A stretch of DNA of 64,000 nt, from assembly GCA_020832345.1 (NCBI GenBank), contig JAFIEY010000006.1, forward strand, positions 1 to 64,000, read 5' to 3'. Positions within the stretch are counted from its first letter, which is position 1, and every line of letters starts with the position of its first letter. The translations under genes and the position numbers were made by a program. Below are positions 1 through 64,000 of this stretch, piece after piece. Origin of the DNA: Cryomorphaceae bacterium (GTDB taxonomy: Bacteria; Bacteroidota; Bacteroidia; Flavobacteriales; Schleiferiaceae). The notes under the pieces were generated by a model, which saw nothing but the letters and a program-made list of their open reading frames with translations, had not been told where the DNA came from and searched no databases.

Positions 1-75
1 CCCACACCCCCCTCCCCCCCAAAAAACCCCCCCCCAACCAACCCCCACCCACCCCCATTCCCCAAAAAAAAAAAA
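1..75. repeat. C/A-rich low-complexity tract at the window edge
   Basis: The first 75 bases are almost entirely C and A, with runs of C and a final run of A, unlike the rest of the window. No gene or structure is visible. It stops just before the flippase stop codon. A contig end with degraded base calls is the simplest reading; a genuine homopolymer tract cannot be excluded from one sequence. Confidence 0.7.
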
Positions 76-90
76 CGCCTAAACGACTCA

Positions 91-1368
91 TTATTTCAAT
101 TTTTTCCTGCGATATATAATCAGCCGGATTAATCGCCAATCTTTTTTGCCAGGAAGAATCCAGTGGTTGATGCGATGATGTTCGCGGTGCATGAAATACA
201 CCAAAATACAAAAACCACACAGGTATGAAAAGGTTTGAGTACCAATAGCACCGTAAATGCCAAATTTTGGAATTAGTATTGTTGCTGCAGCTATTGTGGC
301 GAATAAACTCAAGAATGAGGTCATGGTGTTGCGCAAAAATTGCCCCTGACTGGAAAAGTAATGGCTGAACAGAAACGCCATGCTGTAAAGGGTCAGGATG
401 GGGGAGATCCAACGAATAATACTGCGTAATTCGGTGAAATCTTCGCCGAATAGCAGGGTGTAAAAGCTTACCGGTAAAATGCATAAGACAATAAATGCTA
501 AGGCTGTAATGACAAATACTGCCTTGGATAAGAGATAAGTCAGCTTTTTTCCACGCTCGGGATTCCCCAAGTTACTCAAACGTGAATACTGCACCAAAGC
601 AGCACTCCTTCCTATGGTCCATACGCCTTCGCCGAGTTGGATGGCCGCCGAATAGATTCCAACTGCCGCTTTTCCCCATGTGGCTTCCAATATGTAATCC
701 CCAATCCGATAATTTATTTGTTGAAATAAGTTCCCACTTTGAACCATAGATCCATCGGTGAGAAGCACTTTTGCTAAGTTTACACTTTCACCTTTTTCTC
801 TTTGTAAATCTCCTTTTCGGTAGTGGGGAATTAAAAACAGCCAGCCCGAAATAAACTTCACGAAAGAAGAAGCTACATACATACTGATGTAATTCATGGG
901 GGTTTCCCATTGAAATACAAAATATCCGGCAAGTGTACCAATCAATAAAAATCCACTAAATGAAAACAAAACAACATTGTGTCCCCGAATATCTTCCAGC
1001 CCCAGCAAAACATATAGGTTTACCCAGGCCATAGCATAAAATGCCGTACATAATGCGATGTAACCGTGGTGTTCAAATTGTAATCCGGGGATGAATTGCA
1101 AGATAAAAAATAGAAAAACAATGCCTGTACTCCACAAATATGACCATTGGATAAGGGCGATAACTTTATGTCTGGAAGTCCGGTAAATCAGGTTTGGTCC
1201 ACCGAGGAGGTTGGCCACAATGATGAGCAGGGTAACGGTAATGGTGAAAATTCTAATTTCTCCCAGTCCTTCTGCACCTACCATGCGGGCATTAAGCATG
1301 ACAAGCAATAATCCAATAACGGAAGTGCCCAATCTGACCCCAGTGGTGCTAAATATACTTTTTAACAT
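91..1368 (-). CDS. Polysaccharide flippase (Wzx/MATE-like)
   Basis: A 425-residue protein made almost wholly of hydrophobic segments, about twelve by eye, with a short basic C-terminal tail rich in Arg and Lys. Size and pattern fit the polysaccharide transporters of the MOP superfamily that flip lipid-linked oligosaccharides across the inner membrane. It overlaps the end of the upstream GT4 glycosyltransferase by 7 bp and follows a GT39 gene on the same strand, so the three look like the tail of a surface-glycan operon. Substrate is unknown. The family call rests on topology and context more than on a signature motif. Confidence 0.8.
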   Translation of the reverse strand: MLKSIFSTTGVRLGTSVIGLLLVMLNARMVGAEGLGEIRIFTITVTLLIIVANLLGGPNLIYRTSRHKVIALIQWSYLWSTGIVFLFFILQFIPGLQFEHHGYIALCTAFYAMAWVNLYVLLGLEDIRGHNVVLFSFSGFLLIGTLAGYFVFQWETPMNYISMYVASSFVKFISGWLFLIPHYRKGDLQREKGESVNLAKVLLTDGSMVQSGNLFQQINYRIGDYILEATWGKAAVGIYSAAIQLGEGVWTIGRSAALVQYSRLSNLGNPERGKKLTYLLSKAVFVITALAFIVLCILPVSFYTLLFGEDFTELRSIIRWISPILTLYSMAFLFSHYFSSQGQFLRNTMTSFLSLFATIAAATILIPKFGIYGAIGTQTFSYLCGFCILVYFMHREHHRINHWILPGKKDWRLIRLIIYRRKKLK

Positions 1369-2492
1369 TTTTGATAATAATCGTAAAAGGCTTTTCCGAT
1401 GGCTTCTACGCCAAAATGACGATGTGCGTATTTGGCAATTAGTTCCGCATTGTAACGCGAATGTTGGGAGTACATTGTGCGCATGGCTTCCAACAAGGCA
1501 CTTTCGTCCTCATTGGGCACAAGGATGCCGTTTTCTTCATTGAGGTGCTCTGAGATGCCGCCCACATCGGTGGCAATAACCGGTATGCCACTTGCCCAGG
1601 CTTCAGCAATAACGCAGGGAAAATTTTCGTAACGGGAAAAGAGCACAAAAGCATTCGCACGGTGCATTTTATCCGCAATTTCTTTAATCGATTTTTCCCC
1701 CTCAACAATGACGTGTCCGGGAAAAAGTCCCATCCTTTTTGCGGCATCTATATATGGTGAAGTAGCTCCATCGCCTACGATTTCTAAATATACTTTTGGA
1801 TTTTCTTCCACTAGTTTTTTAAATACCCGCAACAAACCGGTGATGTTTTTTTGGGGATCGTGGAGTGTACTTACGTGTAAAAAGCGACAGAATTCAGCGT
1901 TCCCGGGGGTGGTTTTGCCTTGAAAGGTATTGGTATCAACTACATTGCCCACCACTGAAAAATCATGACAATAGCCTTTGGATTTCAAAGTTTCGCCAAG
2001 GTGTCGGGTAACGGGTAAAACATATTTTACCCGATTGCCCATTTTCTTCATTCCACTTTTTTTTATCGCAGTAATTGCCAATTCATCACTGTGGTGAAAA
2101 CCTGCCCAATGTTCGGTCAATAGGGTAGGGCACTTAAACTTTTTTGCGGCGACCTTCATCATCCACCATGCAGAAATTAAAGCGTGCCCATGCACACAAT
2201 CTACTTTTTCGTCAATTAGTGCCAGACCGCGATTTAGTGCTTTGTACGCCCCGGCAATGCGCATCCATTCCGGATAATACACGCGAATTTCTCTCAAGTT
2301 ACCGGATCTTTCGTCTGTGATTGTGGAGGATAAAACTTTACTTGCGGTGGGTACGGGAACGACAACCGTTATTTGACTGTAAAGCGCAGCTGCCTGAGCA
2401 TGACGTTGGACAAAGTTCCCCAATGTCTGATGGTTTTTATTGGGATACCATCCGGTTACCCATACAGCATGTTTGTCCACTGGTTTATTCAT
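1362..2492 (-). CDS. Glycosyltransferase family 4
   Basis: A 376-residue GT-B fold glycosyltransferase. An N-terminal acceptor half is followed by a C-terminal donor half with the EX7E motif at Glu289 and Glu297 and the typical run GIPVIATDVGG just after it. GT4 enzymes are retaining enzymes that use nucleotide sugars and act on the cytoplasmic face of the membrane. It lies between a GT39 gene and a flippase, overlapping the latter, which suggests it builds a lipid-linked oligosaccharide that the flippase exports. Donor and acceptor cannot be read from the sequence. Confidence 0.9.
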   Translation of the reverse strand: MNKPVDKHAVWVTGWYPNKNHQTLGNFVQRHAQAAALYSQITVVVPVPTASKVLSSTITDERSGNLREIRVYYPEWMRIAGAYKALNRGLALIDEKVDCVHGHALISAWWMMKVAAKKFKCPTLLTEHWAGFHHSDELAITAIKKSGMKKMGNRVKYVLPVTRHLGETLKSKGYCHDFSVVGNVVDTNTFQGKTTPGNAEFCRFLHVSTLHDPQKNITGLLRVFKKLVEENPKVYLEIVGDGATSPYIDAAKRMGLFPGHVIVEGEKSIKEIADKMHRANAFVLFSRYENFPCVIAEAWASGIPVIATDVGGISEHLNEENGILVPNEDESALLEAMRTMYSQHSRYNAELIAKYAHRHFGVEAIGKAFYDYYQKC

Positions 2493-2528
2493 TCGGCGAA
2501 AATAATCACTATGATTCTTTTTACCGTG

Positions 2529-4055
2529 TTATTCCCAAAAAGGAAAATCATAAAAAATGATGCCCGGTATTTCTAATATTTCTTCCGGGACTTTGTGTGT
2601 GTTGAGGATCACTACTGTATATCCATCTTTTTGATTTTGAAGTGTATGTTCTTTACTTGGAATAAAACTGTAAGCGGGGTAGCCGGAGTAAAAGTAAAAA
2701 TGTGGATGACTTCCGTCTCTTGTATTAAAAATCAAATAGTCTTTTCCCGGAACTAGAATTTCCTCCCGCATTTTAAGAATGTCGTTTTTCTCGTGAGTCA
2801 GCATGACTTTGTACGACCAGGATTTAGATTTGCGCAGTTCGTGACGTTCCGCCAATTCGTCATATCTAAAGTGTGAGCAACCTATAATTGACATGGTTAG
2901 GCTAAAAATAATTAAGGACAACCAACGTGGAAGTGAGGTTTGCCAAAAACGCTGAAAGTGCATTAAATATCCCAAACCGACAAATACCAGCCCTCCAATC
3001 ATAAAGGGAAACATGGACATTTTGGTCTTGGCGATGGTGAAAAAACCATATACAAATAGGATGGGAAAAAATATTATAATCAATTTTTCCAAAGCACGGT
3101 TTTCCTTAAACCAAATTTTTAAGGCGGAAAATAAAAGTAAAATGCCTAAAACGGTGGCCGTAATTTGAAAATAGAGGTATGGAATTAAATCAAGGTGGAA
3201 AAAATTGTCGCCTCCATGACCTTCGACGACTTCATAAAAATGCAGACTGTTAAACGAAAGCTCCCTTAAATAAACATCTTTAAAGTTTAGATAAGCATAA
3301 ATTTGCCAAGGTAAAAAAACCACAGTGGCAGCCATCAATGCAAGACCGATGTCTTTAAACCCTTTAATATCTCGACGAATTAACAAAATTAAGCCCCAAG
3401 GCGCGAAAACCATAAGTCCGGTAAGCCACTTTGTGAGCATGGCCAACCCAACCACTACACCAGTGAGAATCGCCCATTTGCGGTTTGAGGTTGTGTAGTA
3501 TTTGGAGAAAAACCAAAATGATATGGTGATTAGGGAAATAAAAGCAACGTCATTGTGGTCTGTGGATTCCAAACCGGTAGTCAGGTTAATCAAAGGGAAT
3601 GAGGTGGCCATGAGGAATCCGGCCACATAACCAACATTTTTGTGAAAAAGGTTTTTGCCGATTTGGTAACAGGCATATACAGAAAGGGTTCCCAACAACA
3701 CTGAAGGCAAACGAACGGCCAGCTCATGGTTGCCAAATATCTTGATTGAAATGGCCATTAACCAAAGGAAAAATGGCTGTTTGTGCAACCAAATATGTCC
3801 ATTTACCCAACTTTCCAGTAAATCCGAATAAGGCTTGACATCCGGCATCAACATGGGGTACAACATGTTGTTGCTTAAATTCATGGCAACTACCGCGTGA
3901 AAATGCTCATCCCATTGGTATAGAAAAGGACTGAGTGCTGCCGCCCAAAATCGTAAAATCATAGAACCGGAAAGCAAAAGTCCGATGCCGGCTTTTTCGT
4001 TTAAATGAAATACCCAAGTGCTGAAAAAAAGTAAGACGATTGCCGCTGTTAGCAT
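2529..4055 (-). CDS. Glycosyltransferase family 39 (ArnT/PMT-like) membrane protein
   Basis: A 508-residue polytopic membrane protein. Near residues 48-53 it has WDEHFH, the acidic pair in the first periplasmic loop that is catalytic in GT39/ArnT enzymes. Many hydrophobic helices follow, then a soluble C-terminal region from about residue 400. Such enzymes transfer a sugar from a polyprenyl-phosphate donor to lipid or protein at the periplasmic face. It starts the glycan gene group running toward the window edge. The acceptor is unknown; ArnT-type lipid A modification and protein O-mannosylation are both possible. Confidence 0.85.
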   Translation of the reverse strand: MLTAAIVLLFFSTWVFHLNEKAGIGLLLSGSMILRFWAAALSPFLYQWDEHFHAVVAMNLSNNMLYPMLMPDVKPYSDLLESWVNGHIWLHKQPFFLWLMAISIKIFGNHELAVRLPSVLLGTLSVYACYQIGKNLFHKNVGYVAGFLMATSFPLINLTTGLESTDHNDVAFISLITISFWFFSKYYTTSNRKWAILTGVVVGLAMLTKWLTGLMVFAPWGLILLIRRDIKGFKDIGLALMAATVVFLPWQIYAYLNFKDVYLRELSFNSLHFYEVVEGHGGDNFFHLDLIPYLYFQITATVLGILLLFSALKIWFKENRALEKLIIIFFPILFVYGFFTIAKTKMSMFPFMIGGLVFVGLGYLMHFQRFWQTSLPRWLSLIIFSLTMSIIGCSHFRYDELAERHELRKSKSWSYKVMLTHEKNDILKMREEILVPGKDYLIFNTRDGSHPHFYFYSGYPAYSFIPSKEHTLQNQKDGYTVVILNTHKVPEEILEIPGIIFYDFPFWE

Positions 4056-4093
4056 TTGGTTTTATATGGTATAACGTATAGAGTAGTATTGTC

Positions 4094-4375
4094 TTAACAA
4101 ATTTCTGCGGATAACCCACTATCTAATAATGCTGTACACATGGGTTCCAGTTCTTCGTATGTCCCCGATTTAACATCACACTTTCCCCGATAGTGGACAA
4201 TGTATGCGCATTGTTCTGCTTGTTCTAATTCGTGTTTACAAATTTGTACCAAACAGCTAATCACCCAATCAAAAGTGTTAACATCGTCGTTAAACAACAC
4301 AATATTAAATCCTTGGGAGGTTTCGGTCTCGACAACTTCGAGCGTTTCTGTTTCAGTTGAAAAGTAAGGAATCAT
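4094..4375 (-). CDS. clpS: ATP-dependent Clp protease adaptor ClpS
   Basis: A 93-residue protein with the ClpS core, including the run VLFNDDVNTFDWV near residues 26-38, which contains the acidic residues used to recognise destabilising N-terminal residues. ClpS binds the N-domain of ClpA/ClpC and delivers N-degron substrates to ClpP in the cytosol. Length is normal. It follows der by 47 bp, and that gap holds its own TATCTTTG promoter motif. Confidence 0.93.
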   Translation of the reverse strand: MIPYFSTETETLEVVETETSQGFNIVLFNDDVNTFDWVISCLVQICKHELEQAEQCAYIVHYRGKCDVKSGTYEELEPMCTALLDSGLSAEIC

Positions 4376-4395
4376 AACAATATGCTTTCACTTTG

Positions 4396-4403
4396 CAAAG
4401 ATA
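4396..4403 (-). promoter_or_regulatory. Bacteroidota -7 element ahead of clpS
   Basis: Minus-strand TATCTTTG matches TAnnTTTG and lies 20 bp upstream of the clpS ATG. No clear TTTG -33 box is seen at the usual spacing. Confidence 0.5.
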
Positions 4404-4422
4404 ACGCAAAGTATTTTTTGGG

Positions 4423-5727
4423 CTATTTCTTACGAAAGTAAATTTCGATGGGCACACCAGAAAGGTCGAAATTTTTCCGCAATTGATTTTCGATGAAGCG
4501 TTTGTATGGCTCCCGAATGTACTGAGGCAGGTTGCAGTAAAATGCAAATCGCGGGGTTTCGGTGGGTAACATGGTGCAGTATTTTATCTTCACATACTTG
4601 CCCTTAACCGCAGGTGGAGGGTATCCACTGATGATGTCGAGCATTACATCGTTGAGTTTTGAAGTGGGGATCCTTCTGCTTCTTCTTTCATAAACAGCTA
4701 CTCCTTCTTCAATGGCCTTAAAAATCCGTTGCTTTTCTAAAACGGATACAAATAGGATGGGAATATCGGTAAATGGTTCAATTCGTTTGAGAATGGCTTT
4801 CCGGTATTCCTCCATTGTTTGGGTCTGTTTTTCAATCAAATCCCATTTGTTGACTAAAATCACAACGCCTTTAAAATTCCGGACAATCAAACTAAAAATA
4901 TTGATGTCTTGCGCTTCAATGCCGCGAGATGCATCCAACATTAAAAAACACACATCGGCGTGCTCAATAGACCTTACGGCACGCATTACGGAATAAAATT
5001 CAAGATTTTCGTGGACTTTAGATTTTTTGCGAATTCCAGCGGTGTCCACCAAATAGAATTTATTTCCAAATTGGTTGTACAGCGTGTGTATAGAATCCCT
5101 TGTGGTTCCCGCAACATCTGTTACAATGTTTCTATCTTCACCAATTAAGGTGTTGATAAAGGATGATTTTCCTGCATTTGGCCGACCCACCACTGCAAAT
5201 TTTGGCAAGTCCTCTTCAGTCGTGACTTCGTGATCAGGCAGCTGCTTGACCACCTCGTCAAGAAGTTCTCCTGAACCACTTCCGTTGATGGCCGAAACGG
5301 CAAAGTAATCCCCTAAACCCAAGCTGTAAAATTCTGCGGCTAATGCCAATTGACTTGAGCTATCAACTTTATTGGCCACTAAGATCACCTTTTTATCTGT
5401 TTGCCGAAGTACGTGCGCTACTTCTTTGTCCATGTCGGTTAGACCCAATTGCGCGTCCACCAGAAAAAGAATCAGGTTGGCTTCTTCCACTGCAAGAATT
5501 ACCTGTTTGCGAATGTCGGCTTCGAAAACATCGTCGGAACCAGTGATGTAACCACCCGTGTCAATGACTGAAAAAGTCCTGCCGTTCCAATCGGTTTTTC
5601 CATAAATACGGTCACGAGTAACGCCTGCAGTTGCGTCAACAATGGCATTTCTCTGTTGAATGAGGCGGTTAAAAAAGGTGGATTTACCTACATTTGGGCG
5701 GCCTACGATAGCGACTATATTTGACAT
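4423..5727 (-). CDS. der: Ribosome-associated GTPase Der (EngA)
   Basis: A 434-residue protein with two tandem GTPase domains. The first has GRPNVGKST at residues 9-17, DTGG near 57 and NKVD at 119-122. The second has GRPNAGKSS at 181-189, a second DTAG and NKWD. A C-terminal KH-like domain follows. Der is an essential factor for maturation of the 50S ribosomal subunit. All G motifs are intact and length is normal. Confidence 0.98.
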
Positions 5728-5830
5728 GGTTTGTTTTTTTATTTTACCGAACCGGATCTGACATTTCGGTGGGGAAGATTTTCAGCGGATTTGCGAGTTC
5801 CTTTTTGGTGCGTGCAAAGGTAATGATGAA

Positions 5831-5868
5831 TAGAAATAAAAAAACCTTGCAAGCTGCTGCAAGGTTTT
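5831..5868 (-). terminator. Rho-independent terminator behind tRNA-Leu
   Basis: A perfect 10-bp stem (5841-5850 with 5859-5868, AAAACCTTGC/GCAAGGTTTT) encloses an 8-base loop. On the minus strand it starts 7 bp after the tRNA 3' end and is followed by a U-rich tail at 5831-5840. The T run on the other side means it could also act on plus-strand transcripts. Confidence 0.85.
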
Positions 5869-5875
5869 TTTTGTG

Positions 5876-5959
5876 TGCCCAGAGCCGGAGTCGAACCGGC
5901 ACGGGTGTTACCCCATTGGTGTTTGAGACCAACGCGTCTACCAATTCCGCCATCTGGGC
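5876..5959 (-). tRNA. tRNA-Leu, anticodon CAA
   Basis: An 84-nt cloverleaf. The acceptor stem GCCCAGA/TCTGGGC pairs fully. The anticodon stem TTGGT/ACCAA encloses loop CTCAAAC, giving anticodon CAA. A long variable arm shows a class II tRNA, and the T-arm contains GGTTCGACTCC. The 3' CCA is not encoded. It reads UUG leucine codons. Confidence 0.96.
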
Positions 5960-5972
5960 GACTAACGGGCGG

Positions 5973-6004
5973 CAAATATACATCTACAATACCTTCACCA
6001 CAAA
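5973..6004 (-). promoter_or_regulatory. Bacteroidota promoter of tRNA-Leu (TTTG-N20-TATATTTG)
   Basis: Minus-strand TTTG at 6001-6004 and TATATTTG at 5973-5980 are separated by 20 bp, matching the phylum's primary sigma factor consensus at both boxes. It lies 13 bp upstream of the mature tRNA 5' end. This is the best two-box promoter in the window. Confidence 0.8.
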
Positions 6005-6159
6005 ATGTTTTTTTGATACATTTTATATTTGAATCACGCACAATCAAAGCTTTTGATTGACCGATAATTCTTCGTTGTAAAAGAAAAATAAAAATGGCTC
6101 GATTGGTGATTCTATTGCAATTTACATCGGTCTAAGATCATTCCACAGGTTGTATGGTG

Positions 6160-6218
6160 AAAAAAACGGAAGAAAACGAACGTTACATATCGTATATGTA
6201 ATACTCGTTTTCTTCCGT
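6160..6218 (-). terminator. Long hairpin terminator behind yajC
   Basis: A perfect 14-bp stem (6166-6179 with 6205-6218) continues, after a 3-base internal loop, into a second stem TTACATAT/ATATGTAA with a 3-base loop. On the minus strand it is followed by a run of T and sits 38 bp after the yajC stop. It is longer than a usual terminator. Confidence 0.75.
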
Positions 6219-6256
6219 CTTAGTCTTGATCGACAAAATTCAGAAAATATGTTGAC

Positions 6257-6577
6257 CTATTTTTTGTCTTCTTTGGGTAAATATTGCGCAGACAATTCCT
6301 TGGAAAGTGCGCTTTTTTCTACCTTGATTCGACTGTTTTCGGATTCGAGGATGACATAGGTTTCACCCACTTCCAAAATTTTCCCGTGGATACCACTACC
6401 TGTAACAACGCGGTTACCTTTGGCAACACTGGCTGAAAAATTCTTCTCTTCCTTTTGCTTTTTCATTTGCGGACGAAAGAAGAAAAAGTACATGACGGCG
6501 ATGATAACCAAAAATGGGAGAAAAGAGCTCAGTGGATTTCCGCCACCCGGAGCTGCTTGTAAAAAAATACTATACAT
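6257..6577 (-). CDS. yajC: Preprotein translocase subunit YajC
   Basis: A 106-residue protein with one N-terminal membrane helix ending in FFFFRPQMKKQKE, the hallmark of YajC, followed by a small soluble domain with the typical GNRVVTGSGIHGKI stretch. YajC associates with SecDF at the inner membrane and supports Sec-dependent export. It lies 16 bp after a DUF1573 lipoprotein gene, an arrangement common in Bacteroidota. Confidence 0.95.
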   Translation of the reverse strand: MYSIFLQAAPGGGNPLSSFLPFLVIIAVMYFFFFRPQMKKQKEEKNFSASVAKGNRVVTGSGIHGKILEVGETYVILESENSRIKVEKSALSKELSAQYLPKEDKK

Positions 6578-6593
6578 GGATCAAAGTTTACAC

Positions 6594-7043
6594 TTAGTTA
6601 TTTGGAATAATAACTTCAGAGGTGATTTTTAAAATTTTAGAATTGGGAACCGTATTGGCGGTCAGGGTCACAGTTTTGTCCTGACGACCGTCACGACCAT
6701 TACTGTCGAATGAAACCTTGATTACGCCACTTTCGCCGGGTGCAACTGGCGTTTTGGGATAATCAGGAACGGTACAACCACAACTTCCACGCGCACTTGT
6801 AATGACCAATGGTGCATCTCCGGTGTTGGTGAAAGTAAAGTCGTGGGTGACAACTTCACCCTGTTCGATCTGTCCAAAATCGTGGGAAGTGGCATCAAAA
6901 GTGAATTCCGGTAATTTGTCGCCGTCCACATCGTCTAGCCCGGCAGAATTTCCGCTGTTACCCTCAATTTTGTCGGCGGCACTTGTACAAGCACCAAAGG
7001 ACAAAACACCGATTATTGACATGAATAAAAGGCTCTTTTTCAT
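6594..7043 (-). CDS. DUF1573 lipoprotein
   Basis: A 149-residue protein with a lipoprotein signal ending at Cys19 (LSFGAC). A single DUF1573 domain follows, with an Ig-like beta-sandwich pattern including TFTNTGDAPLVI and RGSCGCTVP. The conserved CGC is present. Its role is unknown; its usual place beside yajC hints at a link to envelope biogenesis. It is probably co-transcribed with yajC. Confidence 0.9.
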   Translation of the reverse strand: MKKSLLFMSIIGVLSFGACTSAADKIEGNSGNSAGLDDVDGDKLPEFTFDATSHDFGQIEQGEVVTHDFTFTNTGDAPLVITSARGSCGCTVPDYPKTPVAPGESGVIKVSFDSNGRDGRQDKTVTLTANTVPNSKILKITSEVIIPNN

Positions 7044-7093
7044 AGAATTTGTATTTAAATTAAAAAATGAAACATTCAGTTGTTAGAGCGCCC

Positions 7094-7101
7094 GAAATTA
7101 C
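7094..7101 (-). promoter_or_regulatory. Possible -7 element ahead of the DUF1573-yajC operon
   Basis: Minus-strand TAATTTCG is a one-mismatch match to TAnnTTTG, 50 bp upstream of the DUF1573 start. It lies between that gene and repeat copy A. Confidence 0.35.
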
Positions 7102-7145
7102 GGCATTTATTGCAATTGATAAAACCTAAATTGAATTTTAATGAT

Positions 7146-7289
7146 TGAGTCCACTCCAAAAAGGATGATTTCAATCAAAATCGACGCGGAGGGAATTTTT
7201 GGGCCGGAGCTAACGGTTTGTTAGTGAGGATTGAAAAATCTACCGACAAGGAAGATTTTGGCAGAAAGGGACTTTTTTTAGCAGACTCA
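7146..7289 (-). repeat. TGAGTC repeat copy A (144-bp class)
   Basis: It occupies the 323-bp gap between the divergent DUF1573 and mutM genes. Ends are TGAGTCCACTCC and GCAGACTCA. Compared with the 127-bp class it carries GACGCG and a small stem-loop CTAAC-GGTTT-GTTAG. The arm near 7270-7284 is decayed (TTTTTTTAGC), so pairing of the inner stem is poorer than in other copies. Strand given is the one beginning TGAGTCTGC. Confidence 0.9.
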
Positions 7290-7366
7290 AAATTCATTGG
7301 CACATTTTTTTTCCTACTGGTGTAAACAAAAACATTGTATAGGTGTTTTAATAAAAAATAACAGCT

Positions 7367-8155
7367 ATGCCAGAATTACCAGAAGTAGAAGTGATGCGTA
7401 GGAAAATAGAGACGCACTCTTTGAATAAAGTTTTGCAATCCATCACTGTTCACGATGGAAGAATTGAAAAGGGGATGCCTGCACATTGGCAATCTTTTTT
7501 TGTGAAAAACAATTTGATTGAAACCAGGCGGATTGGAAAGTATCTGTTCCTGCGGTTTCACGATTATTGGCTGCACCTGCATTTTGGGATGACGGGCAGT
7601 GTTGTTTTCACAACTAATCGAGATGAGATCCCACAATATACTCGATTGACCTTACACTTTGATAATGATATTCATTTAAATTTTACTGATCCTCGTACTT
7701 TTGGTAAAATTGATATGGTGTCGAGTGTGGATTCTTTTGCCAACGGAAAAAAATTGGGCAAGGACTTAATGGAAGCCACGGAATCTGATGCCATTAAATT
7801 ATTTTCCAACAAAAAGATTTCACTTAAAGCAATTTTGCTAAAACAAAACATCATTTCCGGGGTGGGCAATTGGCTTGCAGATGAAGCTTTGTTTAGAGCA
7901 AAGTTGCATCCGGCAACGCCCGGAATGGCGCTCACCGAATCACAAATGGTTGCGTTTTTATCTACCATTCAATCGGTTGCTGAGGAAGCAATTGCTGCTG
8001 ACACCCATTACGGAAACTTTCCAAGTCACTTTTTTACTAATTATCGTGTCGAAGACAAACCTTGTCCATCTGATGAATCGGCTAAAATTCAGAAAATGAC
8101 GCTGGGTGGTCGTGCCACGTATTTTTGCCCTAAATGTCAAAAGTTTCCCGGATAA
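7367..8155 (+). CDS. mutM: MutM-like DNA glycosylase (Fpg/Nei family) with altered zinc finger
   Basis: A 262-residue protein opening with PELPEVE, whose Pro2 and Glu3 are the catalytic residues of Fpg enzymes. It also has RRIGKYL with the active-site Lys and a TDPRTFGK loop. These enzymes excise oxidised purines and cut the abasic site. The C-terminal zinc finger is unusual: the first ligand pair reads CPSD instead of CPxC, while the second pair, FCPKC, is intact. Either Asp serves as a ligand or the finger is weakened. It is followed 1 bp later by the CPXCG gene. Confidence 0.88.
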   Translation: MPELPEVEVMRRKIETHSLNKVLQSITVHDGRIEKGMPAHWQSFFVKNNLIETRRIGKYLFLRFHDYWLHLHFGMTGSVVFTTNRDEIPQYTRLTLHFDNDIHLNFTDPRTFGKIDMVSSVDSFANGKKLGKDLMEATESDAIKLFSNKKISLKAILLKQNIISGVGNWLADEALFRAKLHPATPGMALTESQMVAFLSTIQSVAEEAIAADTHYGNFPSHFFTNYRVEDKPCPSDESAKIQKMTLGGRATYFCPKCQKFPG

Positions 8156-8156
8156 A

Positions 8157-8345
8157 ATGCTAATTGAACATCAATATACCTGTCCTTACTGTTTTGAAGC
8201 GTCTGAAATTATGATAGATCCGTCACTTTCCAGACAGGTTTTTATTGAAGATTGTTCAGTTTGTTGCAATCCAATTGAATTCACCATTCACTTGGATGAT
8301 GCGTTAATTGTCACGTATTTGTCTGCGGAATCAATTGAGCAGTAA
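8157..8345 (+). CDS. CPXCG-motif cysteine-rich protein
   Basis: A 62-residue protein with two Cys pairs, CPYC near residue 9 and CSVC near 33, spaced as in the CPXCG family of small putative zinc-binding proteins. Function is unknown. The ATG lies 1 bp after the mutM stop, so the two are likely co-transcribed. Its 3' end overlaps the convergent mnmD gene by 35 bp. Confidence 0.85.
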   Translation: MLIEHQYTCPYCFEASEIMIDPSLSRQVFIEDCSVCCNPIEFTIHLDDALIVTYLSAESIEQ

Positions 8346-9012
8346 AGGTTTTTGTCCCCCGAAGCATTTCCCGTTTCCCAGGTGGCCCCGGGATTTTTTC
8401 CACGGAAAATCCAACGCTTTGCAATCTTCTTTTTACGGCTCCCTGAGCGCAATAGGTCACCCAAATTCCGTTTGCTTTCAGGGCGTCGTAACATTTTTTT
8501 AGCACGGGTTCATCCCATGCTGTTGGGTGATAGCGAGGTGCAAAGGCGTCAAAGAAAATAAGGTCAAAGTGATTTTCGGACAATATTGCATCTTCAAATG
8601 TCACTTGTCTTTTTTCCAGCGTAAACTTTGGATCAATGGAAACAGGTATATCCCATGAAGCATTGTGAATGGCTGAAAATAAATCCCTAGCATGGGGAAA
8701 TTTTAGCAATTCTGGAAAGTTGAGCACTTTCCAAATTTCCTCAGGAAGGATGGTGTTTTCCAGTGTTTGATAATGAATGGCGCGATTTTCCGATTTTGCC
8801 GCAATGGCTGTAAGAAGAACGTTTAGACCAGTACCAAATCCAAATTCTAAAATGTTTATCGATTTTGAATCCATTTGCGCCAAACCCGATTGAAGAAAGA
8901 CGTGTTCTGCTTCTTGAATGGCGCCGTGCTGACTGTGGTAATGCTCTTGGAGTGCTTCGTTCCTCAAGCTGTGACTACCATCAGCTGTTTTGGTTAAAGT
9001 CAGTTGACTCAA
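8311..9012 (-). CDS. mnmD: tRNA (mnm5s2U34)-methyltransferase MnmD
   Basis: A 233-residue protein with a SAM-binding motif LEFGFGTGLN near residues 55-64 and the later block DLIFFDAFAPRYHPTAWD, both diagnostic of the DUF752 methyltransferase domain of MnmC. The FAD oxidase domain of Proteobacterial MnmC is absent, so this is the stand-alone form. It completes mnm5s2U at the tRNA wobble position. It overlaps the cytochrome gene by 4 bp (ATGA). Confidence 0.9.
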   Translation of the reverse strand: MSQLTLTKTADGSHSLRNEALQEHYHSQHGAIQEAEHVFLQSGLAQMDSKSINILEFGFGTGLNVLLTAIAAKSENRAIHYQTLENTILPEEIWKVLNFPELLKFPHARDLFSAIHNASWDIPVSIDPKFTLEKRQVTFEDAILSENHFDLIFFDAFAPRYHPTAWDEPVLKKCYDALKANGIWVTYCAQGAVKRRLQSVGFSVEKIPGPPGKREMLRGTKTFTAQLIPQTNT

Positions 9013-9455
9013 ATCTCTAATTTCTTGATTTTTGGTATCGGGCCATTGCAGTAGATTTTATGACAACTTATGCAAGTTTGAATCGAGGTGTTGTAGGCTT
9101 TTAAACGGTCATCACCTTCAGCTTTTGCCATTTCTTCCAATTGTCGCAAATATTCATGTGCAAGGGGTTCAAAAGCACCATTTGCCAATTCATCCGGACT
9201 AGTTGCATCTGCGGAAAGGATTTGACTAACCCAATCGGGTACGGGGGTAAGCGGCTCACCACTTTCAAGTTGCTGCTTCCATTCCGCGCTTAAATCATGA
9301 ACCTCGTGCATCAGGGCAGCCAACTCGGATTGCTGATACATTTGGGGTGCTTCCTTTGTCTCGGCCTTTTCCTCTTGCTTGGCGGGATTACAGTAGCTTA
9401 AACCATAAGCGCAAATACTGACTCCAAGAACGATAAATATTTTTTTGATATGCAT
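9009..9455 (-). CDS. Cytochrome c-like lipoprotein
   Basis: A 148-residue exported protein with a lipoprotein signal ending near Cys22 and one haem c binding motif CISCH at residues 128-132 near the C-terminus. The preceding helical region suggests a cytochrome c'/c556-like fold with the haem at the C-terminal end, but this is inferred from layout. Probable role is periplasmic electron transfer or a small-molecule sensor. It is translationally coupled to mnmD and 9 bp after the DUF4920 gene. Confidence 0.75.
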   Translation of the reverse strand: MHIKKIFIVLGVSICAYGLSYCNPAKQEEKAETKEAPQMYQQSELAALMHEVHDLSAEWKQQLESGEPLTPVPDWVSQILSADATSPDELANGAFEPLAHEYLRQLEEMAKAEGDDRLKAYNTSIQTCISCHKIYCNGPIPKIKKLEI

Positions 9456-9464
9456 AAGAAAGGA

Positions 9465-9965
9465 TTATTCAAGAATTACCCCATCAGCTAAAAAGGATAC
9501 TTTGACAGTGGGTTCGTTGATGGCATCGATTTCCTCTTGAGATTTTCCGGCATCAAAGGCTTTGTGTTTTAACCATTCTACACTTTGGGTGTCAACTTTG
9601 GCAATACCGTTTACAGTTGCCGTTCTGCCGTCTGCATTAAGTGGAACAAAAAATCCGTAATCTTTAAAACGGACGGTCATGTTTTGCCCATTCCCCAGGT
9701 CTATGTCCATCCAGCAGCCCTTTTTCTTACAAACGCCCAGAATTTCGCCGGTTACCTTTGCCTGTACGCTGTCGTTTTCGGCCAGCATTGCAATGAGGTT
9801 TGATGCGGGTATGGCACCGTCCATGGTCATGGAAGAATCTCCATAAACCTCTAAAGCAATGGTGTCAGTATCGACAATTTCTTCGTCTTTTTCTATTTCT
9901 TTATTGTTTCCACAAGAAACGATTAGTGTGGCAGCTGCAGCCAACAAAAGTGTTTTTAAAGTCAT
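9465..9965 (-). CDS. DUF4920 lipoprotein
   Basis: The start is placed at the Met giving MTLKTLLL, because it yields a clean lipoprotein signal ending at Cys18. The remaining protein has the DUF4920 core, including GVCKKKGCWMDI and a VRFKDYGFFVP strand. DUF4920 proteins are predicted periplasmic beta-barrel-like proteins of unknown function. The CKKKGC pair could form a disulfide or bind metal. It heads an operon with the cytochrome and mnmD and has a good promoter motif just upstream. Confidence 0.85.
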   Translation of the reverse strand: MTLKTLLLAAAATLIVSCGNNKEIEKDEEIVDTDTIALEVYGDSSMTMDGAIPASNLIAMLAENDSVQAKVTGEILGVCKKKGCWMDIDLGNGQNMTVRFKDYGFFVPLNADGRTATVNGIAKVDTQSVEWLKHKAFDAGKSQEEIDAINEPTVKVSFLADGVILE

Positions 9966-9989
9966 ATTGATTTGGTGAAATTTAGTCGG

Positions 9990-9997
9990 CAAATATA
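9990..9997 (-). promoter_or_regulatory. Bacteroidota -7 element ahead of the DUF4920 operon
   Basis: Minus-strand TATATTTG followed by GCC matches TAnnTTTG exactly and lies 24 bp upstream of the chosen DUF4920 ATG. An in-frame Met further upstream (9990-9992) overlaps this motif, which supports the shorter start. Confidence 0.6.
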
Positions 9998-10018
9998 CAT
10001 CGTTTCTACAAAAGGACG

Positions 10019-10525
10019 CTAATTACATGGATTGTCGTAAATAACTCCGGACATCTTGGTGCCATCGGTATCGAAAGTAATCCATTCTCCACACGGGTTT
10101 CTGTCACATCCCAAACAATTGCTAAACATGGCCGAACGCTTTGGCGCTTTCCCGTCGCTGTGAAAGGTCAACTCTTCCTGCAACTGTTTGGTGCGAGCGG
10201 GATCTTCATGATCGAGATTTGTATATTTATAGGTAATGCGTTTGGTCATTTTTCCACCACCATCGTAAAAGAAATGTTCCTCTACGGGTAAACTCAGGTT
10301 GCGAATATTACCAAAACTGCCTTCGTAGCGAACGTTTCCATCTGCATCTATGCGTTTTACGGTTCGGTGAAGAGAATCAGAATACGTACTGATTTCTCGG
10401 AGATTTTCCTTTTCTAAAAAGATGGTATCAGTATAGGAATCAAAGGCTTTGCCCGCTCCGCTTCGGTTACAATCACATGATACAGCTACAATCGAAATGG
10501 CAATTAGGATAAGAAAAATTCTCAT
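10019..10525 (-). CDS. Hypothetical lipoprotein
   Basis: A 168-residue protein with an N-terminal hydrophobic stretch and lipobox ending at Cys17 (VAVSC). The mature part is polar and beta-rich, with a pair of cysteines in NCLGCDRNPCGEW near the C-terminus. The pattern of short segments such as GNVRYEG and KMTKRITYKY recalls antitoxin-like MORN_2 repeats, but weakly. No function is assigned. Confidence 0.7.
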   Translation of the reverse strand: MRIFLILIAISIVAVSCDCNRSGAGKAFDSYTDTIFLEKENLREISTYSDSLHRTVKRIDADGNVRYEGSFGNIRNLSLPVEEHFFYDGGGKMTKRITYKYTNLDHEDPARTKQLQEELTFHSDGKAPKRSAMFSNCLGCDRNPCGEWITFDTDGTKMSGVIYDNPCN

Positions 10526-10791
10526 GGTGGGTAAAATTAAAATATGATCTAAAACTATTGGGTTTCAACAAGGGGTCAAATGTACAAATCAATTTTACCC
10601 GCCGTTCATCGAAAACTAAGGTTTTAACACATTGTAATAGAAATTCATTTCGGTGTTGTTTGGTAACTTGCGCCCGGAAATAATTTGGATAGACCTTGGA
10701 GATGCTTTTTACCAGTTAAAAAGACCAGACCCATTTAACTCTTCATGCGAACACTGATTTAAGCGTAAAAGAATTTAAAACTTACTGACTA
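10526..10791. other. Intergenic region between divergent genes, nothing recognised
   Basis: The 266 bp between the hypothetical lipoprotein and the DUF389 gene must hold both promoters, but no TAnnTTTG motif at a useful distance, no hairpin and no open reading frame with support was found. Confidence 0.5.
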
Positions 10792-12216
10792 ATGAGCGAG
10801 AAAAAATTTGGTTTTATTCCTAAGGTATTGTGGGAGAAGCTGACTTTGTCAATGCACAATCTTTTTGATTTGTCAGAGGACAAAGACGATGCTAAAATGG
10901 TAATGGCGGCAATTGAACGCTCAGTTGAATTTAGGGGAACTAATTTGTGGATTTTAATATTTGCCATTTTGGTTTGCTCGCTGGGTTTAAATGTCAACTC
11001 TACCGCGGTCATTATTGGTGCAATGCTTATTTCACCATTATTAGGTCCGATAATGGGATTGGGGCTGGGTGTGGCTACGTATAATTTTGAATTGGTTAAA
11101 AAAGCGTTTAAAAACTTCGGTATTGCAGTCGGTATATCGGTTTTGGCATCTGCCTTCTATTTTCTCATCAGTCCGCTCAGTGAAGCACAATCTGAATTAC
11201 TTGCGCGTACTACGCCAAATATCTACGATGTGTTTGTGGCCTTATTTGGTGGTTTAGCGGGTATTATTGCATTTACCAGGAAAGATAAAAACAGTACAGT
11301 AATTCCCGGTGTAGCCATTGCAACTGCGCTAATGCCACCGCTTTGTACTGCGGGGTACGGATTGGCTACCCTACAGTTTTCCTATTTTTTTGGTGCATTT
11401 TACCTGTTCTTTATCAACAGTGTTTTTATTTCTTTGGCGTCATTTCTCATTTTGCGGTTTTTAAAATTTCCGGTCAAAACTTTTGTCAATCCACAACGCG
11501 CCAAACAAGTTCGGCAAACCATTATCTTTTTGGTTACCATCACTGTTTTGCCGAGTATTTACCTCGGGGTTGGCATTATAAAGCGGTCGTACTTTGAGAG
11601 TAACGCCAACGCATTTTTAAACAAGGAAATGGATTTTCCCAGCGCACAGATTGTCACCAAAGAAATAAATTACGACAGCAAAAATCCGGTGATTAAAGTT
11701 ACCTACGTAGGCGCATTTATCGACAATGAGATGATTGAATTTGCCAAGAGTAAATTGGGGCAATATCGTTTGGAGAATGTGCAATTGCTTGTTAGACAGG
11801 GTTTAAAGCAAGATCAGTTTAATCCAGAAAGTATTAAATCTGGAGTTTTAGAGGATTTGGTTATTCGGTCGGAACGGGAAATAGAAAAGCTAAAAGCTGA
11901 GTTGGAACGTAAAGAACAGGAAATATCAGTGATGGGTCATGAGATGAAAATTTCTCGAGATGTTCAGCAGGAAGTTACAAGTATGTATCCGGCCATAAAG
12001 CGATTTGGATTGAGTAAGAGTTTGGTATATGAACAAAACGTAACCACGCCGGACACCATTTTCCTTGTCCGCATAGATTTATTGGAGGAAATGTCTGAAC
12101 GTGAAAAAGAACGACTAAAAAGTTTTCTGACGGCAAGACTTAAGCGTCATGAGGTTGAATTGGTTTTTAAACCTTTGTACAGACCAAATCCCAGTCGAGA
12201 ATGGGATCAACAATAA
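10792..12216 (+). CDS. DUF389 membrane protein
   Basis: A 474-residue protein. A soluble N-terminus is followed by several membrane helices (about residues 40-290) containing GAMLISPLLGPIMGLGLG, the signature of DUF389. The C-terminal third is soluble, with a predicted coiled coil around residues 350-390. Function is unknown. It overlaps the following exonuclease III gene by 16 bp. Confidence 0.85.
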   Translation: MSEKKFGFIPKVLWEKLTLSMHNLFDLSEDKDDAKMVMAAIERSVEFRGTNLWILIFAILVCSLGLNVNSTAVIIGAMLISPLLGPIMGLGLGVATYNFELVKKAFKNFGIAVGISVLASAFYFLISPLSEAQSELLARTTPNIYDVFVALFGGLAGIIAFTRKDKNSTVIPGVAIATALMPPLCTAGYGLATLQFSYFFGAFYLFFINSVFISLASFLILRFLKFPVKTFVNPQRAKQVRQTIIFLVTITVLPSIYLGVGIIKRSYFESNANAFLNKEMDFPSAQIVTKEINYDSKNPVIKVTYVGAFIDNEMIEFAKSKLGQYRLENVQLLVRQGLKQDQFNPESIKSGVLEDLVIRSEREIEKLKAELERKEQEISVMGHEMKISRDVQQEVTSMYPAIKRFGLSKSLVYEQNVTTPDTIFLVRIDLLEEMSEREKERLKSFLTARLKRHEVELVFKPLYRPNPSREWDQQ

Positions 12217-12971
12217 TTTCCTATAACGTAAATGGAATTCGTGCGGCCATTCGAAAAGGGCTGTTAGAGTGGCTTAAAGCTGCTCAACCCGATATTTTGT
12301 GTTTGCAAGAAATCAAAGCGGAAGCTTCGCAAATTCCCTTCGAAGCATTTGATGCTTTGGGTTACAATTGTCAGTGGTTTTCTGCCAAAAAAAAGGGTTA
12401 TAGTGGCGTGGCCATATTATCTAAAACCAAACCACTTTCGGCAGAGTCGGGTGTCAATATTCCTTATATAGATGAAGAAGGACGGATTTTGGTACATTAT
12501 TACACTGAATTTACCCTAATAAACGCATATTTTCCTTCGGGAAGTAATCCGGATCGACAAACTGTGAAAATGCGATTTTTGGAAGATTTTGAAAAAGAAA
12601 TACCCCGTTGGGAGCAAAAGGGAAAGCCGCTTATTATGCTCGGGGATTTTAATATTTGTCATCGTGCCATCGATATTCATGATCCCATTAGAAATGCCAA
12701 TACACCAGGTTTTTTACACGAAGAACGTGAATGGATAAGCGAATTAATCAACCGAGGATATGTCGATGCTTTTCGCGTTTTTCATCCCGATGAACCACAT
12801 CAGTATTCGTGGTGGAGTTATCGGGCAGGTGCCAGAAAAAACAATAAGGGATGGAGGATTGATTACGCCATAGTGAGTGAGTCATTGCGTGGGAAATTGA
12901 CCCGATGTGTACTCCTCAATCAGACAAAACATTCAGATCATTGTCCGGTTTTGCTGGAATTGGAAATATGA
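12201..12971 (+). CDS. xth: Exodeoxyribonuclease III / AP endonuclease
   Basis: A 256-residue protein of the exonuclease-endonuclease-phosphatase fold with all catalytic motifs: NVNGIRA at 9-15, LQEIK with Glu37, GDFN with Asp149 and Asn151, and SDHCPV near the C-terminus. It cleaves abasic sites in base excision repair, the step after a MutM-type glycosylase. The ATG lies inside the end of the DUF389 gene. Confidence 0.95.
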   Translation: MGSTIISYNVNGIRAAIRKGLLEWLKAAQPDILCLQEIKAEASQIPFEAFDALGYNCQWFSAKKKGYSGVAILSKTKPLSAESGVNIPYIDEEGRILVHYYTEFTLINAYFPSGSNPDRQTVKMRFLEDFEKEIPRWEQKGKPLIMLGDFNICHRAIDIHDPIRNANTPGFLHEEREWISELINRGYVDAFRVFHPDEPHQYSWWSYRAGARKNNKGWRIDYAIVSESLRGKLTRCVLLNQTKHSDHCPVLLELEI

Positions 12972-13065
12972 ATGTTCCGTAAAAACCCATGGTTAATCGT
13001 TTTGTGGTATAACTTCATGGCGTTATTCTCTTATCAGTGGATAAAAATATTGGTACTTTCTTTGC

Positions 13066-13073
13066 TATCTTTG
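13066..13073 (+). promoter_or_regulatory. Bacteroidota -7 element ahead of the thioredoxin-like gene
   Basis: TATCTTTG lies 24 bp upstream of the ATG at 13098. No convincing -33 box at 19-20 bp. Confidence 0.5.
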
Positions 13074-13097
13074 TAGTTTGATTAAAAACCACAATTC

Positions 13098-13628
13098 ATG
13101 AAAATTTTAAGTAGCGTTCTTTTCGTAATCATCAGTGTTTTTGCCCATGCACAGGTAAATTGGATTAGCTTTTCTGAGCTGGAAGCCGCGATAAAGGAAA
13201 AACCAAAGCCCATCATCGTCGATATGTACACCACTTGGTGCGGACCGTGCAAGATGATGGATAAAAACACTTTCCAAAACCCAAAAGTTGCCGCTTATAT
13301 CAACGAACATTTTTATGCTGTAAAATTTAATGCTGAGGGCAATGAGATAGTACATTTTAAAGGTAAAGAAATTAGAAATAAAAACTACGATCCCAATAAA
13401 GCGGGTAGAAACGCTACACATCCCTTTGCCGGTAATTTTGCAGTTGAAGGTCGTTTGGCTTACCCCACCACAGCTTATTTGTCACCTAATCTTGATATGA
13501 TAACCCAACCGATTCAAGGTTATTTGACACCAGATCGAATTGAACCCATTTTAAAGTTTTTTGGTTCCGGTGCGTATCTGGAAAAAACCTGGGATGAATT
13601 TCAAAAGACCTTTGTGGCCGAATGGTGA
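13098..13628 (+). CDS. Exported thioredoxin-like protein
   Basis: A 176-residue protein with a cleavable signal peptide ending near residue 18 (VFAHA) and a thioredoxin fold with active site WCGPC (Cys48, Cys51). An insertion of about 30 polar residues follows the second strand. It probably acts as a periplasmic disulfide reductase or isomerase; the partner is unknown. It has its own promoter motif and is followed by a bacilliredoxin gene. Confidence 0.88.
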   Translation: MKILSSVLFVIISVFAHAQVNWISFSELEAAIKEKPKPIIVDMYTTWCGPCKMMDKNTFQNPKVAAYINEHFYAVKFNAEGNEIVHFKGKEIRNKNYDPNKAGRNATHPFAGNFAVEGRLAYPTTAYLSPNLDMITQPIQGYLTPDRIEPILKFFGSGAYLEKTWDEFQKTFVAEW

Positions 13629-13718
13629 TTTTTTTGGTAAAAAATTAATCTACATTTACAAACCATATTGCAATACACATGTTGTAAACATGACGTATGG
13701 GAAACCATTTTTTACCTG

Positions 13719-13726
13719 TACTTTTG
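13719..13726 (+). promoter_or_regulatory. Bacteroidota -7 element ahead of the bacilliredoxin gene
   Basis: TACTTTTG lies 28 bp upstream of the ATG at 13755. Confidence 0.5.
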
Positions 13727-13754
13727 TGGTTTCAAAATTTAAAATAAAATCACC

Positions 13755-14168
13755 ATGTATCCAGAAGATATGATAGCGCCCATGCGGGCAGATTTAACCA
13801 ACGCAGGTTTTTCAGAAGCGCGAAGTGCAGAAGAAATGGAAAATGCCATTTCCTCTGAAGGTACCACCTTAGTGGTCATTAATTCCGTTTGTGGATGTGC
13901 GGCGGCAAATGCCAGGCCTGCTGCAAAGATGGCCGTGTCCCACGCTTTAAAACCAAGTCGGCTTGTCACAGCCTTTGCCGGAAACGATCGTGAAGCGGTT
14001 CAAAAAGCACGCGATTTGATGGCTCCATTTCCCCCGTCATCCCCGTGCATGGCATTGTTTAAGGATGGACAACTCGTTCACATGATTGAGCGCCATCACA
14101 TCGAGGGCAGACAAGCAGAACTCATTGCAGAAAACTTACAAGAAGCCTTTGAAGCACATTGCAATTAA
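13755..14168 (+). CDS. BrxA/BrxB family bacilliredoxin
   Basis: A 137-residue protein with the family opening MYPEDMIAPM and active site CGC (Cys46, Cys48) in NSVCGCAAANARP. In Firmicutes these proteins remove bacillithiol from S-bacillithiolated proteins. Whether this organism makes bacillithiol cannot be seen here. Length and conserved C-terminal block are normal. Confidence 0.92.
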   Translation: MYPEDMIAPMRADLTNAGFSEARSAEEMENAISSEGTTLVVINSVCGCAAANARPAAKMAVSHALKPSRLVTAFAGNDREAVQKARDLMAPFPPSSPCMALFKDGQLVHMIERHHIEGRQAELIAENLQEAFEAHCN

Positions 14169-14238
14169 GTATTACAAGTCAACCCAAACGGGAACTTAAC
14201 TATATTTTGAGATTTTTTAAACCATAATAAACGGTCCG

Positions 14239-15393
14239 TTGGTCAAGCGATTGAATCCTTTTTTTTCGTGGAAAATATTTTCCGGTCGTGCGCCGCAAAA
14301 CGGACCGCTGGTTATTAGTGGCCCGTGTAGTGCGGAAAGTGAGCAACAGCTATTGTCCACCGTAAGGGCCATTTCTTCGGAAAACAGAGTACACGCCATA
14401 CGGGCGGGAATTTGGAAACCACGCACGCGTCCCGATAGTTTTGAGGGCATTGGGGCGCCTGCGCTTTCCTGGTTAACCATGGCCGGAAAACAATCTGGTT
14501 TGCCAACCATGACTGAGGTAGCCAATGCACTTCATGTCGAACAGGCGCTAAATGCCGGAGTTGATATGCTTTGGATTGGCGCCCGCACCACAGTCAATCC
14601 ATTTTTTGTTCAGGAGATAGCGGATGCACTTAAAGGAGTCGATGTACCCGTTTTTGTAAAAAATCCCATCCATCCGGAAATTGGGCTTTGGCTGGGTGCC
14701 ATTGAAAGATTGGAGAAAGTTGGGATTGTGGATGTTGCAGCTATCCATCGAGGGTTTTATGCCCATAGAATCAATCCTTTTAGAAACGACCCAAAATGGG
14801 AGATGAGCATTGAGTTGCGGGCGGAAAGACCGGATATTCCCATTATTTGTGACCCTTCACATATAAGTGGTAAACGCGATTATATTGCCGAGGTATCGCA
14901 AACAGCCTTGGATTTACAGCTCGATGGTTTGATGATTGAATCTCATATCAATCCCGAAAAAGCCCTTAGCGATGCAGAGCAGCAATTAAGACCCCATCAA
15001 CTCAACCAAATTCTGAGTTCCTTAATCGTTCGGGATGAGGACATCACTGATGTGGCTACCGTACAGCGATTGGAACAACTTAGGGGCATTATCGACCAAA
15101 TAGACCAGCAATTGGTGGAAGTCATCGGTAGGCGCAAGGAAATTGTCGAACTGATAGGAGAGGTAAAAAAGGAAAATAATGTCGCTATTTTGCAGTTTCA
15201 TCGCTGGTTTGAGATTTTAAAGAACCGCACCGAACAGGCAGAGGCACTGGGCATAGACGGGCAATTCGTCAATGAGCTTTATCATTTAATCCACAAGTTT
15301 TCCATTGATATTCAGCAACAAATGATGGTCAAAAAGGAGTTTGGATCTATTTACTTGGGTGATCCGGAAGGCTCGTCTATTCAGCAACCTTAA
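14239..15393 (+). CDS. Bifunctional DAHP synthase / chorismate mutase
   Basis: A 384-residue fusion. Residues about 1-260 form a type I-beta DAHP synthase with GPCSAES near the N-terminus, KPRTRPDSFEG and CDPSHISG. Residues about 275-370 form an AroQ-type chorismate mutase. The pair catalyses the first step of the shikimate pathway and the branch to phenylalanine and tyrosine. The start is TTG at 14239: no ATG lies between the in-frame stop at 14218 and the conserved region. This unusual start could limit expression. Confidence 0.92.
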   Translation: MVKRLNPFFSWKIFSGRAPQNGPLVISGPCSAESEQQLLSTVRAISSENRVHAIRAGIWKPRTRPDSFEGIGAPALSWLTMAGKQSGLPTMTEVANALHVEQALNAGVDMLWIGARTTVNPFFVQEIADALKGVDVPVFVKNPIHPEIGLWLGAIERLEKVGIVDVAAIHRGFYAHRINPFRNDPKWEMSIELRAERPDIPIICDPSHISGKRDYIAEVSQTALDLQLDGLMIESHINPEKALSDAEQQLRPHQLNQILSSLIVRDEDITDVATVQRLEQLRGIIDQIDQQLVEVIGRRKEIVELIGEVKKENNVAILQFHRWFEILKNRTEQAEALGIDGQFVNELYHLIHKFSIDIQQQMMVKKEFGSIYLGDPEGSSIQQP

Positions 15394-15572
15394 AAGTCTC
15401 CTTTTTTAAAAAAGGACTTCAAATCCAGATGATTACTTCATGTTTTTACACCTCGGATTTATAGACAGCCACTAATTATATAAATTAAATACCTTTAAAT
15501 GTAAGTTTATATTGACGCATAGGATGGACTTTTGCATGTTGAAAATAATTTCAATATTAAATATCACCAAAT

Positions 15573-16649
15573 ATGTTGTCAAAAAAAATAATTACCGTTT
15601 TTGCCCTTGCTGCCGTTGGATTTATTGCTGGCTGTAATAAGGACGACGATTCAGGTAATGGTAAATCCGTTCATCCAAAAGTAGAATCAACTAGTCCGAG
15701 CGCGGATGAAACCAATGTAGCATTAAACAAAACCATTTCTGTAAATTTTAGTGAGGAAATGGATGCCTCTACAATCACCAGTAGTAGTTTTTCCGTAAAG
15801 AAAGGTAGTACAGTAGTTCCTGGAAGTGTTTCTTATTCCGGTAAAACTGCTTTGTTTGAGCCTTCCGTTGCGCTTGATGAAAACGCGGGTTATACCGTTA
15901 CGATTTCAACCAGTGTAAAAAATAAAAAGGGCGATGCCATGATCAAAAAAGAATCATGGGAATTTTCTACCGGAGTAAGTATGACGGGTATGGCAACGGT
16001 CAACCTCAGAGCTTCGGGTAATTACGTGATTTTAGCAAAAACCGCCATCAATAATATTCCTACCGCGGATATTACAGGTGATGTTGGTTTAAGTCCGGCA
16101 GCCACTTCATATATCACCGGATTTTCGCTGACCAATGCCACCGGTTACGCTACTTCTGCACAGGTTACCGGAAGAATTTACGCAGCCGATATGGCGCCGC
16201 CTACTTCTATTAATCTGGCTACTGCTGTAAACGATATGATATCTGCTTACAACGATGCAGCCGGTCGTTCTGTGCCTGATTTCACCGAATTGGGTAATGG
16301 AAACATTGGCGGAAAAACGTTGATTCCCGGATTATATAAATGGACCAGTACCGTTGTGGTGCCTACAAATTTTGTTGTTTCTGGTAGCGCTACCGATGTT
16401 TGGATTTTCCAGATAGCAGGAAACCTCTCTGTGGGTTCAGGTGTGAAAATGATTCTTAGCGGTGGCGCCAAACCTGAAAATATTTTCTGGCAGGTAGCTG
16501 GTGAGGTAGGTATTGGAACCACTTCGGAATTTAAAGGGGTACTTTTGTCTATGACTGGCATTACTTTAAACACCGGTGCTACACTTAATGGCCGCGCTTT
16601 AGCTCAATCGGCGGTAGTGTTGGATTCTAATATTATTACGCAACCATAA
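15573..16649 (+). CDS. Ice-binding (DUF3494) lipoprotein with an Ig-like domain
   Basis: A 358-residue lipoprotein: signal ending at Cys21 (FIAGC), then an acidic linker, a Big_5-type Ig-like domain (about 33-135, with VNFSEEMDAST) and a DUF3494 domain (about 140-358). The latter shows VILAKTAINN, ITGDVGLSP, a TELGNGNIGGKTL-GLY block and the closing NGRALAQSAVVLD, all typical of bacterial ice-binding proteins. These fold as a beta-helix that binds ice, inhibits recrystallisation or attaches cells to ice. Lipid anchoring favours a surface adhesin role here. It is monocistronic with its own terminator. Confidence 0.93.
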   Translation: MLSKKIITVFALAAVGFIAGCNKDDDSGNGKSVHPKVESTSPSADETNVALNKTISVNFSEEMDASTITSSSFSVKKGSTVVPGSVSYSGKTALFEPSVALDENAGYTVTISTSVKNKKGDAMIKKESWEFSTGVSMTGMATVNLRASGNYVILAKTAINNIPTADITGDVGLSPAATSYITGFSLTNATGYATSAQVTGRIYAADMAPPTSINLATAVNDMISAYNDAAGRSVPDFTELGNGNIGGKTLIPGLYKWTSTVVVPTNFVVSGSATDVWIFQIAGNLSVGSGVKMILSGGAKPENIFWQVAGEVGIGTTSEFKGVLLSMTGITLNTGATLNGRALAQSAVVLDSNIITQP

Positions 16650-16691
16650 GCCATGAGAATTTGGACTTTTCTATGAGGGTCTATTTAAAAT

Positions 16692-16729
16692 AAAAAAAAC
16701 CGCGAGTTTGATTACTCGCGGTTTTTTTT
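16692..16729. terminator. Bidirectional terminator between ice-binding and POT genes
   Basis: Stem ACCGCGAGT/ACTCGCGGT (16699-16707 with 16714-16722) flanked by A and T runs, so it can end transcripts from both convergent genes. Confidence 0.9.
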
Positions 16730-16749
16730 ATTTTACGATTCGTGGGTTT

Positions 16750-18675
16750 TTATTTCACACCATGCATAAGTTTGTTGAGTGGTTTAGTGAAAAGTGCAAT
16801 GAGTACCGATACACCCAACAACACATAGCCCAAAACGGAAAATACTTTGACGTATTTCTTTAAACTAACTTCGTTGATGTGCAGAATCTGTGCCTGATAG
16901 ACTTCATCCATTCTGGTGGATAAATCATAATCTACCCCATTAAAGCGATAGTAAACGTATGATTTAAAATCGATATTTGGAATGACCGCATCATTAGCTT
17001 TGGCAATAGAATCCGATTTACGTATATCTAGTATGGCTTCGTTTAGCGCTGTCCAGCGGTCGGGATTCAGCCAATCGTCCTGGTTATCGAGGTCGATCAT
17101 GATTTCTTCCCGTAGTTCCATGAAATGGCCAATCGCGAGGTCTTCTTGTTTTGCCACACGGAAGGCAACCCAATCGGCAACTTTGTTGTATTCACCCAAA
17201 TTTATATTTGGTGCAAATCCATCCAGTTTTACCCAATCTTCAAAGGTGTATTCCGAACTTTCGAGGGCTTTGGAAATGGTTATTTCCTTTACCTTTTTAT
17301 AGGGATCATCTTCTTCCTTTGCTCCGGTTAACCCGGCAATTTGTCCGGCCAGAAAGTTGGCCATGGCAAAGGATAAGAACCAACCTCCCATTGCGGTTCC
17401 CGCAATATTTTTCGGAGATAATTTCGTTACCATGGATAGTCCGATGGGGGAGAGGAACAATTCGCCTGTGGTGTGAAGTAAGTATAAAATAACCAGTGTT
17501 AACAAAGGCACTTTAAACGCACTTTCCATTTGCAATCCGATGATGGTAACCAAAAACCCTAAACCGAGTTGTAAAATCCCCAGTGAGAATTTCATGGGAA
17601 TGGAAGGGTTTTTTCCTATTTTGGTCAGTTTTACCCACATCACGGAGAAAATGGATCCGAAAATGATAATAAAGGCCGGATTAAAGAATTGTGTCATTGA
17701 GGCGGGCATTAGCCACCCCATCACGTTGCGGTCAACATTGCGGTCGGCGAATAAGGTAAGCGAAGTTCCTGCCTGCTCAAAACAAGCCCAGAATACCACA
17801 TTGATCAACATCATGATTACCAAGGCAATCATTCGGTCTTTCCAAACGCCACCTTCCTTAGCACCAGCCGCAATTAATTGAAAACCAACGATTACAAATA
17901 CCCCAAGCAGTAGGTACATCATGATTTGATTTTGTGAAATCAACAAAAAGCAAAGGGGGATAAATGCCAATGTGCCTAAAATAATTAAATGAACCATATT
18001 AAATGGTCCGATTATTTTTTTCCGACCTTCGGGTCTAACCTCCAATCCTTCAGCATGCGCATATCGGTGGCGTCCAAACCAGAAAATAAAGAAACCGGCC
18101 AACATACCGATACCTGCCAATCCAAAACCGTATTTAAATCCGTAAGTTTCTCCAACATAAGCCACGAGCGTAGTCGCTAAAAGCGCACCCATGTTGATAC
18201 CAATATAGAAAATGGTAAATCCGGAATCCCTTCGCGGGTCGTCATCGCGGTAAAGTTTTCCCACGATGGTGGAAATATTGGCCTTAAAGTATCCATTGCC
18301 CACGATAATGGCACCCATGCCCACGATAAGCCAATACTCGTTTCCGCCTAATATTAGGAATTCACCAATGGCCATAAAAATAGCACCCATGAGAATGGCG
18401 AGACGGTATCCGAGGAATTTATCGGCGAGTTTGCCACCTAAAACTGGAGCTGCATATACCAGTGCGGTATAACTTCCGTAAATAATAGAGGCTTCTGCAT
18501 CGCCTTTCATCAAAGACTTTACGAGGTATAATGTAAGAAGCACCCGCATTCCATAGTAACAAAAACGCTCCCACATTTCGGAAAAGAAAAGGACGAAAAG
18601 TCCATCGGGATGCCCTGTAGTTTGAATATCAACATCGGGACGACTTCCCAATTTGCTCTTTTTGTTTAGTGCCAT
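16750..18675 (-). CDS. POT/PTR family peptide:H+ symporter
   Basis: A 641-residue polytopic protein with the POT signatures: ERFCYYGMRVLL in helix 1, GGKLADKFLGYR after helix 2 and FTIFYIGINMGAL in helix 5. These transporters import di- and tripeptides with protons. A soluble insert of about 130 residues (roughly 465-600, rich in Asp, Glu and Trp) separates the main helix bundle from a last helix near the C-terminus. The insert probably faces the periplasm, but this is inferred. Confidence 0.93.
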   Translation of the reverse strand: MALNKKSKLGSRPDVDIQTTGHPDGLFVLFFSEMWERFCYYGMRVLLTLYLVKSLMKGDAEASIIYGSYTALVYAAPVLGGKLADKFLGYRLAILMGAIFMAIGEFLILGGNEYWLIVGMGAIIVGNGYFKANISTIVGKLYRDDDPRRDSGFTIFYIGINMGALLATTLVAYVGETYGFKYGFGLAGIGMLAGFFIFWFGRHRYAHAEGLEVRPEGRKKIIGPFNMVHLIILGTLAFIPLCFLLISQNQIMMYLLLGVFVIVGFQLIAAGAKEGGVWKDRMIALVIMMLINVVFWACFEQAGTSLTLFADRNVDRNVMGWLMPASMTQFFNPAFIIIFGSIFSVMWVKLTKIGKNPSIPMKFSLGILQLGLGFLVTIIGLQMESAFKVPLLTLVILYLLHTTGELFLSPIGLSMVTKLSPKNIAGTAMGGWFLSFAMANFLAGQIAGLTGAKEEDDPYKKVKEITISKALESSEYTFEDWVKLDGFAPNINLGEYNKVADWVAFRVAKQEDLAIGHFMELREEIMIDLDNQDDWLNPDRWTALNEAILDIRKSDSIAKANDAVIPNIDFKSYVYYRFNGVDYDLSTRMDEVYQAQILHINEVSLKKYVKVFSVLGYVLLGVSVLIALFTKPLNKLMHGVK

Positions 18676-18710
18676 ATTCGTTTGTAATAATGTTTGTGAA
18701 AAAGATTCGC

Positions 18711-18718
18711 CGAAAGTA
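18711..18718 (-). promoter_or_regulatory. Possible -7 element ahead of the POT gene
   Basis: Minus-strand TACTTTCG, one mismatch from TAnnTTTG, 35 bp upstream of the ATG. Confidence 0.45.
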
Positions 18719-18800
18719 TGAAAAAAATCTTTTTTCTCAACCCTTCATTTTTTCTTTTTTCCACGGCTTTACCCGTTTCGTCCTAAGGTCTTTTACACCT

Positions 18801-18808
18801 TACCTTTG
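18801..18808 (+). promoter_or_regulatory. Bacteroidota -7 element ahead of mtaB
   Basis: TACCTTTG lies 25 bp upstream of the chosen mtaB ATG. The longer reading frame upstream would start before this promoter, which argues for the shorter start. Confidence 0.6.
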
Positions 18809-18833
18809 CACTTTAAAAATCAGGACATATTTT

Positions 18834-20201
18834 ATGAAGAAGGTGGCTTTTCATACCTTGGGGTGTAAATTAAACTTTTCCGAAACCTCCTCTATTGCGC
18901 GGGATTTGGAAGATGACGGGTATGAGCGGGTAACATTTGACCAAAAAGCGGATGTTTATGTAATCAATACTTGTTCGGTTACGGAGAATGCCGACAGGGA
19001 ATGCAAACATTGGGTCAACCGGGCCATGCGGGTCAATCCGGATGGATTTGTGGTGGTGGTGGGTTGCTATGCTCAGCTCAAACCAGAAGAAATTGCTGCC
19101 TTTGACGGGGTGGACATGGTACTTGGTGCCACCGAGAAATTCAACATCGGACAGTATTTACACGATCTCACCAAAAAGGATTCCGGGGAGGTTCATTCTT
19201 GTGAAATAGAAGATGCTGACTTTTTTGTGGGCAGTTATTCTATTGGAGACCGTACACGTGCCTTTTTAAAAGTCCAGGACGGCTGCGATTATAAATGTAC
19301 ATACTGTACCATTCCATTGGCACGAGGGATTAGCAGGAGTGCGCCATTGAAAACTGTTTTGCAACAAGCACGCGAAATTGTCGATCGTGGAATAAAGGAA
19401 ATTGTGCTTACCGGGGTTAATACCGGCGATTACGGAAAGGGTGAATTTGGCAATAAAAAGCACGAGCACACCTTTTTAGAGTTGATTCAGGCACTGGACG
19501 AGGTAGAAGGTTTGGACAGGGTTAGAATTTCTTCCATCGAACCCAACCTGCTCAGTGAAGAAATCATTGACTTTGTAGCCAACAGCAAACGTTTCGTTCC
19601 GCATTTTCACATTCCACTTCAATCGGGTTCCAATGAATTATTGGGAAAGATGAAGCGCAGGTATCGCCGAGAACTTTACGCTGATCGGGTAGAGCGTATT
19701 CTAAAGAAAATGCCAAATGCGGCCATTGGTGTTGATGTGATTGTCGGGTTTCCGGGTGAAACTGAAGCCCATTTTTTTGACACCTATAATTTTATAAACA
19801 GTTTACCAATAGCGTATTTACATGTTTTTACCTATAGTGAAAGACCCAATACGGAAGCCATAGAAATGGACGGGGTAGTGCCCATTCCGGAACGCAAAAA
19901 GAGAAATAAAATGCTTCGCGGATTGTCGGCAAAAAAACGTCGTGCATTTTATGATAGTCAATTGGGGCAACGTCGGAAAGTATTGTTTGAAGACGAAAAC
20001 AAGGATGGTTATATTCTTGGATATTCAGATAATTACGTTAGGGTAAAAACCTTTTGGAATCCTAATTTGGCCAACACGACAAATAATTTAGTGTTAAGAA
20101 AACAAAATAACGACGGAACTGTTTCCGTAGCTGTAGAACGTGATGTACATTTGGGTCATGTTCGCAGTAATTCGTCAATACCAATTGAACCCCATATTTG
20201 A
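18834..20201 (+). CDS. mtaB: tRNA t6A37 methylthiotransferase MtaB
   Basis: A 455-residue methylthiotransferase. The N-terminal UPF0004 domain has cluster cysteines Cys11, Cys47 and Cys78. The radical SAM domain has CDYKCTYC (Cys151, Cys155, Cys158). A C-terminal TRAM-like region follows. It converts t6A to ms2t6A at position 37 of tRNAs reading ANN codons. The start at MKKVAFHTLGC matches the family and lies after a promoter motif. It overlaps the next gene by 44 bp. Confidence 0.93.
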   Translation: MKKVAFHTLGCKLNFSETSSIARDLEDDGYERVTFDQKADVYVINTCSVTENADRECKHWVNRAMRVNPDGFVVVVGCYAQLKPEEIAAFDGVDMVLGATEKFNIGQYLHDLTKKDSGEVHSCEIEDADFFVGSYSIGDRTRAFLKVQDGCDYKCTYCTIPLARGISRSAPLKTVLQQAREIVDRGIKEIVLTGVNTGDYGKGEFGNKKHEHTFLELIQALDEVEGLDRVRISSIEPNLLSEEIIDFVANSKRFVPHFHIPLQSGSNELLGKMKRRYRRELYADRVERILKKMPNAAIGVDVIVGFPGETEAHFFDTYNFINSLPIAYLHVFTYSERPNTEAIEMDGVVPIPERKKRNKMLRGLSAKKRRAFYDSQLGQRRKVLFEDENKDGYILGYSDNYVRVKTFWNPNLANTTNNLVLRKQNNDGTVSVAVERDVHLGHVRSNSSIPIEPHI

Positions 20202-20460
20202 AAGTTCCTTTCTCGACGATTGGCACAAGCTTGTAAATGCCTATCGTAAACGTGAGGGTTTGGTATCCGCAAGCATTCATAAAGAAACACCAATTTCCTT
20301 TATTTCATACGAAAAATGGAAAAGTCGTGATCATTTTCTCAATATCATGGACGACCGTGAAGGGCAAATTCGCAGGGAAATTGAAACCTTGAGAAATAAT
20401 TGCAATAATGTCTATCTATTGCACAGCATGGAGTTGGTGACAGAGGAAATAGTTATATAA
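20158..20460 (+). CDS. ABM-like (antibiotic biosynthesis monooxygenase fold) protein
   Basis: A protein of 100 residues if started at MFAVIRQYQL. Its layout, a strand, a helix, GLVSASIHKE and FISYEKWKSRDHF, fits the dimeric ferredoxin-like ABM fold. Function is unknown; members range from monooxygenases to haem-binding proteins. It starts inside mtaB and ends 1 bp before the inositol monophosphatase gene, so the three are probably one operon. Confidence 0.7.
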   Translation: MFAVIRQYQLNPIFESSFLDDWHKLVNAYRKREGLVSASIHKETPISFISYEKWKSRDHFLNIMDDREGQIRREIETLRNNCNNVYLLHSMELVTEEIVI

Positions 20461-20461
20461 T

Positions 20462-21256
20462 ATGATTCATCCGGATTTTGCCCGCGAGGTATTGCCGGTT
20501 GTTCGGTCTGTAGCCGAATACCAGCGATCTCAATTGTCTAAGGTTTCCAGAAACTCCATTGAATTAAAAAGCCTCAATAGCTTAGTGAGTTATGTGGATA
20601 AAAAGTCGGAAGAGCTATTGGTGGAAAGTCTGCAAAAAATTTTACCGGAAGCGGGATTTATCACGGAGGAGGAAACCGTTGTCAATACAAAAAAAGAATA
20701 CAATTGGATTATCGATCCGCTGGATGGCACCACCAATTACCTGCACCAAATTCCGGTTTATGCCATCAGTGTGGCATTGGAGCATCGTGGAAAAATTATC
20801 TTTGGGGTAGTCCATGAAGTAGGTCGCGATGAGTGCTTTTCCGCCATTAGGGGAAACGGCGCTTTTCTCAACGGAAAGAAAATTTCGGTAAGTCATGCGG
20901 AAAAACTTTCCGATACGCTTATAGCCACTGGGTTTCCATATTATGATTTCGACCGGATGGCGGCTTTTTTGGATTTACTAAAGCTTTGTTTTCAGAAAAC
21001 GCGTGGCGTTCGACGAATTGGGTCTGCCGCCACTGATTTGGCCTATACCGCAGCAGGTAGATTTGATGCTTTCTTTGAGTACGGATTAAGTTCATGGGAC
21101 GTAGCAGCCGGGAGTTTAATCGTCGAGGAGGCGGGAGGCTTGGTTACGGATTTTTCCGGTGGATCGGATTTTCTTTTTGGTGGAGAAATTTTGGTTGTTC
21201 AGCCGAAAATTGCTAGTGAATTTACCCAAATGGTTCGCACTGCATTTTTATCTTAA
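20462..21256 (+). CDS. Inositol monophosphatase family protein
   Basis: A 264-residue protein with the metal-binding motifs of the family: EEET near residue 70, DPLDGTTNYLH near 88 and WDVAAGSLIVEEAGG near 215. Members hydrolyse inositol phosphate, fructose bisphosphate or PAP; the substrate cannot be told from the motifs. It is the last gene of the mtaB group. Confidence 0.92.
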   Translation: MIHPDFAREVLPVVRSVAEYQRSQLSKVSRNSIELKSLNSLVSYVDKKSEELLVESLQKILPEAGFITEEETVVNTKKEYNWIIDPLDGTTNYLHQIPVYAISVALEHRGKIIFGVVHEVGRDECFSAIRGNGAFLNGKKISVSHAEKLSDTLIATGFPYYDFDRMAAFLDLLKLCFQKTRGVRRIGSAATDLAYTAAGRFDAFFEYGLSSWDVAAGSLIVEEAGGLVTDFSGGSDFLFGGEILVVQPKIASEFTQMVRTAFLS

Positions 21257-21312
21257 AATTATACGGAGATGCTTATGTGTGCTTTGTGGTGCGGCAAGCG
21301 CTATAAATAAAT

Positions 21313-21331
21313 CCATTGAACATTTCAATGG
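21313..21331 (+). other. Perfect hairpin directly before repeat copy B
   Basis: CCATTGAA-CAT-TTCAATGG is a perfect 8-bp stem with a 3-base loop, ending one base before repeat copy B. It has no T run, so it is not a classical terminator. It lies 56 bp after the inositol monophosphatase stop. Confidence 0.6.
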
Positions 21332-21458
21332 AGAGTCTGCTCTAAAAAGTCCCTTTCTGCCAAAAACTTCCTTGTCGATAGACTTTTGAATCCTCACTTG
21401 CTCCGGTTCAAAAACTCCCTAGATTTTGATTGAAATCATCCTTTTTAGAGTGGACTCA
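21332..21458 (+). repeat. TGAGTC repeat copy B (127-bp class)
   Basis: A full copy in the 280-bp convergent gap between the inositol monophosphatase and thioredoxin genes. Ends read AGAGTCTGCTCTAAAAAG and CTTTTTAGAGTGGACTCA. Its sequence is nearly that of copies D and F. The frame open in those copies is closed here by a TAG. Confidence 0.92.
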
Positions 21459-21536
21459 ATGGATTCTTATTTGCTCTAAGTAAGTGATAGGATAATCTCC
21501 TGAGCCGGATTAAATCACGAAAAATATGGTGGGTGT

Positions 21537-21854
21537 CTATTGGGCGTGAGATCTTAAAAGCTGAATTAATTGGTCGGCGGGAATCACACCTGACTGTCGC
21601 CATTTGATTTCCCCACGTTGCATAATGAGCAGAGTGGGGACTCCCTGTACGTTATAGGCTTGGGCAGCTGCGGGATTTTTATCCACATCAATTTTAATGA
21701 TGTGCGCTCCATTGCCAATTTTTTGTTTTACTTCGTCCAAAATGGGTGACATCATTTTACAAGGTCCGCACCAAGTCGCGAAAAAGTCAATCAAAACTGG
21801 TGTGTCGCCTTGTACGAGTTCTCTAAAACCTTTTTTGGGATTGGCCTCTGTCAT
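21537..21854 (-). CDS. trxA: Thioredoxin
   Basis: A 105-residue cytosolic thioredoxin with [12 protein letters not shown] (Cys29, Cys32) and the cis-proline loop VPTLLI. It reduces protein disulfides. No signal peptide. It follows a rhodanese-domain gene by 1 bp, so reduction of sulfur-carrying intermediates is a possible shared task. Confidence 0.93.
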
Positions 21855-21855
21855 A

Positions 21856-22137
21856 TCAATTTTGGGTTTTTAGGGCGTTTACTTCAAGCCATCCTCCACC
21901 GTTGTACACATCTTTATGTCCGTTGCCATTCATGTATTGAGTGACTTGACCGCTGCGGTTGCCACTGGCACAGCACAATACAAGTGGATGGGGAAGGGCT
22001 TTAACTTCTTCCATGCGAGCGACAAATTCGTTCATGGGAATATTGATGGAGCCATCAACGTGACCGCCTTGAAACTCTGCCGGGGTGCGTACATCGATGA
22101 TGGTCGCACCGTTTTTAATCATTTCCTGAATGTTCAT
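21856..22137 (-). CDS. Single-domain rhodanese-like protein
   Basis: A 93-residue rhodanese domain starting at [10 protein letters not shown], with the CH2-A-like motif [10 protein letters not shown] and active loop CASGNRSG (catalytic Cys56). It likely transfers sulfane sulfur. Its start overlaps the DUF6132 gene by 23 bp and its stop lies 1 bp before trxA, so the three form a tight operon. Confidence 0.9.
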
Positions 22138-22333
22138 TTGTTTTGGTTTTTGGAAACATATCAAAAATTAACCAACCAACTAAGCCGCCATAAAGTGAAC
22201 TGTTAAGGGGGCTAGAGGTAATGGAGCAAGCACCGGAATTACACCCGATAAAGTGGTAATAAAGATAACCTGCAATCAGTCCCAAAACTACGCCTAAAAT
22301 GGTTTGTCGGTGGGCTGTGATAAAATTCAACAT
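22115..22333 (-). CDS. DUF6132 small membrane protein
   Basis: A 72-residue protein starting at MLNFITAHRQ, with two membrane helices joined by GCNSGACSITSSPLNS, the conserved Cys-containing loop of the DUF6132 family. The two cysteines, next to a rhodanese and a thioredoxin, suggest a thiol or sulfur-related membrane role, but that is inference. Confidence 0.8.
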   Translation of the reverse strand: MLNFITAHRQTILGVVLGLIAGYLYYHFIGCNSGACSITSSPLNSSLYGGLVGWLIFDMFPKTKTNEHSGND

Positions 22334-22401
22334 GTCGATTTTATTTTGGTGCAAAGTTACTTTGATTTTTGCCTTTAACATGGTGATAATTGTTACGGAA
22401 C

Positions 22402-22761
22402 TTATTTTAACCGGAGCACATCAGAGGGGTTGTGGCAAACAACGATTTTCTTTTTGTACATGGCGATAGGTGCCTTGAGGAGGTTGGGGTTTTTCTTCAT
22501 GGCGGCAAACCACATCTCGGGTGTGTACTCGTGTCCGCGATGTTTGGATTGGTATTCGGGATCAGCTTTATTGATCAATTCTTTAGGAGAACATCCAAGC
22601 ATTTCGACCATCACATCAAACAAGGTTGCTGAGATATTCATGGTTTCCAGATCTTGTTTGTTTATTTTAGAGCACAGGCTCATAGCATAGGGTACCACTC
22701 GTTTGTCGCGCGGGTCACTGGCGCGATACAAAAGGGTAATTTCATTGTGATTTAGATGCAT
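22402..22761 (-). CDS. ArsC/Spx-family protein lacking the N-terminal active-site cysteine
   Basis: A 119-residue thioredoxin-fold protein of the arsenate reductase/Spx group, with the family's C-terminal block NPNLLKAPIA and VVCHNPSDVLRL. Where ArsC has the catalytic Cys after the first strand, this protein reads LYRASDPRDKR, without Cys. Reductase activity is therefore doubtful, and a binding or regulatory role is more likely. The start is set at MHLNHNEIT; the open frame runs 20 codons further upstream into repeat copy C, which I do not count. Confidence 0.8.
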   Translation of the reverse strand: MHLNHNEITLLYRASDPRDKRVVPYAMSLCSKINKQDLETMNISATLFDVMVEMLGCSPKELINKADPEYQSKHRGHEYTPEMWFAAMKKNPNLLKAPIAMYKKKIVVCHNPSDVLRLK

Positions 22762-22788
22762 GGTATGATATTTAGAAAGGTTAATTTT

Positions 22789-22916
22789 TGAGTCTGCTCT
22801 AAAAAAGTCCCTTTCTGCCAAAATCTTTCTTGTCGATAGACTTTTGAATCCTCACTTGCTCCGGTTCAAAAATCCCCTCGATTTTGATTGAAATCACCCT
22901 TTTTAAAGTGGACTCA
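22789..22916 (+). repeat. TGAGTC repeat copy C (127-bp class)
   Basis: A full copy of 128 bp in the 453-bp gap between the divergent ArsC-like and GGGP synthase genes. One extra A in the left arm (AAAAAAGTCC). Ends read TGAGTCTGCTCT and GTGGACTCA. It begins 27 bp upstream of the ArsC-like start. Confidence 0.92.
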
Positions 22917-23059
22917 TTTTTTTAGCTTAAATCCCATTACTTACAATTGCTAAAATTAGAAAAAAAAATTGAATCATCAAAAATTGATGTGATTTTTTTC
23001 GGGAATGGTTTTGGGTGGGGTTTAGATTGTGGAAGTTATTTGGGGGATTAGGATTAAGA

Positions 23060-23126
23060 GGGGCTAATACCTCATGTTAGAATATGGCGTCCTTTCAGGG
23101 TTGGGATTTCCGCGAAGGGTTGCCCC
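23060..23126. repeat. Possible solitary REP-like sequence
   Basis: A 67-bp GC-richer stretch in an AT-rich gap, bounded by GGGGC and GCCCC, with CCTTTCAGGGTTGGG inside. It reminds me of short dispersed repeats seen in other Bacteroidota genomes, but there is only one copy here and no transposase nearby. Confidence 0.3.
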
Positions 23127-23175
23127 AAAATCAATTTTTTAAAGATTTTACTTCAATTCTTCAGGATTAATATCA

Positions 23176-23183
23176 TAGCTTTG
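23176..23183 (+). promoter_or_regulatory. Bacteroidota -7 element ahead of GGGP synthase
   Basis: TAGCTTTG followed by CG lies 31 bp upstream of the ATG at 23215. Confidence 0.5.
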
Positions 23184-23214
23184 CGTATCTTGCGCCCACT
23201 TAGAAATCCTTCAC

Positions 23215-23961
23215 ATGTCTGAGAACATACTCCACTTACTTACCCAGTCCAAAGCCCGTGGAAGGGCCTTGTTCTCCGTTCTCATAGATCCGGATCATCC
23301 TATAGATCAGTCGTTTTACGATAGAATTATGGATGCGGAGAAAATGGGTGTCGATTTATTTTTTGTCGGCGGAAGTCTTTTGGCCAACGATTATCTCGAC
23401 GAAACCATTAAGGCAGTTCGTGATTTTTCCAATATTCCGGTGATTCTATTTCCCGGTTCATCATTACAGGTATCCCACAGGGCGGATGCTATCCTTTTCC
23501 TTTCATTAATTTCTGGCAGAAATCCAGATTTTCTCATTGGTCATCACGTCATGGCAGCGCCTTATGTGAAAAAAGCCAATTTAGAGGTGTTGCCCACCGG
23601 GTATTTACTGGTGGACGGGGGAAAAGCTACTACCGCACATTATATTTCTCAAACAGCACCCATTCCACACAACAAGCCTTCAATTGCAGCCAATACCGCG
23701 CTTGCAGGTGAAATGCTGGGGTTAAAATTGATGTATCTCGATGCCGGAAGTGGTGCCGAAAAACCGGTTTCTCCAGAAATGATTCGAGCCGTATCCGAAG
23801 TGGTCAATACCCCGGTGATTGTCGGTGGAGGCATTTGCGATGCCGATCAGGTTCGGGATTCCGTTGATGCCGGTGCCAATGTTGTTGTTGTAGGAAATAT
23901 TCTGGAAAAGCACCCACAAAAACTAAAAGAACTCATTGAAGCTGCAAAATCATTTCGATGA
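23215..23961 (+). CDS. Geranylgeranylglyceryl/heptaprenylglyceryl phosphate synthase family protein
   Basis: A 248-residue TIM-barrel prenyltransferase with the phosphate-binding YLDAGSGAEKPV and the closing VGGGICDADQVRDSVDAGAN-VVVGN of the PcrB/GGGPS family. It joins a prenyl diphosphate to glycerol-1-phosphate, forming an ether lipid precursor. Bacteroidota carry group II members; chain length and the cellular product are not shown by the sequence. It overlaps pnuC by 4 bp (ATGA). Confidence 0.93.
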   Translation: MSENILHLLTQSKARGRALFSVLIDPDHPIDQSFYDRIMDAEKMGVDLFFVGGSLLANDYLDETIKAVRDFSNIPVILFPGSSLQVSHRADAILFLSLISGRNPDFLIGHHVMAAPYVKKANLEVLPTGYLLVDGGKATTAHYISQTAPIPHNKPSIAANTALAGEMLGLKLMYLDAGSGAEKPVSPEMIRAVSEVVNTPVIVGGGICDADQVRDSVDAGANVVVVGNILEKHPQKLKELIEAAKSFR

Positions 23962-24506
23962 GTGGTTTTCGGCTTTGGGAAATTTTGGCGGTTATTTTAA
24001 GTCTGACCTATACCATACTAATCGGTCAGGGTTTGGTATGGTGCTGGCCGTTTGCCATAGGTAGCGGTATTATTTACACCGTTCTGTGTTTTCAAAGGAG
24101 GATTTATGCAGAAACCTTTCTCCACTTCTTTTACATCGTTATGGGCGTGTATGGCTGGGTCAACTGGGCTGCAACTACCGAAAATGGATTTGGACAAACC
24201 TTACCTTTCATTTACCACCTTATTGCTGTTCCCGTGCTTTTCGGGTTGACCTATCTATCCGGATTTTTATTAAAAAAACACACCGATGCCAAGGCGGGTT
24301 ATGTCGATTCCTTCACGACTATTTTTAGTGTTTGGGGCACCTACCTAATGGTAAATCTGTACATTGAAAACTGGGGATTCTTTTTCGTCATAAATTTGGT
24401 TGCCGTGTATTTGTACTTTTACCGAAAAATGTATCCCACGGCATTATTGATGCTGGTTTATGCAGTTTTATCGGTAATTGGATTTTTAGAATGGCAAAAA
24501 TTATAA
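23958..24506 (+). CDS. pnuC: Nicotinamide riboside transporter PnuC
   Basis: A 182-residue protein with about seven membrane helices and the family motif YAETFLHFFYIVMGVYGWVNW. PnuC proteins facilitate uptake of nicotinamide riboside; some relatives carry thiamine. Its coupling to a NadR-type kinase, overlapping by 16 bp, strongly favours nicotinamide riboside. Confidence 0.93.
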   Translation: MSGFRLWEILAVILSLTYTILIGQGLVWCWPFAIGSGIIYTVLCFQRRIYAETFLHFFYIVMGVYGWVNWAATTENGFGQTLPFIYHLIAVPVLFGLTYLSGFLLKKHTDAKAGYVDSFTTIFSVWGTYLMVNLYIENWGFFFVINLVAVYLYFYRKMYPTALLMLVYAVLSVIGFLEWQKL

Positions 24507-25021
24507 AAACCTATTGCGTAACTGGTCCGGAAAGCACAGGTAAAAGCGCTTTATCACAAGCTTTGTCGCGTGAGTTTAATTTTCCTTGGTCGCAGGAGTA
24601 CGCCCGCGAATACTTACAATACGACCCTAAATACACCTATGATGATTTGTATTTAATTGCACAGGGACAATTACAAAAACAATTGGAGGTGAAAAATGCA
24701 GCGGATACTTCCGTGATTTGGGACACCGACTTGCTAACCTTAGTAATATGGTCAAAATACGTTTACGGGAAAGTGAATATGGAGGTTTATCGTATGTGGA
24801 AGCAAAATCTCCCCGATGTATATTTGCTTTGCAATGTTGATTTGCCGTGGGAATTTGACGAATTGCGAGAGCATCCGCACCATCGTCATAAGTTGTTTAA
24901 TTTCTATTTGAAATGGTTAAAAAAATCCGGGATTCCATTTTATGTGGTGGAAGGTGTAGGAAGCCGACGGATTGAAAACGCAGTTGAGTTGATCCAGATG
25001 AAGCAAGGTATAAAGGGGTAA
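24491..25021 (+). CDS. NadR-like nicotinamide riboside kinase
   Basis: A 176-residue P-loop kinase with Walker A GPESTGKS at residues 12-19, followed by SQEYAREY and the DTD block typical of the kinase domain of NadR. The adenylyltransferase and repressor domains of enterobacterial NadR are missing. It phosphorylates imported nicotinamide riboside, trapping it in the cell as NMN, and so partners PnuC. Confidence 0.9.
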   Translation: MAKIIKTYCVTGPESTGKSALSQALSREFNFPWSQEYAREYLQYDPKYTYDDLYLIAQGQLQKQLEVKNAADTSVIWDTDLLTLVIWSKYVYGKVNMEVYRMWKQNLPDVYLLCNVDLPWEFDELREHPHHRHKLFNFYLKWLKKSGIPFYVVEGVGSRRIENAVELIQMKQGIKG

Positions 25022-25204
25022 ATTAGACCAATTCGATTTTATTTTACCTCAATCCTGTCTCGATTTACGTAAGGGGCGGAGGGAGGATTTTACCGCAAAG
25101 GCACAAAAAGAAAAATGTGTATTGTTGGCGAAGCTAAAGGTCTGTAAAACTGGCAAACAAAAATTTCGGCATAATTTTTTTTATCTCTACCTCCAGAAAT
25201 AAAA

Positions 25205-25240
25205 AATCGCCCGAAATCTTTTGATTCCGGACGATTATTT
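25205..25240. terminator. Terminator-like hairpin between nadR-like and GAPDH genes
   Basis: AATCG/CGATT, CCG/CGG and AATC/GATT pair in series with two single mismatches and a TTTT loop (25205-25236), followed by ATTTT. Repeat copy D starts 11 bp further on. Confidence 0.55.
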
Positions 25241-25247
25241 TAAAAAT

Positions 25248-25374
25248 TGAGTCTGCTCTAAAAAGTCCCTTTCTGCCAAAATCTTCCTTGTCGATAGACT
25301 TTTGAATTTTCACTTGCTCCGGTTCAAAAATCCCCTCGATTTTGATTGAAATCATCCTTTTTAGAGTGGACTCA
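25248..25374 (+). repeat. TGAGTC repeat copy D (127-bp class)
   Basis: A full copy in the 402-bp convergent gap, 50 bp from the GAPDH stop and behind the terminator-like hairpin. Ends read TGAGTCTGCTCTAAAAAG and CTTTTTAGAGTGGACTCA, the cleanest pair of arms in the window. On the minus strand one frame is open right through it. Confidence 0.95.
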
Positions 25375-25423
25375 AGATTCAAAGAAACTCGCCTTTGGCG
25401 TTTTCTAGCAAAAACTTCGCTGT

Positions 25424-26878
25424 TTAATAATAACGCTTGCGTCTTACCTGAGCGATATATTTAGATAAGCGAATGACCTGACGACTGTATCCGTATTCGT
25501 TATCGTACCATACATAAAGCACTACGCTTTTTTTGTCTGGTGAAACCAAGGTGGCTTTGCTGTCGAAAACGGAAGGACAAGGATTGCCAATAATGTCGCT
25601 AGAGACCAATTCATTGGAAATTGAATAGTTGATTTGCTCAACAAGGTCTCCGGCAAGTGCGGCTTCTTTCATCACTTGATTTACTTCTTCAATGCTGGTT
25701 TCTTTACCTACCTGAAGGTTTAGAATGGCCAGAGAACCGTTGGGTACGGGAACTCGAATGGCGTTGGATGTAAGTTTGTCGGTAACTTCGGGAAGGGCCT
25801 TGGCGGCGGCTTTTCCGGCTCCGGTTTCTGTGATGACCATGTTTAATGCAGCGGAACGACCACGACGGTATTTCTTGTGCATATTGTCCACCAAATTTTG
25901 GTCGTTGGTATATGCGTGAACCGTTTCGATGTGACCTTTTTCCAAACCGAGTTTATCGCAAACGACTTTAAGAATGGGTACAATTGCGTTGGTGGTACAA
26001 GAAGCTGCTGAAAAAATATCCTCAATATTAGGATCGAAGGCTTTTTGGTTTACACCATGCACGATGTTGGGTATTTCCTTACCGGGTGCAGTGAGCAATA
26101 CTTTGTGTACACCTTTTGCTTTGAGGTGACGACTCAGAGCCGCACGATCGGTAAATACACCGGTGTTGTCGAGAATTAACGCGTTATCGATACCAAATTT
26201 GGTGTAGTCAACATCTTCGGGATTGTTTGCGCCAATCATATAGATGGGACGACCATTAATAACGATGGCGTTTTGGGCGACATCCGCCTCTACGCTTCCG
26301 GGAAATGCGCCGTGAACGGAATCCACACGAAGGAGTGATGCACGTTTTTCAAGCGTTTCGGGATTGTTGTCGCGGGTAACGATGGCACGCAATCTAAGTT
26401 GCTCACCGCGGCCTTCTTGGATGATGAGTTCGCGGGCCAAAAGACGACCAATGCGTCCAAATCCGTAAAGAACAACGTCTTTAGGCGTAGAGTTTTCTCT
26501 TTTGTCTTCACCGATAAAATCAGATAGTTTGTTAGTTAGGAATTCAATTTCACTTTCGAAATTATCTTTTTCATTCCCCCATTCGTAAACAATTCTACCG
26601 ATGTCCATACGTGCAGGACAAAGATCCATTTCGCTGAGTAAGATGGCAAATCGAGAGGTGTCTTCGATAGCGATGGGTTTCTCTACGACCTTTTCGGCGT
26701 AATCGTGGTGACTTAAAACCTCACTGGTTTTGGTGTCGAAAAGTTTTTTGCGAAACAAAACCAATTCGATGCCCTTTTCGTACCATAAAGTTTGCGTGGC
26801 TCTAATTAATTCGGTCGCATTTTTTTCGGCCTGAATTTGTTTGTCCAGATGCGATTGATAGTTGGATGCAGCTGTCAT
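25424..26878 (-). CDS. Glyceraldehyde-3-phosphate dehydrogenase, long form
   Basis: A 484-residue protein. Residues 1 to about 130 are an N-terminal helical extension; the NAD(P) fold follows with YGFGRIGR at 138-145, the catalytic SAASCTTNA with Cys294 and a C-terminal WYDNEYGYS. Ordinary GAPDH has about 335 residues; this longer form is common in Bacteroidota. It interconverts glyceraldehyde-3-phosphate and 1,3-bisphosphoglycerate. With fbp and pckA in the same window a gluconeogenic role is plausible. Confidence 0.95.
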   Translation of the reverse strand: MTAASNYQSHLDKQIQAEKNATELIRATQTLWYEKGIELVLFRKKLFDTKTSEVLSHHDYAEKVVEKPIAIEDTSRFAILLSEMDLCPARMDIGRIVYEWGNEKDNFESEIEFLTNKLSDFIGEDKRENSTPKDVVLYGFGRIGRLLARELIIQEGRGEQLRLRAIVTRDNNPETLEKRASLLRVDSVHGAFPGSVEADVAQNAIVINGRPIYMIGANNPEDVDYTKFGIDNALILDNTGVFTDRAALSRHLKAKGVHKVLLTAPGKEIPNIVHGVNQKAFDPNIEDIFSAASCTTNAIVPILKVVCDKLGLEKGHIETVHAYTNDQNLVDNMHKKYRRGRSAALNMVITETGAGKAAAKALPEVTDKLTSNAIRVPVPNGSLAILNLQVGKETSIEEVNQVMKEAALAGDLVEQINYSISNELVSSDIIGNPCPSVFDSKATLVSPDKKSVVLYVWYDNEYGYSRQVIRLSKYIAQVRRKRYY

Positions 26879-26924
26879 GAAATAAGTGATTAAGTGGAAA
26901 AAATTGGGTTTTCAATTAACGGCG

Positions 26925-26932
26925 CGAAAGTA
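26925..26932 (-). promoter_or_regulatory. Possible -7 element ahead of GAPDH
   Basis: Minus-strand TACTTTCG followed by CGCC, one mismatch from TAnnTTTG, 46 bp upstream of the ATG. Confidence 0.45.
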
Positions 26933-27022
26933 AAGCAAAAGGATTGAATATTGTAAAAAAAGCATCAATACCCTTAATGGCAAAATTATTTGTTCGTATT
27001 ATTGTACCATAAATTAAACAAC

Positions 27023-27931
27023 TTGGCTTCTTACTATCAGGTTTTAGGTTTACCGGACTCGGCAACCGTACTCGAGGTCAAACGCGCTTACCGCTCTCTG
27101 GCTAGAAAATACCATCCTGACGTCAATCCCGACACGGATGCAAATGAAAAGTTTCAGCGCATTGAGGAGGCATACAGAATGATTATGTCCGGCAAGGGGC
27201 GAGCGACCCGATGGAATGCTTATGCCGAAGCTAAAAAAAGACAGGAGGAAAAAAAGAGGGCGGCTCAGCAAGAGAGAATACGCAGGGCTAGGGCTTTTGC
27301 GCAAAAACTCAAGGAACAACGCGAACAAAGTTATCTCGAAACCCTGAGAAGGGGCACTACGTGGTTGTTGACTTCTATCGTTATTTTGTTTACGTTTTAC
27401 ACCTTCGATAAATTTTATCAGTTGTTTAAAGTCAATGAAAACCCGTCGTACGCCTGGGGGGTAATCACCAACGCTAAAACGAGAAACGCAACTTTTGAGT
27501 TTTATGTAAATGGTGTTAAAATGGAAAACACCATTTACCTGAGAAAATCATTTACAGAGGTGGTGACCCCAAACGGTATGCCCCTGGAAGAAGGCCATGA
27601 GTTTCGGGTTAAGTACAATGCGGATTTCCCCGATTACAGTACACTCGATTTTACCCAATACACACCGGAGGTGGCACAACGATATATGGAAATGGTTTTT
27701 GCAAAAATGCGCCAGGCACCAAAGTTTAAGGATTTTAGTGAAGAAGCCCTCGTGTGTTTTATTGTCGAAATTTACCGGGAAATGGGCTCTGTGGGTTTGG
27801 CTAAGTTGTATTTTTTTAATGAACCATTGGTGGAAAACTGGCGATATAATGGTTTAAAGTTTGCCATGTTTAAAAAATCGGAACTTTATAAAAGATCAAA
27901 GCAAAGTTGTTTGGATAAATCGGTTGAGTAA
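27023..27931 (+). CDS. J-domain membrane protein
   Basis: A protein of 302 residues if started at the TTG giving MASYYQVLGL; another TTG lies 11 codons upstream and no ATG fits. Residues 3-65 form a J domain with HPD at 31-33, which stimulates the ATPase of DnaK. A charged helical linker, one membrane helix near 112-130 and a C-terminal domain of unknown type follow. It probably recruits DnaK to the inner membrane. It is followed by hisS after 29 bp. Confidence 0.85.
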   Translation: MASYYQVLGLPDSATVLEVKRAYRSLARKYHPDVNPDTDANEKFQRIEEAYRMIMSGKGRATRWNAYAEAKKRQEEKKRAAQQERIRRARAFAQKLKEQREQSYLETLRRGTTWLLTSIVILFTFYTFDKFYQLFKVNENPSYAWGVITNAKTRNATFEFYVNGVKMENTIYLRKSFTEVVTPNGMPLEEGHEFRVKYNADFPDYSTLDFTQYTPEVAQRYMEMVFAKMRQAPKFKDFSEEALVCFIVEIYREMGSVGLAKLYFFNEPLVENWRYNGLKFAMFKKSELYKRSKQSCLDKSVE

Positions 27932-27960
27932 CCCCATCTTTGTCGCTCAAAACTACGATT

Positions 27961-29301
27961 ATGTCAAAGGTCTCCATTGCTAAAGGTATGCGCGATTTTT
28001 CCGCGTTGGAAGTATCCCGTCGCCAATACATTATCGGGCAAATCAAACAGGTATTTGAAAATTATGCTTTTCAACCGCTGGAAACACCCAGCATGGAAAA
28101 CCTTTCTACCCTGACGGGAAAATACGGCGATGAAGGTGATAAACTTATTTTCCGGGTTTTAAAATCCGGGGACTTTCTAAAATCCGTGCCGGATAATCTA
28201 CCCAGAGACGCTCATAAATGGTCCCCTATGGTTTCTGATAAAGCACTTCGCTACGACCTTACAGTGCCTTTCGCCCGATATATCGCCACCAATCGGAACG
28301 ATATAAAATTGCCATTTAAACGATACCAAATCCAACCTGTTTGGCGAGCCGATCGTCCACAAAAAGGGAGGTTTCGAGAGTTTTATCAGTGCGATGCCGA
28401 TGTGGTGGGAAGCGATTCACTTTTTCAGGAAGTTGAACTTATGCTTATTTACGCAACGGTTTTCGAAAAGCTGGGATTAAAAGTCAATATCCGCATTAGT
28501 AGTCGGAGTGTGCTGAACGGTTTGGCAGCTTATGCCGGTGTCGCCGATAAGTTCTCGACCTTTTGCACCATTCTCGACAAGGTAGATAAAATAGGTGAAG
28601 CGGCAGTGATGCAGCAATGGATAGAAATGGGCGTAACTCCGGAAGCTGCGGATCAAATTAGAATAGCCATTGGTACCCGTGGCGAAAATGCTTTTGGGGC
28701 TATGGAAAAGTTTAGGGAGATGGATAAGGCCCTTGCGGATTTGCGATTTATCATCCAACAATTTGAAAACAATTTTTCCGGGAAAGCGTCTCTTATTTTC
28801 GATCCCTCGCTAGCCAGGGGATTGGATTATTATACCGGGGCCATTTTTGAGGTTGAATGTCCAGATGTCGCCATTGGTTCCATTGGTGGAGGAGGCCGCT
28901 ACGCTGATCTCACCGGAATTTTTGGTGTAAAAGACGTTCCCGGGGTGGGGATTTCCTTTGGATTGGATCGTATTTATTTGGCCCTGGAGGAGCGCAATCT
29001 TTTTCCTGTAGATGTAAACGATGGGCCACAGATTCTCGGTGTTAATTTTGGCGAAAAGGCAGATGTTAAAACCTTTGGATTAATTACCCAATTGCGTGAA
29101 AAGGGAATTCGGTCTGAATTTTATCCCCAAAAAGCCAAGCTCAAAAAACAACTCGATTATGCCAACCAACTCGATATTTCCTATGTACTGATGATGGGTG
29201 AAGAGGAGATGGCCAATAACTCCATCGTTCTAAAAAACATGCGTACCGGAGAACAAAAGGTTTTGCCGCAAGATGTGGCGGAGGTAATGAATGCCATTTA
29301 A
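27961..29301 (+). CDS. hisS: Histidyl-tRNA synthetase
   Basis: A 446-residue class II synthetase with motif 2 region FREFYQCDADVVG, the histidine motif RGLDYYTGAIFEV, RYDLTVPFAR and motif 3 GVGISFGLDRIY. A C-terminal anticodon-binding domain is present. The start at MSKVSIAKGMRDF matches the family; an upstream in-frame start adds seven residues. It charges tRNA-His. Confidence 0.96.
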   Translation: MSKVSIAKGMRDFSALEVSRRQYIIGQIKQVFENYAFQPLETPSMENLSTLTGKYGDEGDKLIFRVLKSGDFLKSVPDNLPRDAHKWSPMVSDKALRYDLTVPFARYIATNRNDIKLPFKRYQIQPVWRADRPQKGRFREFYQCDADVVGSDSLFQEVELMLIYATVFEKLGLKVNIRISSRSVLNGLAAYAGVADKFSTFCTILDKVDKIGEAAVMQQWIEMGVTPEAADQIRIAIGTRGENAFGAMEKFREMDKALADLRFIIQQFENNFSGKASLIFDPSLARGLDYYTGAIFEVECPDVAIGSIGGGGRYADLTGIFGVKDVPGVGISFGLDRIYLALEERNLFPVDVNDGPQILGVNFGEKADVKTFGLITQLREKGIRSEFYPQKAKLKKQLDYANQLDISYVLMMGEEEMANNSIVLKNMRTGEQKVLPQDVAEVMNAI

Positions 29302-29349
29302 TTTATGGTTTGTAGGCATTTGCAATTTAATTAAAAAAAGTGAAGGTAA

Positions 29350-29991
29350 ATGGGAATTAAAACGAGTTTTAAGTTCAATTACAAGGCGGGTAATATTGAG
29401 TCCGGCCCAATAATGGTCATGCTGCACGGATACGGAAGTCATGAAAATGATTTATTTGGATTTGCACCTGAACTTCCAGATCATTTTACCATATACAGTT
29501 TACGCGCACCCATTCCTATGGGTTTTGGTGGTCACTGTTGGTATCAAATTGATTTTGAAGCTACCGAGTCCGAAAACCGCAGCGACGACAAACAAGCGAA
29601 GGCTTCAAGGGATTTGATCATTGAATTTTTGGAAGAAGTAAAAAACCACCACGGCGGTGAACGGAAAGTTTTTCTAATGGGATTCAGTCAGGGATGTATT
29701 TTGAGTTATGCCGTGGCCTTTAGTCGTCCTGATTTAGTCGATAAGGTGTTGGCTTTGAGCGGTTACATTCACACGCCCATTTTACCAGAAAAAACGAAAT
29801 ACGAAGCCCTCAAGCACATAGAGTTTTATGTCGCTCACGGCGCATTAGACCCGGTGTTGCCAGTAGAGTGGGCACGTAAAAGTGTCGCCTTTTTAGAGGC
29901 AAATAAAATAAACCATCAATATCGCGAGTATCCGATTGGGCATGGAATTGATGCGGCTGGTTTTCATGATCTTAAAAAATTTCTTGAGTGA
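29350..29991 (+). CDS. Serine esterase (phospholipase/carboxylesterase family)
   Basis: A 213-residue alpha/beta hydrolase with nucleophile motif GFSQG (Ser113), acid Asp167 in GALDPVLP and His198 in GHG, plus an HGYGSHE oxyanion strand. It is a small cytosolic carboxylesterase of unknown substrate. It lies 48 bp after hisS. Confidence 0.9.
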   Translation: MGIKTSFKFNYKAGNIESGPIMVMLHGYGSHENDLFGFAPELPDHFTIYSLRAPIPMGFGGHCWYQIDFEATESENRSDDKQAKASRDLIIEFLEEVKNHHGGERKVFLMGFSQGCILSYAVAFSRPDLVDKVLALSGYIHTPILPEKTKYEALKHIEFYVAHGALDPVLPVEWARKSVAFLEANKINHQYREYPIGHGIDAAGFHDLKKFLE

Positions 29992-30093
29992 ATCGGTATT
30001 TGATTTAGACAGAAGGTTTTGTTTGAAAAATATTGTAAAAAGCATTTTTTTCGCTTCGTTTACGTTTATAGAAATTGAATCGTATTTAATTGT

Positions 30094-30139
30094 TGAGTCT
30101 GATCTAAATAGTCCCTTTCTGCCAAAATCTTCCTTGTCG
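30094..30139 (+). repeat. TGAGTC repeat copy E (truncated)
   Basis: Only the first 46 bp of the element remain (TGAGTCTGATCTAAATAG through CTTCCTTGTCG); the sequence then departs from the consensus. Two arm changes show decay. It lies 102 bp after the esterase stop. Confidence 0.8.
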
Positions 30140-30274
30140 GTAATTAACACTCAGTGAATAATATTGCGCTTTCTTGTAAAGTCTTTAAAAGTAAAAATTG
30201 AATTTTCCTTTGCACATTTTTAGACAAACGCCCAGTATTTTTGGACTTTCAAACCAAACATCAATGATTGTAAT

Positions 30275-30895
30275 ATGAAGAATCGTTTAGCGCTTGTGTT
30301 TTTTGTGGTCGGTTGTTCGCTCGCTGCACAAAATCAACAATATGTGGAAAAAAGCCCCGACGGTAGTGTGACTGTACTCGGACAGTTAGTTGACGGACAA
30401 CGCGATGGTTTGTTCCTGGAAATTAACGAAAGGGGACAGGTTATTAAACAATTGACATATAAAAATGGGAAATTAAACGGTGTTAGCTTGCTTTATGAAC
30501 CCAATGGCCGACTAAAGGAACGTATCACTTATAAAGATGATGTGCAGCATGGCAGCTACGAAAGGTTTGCGCCCAACGGCAAAGTTGTAGAGGAAGGGGA
30601 ATATGTGGACGGAAAACGCCATGGCCGATATGTCTGGTATTTTGACTCCGGAAAATTGGCCACCGAATACTTCTATGTGCACGGGCAAATTGAAGGTACC
30701 ATAACTTCCTATGATAAAGATGGAAATATCCGCACTATAATGAATTTTTCCGATTCAAAACTTCACGGTGATTATCAGGAATTTTATACCGATGGAAATG
30801 TAAAACTTCAGGGAAAATATAAAAAAGGAGAAAAAACTGGTACATGGAAGAACTTTGATCGGGAAGGAAAGGTTACTTCCAAAGAAAAATATTAA
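30275..30895 (+). CDS. YwqK-family MORN-repeat exported protein
   Basis: A 206-residue protein with a signal peptide ending near residue 19 and about seven repeats of the MORN_2 type (for example YKNGKLNGVSLLYEPNG, GKRHGRYVWYFDSGK). Databases often label this family as YwqK antitoxin, but an exported single protein with no toxin partner does not support that. Its stop lies 1 bp before crtD. Confidence 0.8.
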   Translation: MKNRLALVFFVVGCSLAAQNQQYVEKSPDGSVTVLGQLVDGQRDGLFLEINERGQVIKQLTYKNGKLNGVSLLYEPNGRLKERITYKDDVQHGSYERFAPNGKVVEEGEYVDGKRHGRYVWYFDSGKLATEYFYVHGQIEGTITSYDKDGNIRTIMNFSDSKLHGDYQEFYTDGNVKLQGKYKKGEKTGTWKNFDREGKVTSKEKY

Positions 30896-30896
30896 A

Positions 30897-32378
30897 ATGC
30901 CATCCAAACCACCACGTCATGCCGTCATTGTAGGTGCAGGTATAGCAGGACTTGCTACTGCCATTAGATTGAAGACTAAAGGCTATGCGGTGGAGGTTTT
31001 TGAAAGCGCCCATCAACCGGGTGGAAAAATGGGAATCATGGAAATGAACGGATTCCGATTCGATACAGGCCCTTCGTTATTTACCCTGCCCAAGCTGGTA
31101 GATGAGGTGATTGCCGATGCCGGTTTAATTCCGGGAAATTATTTGAAATACACCAAACATCCCACCGCTTGTCGGTATTTCTGGGAAGATGGTACTCGAT
31201 TATTTGCCGAGGGTACGCCAAATGAATTTGCCAAAAAGGCATCGGAAGTTTTAGGCGATGCTCCGGAAAACATTCAAAAATACTTTGTGGAAGCGGGGAA
31301 AATGTACGACCTCACCAAAGGGGTTTTTCTTCAACGCTCCTTACATCGGTGGCAAACCTATTTCACTCGTGTTGTTTGGCGGGCAATTCCCAAACTACCT
31401 ACCCTCGGACTATTTTCTACCCTGCACGAAAGAAACGCCAAAAGGTTTTCCGGAAGTCCCAAGCTGATTCAACTCTTCGACCGCTTTGCAACTTACAATG
31501 GTTCGAGTCCCTATCTTACCCCGGGAATTATGCAGATGATTTGCCATTTGGAACACAATATTGGGACATATTATCCCGAAGGGGGGATGCACAGTATTGC
31601 AAGAGCACTCCATCGGGCAGGTGAGGATTTGGGCGTGAAATATCATTTTGGTTTGCCCGTGAAAACCATTGCTGTGAAAAACGGTTGCGCATCCGGTGTG
31701 GTGGTGGGGGAGAAGTTTCATGCAGCAGATGTGGTGGTCAGCAATGTAGATGTGCGCAGTACCTACAAACATCTTTTGCCCCAACTTAAAATGCCGAAAA
31801 ATGTACAGCGGCAAAAACCCAGCAGCTCGGCCATTATTTTTTACTGGGGCATCAGGGGACAGTTTTCGGAGCTCGACCTGCACAATATCTTTTTCACGGA
31901 AAATTACGAAGCAGAATTTACGTCTATTTTTACCGTAAAAGACCTTTATGAAGATCCGACTGTTTATTTGAATATCACCTCGAAATTGAGTCCTCAGGAT
32001 GCACCCAACGGATGTGAAAATTGGTTTGTGATGGTAAACGCCCCGGCAGATGAAGGCCAGGATTGGGAGACTCTCGTGGCGCTGACCAGAAAACGGGTAC
32101 TCGAAAAACTCGGCAGGATGCTCGGCAAGGATATTTCGGCCATGATTACAGTGGAAGATGTTTTGACCCCGCCGAAAATTGAACGGCAGACGGCATCTCA
32201 GGGTGGCGCTTTGTATGGCAGTTCATCGAATGAGCGCATGGCCGCGTTTTTACGACATGCTAATTTCAGCCGAAAAATCCCCGGACTTTTTTTCTGTGGG
32301 GGCAGTGTGCATCCAGGTGGTGGAATACCCTTGTGCCTTCTGTCTGCCAAAATAACTTCCGAATTGATTTCCATTTGA
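30897..32378 (+). CDS. crtD: Carotenoid desaturase, CrtD type
   Basis: A 493-residue FAD-dependent amine-oxidase-fold protein with the N-terminal GAGIAGLATAIRL and a C-terminal FCGGSVHPGGGIPLCL, as in CrtI-type desaturases. The opening and the block FRFDTGPSLFTLP look closer to 1-hydroxycarotenoid 3,4-desaturases (CrtD) than to phytoene desaturase. The following CruF gene supports CrtD. Phytoene desaturase remains the main alternative. Confidence 0.8.
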   Translation: MPSKPPRHAVIVGAGIAGLATAIRLKTKGYAVEVFESAHQPGGKMGIMEMNGFRFDTGPSLFTLPKLVDEVIADAGLIPGNYLKYTKHPTACRYFWEDGTRLFAEGTPNEFAKKASEVLGDAPENIQKYFVEAGKMYDLTKGVFLQRSLHRWQTYFTRVVWRAIPKLPTLGLFSTLHERNAKRFSGSPKLIQLFDRFATYNGSSPYLTPGIMQMICHLEHNIGTYYPEGGMHSIARALHRAGEDLGVKYHFGLPVKTIAVKNGCASGVVVGEKFHAADVVVSNVDVRSTYKHLLPQLKMPKNVQRQKPSSSAIIFYWGIRGQFSELDLHNIFFTENYEAEFTSIFTVKDLYEDPTVYLNITSKLSPQDAPNGCENWFVMVNAPADEGQDWETLVALTRKRVLEKLGRMLGKDISAMITVEDVLTPPKIERQTASQGGALYGSSSNERMAAFLRHANFSRKIPGLFFCGGSVHPGGGIPLCLLSAKITSELISI

Positions 32379-32379
32379 T

Positions 32380-33060
32380 ATGAAAAATTTAACCCGTCAA
32401 CAACTGAAGTTGGGCATTTTAATCATCCTGCATTTGGTGGGCTTGATCGGCTTGTCCATTGAGATGTTTCGTTCCCTCTTTGTCGGTTTGAGTTCGGTAA
32501 ATTTACTTTTGACAGCCGCAATGATTTTTGACGAATTACAAAATCCGGATGAAAGTGATCGCTTGCGGGTGGGGGAGACCAAAGACGAAAACTGGTTGCG
32601 ACCATTTGTTGCGCTGTCGGGATTATTCGTCGCCGGAATGGGGATTGAAATTTTGGGTGTACAAACGGGGTTTCCCTTTGGAGAATATCAATACGGTACC
32701 GTTTTGGGCCCGCGAATTGCCGGTGTTTCGGTTATCATTGGTTTGAATTGGTTTTACTTGGTGGTTTGTGCGGTAGCCGTTACGAGGTATTTGACCAAAA
32801 ATAAATGGTTGACTCTATTGATTGCTCCTGCTATTTTGACGGGACTGGATTTCCTCATCGAACCGGTGGCCATTTCCATGGAATATTGGGCGTGGGTTGA
32901 GACCACGGTACCTTTATCAAACTATTTTGCTTGGTTTATTGTTTCTATTCCAATGGTATTATTTTACCTCAAAATGGCGCCGGTAATTCCAGTAAAGTTT
33001 CCTGCACAAGTTTTGGCTTTGCAGACTGTATTTTTTGTAGTTTTGAACTTTCTAATTTAA
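32380..33060 (+). CDS. cruF: Carotenoid biosynthesis protein, CruF-like 1,2-hydratase
   Basis: A 226-residue membrane protein with about seven helices and the DUF422/CruF pattern, including GFPFGEYQYGTVLGPRIAGV. CruF adds water across the 1,2 double bond of the acyclic carotenoid end, giving the 1-hydroxy group that CrtD then needs. It lies 1 bp after crtD and 6 bp before crtZ. Confidence 0.85.
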   Translation: MKNLTRQQLKLGILIILHLVGLIGLSIEMFRSLFVGLSSVNLLLTAAMIFDELQNPDESDRLRVGETKDENWLRPFVALSGLFVAGMGIEILGVQTGFPFGEYQYGTVLGPRIAGVSVIIGLNWFYLVVCAVAVTRYLTKNKWLTLLIAPAILTGLDFLIEPVAISMEYWAWVETTVPLSNYFAWFIVSIPMVLFYLKMAPVIPVKFPAQVLALQTVFFVVLNFLI

Positions 33061-33066
33061 ATCGAT

Positions 33067-33576
33067 ATGTGGTTCTGGTATATTGCCATAGTTTTGGTCA
33101 CTTTTGTGGGGATGGAGTTCGTCGCCTGGGCAACGCACCGCTACGTTATGCACGGATTTCTTTGGGTGCTTCACGAGGATCATCATGTGAAAGACCCGGA
33201 ATCTAAATTGGAAAAAAACGACTCATTTTTTCTGATATTTGCCATTCCATCATGGCTTTGCATTATGTTGGGTTTGATGTTTGCCAATTATTATGTCGTC
33301 AGCATTGGCGCTGGAATTGCAGTTTACGGGTTGGCGTACTTTGTTGTTCATGAGGTGTTTATTCACCAGCGCATCCGATGGTTGCCCAAAGTAGATTCGC
33401 TCTATTGGCGGGCTGTTCGTCGTGCGCACAAAATGCACCATCGTCACCTTTCCAAAGAAGATGGCGAGAGTTTCGGAATGTTATTTATTCATCCAAAGTA
33501 TATCAAACAAGAGTTGGAGGCAGAAAAGCGCGGTCAGACAACTTCTGTTAAAGTTAAAGCTCATGCTCGAAACTGA
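33067..33576 (+). CDS. crtZ: Beta-carotene hydroxylase CrtZ
   Basis: A 169-residue membrane di-iron hydroxylase with the histidine boxes HRYVMH (24-29), HEDHH (36-40), HEVFIHQR and HKMHHRH. It adds 3-hydroxyl groups to beta-ionone rings. It overlaps the lycopene cyclase gene by 14 bp. Confidence 0.92.
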   Translation: MWFWYIAIVLVTFVGMEFVAWATHRYVMHGFLWVLHEDHHVKDPESKLEKNDSFFLIFAIPSWLCIMLGLMFANYYVVSIGAGIAVYGLAYFVVHEVFIHQRIRWLPKVDSLYWRAVRRAHKMHHRHLSKEDGESFGMLFIHPKYIKQELEAEKRGQTTSVKVKAHARN

Positions 33577-34276
33577 GTTCCTCTACCTCGCCATAAATAT
33601 TTTTACGATTTCAGTTCCCCTTATTCGCGGATTTGAGCCCCGCATCCAATTTGCTAGGAGCTTTGTTCATCTCCTGCCCGCCATCGCCATTGTAGGTGGG
33701 GTTTTCATTGTTTGGGATGCTTGGTTTACATATATGGGCGTTTGGGGTTTTACACAGGAATACCTCACTGGACTAAATTTAATCAACCTTCCCATTGAAG
33801 AGTGGTTGTTTTTTATCACAGTACCCACTGCCTGTGTTTTTATTTATCGGGTATTAAATTATTTTTGGCCAAAGCCTTTCATATCTGAAAAGGTAGCCTG
33901 GCAAATCAATATGTACTTGGCTTTTTTCGCGGTGGCCATGGCGGTTATGAATACTGAAAAATGGTACACCGGAATTAATTTTGGTTTATTGGCCATTTAC
34001 CTGTTTTATTTGCAGTACCTAAGAAAACCCACTTGGCTGCCCCATTTTTACCGGGCGTATTTGGTTGCCCTTGTGCCTTTTTTTATCGTCAATGGAATTC
34101 TGACTGGCACTGGATTGGAAACCCAGGTTGTTTGGTACAACGATGATCACAATTTGGGCATCCGAATGGTTACCATTCCTTTTGAAGATACTTTTTACGG
34201 TATGCTATTGGTTATGGGAGTTGTTGATCTTTACGAGCGTTTTTCAAACAACGCGTATCACAGTGTTAAAAATTGA
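33563..34276 (+). CDS. Fused lycopene cyclase (CrtYcd type)
   Basis: A 237-residue membrane protein starting at MLETEFLYLAI, inside the end of crtZ. It contains two copies of the lycopene cyclase domain: PIEEWLFF near residue 75 in the first and PFEDTFYG near 210 in the second. Such YcYd fusions form beta-ionone rings in flavobacteria, archaea and fungi. It may cyclise one or both ends; with CruF and CrtD acting on the other end the product would be monocyclic. Confidence 0.9.
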   Translation: MLETEFLYLAINIFTISVPLIRGFEPRIQFARSFVHLLPAIAIVGGVFIVWDAWFTYMGVWGFTQEYLTGLNLINLPIEEWLFFITVPTACVFIYRVLNYFWPKPFISEKVAWQINMYLAFFAVAMAVMNTEKWYTGINFGLLAIYLFYLQYLRKPTWLPHFYRAYLVALVPFFIVNGILTGTGLETQVVWYNDDHNLGIRMVTIPFEDTFYGMLLVMGVVDLYERFSNNAYHSVKN

Positions 34277-34278
34277 TT

Positions 34279-36735
34279 ATGCGAAAAAATATTTATATCG
34301 TCGGGTTTGTGCTTTTTGGATGGGTGTTTTCCTTCGCCCAAAACAGTCCTTATACGTCTTCTTCCATTCGACACCAAATGCAACTTTTTGGCAAGGCCGG
34401 AAAGGTGCTTTATCTCGCCGCCCATCCGGATGACGAAAACACCAGGGTAATTACATGGCTGGCCAATGCCGCCGGTGTGGAAACGGCCTATTTATCTCTA
34501 ACGCGCGGCGATGGCGGACAAAATCTTATCGGATCGCAGCTAGGCGACGCCCTTGGGGTAATTCGTACCCAAGAGCTTCTCGAAGCCCGACGGATTGATG
34601 GAGGTAGCCAGTTTTTTGCACGCGCCGTGGATTTCGGTTATAGTAAATCCGCAGAGGAATCTTTGGAAAAGTGGGGGCATGAGGAGATTTTAGCCGATGT
34701 GGTTTTGGTCATAAGAAAATTCAAACCCGATGTTATCATCAACCGATTCCCCCCCGATCGACGTGCTGGACACGGACATCATGAGGCCTCAGCCATCCTG
34801 GCCGAAGAGGCTTTTGAAGCCGCAGCGGATCCAAATTTCCACCCGGAAAGTGCTAAAAAATATGGCGTTTGGCAGGTCAAAAATATATTCTGGAATACCA
34901 GTACCTGGTGGGTCACCGATTTGGATACTTCAAGGGTAGGTAAAGGAAGTTTACTCCATTTGGATGTTGGAGGATATCAACCTTTGCTGGGAAAAAATTT
35001 GGGTGAACTTGCTTCGGAATCTCGATCTATGCACAAAAGTCAGGGTTTTGGTATTGCACGCCTCAGGGGAAAAATACCCGAATACTTAGAGCTGGTGAAG
35101 GGCGATTCATGCTATCACTCAATTTTTGATCATGTGGATACCACTTTAAACCGTATTGGTGCGAGTAACCTCAGTGCCACCATGCGTAAAATCATCCGCG
35201 ATTTCGACGATCATGCGCCTTGGAAATCCGTGACCGCTCTCGTGGCACTTTATCCCGAGGTGGAAAACATCAGTGATAAAAAATGGCAAGAGCTAAAAAG
35301 AAAACAACTAGACAACATCGTTTTAAATTGTTTGGGTTTTCATGCAGAAATGTTGGCGGAAAAAGATGTTTATCGAAATGGAGATTGGGCAGAATTTTCC
35401 TGGGAAATCGTCAATCGAAGTCCAGTCGCAGTATCGGTGGATATCAACGGAAAACAAAAGGATTTACCGGAAAATCATTTGACGAAAATTAAAGATTCCC
35501 TCGAAATATCGGGTGGACTTTCCCATCCTTTTTATTTAAAAAACCCGTATATCAACAATATGTTTGATATTGCCAATTTGGAGGAAATACCCTATCCTGA
35601 ATTACCCCCAGCCAATCAAAAAACCCTTTCGATTTTTGTTGCGGGTTTCAATATAGATTTTCAGGTGCCACTCATGTTTAAATGGACAGATCGCGTAAAG
35701 GGCGAACGACTGCGAAATGTGGAGGTGGTTCCCCCAGTGTATGTACACTTTTCTGAAACCAACATTGTATTACCCGACGGTAATCCACATTTTTTTACGG
35801 TAGAAATTGAAGCCGCTACCGATGATGTTTTACAAAACGCTGAACTTAGGTTTAATGCCCCCGAAGGTTTTACTATCACTCCAGAGTCCATCAAATTTTC
35901 CTTGTTTGAAAAGGGAGGAAGGAGAATTCAACAGGTTAAGGTGCAATCTATGGAAAAGCGAGCCGGAGGAGAGATTAGCGCATCACTTCTGTTGGATGGT
36001 AAGTTGCAAACAGCTTATGGGAAAATCGACATCGACTTTGATCACATTCGTCCCTTGCGGATGTTTCCACGGGTAAATATTTCTGCCGTTTCCTTGCCGC
36101 TTCAGCGAAAAGTCAAACGCATAGGGTACATTCTCGGTGCTGGGGATGCAGTGCCGGAGGCTTTACAAAAAATCGGTTATGAAGTGGAAATCATTGATAA
36201 AGAGCGTTTATCTAGCGGTAATTTGTCTGATTTTGACGCCATTGTTGCGGGTATTCGGGCTTACAATACCAATCCCTGGCTCAAAAGTTACCAATCGACT
36301 TTGGATGCGTATGTGCGTCGGGGCGGTCGATATATCATTCAGTACAATACTACAGGTTGGCGAAGTGCACCGGAGAAACTCACCGGCTGGGATCTGGCCA
36401 TTGGCCGTTCGCGCGTTACGGTAGAGGAAAGTCCGGTTAAAATAATTGACCCTTCGGCGAGGGTTTGGAACAAGCCCAATAAAATAACCACCGATGATTT
36501 TGCCAACTGGGTTCAGGAACGCGGTTTGTATTTCGCTGAAAATTGGTCAGAGGAGTTTATGCCCCTGCTCGAAATGCAAGATCCCAACGAGGATCCGGTA
36601 AACGGCGCACTTGTGGTGGGGAGATTTGGGAAGGGGTATGTCATTTATACGGGAATTAGCTTTTTCCGACAACTCCCCGCCGGAGTTCCAGGAGCATATA
36701 GGTTGTTTGTCAATATCCTGGAATATGCAGACTAA
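34279..36735 (+). CDS. Exported PIG-L/LmbE deacetylase-family protein
   Basis: A protein of 818 residues from ATG at 34279. A signal peptide ends near residue 20. The PIG-L domain follows with the zinc motif AHPDDE (48-53), TRGDGGQN and GHGHHEA. The middle is beta-rich, and the last 200 residues (YILGAGDAVP onward) resemble a glutamine-amidotransferase-like fold. It probably removes N-acetyl groups from a sugar in the periplasm; the substrate is unknown. It lies 2 bp after the carotenoid genes, without a clear functional link. Confidence 0.85.
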   Translation: MRKNIYIVGFVLFGWVFSFAQNSPYTSSSIRHQMQLFGKAGKVLYLAAHPDDENTRVITWLANAAGVETAYLSLTRGDGGQNLIGSQLGDALGVIRTQELLEARRIDGGSQFFARAVDFGYSKSAEESLEKWGHEEILADVVLVIRKFKPDVIINRFPPDRRAGHGHHEASAILAEEAFEAAADPNFHPESAKKYGVWQVKNIFWNTSTWWVTDLDTSRVGKGSLLHLDVGGYQPLLGKNLGELASESRSMHKSQGFGIARLRGKIPEYLELVKGDSCYHSIFDHVDTTLNRIGASNLSATMRKIIRDFDDHAPWKSVTALVALYPEVENISDKKWQELKRKQLDNIVLNCLGFHAEMLAEKDVYRNGDWAEFSWEIVNRSPVAVSVDINGKQKDLPENHLTKIKDSLEISGGLSHPFYLKNPYINNMFDIANLEEIPYPELPPANQKTLSIFVAGFNIDFQVPLMFKWTDRVKGERLRNVEVVPPVYVHFSETNIVLPDGNPHFFTVEIEAATDDVLQNAELRFNAPEGFTITPESIKFSLFEKGGRRIQQVKVQSMEKRAGGEISASLLLDGKLQTAYGKIDIDFDHIRPLRMFPRVNISAVSLPLQRKVKRIGYILGAGDAVPEALQKIGYEVEIIDKERLSSGNLSDFDAIVAGIRAYNTNPWLKSYQSTLDAYVRRGGRYIIQYNTTGWRSAPEKLTGWDLAIGRSRVTVEESPVKIIDPSARVWNKPNKITTDDFANWVQERGLYFAENWSEEFMPLLEMQDPNEDPVNGALVVGRFGKGYVIYTGISFFRQLPAGVPGAYRLFVNILEYAD

Positions 36736-36826
36736 TTTTAAATCCTGGCGAAAAATATACCTGGGGGTTTTACTCTTTCTGCTGTTGGAGATGATCTTCT
36801 TTACTTTCATCAGTTTTTATTTTTAG
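36725..36826 (+). CDS. 33-residue membrane peptide between PIG-L and symporter genes
   Basis: A short frame starting inside the PIG-L gene (11-bp overlap) and ending 3 bp before the symporter ATG. It encodes a basic N-terminus (MQTNFKSWRKIY) and one hydrophobic helix of about 18 residues. The tight packing at both ends and the membrane-spanning pattern support a real gene, perhaps a small subunit of the symporter or a coupling peptide. No homology is recognised. Confidence 0.55.
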   Translation: MQTNFKSWRKIYLGVLLFLLLEMIFFTFISFYF

Positions 36827-36829
36827 CCC

Positions 36830-38503
36830 ATGGAGAATATCGACTGGATTGTATTGGGCATAACCCTGGCTTTTATCGTTTTTTACGGCGCCTATCGGAG
36901 TTTGCGTGAAAAATCAGCCGAGGGATTCCTCCGAGGAAAAAATCAACATTGGTTTACCATGGGGGTTTCTGTTATGGCCACCCAAGCGAGTGCCATTACT
37001 TTTCTCAGTGCGCCGGGATTGGGATACGAATCGGGCTTGGGTTTTGTGCAGTTTTACTTTGGACTGCCCTTGGCCATCGTGGTGGTTTGCGCATTTTTCG
37101 TTCCGCTTTATTATAAAATGAATGTATATACCGCATATGAGTTTCTCGAAAAGCGATTTGATTTGCGCATGCGGTTGTTTACGGCAGCACTTTTTTTAAT
37201 CCAAAGGGGACTGGCCGCCGGTATCACCATTTTTGCGCCTGCCATTATATTGAGTACCATTCTGGGTTGGAATTTGCTTTTCACCAATTTATTGGTCGGA
37301 ACCCTTGTTATCATTTACACGGTTTCCGGTGGAACAAAAGCTGTTAGCATGACCCAAAAGTGGCAGATGGGCGTTATTATGCTGGGATTGGCATTTGCGT
37401 TTATCCTTTTGCTGCAAGATATTCGGCCCCATTTGAGTTTTTCCGAAACCTTGCATTTTGCTGGTGATTTAGGCAGAATGAAAGCCATGAATTTTGACCT
37501 CGATTTCTCCACGCGATACACGGTTTGGAGCGGACTAACCGGAGGATTTTTTCTGGCACTTTCGTATTTTGGTACCGACCAGAGTCAGGTGCAGCGTTAT
37601 CTGGGCGGAAAGAGTTTATCGCAAAGTCGGGCAGGACTGCTTTTTAATGCGGTTCTGAAAATCCCCATGCAGTTTTTTATTCTCTTTATCGGAGTTTTGG
37701 TCTTTGTCTTTTTTACCATCGAACGGCCACCTTTGCACTTTAATCAGACCGCCGTTAATCTCTTGCCGGAAAATCAAGCCAAAGCGGTAGCAAAATTGGA
37801 AGCACAGTTTACGGAGGTACACAATCAAATGCAAATTGCACGTGAATCTTGGAGAGATGAAAATCTTCGCGATGAACAACGCACAGAAATTAGGAGACTG
37901 GTGGAGGTGGAAAAAGGCATGCGGGAGGAGGTTAAAGAAATTATTGCGAGCAGTCAACAGGTGGAGGCCAAAGACACCAACTACGTGTTTCTTTATTTTG
38001 TACTAAAGCACTTGCCCAAAGGCATAGTCGGTCTGATCATCGCCATGATACTCAGTGCGGCCATGAGCAGTACCGCCAGTGAACTCAACGCCCTGACCAC
38101 CACAACCGTGATGGATTTTTATAAACGACTTGGTGGGAAGGGATTTGATAAACTTTCCGTTTCCCGTTTGTTTACATTATTCTGGGGAATTATGGCCATC
38201 ATTTTTGCCATGTTGGCCAACCTGTTCGACAACCTAATCGAAATGGTCAACTTGCTGGGGAGTTTGTTTTACGGAACCATTCTCGGTGTTTTTGTGGTGG
38301 CCTTTTTTATAAAAAAGACAAAGGCTAAGGATGTTTTTCCCGCTGCAGTGGCTTCGCAAATTGTGGTGTTGGGACTTTACGGTATGCAAAAATTACAATG
38401 GGTTGATATCGGATATTTATGGTATAATTTAATCGCATGTGTTTTGGTGGTTTTGATTTCCTCCGGATTATCAACGCAAGAAGTGAAGCGGTATGAGGCT
38501 TAG
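36830..38503 (+). CDS. Sodium:solute symporter (SSS family)
   Basis: A 557-residue transporter with about 13 helices and the SSS motifs, including GFLALSYFGTDQSQVQRYL and AAMSSTASELNAL. A polar insert of about 75 residues (roughly 315-385, coiled-coil-like) lies between two helices. The substrate is unknown. The neighbouring exported PIG-L deacetylase suggests a sugar or amino sugar derivative, which is inference. Confidence 0.92.
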   Translation: MENIDWIVLGITLAFIVFYGAYRSLREKSAEGFLRGKNQHWFTMGVSVMATQASAITFLSAPGLGYESGLGFVQFYFGLPLAIVVVCAFFVPLYYKMNVYTAYEFLEKRFDLRMRLFTAALFLIQRGLAAGITIFAPAIILSTILGWNLLFTNLLVGTLVIIYTVSGGTKAVSMTQKWQMGVIMLGLAFAFILLLQDIRPHLSFSETLHFAGDLGRMKAMNFDLDFSTRYTVWSGLTGGFFLALSYFGTDQSQVQRYLGGKSLSQSRAGLLFNAVLKIPMQFFILFIGVLVFVFFTIERPPLHFNQTAVNLLPENQAKAVAKLEAQFTEVHNQMQIARESWRDENLRDEQRTEIRRLVEVEKGMREEVKEIIASSQQVEAKDTNYVFLYFVLKHLPKGIVGLIIAMILSAAMSSTASELNALTTTTVMDFYKRLGGKGFDKLSVSRLFTLFWGIMAIIFAMLANLFDNLIEMVNLLGSLFYGTILGVFVVAFFIKKTKAKDVFPAAVASQIVVLGLYGMQKLQWVDIGYLWYNLIACVLVVLISSGLSTQEVKRYEA

Positions 38504-38546
38504 TTTTTGTGGTGATTTTTTTGGCTTACCACTTAAATTAAACAAA

Positions 38547-39623
38547 ATGAATCATTGTCTAATAATATCTTCGCTTCTTACATTTCTTTCATGTTCTTTG
38601 TTTTCACAAACACCCAAAAACTTTTTAGACAGCATTACATTCTACAATGAGATCGAAAGCTATCAGGAGGCTTTTTCGGTGGTGGAAAAACATTTAAATA
38701 ATCCCAGCACGGACACCTCCTTTATTTTTTATTATCAGGCGGGCATTTCAGCAGATGGAATGCAATCATACGATCAGGCATTGTCTTATTTTCAGCGTGC
38801 GGTTGCGATTCAACCAACCAATGATTTGGCTTTAAAAAAACAAGCAATTGCCACGGTGAAAAACGGCGATATTCCGGAAGCCATTTTGCGATTTGAAGAA
38901 ATTTTGGAAAACAATCCCCTTGCAGCATCAGAACGACAATGGCTGGCCAGATTGTTTGCCGAACAAGAGATGTACGACAGTGCATTAGTCGTTTTAAACG
39001 CTCGACCTGCCATTCAGGAAAATCACTTTAAAATTTTACATGCAGAAGCTAGATTGTACAGTAAAATGCGACAGCCATATTTTGCCGTTCCGCGTTATAA
39101 AATTTTGTTGGAAAGACGTCCCAAAGACAATGACCTACACCTTGAGTATATCCGAATGTTGTTTAGGGCGCACAATTTAATGGAGATAAAGGAAAATGCC
39201 GATGAGATTTTCCGACGTCACCCAACCCATGAAGTCAGCTTTATGATTGGTACAGCCTATCTGACATACAATAAACCCGAAGCGGCTTTGAAGTGGTTTG
39301 TGCAGGCAACGGAATTGAGTTTCCCGGCCAGCCTCGATGATTACTACAGTTATGCCGCTTTAAGTGCGGAGCGTCTCGATCGCAAAAAGCTGGCGCTTTC
39401 TTTTTATCAAAAGGCACGAGAATACAACCCGAATAATGGCTATTACGCCTATTTTTCCGGGGTGATTTACGATGAACTCGGCGATAGGGATCGTGCCGAA
39501 AAGATGTTTGCCGCCTTTTTGGGCAGCGAAGCCGTACACGAAAACCGCGCTTATGCTGATTTTGCCGAAGAGCGCATCAGGATGTATCGTCAGGTAGATT
39601 TTATGAAAGGGCAGAAAAAGTAG
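38547..39623 (+). CDS. Exported TPR protein
   Basis: A protein of 358 residues from MNHCLIISSLL, with a signal peptide ending near residue 21. About seven tetratricopeptide repeats follow (for example YDQALSYFQRAVAIQPTND, KKLALSFYQKAREYNPNNG). It is a periplasmic or surface scaffold of unknown partner. It closes the long plus-strand run that begins at 30275. Confidence 0.85.
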   Translation: MNHCLIISSLLTFLSCSLFSQTPKNFLDSITFYNEIESYQEAFSVVEKHLNNPSTDTSFIFYYQAGISADGMQSYDQALSYFQRAVAIQPTNDLALKKQAIATVKNGDIPEAILRFEEILENNPLAASERQWLARLFAEQEMYDSALVVLNARPAIQENHFKILHAEARLYSKMRQPYFAVPRYKILLERRPKDNDLHLEYIRMLFRAHNLMEIKENADEIFRRHPTHEVSFMIGTAYLTYNKPEAALKWFVQATELSFPASLDDYYSYAALSAERLDRKKLALSFYQKAREYNPNNGYYAYFSGVIYDELGDRDRAEKMFAAFLGSEAVHENRAYADFAEERIRMYRQVDFMKGQKK

Positions 39624-39636
39624 ATCGTTTAAATCA

Positions 39637-39660
39637 ATTTTGAGTGGGCTCAATTTTTTT
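39637..39660 (+). terminator. Terminator behind the TPR gene
   Basis: A 5-bp stem TTGAG/CTCAA with TGGG loop (39640-39653) followed by eight T, 16 bp after the stop codon. The stem is short. Confidence 0.6.
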
Positions 39661-39694
39661 TAAAAAAAAGGAGCAGAACCGAAATCCTGCCCCC
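39661..39694 (-). terminator. Terminator behind the conserved hypothetical gene
   Basis: On the minus strand GGGCAGGA pairs with TTCTGCTCC with one bulged base and one G-U pair, followed by eight T. It begins 6 bp after the stop at 39700. Confidence 0.6.
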
Positions 39695-39699
39695 AAAAT

Positions 39700-40188
39700 C
39701 TATCTGACGTACTGGTAATGCCAACTCTTTTTAATTGGCTTTTCCCAGTTTTCCATTAAATCTTTTTTGTTGCTCACCATGTTGTCAAACACGCGGGTTT
39801 TATTGATGCTCAATTCACCTTCCTTTACCAACTTTTTAAATTCGGTAAGCGTGCAACCTTGTACGAGGTTTCCGTTGCGGAAGGCAACCTGAAATCTGTC
39901 GAAAAAGGTAATGCCCAAATCCAGTTCGAGTTGCTGAACAATTTTCGTGGATTTATCAATACTGCAACCTGTGAGTTTACAATACCGCTCATCTACACCA
40001 ATAATGAGAAATCGGTCGTGCATGATGGAGAACGATGCCTTTAAGGGTTGCTCGTGGGCTGACCATTCATCGATGAACCGTAGCAATTTATCACTAATTT
40101 GATCCAGTTGCTTCTCAGTCAACTGTTGATTGCTCTGGTATATCCAGATGCGGCTTTCGTCAGGTAGTTCGTCAAATGGGATATACAT
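39700..40188 (-). CDS. Conserved Bacteroidota hypothetical protein
   Basis: A 162-residue soluble protein opening MYIPFDELPDESRIWIYQ. I recognise this as a family found across Bacteroidota and often mislabelled as ABC transporter ATPase; no Walker motif is present. A pair of cysteines occurs in RYCKLTGCSIDKS. Function is unknown. It stands alone with its own terminator. Confidence 0.75.
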   Translation of the reverse strand: MYIPFDELPDESRIWIYQSNQQLTEKQLDQISDKLLRFIDEWSAHEQPLKASFSIMHDRFLIIGVDERYCKLTGCSIDKSTKIVQQLELDLGITFFDRFQVAFRNGNLVQGCTLTEFKKLVKEGELSINKTRVFDNMVSNKKDLMENWEKPIKKSWHYQYVR

Positions 40189-40372
40189 ATTGTATTTTAT
40201 TTATCGATTGGTTGTTCAAACGTACAAAGAACTTTTGAATAGTCGTTGCCAAATCGGAAAAAATTTCTCAACAAGGAAAAATTTGCGGTTTTCAAATTGT
40301 GATTTTTTCGTCACCAATATTCTTTGCCAACTGAAAAAAAGCGGGTTTAAAAAGTGAATTGGTAACGATAGC

Positions 40373-42820
40373 TTACCACGGATCTACATCAAAATAATGT
40401 CGAACTTGAGGGTTTTGGCGAAAAAAATTGCTTGTTAGGATGCGTAATCGCTCTTTTAAAACGCCATAATTTTTGTCTTTTCGGTATTTTATGAGAAAAT
40501 CTAATCGAAATTGATTCTTTGCACGAGTGATGAGCGGCGGCTCCGGCCCCAGCATTTTTAGATGGGGTTCGTTTTGTATGACTTCTTTGAGTGCGTAACC
40601 CGTAGCGTAAAGTTTTTTTACATCGGCGTGGCGCAGACACAATCGAACCAGTTTGGTATATGGAGGATAGGCAAAATCCTTTCTGTCCTGCATTTCATCG
40701 GTATAAAACCTTTCCTGAATGTCCGCAGCGACACATTGCATCACTGGATCTTCGGGTTTGTAGGTTTGAATAATGACTTTACCCCGTTCGCCAAATCGCC
40801 CGGCCCGCCCCGCCACTTGCATGACCAGCTGGTATGCGCGTTCCCGGGCGCGAATTTCCGGCATGTTCATCATGATGTCGGCGTTTATAATGCCCACCAG
40901 TTCCACATTTTTAAAATCCAATCCCTTGGTGATCATTTGTGTGCCCACCAAGATTTTGGTTTCCCCCCGACTAAATCGATCTATGACCGCGGCAAAGGCA
41001 TTTTTCTTTCGGGTATTGTCCCAGTCCAATCGGTCGATGATGACATCGGGGAAAATATCGTTCAGTTGATCCACAATTTTTTCTGTTCCCGCACCTGACA
41101 TTCGCAAATCAGTTGACCCGCAGGATTTACAACCACCCACAACTTCTTCTTTATACCCGCAAATATGACAGCGCATTTTGTGACTGTGCTTGTGGTAGGT
41201 GAGGGTCACATCACAATTGATGCACATGGGACTCTCCCCGCAATCTCTACATTGGGTAAACGGTGTGTATCCCCTTCGGTTGTGAAATATTATCACCTGT
41301 TTTTGATTGTTCAATGCAGACTTGATGGCGTCAATCAAATAAAGGGTAAAATCTTCGCGTACATTTTTTTTCTTTTTCTCCCAGCCGATGTCCACCAATT
41401 CTACGGCTGGCATTTGCACTTTCGAATAACGCTCTTCCAGCGGAACCCGGTCGAATCGTCCTTCTAGGCAATTTTGCCAAGTTTCCAAGGCCGGGGTTGC
41501 GGAACCCAACAGCACCTTTGCCCCCATGATTTTCCCCAATACAATGGCGCTGTCCCTTCCGTTGTATCTCGGTGCCGGGTCGGTTTGTTTGTAACTGGAA
41601 TCGTGTTCTTCATCAACCACAATTAACCCCAGTCGGGAAAAGGGTAAGAATATGGCTGAGCGAGCACCGATGACGATGTCGGCGCCCGGCAAACCTTTGC
41701 GCACGGATTCCCAAACATCCGAGCGCTCCTTTTCACTCATTCGCGAGTGATATACGGAAACGCGGTCGCCAAAAAACCTTTGAATACGAAAAATCAATTG
41801 TGTGGTGAGGGCAATTTCTGGCAGGAGATACAAACATTGTTTACCTTCGTTTAATGCCTCTGCAATGAGGTGGGCGTAAATTTCCGTTTTTCCCGATGCG
41901 GTAACGCCGTGTAAAAATTGCACCCGATCTTGAAAAAACCCCGACTTTATGGTTCGATACGCTTTGGATTGTGCAGGGGAGAGGGGATACAATGGTTCAA
42001 CGGCTTCACTTTTCACAATGCTGGCGCGTTCTACTTCGCGCAAGGTGATGATGCCTTTTTCCTCCAGTGCTTTTATAGTATTTCTTTTGACACCTGTGTT
42101 TTTTAAAAAGTCTTTTAGAATCAATGGTGGGGCGGATGGCTGAAGGTAATCGTGAAGTTCGATAGCCGCGGTTTTTTGTGCCGGTGCTTTTTTTCCTTCA
42201 AGTAATTCCTCTAACAAACTTTGATGCCCCGGTGCCCACTCGATGATTTGGTAAAAGAACTGGGGATCGGGTTCGTGGATGGATTCTTTGAGGGTCACAA
42301 AATCTCGTTGGACCAGATCTTTTAATGTGCGGGTAAAATTTCGCGGCACCGATTTAGACAGTTCACTAATTTTAAGTTGCTTGTTTTCGCGAAGCACCGC
42401 CATGATGGTTTGTTCCATTTCGTCTTCCAAAACCGCGTATTCGCGTTCGGCTTTTTCAGAAAAAACGGCGATACTCTCACTGCTTAGTTTTAAACGTGTC
42501 GGTAGTGCAGCACTCATAACTTCACCGGGTAAACACATATAATACTTGCTCATCCAGCGCCAAAAGGATATTTGGTTTTCTCCCGAAAGTGCCATACCCA
42601 AATAGCTTTCCAGCGGTTTTACGTTTTGAACTATTGGCGGATTTTGGTGAATGCGAAAAATAATCCCCGATAATTGCTTGCGTTTGCCCAGTGAAACGAC
42701 TACATGGCTTCCCGACTGAAGGTGATCTTCAGGCCAGTCTTCCGGTACTAAATAGGTGAGCAAACCCTCTAGTGCCAGGGGCAAAATAACATCAGCATAT
42801 CGGGGGGTGGAATTTGACAT
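40373..42820 (-). CDS. priA: Primosomal protein N' (replication restart helicase PriA)
   Basis: An 815-residue protein with the PriA layout: N-terminal DNA-binding domain, helicase core with Walker A GVTASGKTE, DEEH box VVDEEHDSSYK, eight zinc-binding cysteines in four CxxC pairs (CRDC, CINC, CHIC, CKSC) and a C-terminal helicase half with QVAGRAGR. It reloads the replisome at collapsed forks. Its ATG shares one base with the recR stop codon. Confidence 0.97.
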   Translation of the reverse strand: MSNSTPRYADVILPLALEGLLTYLVPEDWPEDHLQSGSHVVVSLGKRKQLSGIIFRIHQNPPIVQNVKPLESYLGMALSGENQISFWRWMSKYYMCLPGEVMSAALPTRLKLSSESIAVFSEKAEREYAVLEDEMEQTIMAVLRENKQLKISELSKSVPRNFTRTLKDLVQRDFVTLKESIHEPDPQFFYQIIEWAPGHQSLLEELLEGKKAPAQKTAAIELHDYLQPSAPPLILKDFLKNTGVKRNTIKALEEKGIITLREVERASIVKSEAVEPLYPLSPAQSKAYRTIKSGFFQDRVQFLHGVTASGKTEIYAHLIAEALNEGKQCLYLLPEIALTTQLIFRIQRFFGDRVSVYHSRMSEKERSDVWESVRKGLPGADIVIGARSAIFLPFSRLGLIVVDEEHDSSYKQTDPAPRYNGRDSAIVLGKIMGAKVLLGSATPALETWQNCLEGRFDRVPLEERYSKVQMPAVELVDIGWEKKKKNVREDFTLYLIDAIKSALNNQKQVIIFHNRRGYTPFTQCRDCGESPMCINCDVTLTYHKHSHKMRCHICGYKEEVVGGCKSCGSTDLRMSGAGTEKIVDQLNDIFPDVIIDRLDWDNTRKKNAFAAVIDRFSRGETKILVGTQMITKGLDFKNVELVGIINADIMMNMPEIRARERAYQLVMQVAGRAGRFGERGKVIIQTYKPEDPVMQCVAADIQERFYTDEMQDRKDFAYPPYTKLVRLCLRHADVKKLYATGYALKEVIQNEPHLKMLGPEPPLITRAKNQFRLDFLIKYRKDKNYGVLKERLRILTSNFFRQNPQVRHYFDVDPW

Positions 42821-43428
42821 TAACTTCCTTTATAAGCAACTCGATGCAAAATACTGCGTGCAAGCGTTATTTCATCTGCATATTCCAAATCATCGCCTAC
42901 AGAAATCCCGCGGGCAATGGTGGTAACTTCAATTGGTAAATTTTGCAGTTTTCGGTAAATGTAAAAGTTGGTGGTGTCACCCTCGGCGGTGGCGGCCAAT
43001 GCCAATAACACCTCCTTAACGGTTTCAGGGTTTATTCGCGATTCGAGAGAGGCAAGGGTGAGTTGTCCCGGGCCAATGCCCTCCATAGGGGAAATCAATC
43101 CGCCTAAAATATGATATACACCTTTAAATTGTCCGGTGTTTTCTATCGCCAAAACATCGCGAATGTCTTCTACCACACATATTATACTGTGATCTCTTTT
43201 GGGGTCGCGGCAAATTTCACACGCTTCCTCTTCGGTAAAAACATGACAAGTTTTGCAACGTTGAATGTTTTCCACCAAATCCTTTAGCGCTTCGGTAAGT
43301 GCCAAGGTATGATCTGGTTCCTGGCGCAATAGGTGAAGAATATTCCGCAGTGCTGATTTTCTGCCAAGTCCGGGAAGTTTAGACAATTCGCGTACTGCCC
43401 GGTCTATGAGTTTGGATTGGATTTCCAT
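42820..43428 (-). CDS. recR: Recombination protein RecR
   Basis: A 202-residue protein starting at MEIQSKLIDRAVRELSKLPG. It has the HhH motif LPGLGRKSALR, a zinc finger with CKTC and CEIC, and a Toprim domain (VVEDIRDVLAIE, PMEGIGP). With RecO it loads RecA on gapped DNA. An in-frame extension of 39 codons runs into pepE and is not counted. It lies 5 bp after pepE and touches priA. Confidence 0.97.
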   Translation of the reverse strand: MEIQSKLIDRAVRELSKLPGLGRKSALRNILHLLRQEPDHTLALTEALKDLVENIQRCKTCHVFTEEEACEICRDPKRDHSIICVVEDIRDVLAIENTGQFKGVYHILGGLISPMEGIGPGQLTLASLESRINPETVKEVLLALAATAEGDTTNFYIYRKLQNLPIEVTTIARGISVGDDLEYADEITLARSILHRVAYKGS

Positions 43429-43433
43429 CAGAT

Positions 43434-44135
43434 TTACCAAATAAGCTTTCCGGGTGGCACTTCTACGGGTTTTTGTCCCTGGCGGAAACATCGCGCATGG
43501 TGCTCCCCTTTGAGAAAAATATCCTCCCCTTCTATGCGCAACCAACTACCTTCCCGCAGGCCTACCACATCTTGCGTATTGAATTTATGAAACTCCCTGA
43601 TTCGCGTTTCACGGGTTTCGCCCATGTGTTTGCTATTGGGGTCGGGATCCAAATAGTGTGGGTTGATATTGAAATCAATGACCTCAAGCGCCTTTAAAGA
43701 AGGTGGCCAAACGATGGGCATATCGTTGGTGGTGCCTACGCTGATTCCGGCTAAATTGGTTCCGGCACTGGAGCCCATATAGGGCATTCCATTGAGAATT
43801 CGTTGTCTGAGCGGTTGCATTAATCCGCTTTCGTGCAGGGTTTTCACCAATAAAAAGGTGTTACCCCCTCCGGTAAATACGGCTTCGGCATTTTCAATGT
43901 TTTCCGCAATATCTCCTTCGTGAATGCCCATCACTTTTATCCCTGTTCCCGCAAAACCCGCTTTGGCCACTGTTGTGTACTCGTCGAAGGTGATGCCGCC
44001 CGGTCGCGCAAATGGAATAAAGGTTATGGTTTTTATCCCCTGGAAAAAATCGGGCAGCTCCGTTTGGAGATACGCCATATAATCTTGCCCGTGGATTTTA
44101 GATGTACTGGCCAGTAAAAGTCTTCTTTTCTGCAT
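43434..44135 (-). CDS. pepE: Dipeptidase E (peptidase S51)
   Basis: A 233-residue protein with the S51 nucleophile GSSAGTN (Ser near 123), the glycine-rich FTGGGNTF and NPHYLDPDP with the catalytic His. PepE cleaves Asp-X dipeptides in the cytosol. It lies 1 bp after the Asp-box lipoprotein gene and 5 bp before recR. Confidence 0.93.
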   Translation of the reverse strand: MQKRRLLLASTSKIHGQDYMAYLQTELPDFFQGIKTITFIPFARPGGITFDEYTTVAKAGFAGTGIKVMGIHEGDIAENIENAEAVFTGGGNTFLLVKTLHESGLMQPLRQRILNGMPYMGSSAGTNLAGISVGTTNDMPIVWPPSLKALEVIDFNINPHYLDPDPNSKHMGETRETRIREFHKFNTQDVVGLREGSWLRIEGEDIFLKGEHHARCFRQGQKPVEVPPGKLIW

Positions 44136-44136
44136 G

Positions 44137-45471
44137 TTACTTTAGTTGTTTGTCGTCAATTAATGCGATGTATATTTTCAACCTTCCATCTTCCATGGCC
44201 GTCCAAACGGGATATATTTTACCTTCAAATACATCGATGTGGTTGTAGTCGCCAAAGAAAAAACTGGTGGAAGGAGAAAAGGATTTTTGACTGATGCGAA
44301 CTTCTTTCCAGCTTTCGCCTGCATCTTTAGAATACGATAGATAAACATCTGTTTGTGAATCGCTGTGGTTTCGACGATCGTAATACACCGCATATAGATT
44401 GCCATTGTTTTGATCGATATTCATCCAGGTAAAAAAGCGATCACCTTTTACATCACCGGAAATGGTTTTGGGATCAGACCAGGTTTTTCCGCCATCCGAA
44501 GAGGATGCATAAAAAACCTCTGTATATCCAAATCGTTGGTCTGCCCAGTTGAGATGCAATTTTCCTCGGCTGGGTCCGTTGCTGCGATCCACCACCAGAA
44601 CGGGAAATCCGTTGCATCGCCGAATGCCCTCTACAGCAAATGACCAGCCTCCCGGTTGTGTGGTGACAAAGGTTTCAGGGGCAAAGCTATTTCCTCCATC
44701 CAGACTGGTGGAGAGCCATAGACTGTCGTTTCTGGACCAAACCACAAATATTTCGCCATTAATTCCGACAGCAGGTACTGCGCCTTCTGCGGTTTTGCTA
44801 TCGTCGAGGCAGTTGCCACCATGCTGACTGATTTGTAAAGCCGATTCCCAGGTTATACCACCATCCAGCGATTGGCTAAACATGATATGGCTTTTGTCAT
44901 CGGGGTGTTCACTTTTGTATTTGTCAAATTGCGTCCAACTTACGTATAGCGCATTGGTTTCGGGATTGAGGCATGCCCATTCTTTGTCCTGTTGTTTGGG
45001 GTAATTTAATCCCATGTATGTGCCCTCTGTCCAGGAATTTCCTCCGTCATAGGAGGTTTGACAAACTATCCGATCGAGAATACTGTCACTTTTCCAATTT
45101 TTTCCCGTGGGGTCCGAGAGGTGAAAATAATGAATGTGTCCGTTGGTATCCGATAGGAGAACGGGGTCGCCCCAAACGCCATAGGGGGAAATCAGGGTGC
45201 CGTTTGTCCACGTTTTTCCTCCGTCGTTGGAATAATTTACGCCATTCAGCACATTACCGACCACGAGGTTTTTTGGTTTCTTTCTATTGATGGCGATGGA
45301 GGGTTCACAGGGTCCAATTTTATTGGGAGATACTTCAGCACTGGCAATTTCTACCACCTCAAATTTGGACGGGCCACAGGCTGATACCTGACCAATGAGT
45401 AGCGCTGCCACGGTAATTTTCAAGCAAAAGAGCAGGTTTGAAAAAGGTTTAGATCGCTGACAGTTAGACAT
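44137..45471 (-). CDS. Asp-box (BNR repeat) sialidase-fold lipoprotein
   Basis: A 444-residue protein with a lipoprotein signal (QVSACG, Cys near 32) and at least six Asp boxes, such as SNDGGKTW, SYDGGNSW, SLDGGITW and SSDGGKTW, spaced around a beta-propeller. Sialidases have this fold, but the arginine triad and catalytic Asp cannot be assigned with confidence, so an exosialidase activity is not claimed. It may be a surface glycan-binding or hydrolytic protein. Confidence 0.8.
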   Translation of the reverse strand: MSNCQRSKPFSNLLFCLKITVAALLIGQVSACGPSKFEVVEIASAEVSPNKIGPCEPSIAINRKKPKNLVVGNVLNGVNYSNDGGKTWTNGTLISPYGVWGDPVLLSDTNGHIHYFHLSDPTGKNWKSDSILDRIVCQTSYDGGNSWTEGTYMGLNYPKQQDKEWACLNPETNALYVSWTQFDKYKSEHPDDKSHIMFSQSLDGGITWESALQISQHGGNCLDDSKTAEGAVPAVGINGEIFVVWSRNDSLWLSTSLDGGNSFAPETFVTTQPGGWSFAVEGIRRCNGFPVLVVDRSNGPSRGKLHLNWADQRFGYTEVFYASSSDGGKTWSDPKTISGDVKGDRFFTWMNIDQNNGNLYAVYYDRRNHSDSQTDVYLSYSKDAGESWKEVRISQKSFSPSTSFFFGDYNHIDVFEGKIYPVWTAMEDGRLKIYIALIDDKQLK

Positions 45472-45672
45472 ATATTCCTTAGTTCTGTTGAATTGGATAA
45501 AAAGCGAAGATAAGGAATGTAATGGGTTTTTTAATCGGATTTGATGTATCTAAATTTCAATAATAATGGATTGTAAAAAAGTACCGAATTTTCCTGTTGT
45601 CCGTAAGGCAATTGTTTTCGTATTTTAGCCGGACGGTATCGATATTCATCTCATCATATTAACCCTACACCA

Positions 45673-46413
45673 ATGAGAATATTACTCATCGCTTTGTTTG
45701 TATTTCCGCTTTGTCTGGTTGCACAACGCAAGGATAAAGAGGAAAAAATTGTTTATTTTACCGACGCAAACGTCAAGCGCTCCTCTATTTCTGTGGCCGC
45801 TGATGGATCGGGGTTTTATAGTAATCGCAGCCGGATAGGCGGAGGTTTTACCCCCGGCCAAGGTTCTTTAAACGACGATTTGCCAAAATCTAATGGCGTG
45901 TTTGGTTGGAATTCAGGATTCCACATTGTTTGGCGTGTGGCTTCAAGTTTGGAAATATGGAGCGGTGTTTCTTACGCTTCTGGCGGTTGGATTGACAAGC
46001 ACACCTATTTGACCATGGAAAATGAAATTCCTACCCAAACCAATGTCTATCTTGATTTTATCAATATTCCCATTCAATTTAGCTTTCGCTCAGAAATGAA
46101 TGAACTATGGGATTTGGAGGTGCTGCCCATGTTTGAGTTTAATTTACTCAACAGGTACTCCGAAGATATTTATCACCGAAATAATACAGATGTTAGAATC
46201 GAAAGTAGGGACATGGCAAGTGAGGCACGTCGTGTGAATTACACCATAGGCCTTTCACTTAGCGGTAGATATAAATTCGATGAACACTGGTCTTTGTTCA
46301 TTCGTCCGTTTTTCCATTATATGTTCAATTCACTAATCGACGATCCGGAACGCCCCCGCGAAGTGTTATACGGTGTGGGTTTATCCACAGGAGTCCGCTT
46401 TCAATTTAATTAA
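45673..46413 (+). CDS. Outer membrane beta-barrel protein
   Basis: A 246-residue protein with a signal peptide ([11 protein letters not shown]) and alternating amphipathic strands such as [20 protein letters not shown], closing with TGVRFQFN, a C-terminal aromatic end typical of outer membrane barrels. Similar to PorT-like small barrels of Bacteroidota. Function is unknown. It is followed by fbp after 16 bp. Confidence 0.75.
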
Positions 46414-46429
46414 TCAAACCCCTTTTCTC

Positions 46430-47434
46430 ATGCAAGACAGAGCCATTACTTTAGGCGAATTTATTATTGAAAATCAAAGAGATTTCCCGTATGCTTCCGG
46501 TGAATTGTCACAACTCCTTAGCAGTATTAAACTCGCTTCCAAAATTGTAACCCGCGAAATTCGCAAAGCCGGTTTGACAGATATTTTAGGGGCTAGCGGG
46601 GTGGAAAATGTGCAGGGAGAAACCCAAATGAAATTGGACGATATCGCCAATGATATTTTTATTAAAGCACTTGAAGCTCGTGGAATTGTTTGCGGTTTAG
46701 CCTCCGAGGAGATGGAGGATTATATCATTTTTGACAAAGAAAAACACGTCGATAGCAAATATGTTGTACTCACCGACCCGCTCGACGGTTCTTCAAATAT
46801 TGATGTCAATGTTTCTGTTGGTACCATTTTCTCTATTTTTCGTAGGGTATCACCTGTGGGAAGCCCCGCAACCCTTGAGGATTTTCTTCAGCCGGGAAAT
46901 AAGCAAATCGCGGCAGGATACGTTTTGTACGGATCATCTACCATGCTGGTTTACACCACGGGTCATGGCGTAAATGGTTTTACCCTCGAACCTTCCCTAG
47001 GAACTTTTCAGTTGAGTCATCCAAATATGATAATGCCAGTTGACGGCAAAATTTACTCCGTCAATACCGGAAATTACCTTAAATTTCCCGACGGTGTAAA
47101 GAATTACATTACCTATTGTCAGGATGTTGATTCGGAAACCAACCGACCATATACCGGAAGGTACATAGGCTCACTGGTCAGTGATTTCCACAGAAACTTA
47201 CTCAAAGGCGGAATTTATTTTTACCCGGAAGGCACCAATGCACCCAGTGGCAAGCTCCGTTTGACCTATGAGTGCAACCCGCTGGCATTTATTGCAGAAC
47301 AAGCGGGTGGGCTCGCCACAGATGGACATCAGAGGATTATGGACATCCAACCCGAATCTCTTCACCAAAGGGTGCCGTTTTTTGTGGGTTCTACGAATAT
47401 GGTTAAAAAGGCAATGTCCTTTCTAGGCAGCTAA
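46430..47434 (+). CDS. fbp: Class I fructose-1,6-bisphosphatase
   Basis: A 334-residue enzyme starting at [11 protein letters not shown], with metal motif [21 protein letters not shown] and the earlier SEEMEDY. A C-terminal [17 protein letters not shown] block is intact. It removes the 1-phosphate of fructose-1,6-bisphosphate, an irreversible gluconeogenic step. It ends before a strong bidirectional terminator. Confidence 0.96.
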
Positions 47435-47456
47435 AGATTCCCGAGTTTTATAAAAC

Positions 47457-47497
47457 AAAAAACCTCAAATAATCACGTGATTATTTGAGGTTTTTTT
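47457..47497. terminator. Perfect palindromic terminator between fbp and tRNA-Arg
   Basis: A 32-bp perfect palindrome centred on CACGTG (47461-47476 with 47477-47492), flanked by A and T runs. It can end both fbp and tRNA-Arg transcripts, and begins 2 bp after the tRNA. Confidence 0.9.
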
Positions 47498-47498
47498 G

Positions 47499-47570
47499 TG
47501 GCCCTGCCAGGAATCGAACCTGGATCTTAGGTTCCGGAGACCTACGCACTATCCATTGTACTACAGGGCC
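47499..47570 (-). tRNA. tRNA-Arg, anticodon CCG
   Basis: A 72-nt cloverleaf with acceptor stem GGCCCTG/CAGGGCC. The anticodon stem TAGGT/ACCTA encloses CTCCGGA, giving anticodon CCG. The T-arm contains GGTTCGATTCC. The 3' CCA is not encoded. It reads CGG codons. Confidence 0.95.
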
Positions 47571-47638
47571 TTTCCGGAAATTGAAAATTTTAGTCTGAAA
47601 GGTAACCTCAGCCGAAAAGGTCATTTTGTAAAGGGGGG

Positions 47639-47646
47639 CAAAGATA
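47639..47646 (-). promoter_or_regulatory. Bacteroidota -7 element ahead of tRNA-Arg
   Basis: Minus-strand TATCTTTG followed by CCCC lies 68 bp upstream of the mature tRNA 5' end, giving a 5' leader of about 60 nt. Confidence 0.5.
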
Positions 47647-47663
47647 GGGGTTCAATAGCCAGA

Positions 47664-49016
47664 TTAAAAAATAATTCCGACACCAATTTCCAAGCGACTT
47701 GGTTGAAGATTGATGGCTTCGTAGAGGCTCATATTTATTCGGTGGGTATAGTTGGCTTTTATCGCTATATTTCTTTTGGGGCGGTAGTTGATACCAAAGA
47801 CCAAATTGGTGATGTTGGTTTCTCCAATATTGAGTTCCGCTTCTTCATTTGATTGGCGTTCCTCTGCAATATAACCATCTTTGTGATGGGTGTTGAGTCG
47901 TTCATATCTGAAAAATAAGGGAAGTTTTTGGGTGGCTTTTTCGTTGAAAAGCGGTAAAATATCCCATCGAATTTCTCCATAACCTCCGTAGGTTTGGTGA
48001 CCTAAAACCGGAATATCGGTCATGCTGCCATTGGCCAATCGCGCGCGATGAACCGCTGCAATATCCTCTGTGCCATTGAGCTGTCCGTACATCCCCAGGC
48101 CAAAAAGGGAAATGTTTCCAATATTGTAATCTATATAAGTGGTGGCCATTGCAACGGACGTTTGAATACTTTGATTGGTTTCGGGGTTAACATGTCCGCG
48201 GCTCGCACTTCCATAATACCCCGCAGTGGCTATTTCGAGATTGGTGGTTCCGTGATAGGCGATTTTTCCAAAAACTGCGGGATCCCAAGACTGTTCGCCA
48301 ATGCCTTCATACCAGTGATAGCGACCGGGACGAATCCAGGCGCCCTCAGAAAAATGTGTAGCGTCAACACCTTTGAGAATTCCAGTGTTGTATTCAAATC
48401 CGCGGATGTTTCCGTACATCATCACTCCGGTTTCGAGCCATTGGGTGGGAATGAGAATGCGTTCCACTTCCGGTCGATTAACCGTGTAAAAAGCAGTGGG
48501 TTCTTCCATTACGTTGACGTAGCCCAAGGGCACTGGGAAGTTTCCAAAACGAAAACTTATGGATTCTTTCCATAAATAATCAAAGATCAATTCCACGTTT
48601 ACCTCACCATCAAAAACCCGAACACCGTCGTGGAGTAGTTCAACCTGAACTTCACTATTAAAAATCCAGCGTTTGGAAATTTTGTAACCATAATAAACAC
48701 CTAGTCGATACAGGCCTGTATATCCCAGTTCAAGATCCTGCTCTACTTGATCGAGATTTCGCTCACCCAAGTAGTTGACATTATTCAATTCTAAAAATCC
48801 ACTGATGGAATATCTTCTGTCGGCACTGTAAATTTTTGAAGCCGCGTTGGCCAGACCTGGTTGTTTGATGTATTTCAGTTTTTCAACCAACCGAATGTCA
48901 TCCTGAACTTGTGGATTTGTATCCGGTTGTCCGGACAAAGGTGAATCATCGGCATATTGGCCAAACACCAAAGTTGTGGTCAATAATAACAAACAAACGA
49001 AAAAATTTTTCCGCAT
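47664..49016 (-). CDS. Porin-like outer membrane protein
   Basis: A 450-residue protein with a signal peptide ending near residue 20 (TTLVFGQ). Its amphipathic strands include SFRFGNFPVPLGYVN and the stretch WLETGVMMYG, as in phosphate-selective-porin-like proteins. The C-terminus RLEIGVGIIF fits a barrel end. The solute is unknown. Confidence 0.8.
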   Translation of the reverse strand: MRKNFFVCLLLLTTTLVFGQYADDSPLSGQPDTNPQVQDDIRLVEKLKYIKQPGLANAASKIYSADRRYSISGFLELNNVNYLGERNLDQVEQDLELGYTGLYRLGVYYGYKISKRWIFNSEVQVELLHDGVRVFDGEVNVELIFDYLWKESISFRFGNFPVPLGYVNVMEEPTAFYTVNRPEVERILIPTQWLETGVMMYGNIRGFEYNTGILKGVDATHFSEGAWIRPGRYHWYEGIGEQSWDPAVFGKIAYHGTTNLEIATAGYYGSASRGHVNPETNQSIQTSVAMATTYIDYNIGNISLFGLGMYGQLNGTEDIAAVHRARLANGSMTDIPVLGHQTYGGYGEIRWDILPLFNEKATQKLPLFFRYERLNTHHKDGYIAEERQSNEEAELNIGETNITNLVFGINYRPKRNIAIKANYTHRINMSLYEAINLQPSRLEIGVGIIF

Positions 49017-49042
49017 AGAATATGATTAGATTTTAAAGGCTG

Positions 49043-49050
49043 CAAATCTA
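49043..49050 (-). promoter_or_regulatory. Bacteroidota -7 element ahead of the porin-like gene
   Basis: Minus-strand TAGATTTG followed by CAGCC, 26 bp upstream of the ATG. It lies in the 337-bp gap shared with the GLPGLI gene. Confidence 0.5.
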
Positions 49051-49319
49051 ATACACTAGAGTTTGTTGCCTGTTGGTTTTTCGGTTAGAAAGATGTTAGG
49101 ATTAAATGCAAATCACAGTTTTTTCAAACAAGGTACTGCATCAAACTTTTGGCCATATTTGGCTACTTTTCGTTAAATTATAATAAAAGGTAGGTTGCTC
49201 TGTCGATAATTGTTTACAGGCCAAACATGCTTTTTTAATACGTTGAAAAAAATATTATTTTGTGTGAAATTCTGTAATATTTTTCCAAACCCCATAACAA
49301 ATGGTGTAAGATTTGAATA

Positions 49320-49327
49320 TATTTTTG
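49320..49327 (+). promoter_or_regulatory. Bacteroidota -7 element ahead of the GLPGLI gene
   Basis: TATTTTTG followed by CG, 26 bp upstream of the ATG at 49354. Apart from this and the porin motif nothing else was recognised in the 337-bp gap. Confidence 0.5.
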
Positions 49328-49353
49328 CGTTTACTTTTCAAATGTACATCTTC

Positions 49354-50031
49354 ATGAAAAAATTATGGTTAATTGCGCTGGTGTTTTCAGCCATCCTCCC
49401 CATGTGCGCACAGACGCAGGGTCGAATTGTCTTTGAGGAAGAGTGGGAAAGAAAATTTAGAAAATGGTCGATGACGGAAAAATATACCTGGGAATTGATT
49501 TTTAATGATACCATGGCCATTTGTCGGTGGGTAAAACCCGAAATTGACGAAGGCGTGGGTGCAGTTCGCACCTATAGATGGATGCAGGACTTAAGTGATA
49601 TTTACGTTTCTTTTCCCAGAGAAAAACGCGTGGAAGATGCCCAAGATTTTATGCGAAGAACTTTTGTTATGCAAGATGCTTTTCCTCCTTTTAAATGGAA
49701 AATGACCGGAAAACAGGGTTTGGTAGAATCTTATCCTTGTATGGAAGCTATGTATGTCGATGGTCAAGACACCATTTACGCTTGGTTTTCACCCCGTATT
49801 CCAATTTCAATTGGTCCCCGGGAATTTAGAGGATTACCCGGAATGATTCTTTTTATTGAAGCCGATGGCGGCAGTCGAAAAATCACCATTCAATCAGTGG
49901 ATCTGGAATATTTGCCAACCCCCGAGGATTTTGTGTATAAACTTCCCAAAGGTCAAAAAATGGACTATGCGAAATTTTTACAACTTCGCCGTGAAAAAGC
50001 GGACGAGCTTAAAGAAATGTACGGACAGTAA
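49354..50031 (+). CDS. GLPGLI family protein
   Basis: A protein of 225 residues starting at MKKLWLIALVF, with a signal peptide ending near CAQTQ. It carries the family signature in the form FRGLPGMILFIEADGG and the typical YAWFSPRIPISIGP before it. Function is unknown; the family accompanies large beta-barrel proteins in Bacteroidota, as here, where one follows after 27 bp. Confidence 0.9.
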   Translation: MKKLWLIALVFSAILPMCAQTQGRIVFEEEWERKFRKWSMTEKYTWELIFNDTMAICRWVKPEIDEGVGAVRTYRWMQDLSDIYVSFPREKRVEDAQDFMRRTFVMQDAFPPFKWKMTGKQGLVESYPCMEAMYVDGQDTIYAWFSPRIPISIGPREFRGLPGMILFIEADGGSRKITIQSVDLEYLPTPEDFVYKLPKGQKMDYAKFLQLRREKADELKEMYGQ

Positions 50032-50058
50032 AATCATTAACCATATTTATTTTTTATT

Positions 50059-52809
50059 TTGAAACGTTTACTACCTTTCGCCTTATTACTTTTTTCATTT
50101 TATAGTAAGGCACAAACCACCACGCTTACAGGGGTTATAATTGATTCTAATTTGGTTGCGCCACTGGAAATGGTTTCTGTGGCCATTCTCGATCCGGCAG
50201 ACAGTTCTCTGGTTTATTTTGGGATTACCAATAAATCCGGTACTTTTAAAATTGAGGGGGTGCACTTTGGCAATTACATTTTTCAAGCATCCTTTATGGG
50301 ATACAGCACGATTTTCAAACAGATTTCGGTTTCCGAAAGTGGCGTTCAACCCCCGCTCAATCGGGTGGAAATGGTGATGCAAACGAATGTACTCAGTGAA
50401 ATTATCATTCAGGGTGAACGTATTCCTATTATGATCAATAAGGATACAGTTGCCTACGATGCTTCGGCTTTTAATGTAGGTGCGGATGAAACGGTAGAGG
50501 ATTTGCTCAAAAGATTGCCCGGAATTGAAGTTGACCCGGACGGACGCGTCACAGCCCAAGGCGAAGAGGTGAAAAAGGTCTTGGTGGACGGCAAGGAATT
50601 TTTCGGTGGAAATGTTCAACTCGCCACCCAAAACCTTCCGGCAGATGCCATCAAAAAGGTGAAGGTTTATGACCGTCAGAGTGAAGATGCCATGTTTACC
50701 GGGGTAGATGATGGTAAGCGCGATAAAACCATCGACCTGGAGCTGAAGGAAGATCGGAAAAAGGGATATTTCGGCGATTTGGATATGGCCGCTGGTGGCA
50801 TGGACGATCCTGATGCTTTTCGGTATAGACTTAAGGGCGGAATCCACGGTTTTACGCCTACTACGCGATTGTCATTTCTGGGCAACGGCAACAACCTTAA
50901 CCAAATGGGTTTTGACTTTCAGGATGTGCAAAATTTATCGGGACAAGAACCCGGCGGTGGACGGGGAACAATGATTACCTATGGGGCAGGTTCACCACCC
51001 ATGAATTGGAGCGGACCGAGAACGGGAGTGTTTTCCTCCATGTCATCCGGGTTTAATTTGAATTTTGATCCCAGTAAAAAACACCGGCTCAATGCCAATT
51101 ACTTCCTAACCTATACGGATCATGTGCTTCGTGAAAATGTTGATGCGCAGGAATTTAACCGAAATGTAATTGTCAATGCTGATGAGCAAAATAGCGAACG
51201 AAACCTAAGGCTTCGGCACCAGGCATTTTCGGAATATCGATGGGAACCGGACACCAACAATCGTATGGAGATTACCCTTAGTGCCAGTATGCTGGACGAT
51301 AATAGACGTCATTTCTTCATGTCAGAAAGGGTTACCGACGAGGGGTTAAATCTGCAAAGTGGAAACCGAAGATTAAACCAATTCCGGGATTATCTCGATA
51401 TAAGCGCCCGTTTGAACTATATCCATAAGTTTAAAAAATTCGGAAGGAATATTCAATTTGGATCTCAAATTGAAGAGGTTACCGACTTATCTGATGAAAA
51501 TTATTTTGCCATAAATGATTTCCCCCAATCGCCTGAAGAACAACAACGGGAAGTTATTCGGCAAATTCGCAACGACCGGCAAAGAACAGGGTTTATCAGC
51601 AATTCGGTGACCTTTAACGAGCCCTTGACTAAAAAGCTTCGCATGTCGCTGTCCGTTTCCAACACCATTCGCGAAATGAAACATCAGATAAACGTTGAAG
51701 ATGCCCTGGTAAATTTAGGATTTATCGATTCTTTAAGTCCTGATTTTACCATGGATTATATGCGAAGTTCTGCGGCAATGGAAATGACCTACAATCCAAA
51801 TGAAGTCCATCAATTTTCCGGTGGATTAAATGCGGTTGATTATCGGCAAGGCGCTATTGATGTGCGGATGAACGATGAAATTCCGACCCAAAACTGGAAT
51901 TATTTCTTACCGTATTTCCGTTGGTATAAACAAAAGAAGGGATTTGGAAGAACGTACGCCAGTGCAGAACGAACCGTAAATTTGCCCCAATTACATCAGT
52001 GGTTGGTAACTCCGGATTTCAGAGATCCGCTTTTTATCATAGAAGGAAACCCAAATTTGACCCCTGAATTGAGCAATTCGGTTTCCTTTAGTCACTATGT
52101 GTATAACTCATTTTCGCAGGAGAATTTCTCCTATAACTTTAATGCGAGTATCACGCAAAATCCTATCGTAAACGCCCAAAGCATTAACGAATCATTCCAG
52201 CGTGTGAGCAGACCTGTGAATGCAGATGAATTGCAATATTCGTTTAGCGGTGGTACGAATTATCGGTTTCCCATTAAGAAACTCAAAATCTTTATCCGCA
52301 CCGGGGTAAGGGCCAATTACGCACAAGTCAATTTGCCGATCAATGAGGAGCAAAATATTCAAGAAAATACCAACGTAACCGGAAACTTGTCGATAAATAA
52401 TTTTACCAAAGGCAAATGGGAGGTAACCGTACGGGGTAGCTGGTCGATGAATTGGGCGGCATACAGTGCACAACCTGAATTGAACCGTTATTTTACCAAT
52501 CAAAACTATGTTGGAAATTTGACCTACCGACCCAATAAAAAATTCATCATCCGCACTGAGATGGATTATATGTTATTTTCTCAGGAAACTTTTGCGGATG
52601 CATTGGCCATTCCACGTTGGAACGGAAGTGTTAGTTATTCCTGGTCCAAGAAAGGCGACCTGATAACCAAAATCAGTTTGTTTGATATTTTTGGAAGGAA
52701 TATTGGTCTGCAACGTTTTGCCAATGCAAACTTCATTCGACAGACAGAAACCAATCTACTTACCCGATATGTGCTTTTTTCTGTGATCTACAAATTCCGC
52801 AAACAATAG
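50059..52809 (+). CDS. TonB-dependent-receptor-like outer membrane protein
   Basis: A 916-residue protein with a signal peptide (LLLFSFYSKAQ), an N-terminal carboxypeptidase regulatory-like domain (about 20-105), a plug-like part with EDLLKRLPGIEV and a large C-terminal beta-barrel ending in VIYKFRKQ. The start codon is TTG; no ATG precedes the signal peptide. It likely acts with the GLPGLI protein, but the substrate is unknown. Confidence 0.9.
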   Translation: MKRLLPFALLLFSFYSKAQTTTLTGVIIDSNLVAPLEMVSVAILDPADSSLVYFGITNKSGTFKIEGVHFGNYIFQASFMGYSTIFKQISVSESGVQPPLNRVEMVMQTNVLSEIIIQGERIPIMINKDTVAYDASAFNVGADETVEDLLKRLPGIEVDPDGRVTAQGEEVKKVLVDGKEFFGGNVQLATQNLPADAIKKVKVYDRQSEDAMFTGVDDGKRDKTIDLELKEDRKKGYFGDLDMAAGGMDDPDAFRYRLKGGIHGFTPTTRLSFLGNGNNLNQMGFDFQDVQNLSGQEPGGGRGTMITYGAGSPPMNWSGPRTGVFSSMSSGFNLNFDPSKKHRLNANYFLTYTDHVLRENVDAQEFNRNVIVNADEQNSERNLRLRHQAFSEYRWEPDTNNRMEITLSASMLDDNRRHFFMSERVTDEGLNLQSGNRRLNQFRDYLDISARLNYIHKFKKFGRNIQFGSQIEEVTDLSDENYFAINDFPQSPEEQQREVIRQIRNDRQRTGFISNSVTFNEPLTKKLRMSLSVSNTIREMKHQINVEDALVNLGFIDSLSPDFTMDYMRSSAAMEMTYNPNEVHQFSGGLNAVDYRQGAIDVRMNDEIPTQNWNYFLPYFRWYKQKKGFGRTYASAERTVNLPQLHQWLVTPDFRDPLFIIEGNPNLTPELSNSVSFSHYVYNSFSQENFSYNFNASITQNPIVNAQSINESFQRVSRPVNADELQYSFSGGTNYRFPIKKLKIFIRTGVRANYAQVNLPINEEQNIQENTNVTGNLSINNFTKGKWEVTVRGSWSMNWAAYSAQPELNRYFTNQNYVGNLTYRPNKKFIIRTEMDYMLFSQETFADALAIPRWNGSVSYSWSKKGDLITKISLFDIFGRNIGLQRFANANFIRQTETNLLTRYVLFSVIYKFRKQ

Positions 52810-52837
52810 GGTTTCTGGTGTGAAATTTGCTGCATAA

Positions 52838-55276
52838 ATGGCTTTTAAATCAAGCTACCAAATGCACAGGCGGGCGTTGTTTTTCCTCATTTTTATCGGG
52901 GCTTTCTATCGGGTTTCCTCTCAAGATATTCAGGTAATGGACGCTGAAACCAAAGCGCCATTAGAGTTGGTTACCATTTTTAATAAATCGACTAAGGCCG
53001 TTGCTTTTACTGATTTCTATGGCAAGGCATCTGCAGAACCCTTTGTGGATGCAGAATTGATTAATTTCAGAATCATTGGTTATAAGGCGCAAACGATGTC
53101 TTATCAAAAACTCAAGTCCCAGGATTTTGTGGTTTACATGCGCAAATCAAACTTATCACTGACGCAAATTGATGTTTCTGCTATTCGTTGGCGTCAGGCA
53201 TCAAATAACCTCCCGGCAAAGCAGTCCGCCCTTTCCGCGAAAGAAATTGCCTTTCAAAACCCACAAACCGCAGCCGATGTGCTCGGAGCTTCCGGGGAGG
53301 TGTTTATCCAAAAGAGTCAGCAGGGCGGAGGCAGCCCGATGATTAGAGGTTTCTCCGCCAATCGTTTGCTGCTCAGTGTGGACGGCGTGCGTATGAATAC
53401 CGCAATTTTCCGAAGTGGAAATGTACAAAACGTAATTTCCCTCGACCCCTTTACCATCAGTCAAACGGAAATCTTATTCGGCCCCGGGTCGGTGGTTTTT
53501 GGTAGTGATGCCCTGGGTGGTGTGATGCAATTCATTACGAAAAAACCCCAAACCAACCACAGCGATAAAACCGAGGTTAATGGAAATTACGCAGGTCGAT
53601 ATGCAACGGCCAACAATGAGGTAACCAATCATATTGACGTAAATATTGGTGGGAAGAACTGGGCGGCGCTCACGAGCATTACCTTTACCGAATTTGGTGA
53701 CTTAAGGATGGGGTCGAGAGGGCCTGAGGAAAATTATCTGCGGACTTTTAAAGTTGAAAGAATTGATGACCAGGATATAATGACTGCACCATCAGATCCA
53801 CTGCGGCAAAGTCCAACCGGATACCAGCAGCTCAATTTTATGCAAAAGGTTTTTTATTCGACAAAAAATTGGGATTTTAATTACGCTTTCCATTATTCAG
53901 GAACCTCGGAATATGACCGTTACGATCGATTGATTCAAAAATCCGATGGTTTGCCGAGAAGTGCTGAATGGCGGTATGGGCCTCAAATTTGGACCATGAA
54001 TTATTTAGAGGCGAGGAATTATTACAGCAATCGTTTTTACGACGTTGTTAGTTTGCGTTTTGCCCATCAGTTTTTTGAAGAGAGTAGAATTGATCGTGGA
54101 TTTAACCGCAATACACGGAGAACTCGAATTGAGAAGGTCAATGCCATTTCCGGAAATGTGGATTTTTATAAATCATTGGGTAGGGGCAACAAAATAAATT
54201 ATGGAGTGGAGTGGGTGTTAAACGATGTGCAGTCGGAAGGTTTTGGCGAGAACATTATGAGTGGTGAAAGGTCTGCCGTACTTACCCGTTATCCCCAATC
54301 TACTTGGAATTCAATGGCGATTTTTGGTGTTTACGAACGAAGACTAACCAGGGAACTCATCTTGCAAACGGGTGTACGATACAATCACTTTGATATCAAT
54401 TCAGATTTTTCGCAAAATGCCGCTTTCTTTCCCCTCGATTTTCAGGAAGCAAATATCAATACCGGTGCGATTTCAGGAAGTGCTGGTTTGGTGTATAATC
54501 CACGGAGAAAGCTTTTTATTCGGGCAAATCTTTCCTCCGGATTTCGGGCGCCAAATGTAGATGACATCGGGAAAGTTTTTGATTCCGAACCTGATGCGGT
54601 CGTTGTTCCAAATCCCAATCTAAGACCCGAGTATGCCTATAATGCTGAGTGGGGCATTGCTGCCATCGTGGGTAATAATTTTAAATTTGACTTGAGTATT
54701 TTCGCTACTTATCTCGACAACGCCATGGTTCGCCGGGATTTTTCCTTGGGTGGTAGTGATAGTATTTTATACGATGGCGAACCGGCAAGGGTGCAGGCCA
54801 TTCAAAATGCTTCTTATGCTATTATTTATGGAGCTCAAACGTACATGGAATATCGATTTGATAAATTTTGGTCCATCAACAATACATTCAATTTCCAACG
54901 CGGTAATGAAGAAACCGATGATGGGCAACTTAGTGCAACCCGACATGCGGCGCCGTGGTTTGGAATTGCACGACTAGAATACCAGAAAGCGAAGTTTACT
55001 TTCCAGTTTTATTCTGCATATAGCGGCACCGTTTCCCATAGTCGAATGCCCATTGAAGAAGTTGGTAAGGCGTTTATGTATGCCGTGGATGAAAATGGAA
55101 ATCCGTATTCACCAGGTTGGATGACTTTGAACTTAAAAGGTATGTATAAAATGAAAAACGGCGTTTCTGTTATGATGGGTTTTGAAAATATTACCAATCA
55201 GCGGTATCGTCCGTTTGCTTCGGGGTTGGTGGCGCCGGGGCGAAATTTTATTATATCCATTAGAGCTTCAATATAA
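52838..55276 (+). CDS. TonB-dependent receptor
   Basis: An 812-residue receptor: signal peptide, a short regulatory-like domain (about 30-100), a plug with QQGGGSPMIRGFSANRLLLSVDGVRMN and a beta-barrel closing with a TonB C-terminal block (FENITNQRYRPFASG). The plug sequence resembles haem/haemoglobin-type receptors, but the ligand is not proven. Its stop codon shares its last base with repeat copy F. Confidence 0.92.
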   Translation: MAFKSSYQMHRRALFFLIFIGAFYRVSSQDIQVMDAETKAPLELVTIFNKSTKAVAFTDFYGKASAEPFVDAELINFRIIGYKAQTMSYQKLKSQDFVVYMRKSNLSLTQIDVSAIRWRQASNNLPAKQSALSAKEIAFQNPQTAADVLGASGEVFIQKSQQGGGSPMIRGFSANRLLLSVDGVRMNTAIFRSGNVQNVISLDPFTISQTEILFGPGSVVFGSDALGGVMQFITKKPQTNHSDKTEVNGNYAGRYATANNEVTNHIDVNIGGKNWAALTSITFTEFGDLRMGSRGPEENYLRTFKVERIDDQDIMTAPSDPLRQSPTGYQQLNFMQKVFYSTKNWDFNYAFHYSGTSEYDRYDRLIQKSDGLPRSAEWRYGPQIWTMNYLEARNYYSNRFYDVVSLRFAHQFFEESRIDRGFNRNTRRTRIEKVNAISGNVDFYKSLGRGNKINYGVEWVLNDVQSEGFGENIMSGERSAVLTRYPQSTWNSMAIFGVYERRLTRELILQTGVRYNHFDINSDFSQNAAFFPLDFQEANINTGAISGSAGLVYNPRRKLFIRANLSSGFRAPNVDDIGKVFDSEPDAVVVPNPNLRPEYAYNAEWGIAAIVGNNFKFDLSIFATYLDNAMVRRDFSLGGSDSILYDGEPARVQAIQNASYAIIYGAQTYMEYRFDKFWSINNTFNFQRGNEETDDGQLSATRHAAPWFGIARLEYQKAKFTFQFYSAYSGTVSHSRMPIEEVGKAFMYAVDENGNPYSPGWMTLNLKGMYKMKNGVSVMMGFENITNQRYRPFASGLVAPGRNFIISIRASI

Positions 55277-55402
55277 GAGTCTGCTCTAAAAAGTCCCTTT
55301 CTGACAAAATCTTCCTTGTCGATAGACTTTTGAATCCTAACTTGCTCCGGTTCAAAAATCCCCTCGATTTTGATTGAAATCATCTTTTTTAGAGTGGACT
55401 CA
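55276..55402 (+). repeat. TGAGTC repeat copy F (127-bp class)
   Basis: A full copy that begins at the last base of the TonB receptor stop codon. Ends read AGAGTCTGCTCTAAAAAG and GAGTGGACTCA. On the minus strand one frame is open throughout, as in copy D. A bidirectional terminator follows 8 bp later. Confidence 0.94.
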
Positions 55403-55403
55403 T

Positions 55404-55438
55404 ATAAAAAAAGCCTCCAAAATTTGGAGGCTTTTTTT
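55404..55438. terminator. Bidirectional terminator between TonB receptor and pckA
   Basis: Stem AAGCCTCC/GGAGGCTT (55411-55418 with 55426-55433) flanked by A and T runs, between the convergent genes and between repeat copies F and G. Confidence 0.88.
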
Positions 55439-55456
55439 CAAAAATAATATCAATTT

Positions 55457-55508
55457 TAAGTCCACTCCAAAAAGGATGATTTTTGCAGAAAGTTTTGGAG
55501 CAGACTCA
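55457..55508 (-). repeat. TGAGTC repeat copy G (52-bp hairpin copy)
   Basis: An internally deleted copy: about 26 bp from each end joined together. It forms a nearly uninterrupted hairpin of 16 pairs, three of them G-T. It ends 4 bp before the pckA stop and faces copy F across the terminator. Confidence 0.85.
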
Positions 55509-55512
55509 ATTT

Positions 55513-57123
55513 TTAATGGGCGGTAGTTGCCGCCTTAGCTTTAGGCGCACCGTCTAGTATTTCGCGACTGGCTTGAGATGCAAACTTCTCGAAGTTTTTA
55601 TTAAATTTCGCGGCAAGCTCATCCGCGGTGCGGTCATAGTTATCTTTATTTGCCCAGGTGTTTCTGGGGTTCAATACCTCGTCGGGAACACTGGGGCAAG
55701 ATTGTGGTACCATAACGCCAAAAACATTATGGGCTTCGAATGATACATTGTCCAGTTCACCATTGAGTACAGCTGTAATCATGGCGCGGGTATATTTCAG
55801 TTTCATTCTGCTTCCTGTGCCGTAAGGGCCACCTGACCAACCGGTGTTAACCAGCCAAACATTTGTGCCTACATCCTTCATTTTACGACTGAGCATCTCG
55901 GCGTAGCGGGTAGGGTGGAGTGGCATAAACGGTGCGCCAAAACAGGCGGAGAATGCGGTAACGGGTTCGGTAATTCCGGCCTCAGTTCCCGCAACTTTTG
56001 CTGTGTATCCAGAGATAAAGTGGAAAGCTGCTTGTCCGGGTGTAAGCTTAGAAATAGGGGGAATGACACCGTACGCATCACACGTAAGGAAGAAAACATT
56101 TTTCGGATTTGCTCCGATGGATGGGACTTGAATGTTTTCAATGTGGTGGATTGGATAACTGACCCTGGTGTTTTCGGTAATGGTTGAGTCCTGATAATCT
56201 ACTTCATTCGTACCATCTTTAAACACGATGTTTTCCAAAATGGCACCGGGCTTTATGGCTCGGTAAATATCGGGTTCTTTTTCCTCGCTGAGGTCAATGA
56301 CTTTAGCGTAGCAACCACCTTCAAAGTTGAAGATTTCGTTGTTGGGTGTCCAACCGTGTTCATCATCTCCAATAAGTCTGCGATTGGGGTCTGCGGAAAG
56401 GGTTGTTTTTCCTGTACCAGAAAGGCCAAAGAACAATGCGGTATCGCCATCTTTTCCGATGTTGGCGGAGCAGTGCATCGGAAGGCTATTTTTTTCTGTA
56501 GGTAAAATAAAATTCAATGCAGAAAACACACCTTTTTTGATTTCACCGGTATATCCTGTGCCACCAATGATGATGGTTTTTTTGGTAAAACTCAAAATGG
56601 CAAAGTTGTGCTGGCGGGTGCCGTCAACTGCCGGGTCTGCTTTAAATCCGGGCGCATTGATGATTGTCCAATCGTTTTGGAAGTTTTCCAACTCCACGCC
56701 TTCGGGACGAAGGAACATATTGTATGCAAATTGATTGCTCCATGGATATTCGTTGATTACCCGAACGTTGAGTCGGTATTCAGGATGCGAGCAAACAAAA
56801 GCATCGCGAACGTAGATTTCCTTTTCAGATAAATAATTGACCAGTTTAGCCTGTAGGCTGTCAAATTTATCGGCGGGAAAGCCAACGTTTATGTCACCCC
56901 ACCAAACTTGATCTTTGGTCAATTCGTCTTCGACAATGAAGCGGTCTTTTGGTGATCTACCGGTGAATTCACCGGTGTGGACGGTAATGGCTCCAGTACT
57001 TGTAAACTCGGCCATGCCTTTTTCGACCGCGATATTGGAAAGTTGTTCGGGACTGAGGTTCCAGTGAGCAGTCGCGTTCTTTATTCCCAATGTTTCCAGA
57101 TAACTTTTCTGTGATTCGTTCAT
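55513..57123 (-). CDS. pckA: Phosphoenolpyruvate carboxykinase (ATP)
   Basis: A 536-residue ATP-type enzyme with P-loop GLSGTGKTTLSADP near 240, HCSANIG before it and the metal-binding DDEHGW after it. It converts oxaloacetate to phosphoenolpyruvate, the entry step of gluconeogenesis. Length is normal. It has a strong promoter motif and ends at repeat copy G and a bidirectional terminator. Confidence 0.97.
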   Translation of the reverse strand: MNESQKSYLETLGIKNATAHWNLSPEQLSNIAVEKGMAEFTSTGAITVHTGEFTGRSPKDRFIVEDELTKDQVWWGDINVGFPADKFDSLQAKLVNYLSEKEIYVRDAFVCSHPEYRLNVRVINEYPWSNQFAYNMFLRPEGVELENFQNDWTIINAPGFKADPAVDGTRQHNFAILSFTKKTIIIGGTGYTGEIKKGVFSALNFILPTEKNSLPMHCSANIGKDGDTALFFGLSGTGKTTLSADPNRRLIGDDEHGWTPNNEIFNFEGGCYAKVIDLSEEKEPDIYRAIKPGAILENIVFKDGTNEVDYQDSTITENTRVSYPIHHIENIQVPSIGANPKNVFFLTCDAYGVIPPISKLTPGQAAFHFISGYTAKVAGTEAGITEPVTAFSACFGAPFMPLHPTRYAEMLSRKMKDVGTNVWLVNTGWSGGPYGTGSRMKLKYTRAMITAVLNGELDNVSFEAHNVFGVMVPQSCPSVPDEVLNPRNTWANKDNYDRTADELAAKFNKNFEKFASQASREILDGAPKAKAATTAH

Positions 57124-57152
57124 GAGATTTTTAATTGGTTACGAACATGGCG

Positions 57153-57160
57153 CAAATGTA
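57153..57160 (-). promoter_or_regulatory. Bacteroidota -7 element ahead of pckA
   Basis: Minus-strand TACATTTG followed by CGCC, an exact match to TAnnTTTG, 29 bp upstream of the ATG. Confidence 0.6.
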
Positions 57161-57203
57161 GGGATTGAAATTTAATGGAAGGGTAACTTTGGTCAACTAA
57201 TCG

Positions 57204-57593
57204 TCAATTTTTTACCCATGTTTTCCACAGCCATACCAACCACCCCGCAATGAACACCAATCCGCCTATTGGTGTCACCGGACCCAGCCACCTGACAGAC
57301 AGTCCCCAATGTGCCCCTAAAATAAGACCATAGATGGAGCCGGAGAACATGAGTATGCCTGTGGTGAACAGCCAAATGGGTAAGCTCATATTGCGTTCAA
57401 AAACTTTTCCGAAAAGGCCTACAGCAACAAGTGCAAAGGCGTGATACATTTGATACCTGACTGCCGTGAGGAATGATACTATAGCGTCATCCGGCAATAT
57501 ATTTTCCAGTGCATGAGCGCCCATCGCCCCCAAAATTATGGAGGTGCCCCCGAAAATTATGCCCAATCTGATTCCTGTTATGTTTGCGTTCAT
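57204..57593 (-). CDS. DUF423 membrane protein
   Basis: A 129-residue protein with four membrane helices and the family pattern GAMGAHAL near residue 22, AVRYQMYHAFAL near 45 and a closing TPIGGLVFIAGW. Function is unknown. It overlaps the stop of the upstream DUF4476-like gene by 4 bp. Confidence 0.9.
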   Translation of the reverse strand: MNANITGIRLGIIFGGTSIILGAMGAHALENILPDDAIVSFLTAVRYQMYHAFALVAVGLFGKVFERNMSLPIWLFTTGILMFSGSIYGLILGAHWGLSVRWLGPVTPIGGLVFIAGWLVWLWKTWVKN

Positions 57594-58342
57594 TTGGTCG
57601 AAAATATGTCAATAAATTGTTGTCGAAAATGTGGATATGCAAAGTGTTTGTTCGCGAGAATTTCTTTTTTTGGCCAAACTTCTTCTGCGCAATGCTCTCC
57701 TAAGGTTCTGCCGAGTTCTAATCTGGACGGGTCATAACGCAAAATTCCCATGGCCTTGTCAATGTCTTCAAAATCACAATGGGATTTTTGAGAAAAATAT
57801 TCGCGAAATACCCGAACGCGGTCGAATTCAAATTCCGCTTCGGCAGCTGCTGCCCATACATCGATAATTTCCGTGTCCTCATTTTCGGTTTCCGCCAATT
57901 CTTCAATAACTTTTCCCGTTCGCCCGGATATTGAATCAATATTTAAGTCACTTGGGCTTTCGGTTTCCTTGAGGGCTTGAAATTCAAGACTGTCCGGTAT
58001 ATTGTTAGGCGCTTGGACAAATTCATTTGAATAGGTCACTTTGGTGGCTTGGGTTAGTTTTTGCGTACCCCGATACCAAATACCAATATCATCATTATTA
58101 CCTTCACCTATATAATAATGTAAAACCGATGCACCATCCGGCAGCCTTTTTCTAAGTTTTTTACCATAAAAGGACAATTCAATTACTGCATTGGAATCCG
58201 GAACATCGGTGATTTCTATTTGTTGATGGGGAGCATTGTTATACAAAAATGTTTTTCCTTCTGTACATTCCACAAAAACAGTTCGCTGCGCAAACACAGC
58301 GATTCCGAGTAGAAGAAGGGTAAATGTTGATAAGATTTTCAC
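57590..58342 (-). CDS. Exported DUF4476-like protein
   Basis: A 250-residue protein with a signal peptide (LLLLGIAVFAQ) and a C-terminal helical region (about 165-250) with FDRVRVFREYF and YDPSRLELGRTLGEH, which resembles DUF4476. The start is GTG at 58342; no ATG fits the signal peptide. A TACTTTTG motif lies only 5 bp upstream, so the mRNA may have almost no leader. Confidence 0.65.
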   Translation of the reverse strand: MKILSTFTLLLLGIAVFAQRTVFVECTEGKTFLYNNAPHQQIEITDVPDSNAVIELSFYGKKLRKRLPDGASVLHYYIGEGNNDDIGIWYRGTQKLTQATKVTYSNEFVQAPNNIPDSLEFQALKETESPSDLNIDSISGRTGKVIEELAETENEDTEIIDVWAAAAEAEFEFDRVRVFREYFSQKSHCDFEDIDKAMGILRYDPSRLELGRTLGEHCAEEVWPKKEILANKHFAYPHFRQQFIDIFSTK

Positions 58343-58347
58343 AAAGG

Positions 58348-58355
58348 CAAAAGTA
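58348..58355 (-). promoter_or_regulatory. -7 element next to the DUF4476-like start
   Basis: Minus-strand TACTTTTG followed by CC, 5 bp before the GTG start. If used, transcription would begin at or near the start codon. Confidence 0.45.
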
Positions 58356-58384
58356 ATATGTTCGGGGTTCCCGTGCTTGGTTTT

Positions 58385-58392
58385 TACCTTCG
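58385..58392 (+). promoter_or_regulatory. Possible -7 element ahead of the saccharopine dehydrogenase-family gene
   Basis: TACCTTCG, one mismatch from TAnnTTTG, 21 bp upstream of the ATG at 58414. Confidence 0.4.
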
Positions 58393-58413
58393 CTTTTCCA
58401 AATATTTTACATT

Positions 58414-59760
58414 ATGTCCAAAACCATTGTCCTATTCGGAGCAGGAAGATCAGCTTCGAGATTGATTCAATATATTCAAGAAAAGTCGATTGAGAAAAAT
58501 TGGCGGTTGATTATCGCTGATCGTGATGAGGAATTACTCGCTCGTAAACAAGGGGGGCATCGGGGTACAGAGACGGTTTTTTTTCAACTTCAGGACGAAA
58601 AGTTGCGCGGGGAATTAGTCGCCAAGGCCGATTTGGTTATTTCGATGATGCCAGCCCATTTGCATATTACCATTGCGGAAGATTGTGTTCGACTGGGGAA
58701 AAATATGCTCACCGCTTCCTATGTTTCAAAGGAAATGGAAAACCTTCATGAGGCAGCGGTGGACAAGGGACTCATCCTACTCAACGAAACTGGAGTAGAT
58801 CCCGGAATAGATCATCTTTCCGCCATGAAAATGTTGGATGAGTTGCGCCAAAAGGGTGCGGAAATTACCTGTTTTGAATCCTTTACCGGAGGGCTTCCCG
58901 CGCCGGGCGTAACCGATAATCCGTGGCAATATTTCTTTAGTTGGAATCCCCGGAATGTGGTGCTTGCAGGTTCTGGTGGTGCTGTGAAATTTCGTCAGGA
59001 GGGAAAGTATAAATACATTCCTTACCACCAGCTTTTTCGTCGAACCGAAATTGTCAATATAGACGGTCACGGTCGATTTGAAGGTTATCCCAACCGCGAT
59101 TCTCTGCGCTATCGAAAAACCTACGGACTGGACACTGTGCCTACTATTTTCCGCGGTACCTTTCGCCGTCCCGGCTTTTGCAAGGCATGGGATGTTTTTG
59201 TCAAACTCGGCATGACCGATGACTCTTATGTATTAAAAAATGACGGCAGCATGACCCACCGGGAATTTGTCAATTTCTTTTTGGCCTACCATCCCGGCGA
59301 TAGTGTAGAACTCAAATTGATGCACTATCTCAACATTCCACAGGATTCGGACATCATGGAAAAACTGGAGTGGATAGAATTGTTTTCCAACGACCCGGTG
59401 GAATTGGAGGAAGGCACGCCAGCGCAAATCCTCGAATATATTTTGATGAAAAAATGGGCCATGAAACCCAATGAGAGGGATATGATCGTCATGTTTCACA
59501 AAATTGGTTATATGTTGGAAGGTGAAAATAAAATGATTCACGCTTCTATGGTGTATGAAGGGAAATCAAGGGACAATACAGCCATGTCGGATACCGTGGG
59601 ATTGCCACTGGGCATAGCGGCGGAATTGATGTTGGATGGAAAAGTGCAACAAAAAGGCGTATGTTTGCCCATCACCCCCGATATCTACCTTCCAATGTTG
59701 GAAAAACTAAAAGAATTCGGGATTGGGTTTCAGGAAAAGGAGGTGCCCTACCAATCATAA
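58414..59760 (+). CDS. Saccharopine dehydrogenase-family protein
   Basis: A 448-residue protein with an N-terminal Rossmann motif (LFGAGRSASRL), LNETGVDPGIDHLSA and SFTGGLPAPG, as in saccharopine reductases. In Bacteroidota such proteins may act in lysine degradation or synthesis of a related opine; the substrate is not shown here. It stands alone and ends before a terminator. Confidence 0.88.
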   Translation: MSKTIVLFGAGRSASRLIQYIQEKSIEKNWRLIIADRDEELLARKQGGHRGTETVFFQLQDEKLRGELVAKADLVISMMPAHLHITIAEDCVRLGKNMLTASYVSKEMENLHEAAVDKGLILLNETGVDPGIDHLSAMKMLDELRQKGAEITCFESFTGGLPAPGVTDNPWQYFFSWNPRNVVLAGSGGAVKFRQEGKYKYIPYHQLFRRTEIVNIDGHGRFEGYPNRDSLRYRKTYGLDTVPTIFRGTFRRPGFCKAWDVFVKLGMTDDSYVLKNDGSMTHREFVNFFLAYHPGDSVELKLMHYLNIPQDSDIMEKLEWIELFSNDPVELEEGTPAQILEYILMKKWAMKPNERDMIVMFHKIGYMLEGENKMIHASMVYEGKSRDNTAMSDTVGLPLGIAAELMLDGKVQQKGVCLPITPDIYLPMLEKLKEFGIGFQEKEVPYQS

Positions 59761-59787
59761 AAATTGTAGTCACCACTCATTTTAAGA

Positions 59788-59838
59788 AAAAAATAGACTT
59801 ATTCCCGATAAAATTTTTGGGATAGGTCTATTTTTTTT
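59788..59838 (+). terminator. Terminator behind the saccharopine dehydrogenase-family gene
   Basis: AAATAGAC and TATTCCC pair with GGGATA and GTCTATTT, with small bulges, around an AT-rich loop, followed by a long T run. Confidence 0.75.
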
Positions 59839-59941
59839 GCGAATACTAGAAGCAATTTCAATTATAAATGATTAAAAAACAAAGCATATAGATTGTAATA
59901 GATTTTTTTTTCTCGAAAATAAGTTTATTCTTACTTATTTA

Positions 59942-59949
59942 TATATTTG
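59942..59949 (+). promoter_or_regulatory. Bacteroidota -7 element ahead of the lipoprotein pair
   Basis: TATATTTG followed by GT, 28 bp upstream of the ATG at 59978. Confidence 0.5.
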
Positions 59950-59977
59950 GTGAGTTCAAAAACCAAAAGCAACAATA

Positions 59978-61573
59978 ATGAAAAATATATTTATGGGGAT
60001 TTTTAGTCTCTTAGTTTTTCTTACATCTTGCGTCACCAAAAATAACAAAGTCCTCTATCGAGATTTAAATCAGATTATTCACGGTACTGGTGATGGAGCA
60101 TATCAGGGGCAGTATATCAAACTTCATTTAAAAAATGGAGATCTTTATATTTTAAATGACAATTGGAAAGTCAACAATCACACGGATGAAGTAGAAGGTG
60201 TTGGTAAACACTTTGACCGAAACCGAAAATTGGTAGGTCAGGGTAAATTTAACGTTCCTGTAAATCAAATTGTATTATACGAAACCAACGACATTTCAGG
60301 TGATGGTACAAGTGCAAGAATTGCAGCACTTGGGATAATAACTTTAATTAATGCTTATGTTACGGCGATGTGCTTAACCAACCCCAAAGCCTGCTTTGGT
60401 TCCTGTCCTACCTTTTATTTGGAAGACATCGACAATGTTCATTATTCAGATGCAGAAGGGTTTTCAAATGCCATTTCGCCAACCCTCGCTTATACAGATG
60501 TGGATGCCCTAAATAATCCACCTATTTCCGATCACGAATTTACCCTGACCATGAAAAATGAGGCCTTGGAAACACACTGTGTCAATCAGGCGAATATTTT
60601 AGTTTTTCCGAGAAATCCGGGTCAGCGAGTGTATCATACCCGTCAAGATGAGTTTTACCTTTCCGATGCAGAATACCCCTTAACCCTTGCAATAGCTGAG
60701 GAAGGAGATGTGACTGAATTGATGCGCCATGCAGATAAGACAGAAAGAACCAGTTTGGCAGACGAAAATGATATGCGCACCCGTGAAGAAATCATCCTTA
60801 CTTTTGATCATTTACCCAATCATGATGATTGGGGACTGGTCGTTCACTTTCGCCAAACCTTAATGACCACTTACCTTATTTATAGTGCACTCGGATACAT
60901 GGGCGATGAGGTCAGTGATTTTTTTGCAGAACTCGAAACCAATCCCAAACTCAAAAAACGGGTAAAAACAAGTATTAAGGATGAGTTGGGAGATTTGGAC
61001 GTTTATGTATGGGATGAAAATTCTGAAAAATGGATTTTTCAAGGTGGGTTTTACGAAACAGGACCAATTGCCATCAATCGTCAGTTGATGAAATTTAAAA
61101 ACACCAATCATTCTGGTAGTTTAAAAGTAAAATTAGAATTTGCCAAAGGTCTTTGGCGGATAGATTATGTATCTCTGGCAAAAATTATTGACCGAGTTGA
61201 GCCGCTCGAATTGCAACCTTCTTGGGTTGAAAATCAAGGAATAAAAGATAATGCTGCTTTGGAATTAATAACGGATACCGCAAAACTTTTAATCTCACTT
61301 CCCGGTGACAAATTTGTCTTTGGTTATACACTACCTGAAACCCATGATGACTACGAAATATTTTTAGCATCCGGAGGATATTACCTCGAATGGATGCGCG
61401 AATCGTGGTTGGAGGAAAAAGATTTGAGCAAACTCCGAAAAATGTTTTTGCGTCCGGGAAAATACTTATTAGACGAAACCCCGGCGTATAAAGAATACGA
61501 GCGTGACATGGAACAGCAATTTTGGGATTCTAGAATTGATACGGATCATTTTTCCATCAAAAAGGTAAATTGA
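59978..61573 (+). CDS. Hypothetical lipoprotein with CFGSCPTFY motif
   Basis: A 531-residue protein with a lipoprotein signal ending at Cys18 (LTSC). The first 90 residues are beta-rich with a strand pattern like the next gene's. A short hydrophobic stretch near 115-130 leads into KACFGSCPTFYLED, whose two cysteines look conserved in type. The remainder is a large domain I do not recognise. Function is unknown; an outer-membrane-associated role is likely from the signal. Confidence 0.75.
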   Translation: MKNIFMGIFSLLVFLTSCVTKNNKVLYRDLNQIIHGTGDGAYQGQYIKLHLKNGDLYILNDNWKVNNHTDEVEGVGKHFDRNRKLVGQGKFNVPVNQIVLYETNDISGDGTSARIAALGIITLINAYVTAMCLTNPKACFGSCPTFYLEDIDNVHYSDAEGFSNAISPTLAYTDVDALNNPPISDHEFTLTMKNEALETHCVNQANILVFPRNPGQRVYHTRQDEFYLSDAEYPLTLAIAEEGDVTELMRHADKTERTSLADENDMRTREEIILTFDHLPNHDDWGLVVHFRQTLMTTYLIYSALGYMGDEVSDFFAELETNPKLKKRVKTSIKDELGDLDVYVWDENSEKWIFQGGFYETGPIAINRQLMKFKNTNHSGSLKVKLEFAKGLWRIDYVSLAKIIDRVEPLELQPSWVENQGIKDNAALELITDTAKLLISLPGDKFVFGYTLPETHDDYEIFLASGGYYLEWMRESWLEEKDLSKLRKMFLRPGKYLLDETPAYKEYERDMEQQFWDSRIDTDHFSIKKVN

Positions 61574-61630
61574 TGCTAAAAATGCTAATTTGTAATTGTT
61601 TGATTTTAATAACCAAATAACACAATAATC

Positions 61631-62140
61631 ATGAAAAAGATATTGCCATTTTTATTCCTTGGGTTTTTTTGTAGCTGTGCTAAATACAGTTTTTTACCCA
61701 AGCCACATGACTTGGGAGAAACCCCTTATGGGGCTTTCATTGAGATATTTACTTTTGAGCATGGCTCTTTTCGGGGAGAGATTTTGGCCATTGATACAAA
61801 TGGGATATTTGTATATGACCATCGTTTGGGCGATGAAAAGAATTCCGTATTTGTTTATAAAAAAAACATTCGAAGGTATAAGGTTCGTAAAGTTAAGCCA
61901 TTGTTGTGGCAAATTGCCTATCCGGTGCTTACTGGCTTTCCCATTTCCCACGGCTTTTATGCGCTTTTAACACTCCCTTTTAACTATATTTATTATTCGA
62001 TTTTTTTGGGGGTTGAAGAAACACAATATACCATGAATAATAAAAATATGGAATTTAAGGATCTTCAATTTTTTGCCAGATTTCCAGGAGGAATACCCGA
62101 TGGTTTTTTTGGGGTGGAACTGTCGGATGATTATTTTTAG
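61631..62140 (+). CDS. Hypothetical lipoprotein, partner of the preceding gene
   Basis: A 169-residue protein with a lipoprotein-type signal (FLGFFCSC). Its opening (GAFIEIFTFEHGSFRGEILAI) parallels the beta-rich start of the preceding protein (GQYIKLHLKNGDLYIL). A hydrophobic segment lies near 105-120. It lies 57 bp after the larger gene and likely shares its transcript. Function is unknown. Confidence 0.65.
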   Translation: MKKILPFLFLGFFCSCAKYSFLPKPHDLGETPYGAFIEIFTFEHGSFRGEILAIDTNGIFVYDHRLGDEKNSVFVYKKNIRRYKVRKVKPLLWQIAYPVLTGFPISHGFYALLTLPFNYIYYSIFLGVEETQYTMNNKNMEFKDLQFFARFPGGIPDGFFGVELSDDYF

Positions 62141-62167
62141 AACGATATAAAGTGACTGTATGAAAAG

Positions 62168-62311
62168 TGAGTCTGCTCCAAAAAGTTCTTTATTGTCAAA
62201 ATCTTCCTTGTCAGTAGCTTTTTGAAGCCTCACTAACAAACCGTTAGCTCCGGCCCAAAAATTCCCTCCGCGTCGATTTTGATTAAAATCATCCTTTTTG
62301 GAGTGAACTCA
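62168..62311 (+). repeat. TGAGTC repeat copy H (144-bp class)
   Basis: A full copy, the same length as copy A, 27 bp after the hypothetical lipoprotein. Ends read TGAGTCTGCTCCAAAAAG and CTTTTTGGAGTGAACTCA. It carries the CTAAC/GTTAG stem-loop of the 144-bp class. It fills much of the 383-bp gap before the ABC-F gene. Confidence 0.93.
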
Positions 62312-62488
62312 ATTATCAGAATCTAGTTTTTTTTGATTTCCTTGCAGGAACTTTTTGTTTACCACGAAACCAGCAAAATTCGAATATTCTAAATCTCTAC
62401 GAATGGCATTCCCATGTGTCCGAAACGTACTCCAAGTGCGTTACACAAGCTACAAGCGAAATGCATCACTGCGCTAAGGCGACCAAAG

Positions 62489-62518
62489 TTGTAATCCTTG
62501 TTTTCCTGCTTATCTTTG
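62489..62518 (+). promoter_or_regulatory. Two-box promoter of the ABC-F gene, close to its ATG
   Basis: TTG at 62489-62491 and TATCTTTG at 62511-62518 are separated by 19 bp. The -7 box ends 5 bp before the ATG at 62524, so the transcript may be leaderless or nearly so. Between repeat H and this promoter nothing else was recognised. Confidence 0.6.
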
Positions 62519-62523
62519 CCGCC

Positions 62524-64000
62524 ATGCTATCAGTACAACAAATCTCCCTGGAATTCCCCACGCGGGTCATATTCGATCAAATTAGTTTTCTTATTAATAC
62601 CGGTGACAAGGTCTCACTGGTAGGTAGAAACGGTGCCGGAAAATCAACATTGTTGAAAATTTTGGCCGGACAACAACCGCCCCAATCGGGAAGTGTAAAC
62701 AGACCAAAAGAGTTTAGTCTTGGGTATTTGCCACAAGAATTAAAACTTCCCCAAGGTAAATCCGTGCGCGAAGAAACCGAAACGGCCTTTGCCGAACTTC
62801 GTGCCATTGAAGCCAGAATGGAAGTCATTAACGAGCAACTCGCCACCCGTACCGACTACGAAAGTCAAGCATATATTGACCTGATTCAAGAGTTGACCGA
62901 TAAAACTCAACTCTACGAATTGAAGGGAGGATACAATGCCGCAGGGGAGGTGGAAAAGGTCTTATTTGGACTTGGGTTTCAACCCGAAGAACTGGATAGA
63001 TCGCTGGATACTTTTAGCGGAGGCTGGCGAATGCGGGTGGAACTTGCGAAAATCCTACTCCTCAATCACGACGTAATTCTTCTGGATGAACCTACCAATC
63101 ACCTCGATATTGAATCCATTATTTGGTTGGAAGATTTTTTGAAATCACATCCGGCGGCCATTGTGCTGGTTTCTCACGACCGTAACTTTATGGACAATGT
63201 GACCAATCGCACCATTGAAATTGTCAATGGAAAAATATACGATTATCCCGCACCATACTCCAGATTCCTCATCTTGAGAGAGGAACGCGTTCAGCAGCAA
63301 ATAAACGCCAAGAAAAATCAGGAAAAGGAAATTAAAGAAACCCAACAACTCATCGATCGGTTTAGGGCCAAGGCTTCAAAAGCTTCTTTTGCGCAGAGTT
63401 TGATTAAAAAACTCGATCGAATGGAAACCATTGGCGTGGACGAAATGGAGTCGGGTAAAATCAACTTTTCGTTTCCCCATGCCGAACCTTCTGGTAAAGT
63501 GGTGCTCAAAGTGGAGAATGTGAAAAAGTCCTACGGGGAAAAGCAAGTACTGCGCGGCGTAGATCTTGAAATTGAACGGGGAGATCGCGTGTCTTTTCTC
63601 GGCCAGAATGGGCAGGGAAAAACAACCCTCGTTAAGTTGCTCATGAATGAAATTCAAGGCGAAGGGGAAATTCAGTGGGGGCATAATGTGAAAATTGGCT
63701 ACTACGCCCAGGAGCAAACTTCTTGGTTGGACGGCGAAAAGACAGTATTACAGACAATTGAGGATGAGGCGCCAGATGATATTCGTCCGAGGGTAAGGAG
63801 TATGCTCGGTGCTTTTATGTTTTCTGGTGAAGAAGTGACCAAAAAAGTAAAAGTACTTTCCGGTGGAGAAAAAGGCCGACTGGCGTTGTGTAAATTACTA
63901 CTCAAACCTGTAAATGTGTTGGTGATGGACGAACCCACCAATCACTTGGATTTGCGTTCCAAGGACGTGTTAAAGCAAGCATTGCGAAACTTTCAGGGAA
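62524..64000 (+). CDS. ABC-F family ATPase (3' end outside the window)
   Basis: 492 codons are visible and the frame is open at the window edge. The first ABC domain has Walker A GRNGAGKST, signature FSGGWRMRVELAK and Walker B LLDEPTNHLD. A charged inter-domain linker follows (around RFRAKASKASFAQS). The second domain has GQNGQGKTT, LSGGEKGRLAL and MDEPTNHLD. ABC-F proteins act on the ribosome as translation factors or antibiotic-protection proteins; the absence of membrane segments fits. Which subfamily is undecided. Confidence 0.95.
   Translation, partial: MLSVQQISLEFPTRVIFDQISFLINTGDKVSLVGRNGAGKSTLLKILAGQQPPQSGSVNRPKEFSLGYLPQELKLPQGKSVREETETAFAELRAIEARMEVINEQLATRTDYESQAYIDLIQELTDKTQLYELKGGYNAAGEVEKVLFGLGFQPEELDRSLDTFSGGWRMRVELAKILLLNHDVILLDEPTNHLDIESIIWLEDFLKSHPAAIVLVSHDRNFMDNVTNRTIEIVNGKIYDYPAPYSRFLILREERVQQQINAKKNQEKEIKETQQLIDRFRAKASKASFAQSLIKKLDRMETIGVDEMESGKINFSFPHAEPSGKVVLKVENVKKSYGEKQVLRGVDLEIERGDRVSFLGQNGQGKTTLVKLLMNEIQGEGEIQWGHNVKIGYYAQEQTSWLDGEKTVLQTIEDEAPDDIRPRVRSMLGAFMFSGEEVTKKVKVLSGGEKGRLALCKLLLKPVNVLVMDEPTNHLDLRSKDVLKQALRNFQG

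Follow-up and report, generated by a model that had tools for sequence, protein, structure and literature searches.

The repeats dispersed through the window, by which we mean the whole stretch of 64,000 nucleotides that was analysed here, are very probably a family of MITEs (non-autonomous DNA transposons). They were non-coding and mostly 57 to 144 bp long, and they occurred dispersed and in high copy number with conserved terminal inverted repeats. The sequence-only reading had suggested MITEs whose mover lies outside the window, which agrees well with short non-coding units that have inverted ends, 6-bp target duplications, hundreds of copies and nested insertions.

All eight repeats claimed for the window were recovered at their positions, in the forms that had been described: four of 127 to 128 bp, two of 144 bp, one truncated and one internally deleted (52 bp) (Table 1). 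The ends had been given as 18-bp repeats of the form TGAGTC...GACTCA. The inverted repeats are real, but the repeat proper is the 17-bp GAGTC...GACTC (GAGTCYRCTCYAAAAAG), and 2 copies start with AGAGTC because the outer T and A belong to the target duplication, as its inner edges, rather than to the repeat. The copies had also been described as intergenic throughout, which held for seven of them, whereas the copy at 22789 overlapped by 32 bp with the 5' end of a predicted ORF that starts with TTG. The stop codon TAA of the gene for a TonB-dependent receptor (52838-55276) formed the end of the left duplication of the copy at 55276. It was also noted that at 55403-55457, between 2 MITE copies and 2 convergent genes, a T run follows a short hairpin (AAAAAAAGCCTCCAAAATTTGGAGGCTTTTTTT), and this is likely an intrinsic terminator.

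Table 1. Members of the repeat family and their target duplications in the window, and sites of a second repeat
Feature	Position	Strand	Remarks
144-bp MITE copy	7146..7289	-	inverted repeats 7147-7163 and 7272-7288
127-bp MITE copy	21332..21458	+	inverted repeats 21333-21349 and 21441-21457
Target duplication AATGGA, 6 bp	left 21327..21332, right 21458-21463		exact, at the 21332 copy
128-bp MITE copy	22789..22916	+	one base above the 127-bp class
Target duplication ATTTTT, 6 bp	left 22784..22789, right 22916-22921		exact, at the 22789 copy
127-bp MITE copy	25248..25374	+	flanks AAAATT/AAGATT, 5/6 matching
Truncated MITE, left-end fragment	30094..30139	+
127-bp MITE copy	55276..55402	+	inserted at the TonB-dependent receptor stop codon
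Target duplication ATATAA, 6 bp	left 55271..55276, right 55402-55407		exact, at the 55276 copy
52-bp copy of the 57-bp class, internally deleted	55457..55508	-	exact duplication, AATTTT at 55452-55457 and 55508-55513
144-bp MITE copy	62168..62311	+	inverted repeats 62169-62185 and 62294-62310
Repeat of ~220-390 bp, sites	L090 13.2-15.3 kb; L202 6.6, 10.1, 13.3 kb; L117 0.3-0.5 kb; L190 8.4-8.6 kb; L128 11.4 kb; L141 1.2 kb

The 17-bp end pattern occurred 886 times with at most one mismatch in the whole 4.03-Mb genome and the reversed control pattern not once, so the repeats in the window are not due to chance. Many further copies with conserved ends, which had been put forward as support for a mobile family, were thus found in the genome. 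We examined the window and 120 other stretches of the genome, in total 1.49 Mb or 37% of the genome, which contained 199 elements complete at both ends. With a profile search, which also counted fragments, there were 243 matches, corresponding to 1.87% of the sampled sequence. The first 20 stretches had been picked because they held copies, while the other 100 were taken in contig order. The latter contained 121 elements in about 1.05 Mb, from which a fair estimate for the whole genome is about 450 to 550 elements. The draft assembly consists of 260 contigs, many of which end inside a MITE copy, showing that the copies break the assembly.

The elements belonged to discrete size classes of 57, 86, 127, 133, 138, and 144 bp, with the outer T and A counted. 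According to the class consensus sequences, the 138-bp class differs from the 144-bp class by the loss of 6 bp (CGCGTC), the 133-bp class by the absence of 11 bp at the tip of the hairpin, and the 127-bp class by the absence of both, while the 57-bp and 86-bp classes represent bigger internal deletions. The smaller classes may have arisen by deletions within the palindrome, some of them being amplified afterwards. The median divergence from the class consensus was 2.4% for the 127-bp class, 6.3% for the 144-bp class and 7.0% for the 138-bp class; the 127-bp class is young and the 144-bp and 138-bp classes are older on average.

An exact 6-bp direct repeat was identified directly outside GAGTC...GACTC in 95 of 194 copies, as compared to 3.1 in shuffled flank pairings, and the statement that there was no obvious target duplication was therefore wrong. 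No excess over shuffled pairings was observed for direct repeats of 4, 8, 9, or 10 bp. The target consensus was AnnnnT, with A in the first position in 95% and T in the last position in 88%, in a context that was A+T-rich and roughly palindromic. The duplication was exact at four of the eight copies in the window, and a fifth copy matched at five of six positions (Table 1). The 6-mers flanking the copy at 7146 were ATGATT and AAAATT, so that a duplication is not recognisable any more, and those flanking the copy at 62168 were AAAAGT and AATTAT. In the 144-bp class, the divergence from the consensus was 3.9% for copies with an exact duplication and 9.5% for those without, that is, the younger copies have kept the duplication, as expected if it decays with time.

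Insertions of one element into another were also identified. At L118:1380-1521, one element was nested in another with ATGATT on both sides, and the uninterrupted element has ATGATT once at this position. In L030, L138, and L192, 2 copies were separated by one single 6-bp spacer, and in L138 all three 6-mers were AATTTT, as if the second copy had inserted into the duplication left by the first. Judging from the duplication, the dispersal would be due to transposition by a DDE-type enzyme. Such a transposase, supplied in trans, would bind the 17-bp ends and cut the target with a 6-bp stagger, whereupon the element is inserted. Selection would then purge insertions within genes, and the copies that remain would be intergenic, with an excess between convergent genes.

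The positions of the copies relative to genes bear on the question of whether the repeats might instead be structured RNAs, as had also been suggested, or bidirectional transcription terminators kept for their function, with dispersal being secondary. Only 14 of the 199 elements overlapped with a predicted gene by at least 20 bp. The gaps between convergent genes, as called by a simple codon-usage script instead of a standard gene finder, contained 44 copies, as compared to 25 expected from the gap length (p = 1e-4), and the median distance was 50 bp to the 3' ends and 134 bp to the 5' ends of genes. A terminator effect could give such an excess, but so could purifying selection against insertions into promoters and operons, and the copies between tandem genes were without orientation preference (42 with and 46 against the genes). 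The whole element also folds as one long hairpin on either strand (z -4.8 to -7.9), which was counted in favor of a functional RNA, but this fold follows from the palindromic build of the element. In an alignment of 67 distinct copies of the 144-bp class, drawn from four genomes, compensatory changes were common at only 2 pairs, both in the terminal repeats (columns 11/133 and 12/132), whereas in the inner stems most pairs were broken or had changed on a single side. The covariation score was reached by 177 of 500 shuffles. With no match to Rfam in the window except for two tRNAs, the suggestion of RNA-coding repeats was left unsupported and we consider a conserved RNA or terminator function very improbable.

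Even less credible is a family of REP-like or ERIC-like palindromes, for which a TnpA-REP (Y1) transposase would be the mover and no target duplication would be left. The elements are intergenic palindromes in hundreds of copies, and the length commonly quoted for ERIC is 127 bp, which is near the 127-bp class and was counted in favor of this explanation. However, single-strand transposition by Y1 enzymes is not known to make such a target duplication, whereas a clear 6-bp duplication is present here, and the paired inverted ends are strongly conserved.

To return to the MITEs, copies were identified by DNA similarity in 2 of the 4 congeners and in one genome of another genus among 60 relatives. 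The latter was the Schleiferiaceae MAG PBR18_bin01, in which the copies were 73% to 76% identical to the 127-bp query. The carriers in the public collection were Flavobacteriales DLM2.Bin87, Cryomorphaceae PBR18_bin05, and Schleiferiaceae PBR18_bin01, and the project names may point to Canadian soda-lake mats and a photobioreactor, which would place the carriers in a single habitat. A search with the exact ends identified no further clear carriers in 88 genomes of the family and 398 of the order. One copy in the carrier genome G003 (L217:4332-4473) was about one or two bases from young 144-bp copies, and both the element size and the 6-bp duplication were kept in the copies of this genome as well as in those of the other genus.

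The exact-end search of 396 genomes across the phylum gave 20 matches, spread over nine genomes from other classes. Of these 20 anchors, 8 had a partner end no more than 250 bp away together with an exact 6-bp repeat, as compared to 8 of 6000 random anchors. The interiors of the elements in the other classes were unlike those described here, and several of them fold as hairpins; what is common to all is therefore the ends and the 6-bp rule, and not the interior. The simplest reading of these similarities would be that one transposase lineage is behind the same ends across classes. Our more far-reaching proposal is tentative and rather doubtful: the GAGTCYRCTCTAAAAAG ends and the 6-bp AnnnnT duplication may be the signature of an as yet uncatalogued transposase lineage that would mobilise unrelated MITE families in several classes and would have amplified one such family to about 500 copies in this genome. 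A search for the transposase can start directly from the exact ends, the target rule and the spread of the ends across the phylum. In one of the genomes of other classes, an ORF similar to the N-terminal part of an IS630-type transposase (L224 259-708) was located about 0.7 kb from a MITE-like element. It was judged to be unrelated, since IS630 duplicates TA.

No autonomous element with these ends was identified in the 37% of the genome that was sampled. The search for ends with the duplication returned 67 known elements, none of them autonomous, and unrelated start motifs, used as a control, returned none; a relaxed search of up to 3.2 kb returned nothing beyond copies already known, interrupted copies and a double insertion. 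A presumed long form at L090/L202 was actually a MITE fragment beside another repeat, and end-like sites in L065 and L179 were remnants without a transposase. The transposases with PF01609 and PF00665 domains that were examined, which NCBIfam placed in ISAs1, IS1634, IS4, IS481, IS3, and IS21, did not have these ends. An origin from IS1634 was rejected, as the three IS1634-family transposases in the genome have other ends (CCTGTTTTGTGCG, TTAACCCAACTTGGC, TTAACCCACATTGCAGC). No matches to PF13751, PF01610, PF13586, or PF13612, the last of which we take to be the domain typical of IS982, were obtained in the four carrier genomes. The shortest contig seen was 2510 bp, and as none of the contigs seen was below 2.5 kb, the draft may lack a short contig of a multi-copy IS. 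In the plasmid collection, the 127-bp copy had no match and a 30-bp end query gave only short matches at the chance level. The viral contigs contained no match to the 20-mer pattern and four exact 17-mer matches, three of which lacked a partner end, while the fourth, a 2.3-kb candidate at L249, contained ORFs that were not transposase-like. The transposase behind the family is possibly uncatalogued. Two other elements were noted in passing: an IS1634-family element in L052 flanked by a direct repeat of about 44 bp (GTTGATGTGAGTCTTCTGCTAAACTCCGCTACCCCCACCATTTT), which may be an unusually long target duplication, and a visibly GC-rich contig with an IS4-family transposase (L053, G000:C239), possibly a contamination of the draft genome.

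No paper or named family with these end sequences was found in open-access full text, in agreement with the sequence-only reading, and the family is an undescribed MITE family of a known kind. The BrickBuilt and MITEPgRS elements of Porphyromonas gingivalis, also in the Bacteroidota, are likewise non-coding and intergenic with terminal repeats that start with GAG (GAGACCTTCGCA, GAGACTGTTGCA), but they have other ends, tandem repeats, 19 BrickBuilt copies and duplications of variable length, and the matching full-length elements belong to the IS5 family (PMC4596501). In contrast, the family described here has GAGTCYRCTCYAAAAAG ends, a constant 6-bp duplication and no parent that could be found. 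The ends begin with GAG as in the P. gingivalis IS5 elements (PMC4596501), but no match to PF13586 was obtained, and among the PF01609 matches none had these ends or was assigned to the IS5 type by NCBIfam. MITECca01 of Cardinium cOegib (Bacteroidota), which was compared by kind and not by sequence, is similarly amplified and mostly intergenic, with 169 copies covering 3.5% of the chromosome, but has an IS982-family parent in its own genome (PMC9769881), whereas PF13612 gave no match here. ERIC of Enterobacteriaceae and Vibrionaceae, compared by kind and by the absent Rfam match only, is also an intergenic MITE, but it comes from another phylum, and the duplication is 6 bp in the family described here; with 30 to 711 ERIC copies depending on the host (PMC10969869), the approximately 500 copies and 1.9% of the sampled sequence make this a heavily MITE-loaded bacterial genome. 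The Chunjie MITE of Geobacter uraniireducens, compared by description and not by sequence, similarly has copies of full length and others shortened internally (178-235 bp), along with numerous partial ones, but occurs in another host with about 38 copies with ends and 57 partial copies (PMC10969869).

Finally, a different repeat of about 220 to 390 bp with palindromic parts (AAAATTTAGGTGTTGGCTTACAAATGCC...GGGGCGCTTCGTTTACTCGGATGAATGTT) was observed to recur between unrelated genes (Table 1), in a manner that is perhaps like an integron cassette array, and three of its copies were adjoined by a MITE left-end fragment.

Follow-up and report, generated by a model that had tools for sequence, protein, structure and literature searches.

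A lipid-anchored DUF3494 protein with a Big_5 spacer in a Cryomorphaceae bacterium: likely surface display, plausible ice binding and probable transfer within Bacteroidia

DUF3494 genes are often taken as marks of life on ice. The gene at 15573–16649 raises the question of what such a gene means in a member of Bacteroidia, where its product appears to be tethered to the cell, and how the gene came to be there. The window is the whole stretch of DNA analysed (64,000 nucleotides). Publications are cited here by PMC number, from excerpts. The features of the locus are as follows.

15573..16649, plus strand: open reading frame (ORF) of the DUF3494 lipoprotein, 358 aa, ATG start, exact ORF bounds.
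15573..15635, plus strand: lipoprotein signal peptide ending in the lipobox I-A-G-C, from the sequence and from the invariance of C21 in homologue alignments.
15633–15635, plus strand: codon of residue 21, the lipid-bearing Cys predicted from the lipobox.
15633..15650, plus strand: C-N-K-D-D-D, which fits the export signal C-x-K-(D/E)2, from the sequence and the consensus in PMC5080379.
15672..15971, plus strand: Big_5 Ig-like spacer, residues 34–133, from Pfam PF13205 and the beta-strands of the model.
15987..16646, plus strand: DUF3494 / Ice_binding beta-solenoid, residues 139–358, from PF11999, PDB 4nu3 and VIA-align.
16692..16729, no strand assigned: inverted repeat of A-tract, GC stem-loop and T-tract, between convergent genes.

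The preliminary description had claimed a lipobox, a Big_5 domain and a DUF3494 domain, and all three are confirmed. The Pfam profile Ice_binding (PF11999) matches residues 153–356 with an E-value of 3.6e-70 and 236 bits against a cut-off of 28.7, and is covered in full (1–208 of 208). The best PDB match in the sequence search is 4nu3, the capping-head-swapped FfIBP (E 1.8e-74), and it delimits a complete DUF3494 domain at residues 139–358. Big_5 (PF13205) matches residues 34–133 (E 2.1e-23, 83.5 bits against a cut-off of 23.6); the CopC profile of Pfam overlaps the same stretch, below its own cut-off. The score against the NCBIfam ice-binding equivalog IBP_CFB is 253 bits, under the cut-off of 400. 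The leader before I-A-G-C21 is short, basic and hydrophobic. C21 is the sole Cys of the protein and is invariant in both alignments, A2 (25 rows) and A3 (30 rows). PF11999 matches once in the 4.03 Mb assembly, at this ORF, and has no match in 14 control genomes. Judged by its sequence, the ORF encodes a well-formed lipoprotein with an ice-binding-type head.

The AlphaFold model, based on a 30-row alignment, has a mean pLDDT of 83.1 and a pTM of 0.64, with pLDDT below 50 at residues 1–30 and 206–210. In the model, a run of short strands and a helix at residues 212–230 correspond to a discontinuous beta-solenoid with its bracing helix. VIA-align superposes the model on 4nu3 with Z 36.9 and an rmsd of 1.7 Å over 222 residues, and on the other 24 DUF3494 entries listed with Z 30.2–36.2. 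The Ig-like part resembles CopC-type folds (Z up to 14.0, 1.4 Å over 92 residues). The same DUF3494 fold and bracing helix are seen in FfIBP of Flavobacterium frigoris PS1 (4nu2; chimera 4nu3). The head is 57% identical to the solved FfIBP variant 4nu3 over 222 residues. This head-swapped chimera is the best structural match and aligns over 222 residues, while wild-type FfIBP gives Z 35.5 and aligns over 210. FfIBP carries a disulphide in its capping head (PMC10853241); in the window protein, C21 is the only Cys. The solved FfIBP construct is without Big_5, which the window protein has.

On which side of the membrane would such a protein face? The lipobox alone does not set the sidedness. For Bacteroidetes lipoproteins, an export signal was described with the minimal form K-(D/E)2 and the optimal form C-x-K-(D/E)2-x, and this signal sufficed to bring a periplasmic lipoprotein or a reporter to the surface of C. 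canimorsus (PMC5080379). The anchor of the window protein, C21-N-K-D-D-D, meets the optimal form, which is the consensus of Capnocytophaga. Among homologues with a recognisable lipobox, from the 57 Bacteroidota and 55 others examined, K/R-(D/E)2 at most two residues from the Cys is found in 19/50 Bacteroidota and 0/39 others, the strict C-x-K-(D/E)2 in 10/50 and 0/39, and at least two acidic residues at +2 to +7 in 33/50 and 8/39; the significance of these counts by Fisher's test is overstated, because the sequences inside each group are akin. These counts indicate that the anchor is, by sequence, suited to the export route of the phylum in part of the family. In the window, seven ORFs pass a loose lipobox rule, and only the DUF3494 ORF has C-x-K-(D/E)2. 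Because C-N-K-D-D-D matches the export signal, the protein is likely to be displayed on the cell surface. The tethering through the lipobox Cys, as first proposed, is thus strengthened. It is improbable that the lipoprotein faces the periplasm and, from within, restricts the growth of ice or stabilises the envelope. The definition of the signal in Capnocytophaga, and the different consensus of F. johnsoniae and B. fragilis (PMC5080379), leave some room for this arrangement beside the silence of the lipobox on sidedness, but the optimal form of the signal, sufficient for reporter display in C. canimorsus, and its absence from the six other lipobox ORFs argue against it.

The next question is what the head binds. 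The predicted ice-binding face is the b-face (PMC7966756, PMC12337378), and FfIBP, TisAFPs, LeIBP and ColAFP are reported as active (PMC7966756). According to PMC7966756, no strict ice-binding sequence motif is conserved in the family. A strict motif was therefore dropped as a criterion and the columns of the faces were compared instead; these columns derive from strand order and alignment, not from coordinates. The outward columns assigned to the b-face are T260, N284, E311, G329 and A347, and V262, S286, G313, T331 and V349. In TisAFP7, change of A214 or Thr20 to Tyr lowers the activity (PMC7966756). V349 is opposite A214 in the columns that we assigned, T157 aligns with Thr20, and Y180 with the position of Phe43 of TisAFP7.

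Charged residues occupy 1/10 cells of the b-face of the window protein and 3/8 cells of its c-face. The single charge of the b-face is the acidic E311, at the centre of the face predicted to bind ice. The corresponding counts for the b-face and c-face are 2/40 and 5/32 in four solved proteins, 18/110 and 22/88 in the clade of the window protein (11 rows), 42/570 and 114/456 in 57 Bacteroidota, and 62/519 and 84/416 in 52 non-Bacteroidota. The sequence composition thus fits an ice-binding face, though the solved proteins have a cleaner one. Based on the model, ice binding by the window protein is plausible; ice is the likeliest ligand judged by the fold, but not a secure one.

The same anatomy could belong to a surface lipoprotein adhesin whose head binds something other than ice, such as a mineral, a polysaccharide or another cell. 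"Ice-binding" would then be a family label inherited from polar members. We hold this to be the less probable reading, and one that carries real weight. The acidic residues on the b-face of the clade are consistent with it, and DUF3494, which may bind a range of substrates, is present in the tropics and in hot springs (PMC7783341). The family is also common: PF11999 is carried by 65/395 genomes sampled evenly from the class. Homologues occur in isolates from arid soil (N. turpanensis, PMC3974942) and from a terrestrial mud volcano (P. gracilis; from a title in the reference list of PMC11122141). Record titles of other relatives suggest groundwater, fens, lake sediment and archaea. Such habitats can still include ice, since many soils and lakes of temperate regions freeze for part of the year. 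Two of the relatives, F. micromati and Marinobacter guineae, we take to be Antarctic. The identity of the head to the solved FfIBP variant also speaks against a non-ice target, as does the scarcity of charge on the b-face relative to the c-face, both in the window protein and across the sampled Bacteroidota.

On balance we lean, by a little, towards a surface-displayed lipoprotein with a Big_5 spacer and an outward DUF3494 head that binds ice, encoded by a gene acquired within Bacteroidia. The gene product would be a stand-alone lipoprotein of the outer membrane. Its signal peptide would be cut at C21 and C21 lipidated, as the lipobox predicts, and the start C-N-K-D-D-D, read as an export signal, would probably direct it to the outward-facing side of that membrane. 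Big_5 would serve as a short spacer, with the beta-solenoid head pointing outward and most likely binding ice through its flat b-face. The cell could thus hold on to ice or shape the ice that touches it. The tree supports transfer of lipobox, Big_5 and DUF3494 between families of Bacteroidia as a single unit. More speculatively, and with considerable doubt, the lipobox-Big_5-DUF3494 clade of Bacteroidia might be a mobile single-gene module for surface adhesion, passed whole between families with the export signal of the phylum, whose acidic b-face was adapted away from ice to a different solid ligand. If the export signal is functional, the protein would offer a compact and genetically simple model of how cells grip ice, or some other surface, by means of a single short lipoprotein.

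Proposed ice adhesins offer a comparison. In SfIBP_1 of Shewanella frigidimarina and the adhesin of Marinomonas primoryensis, as here, an Ig-like spacer lies between the cell and the ice-binding head; for these proteins ice adhesion is proposed, with Ig-like repeats as the tether (PMC9957290). The window protein has a single Ig-like domain and is anchored by a lipid; the Marinomonas adhesin, at 1.5 MDa, is much larger. By sequence, the spacer and the anchor of the ice-adhesin anatomy are present in the window protein. Further counterparts are found in Flavobacterium micromati (L007), Flavobacterium sp. GT3R68 (L006) and Perlabentimonas gracilis (L014), which have the same lipobox-Big_5-DUF3494 layout and the same length. 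Identity to the window protein is 52–65% across the 18 Bacteroidota rows of A2, with 62% for F. micromati. As far as seen, bacterial Big_5-DUF3494 proteins differ from it by ordinary sequence divergence only.

The preliminary description had contrasted most DUF3494 proteins, as secreted, with a tethered one here. The tether stands and the contrast does not. Among the 29 Bacteroidia DUF3494 proteins fetched, which represent the best-scoring locus per genome for 29 of the 65 positive genomes and therefore favour the higher-scoring subfamily, 26 have a lipobox and nine have Big_5. The three loci counted without a lipobox are L091, L106 and L090, the last possibly because its 5' part lies off the end of the locus, and the lipobox of L104 was counted under the looser rule alone. 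Over 400 DUF3494 proteins with Big_5 are reported in GenBank (PMC10796529). Big_5 was seen in 70/83 retrieved relatives, which is not a rate, because the relatives (80 of 185 kept) were retrieved partly by peptide patterns of lipobox and Big_5. In Arctic samples, 116 domain architectures were described, and Ig-like tethers were discussed as parts of ice adhesins (PMC9957290). Our literature search found no published description of a lipid-anchored Big_5-DUF3494 protein, which does not prove absence. The layout is not very unusual, and the window protein belongs to a known group without standing out in it. Many of the other PF11999 matches in the class sample lie in longer frames. Four longer-frame neighbours of fetched genes (L096, L102, L107 and L109), which are outside these counts, have a start resembling a plain signal peptide.

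The ORF seems, from the sequence, to stand alone as a transcription unit. The gap to the upstream gene is 179 bases, and the ORF is convergent with a transporter gene. The neighbours are, in our reading of the sequence, a DAHP synthase, a POT transporter and MtaB. The RNA of 16685–16735 folds with −28.3 kcal/mol (z −9.5), and the hairpin at 16692–16729 probably acts as a bidirectional terminator at the end of the transcript; a terminator pattern scan did not include this hairpin in its list. A promoter scan gave nothing, with 5 sites against 4.0 in shuffles.

How did the gene arrive? Within the family of the host, PF11999 is found in 3/88 genomes: that of the window, G011, which is the one carrier among four sampled congeners, and G015. 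A tree of 32 full-length proteins unites the window protein, its homologue in G011 and that of G162, a genome from a different family of the same class, in a clade with support 100/99. An order-level clade of the window protein, G011, two Flavobacterium and G221 is rejected (p_AU 4.05e-5); this group was chosen by taxonomy, with Flavobacterium assumed to belong to the order of the host, and the test was run after a first tree had been seen. The grouping of the window protein and G011 as exclusive sisters has support 81/58 and is not decisive. The DUF3494 protein is 64% identical to that of G011 and 70% to that of G162, whereas for the MtaB marker the values are 80% (G011) and 56% (G162). In L005, the two values are 65% for the DUF3494 protein and 60% for MtaB. 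The reversed order of identities in G011 and G162 indicates that the gene probably moved between families, within class Bacteroidia. Horizontal acquisition, raised in the preliminary description, is therefore supported within Bacteroidia by the clade, the AU test and the scarcity in the family. That description would have been weakened by vertical descent in non-polar relatives: non-polar relatives exist, from arid soil and a mud volcano, and vertical descent was not found. A deep duplication followed by losses may be an alternative to transfer. Since the tethered form is ordinary in Bacteroidia, moves between families and occurs in places that are not icy, the inference from a DUF3494 gene to life on ice is weak in this class.

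Base composition was rejected as a sign of transfer, being too weak. As first noted, it is unremarkable: the gene has a GC of 0.429, where 45 window ORFs average 0.428 (z 0.05), its GC3 of 0.346 lies somewhat under the 0.425 of the comparison (z −1.9), and its codon distance ranks third among 17 ORFs of 250–480 aa, itself included. Gene order was likewise rejected as a sign of vertical inheritance. The transporter gene of POT type adjoining the ORF has different neighbours in the congeners G009, G010 and G012, its best match in G011 is 44%, and the DUF3494 homologue of G011 is surrounded by genes that match nothing in the window. Synteny thus offers no comparison with an empty site. The flanking genes are genus-like, which makes contamination of the contig unlikely: the transporter is 73–82% identical in three of four congeners, two of these matches covering part of the protein, while the fourth gives 44%, and MtaB is 80–85% identical in all four, one a partial copy.

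Of 112 extracted proteins, three (L031, L081 and L082) are without a domain match, probably in wrong frames, and were left out of the tree. L009 and L093 are identical in sequence and probably represent one genome. The same-family genome G015 encodes a different, two-domain DUF3494 protein (L003 / L004, G015:C90:34039-35220) in an open frame of 566 aa, in which a lipobox was not found. Its place in the quick tree is unsure because of its long branch. The DUF3494 domains of three Bacteroidales fen genomes (L026, L027 and L029) form a clade of their own (100). In the quick tree this clade lies among other phyla (enclosing forks 80 and 98), outside the main Bacteroidota clade, and transfer between phyla is possible from the sequences. 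Two DUF3494 proteins are archaeal as binned, L068 (DeMMO2_15) and L084 (a Micrarchaeota bin from groundwater). In the quick tree they group weakly (85) with the ice-binding protein 9lhn of Cryosericum and one of Omnitrophota.
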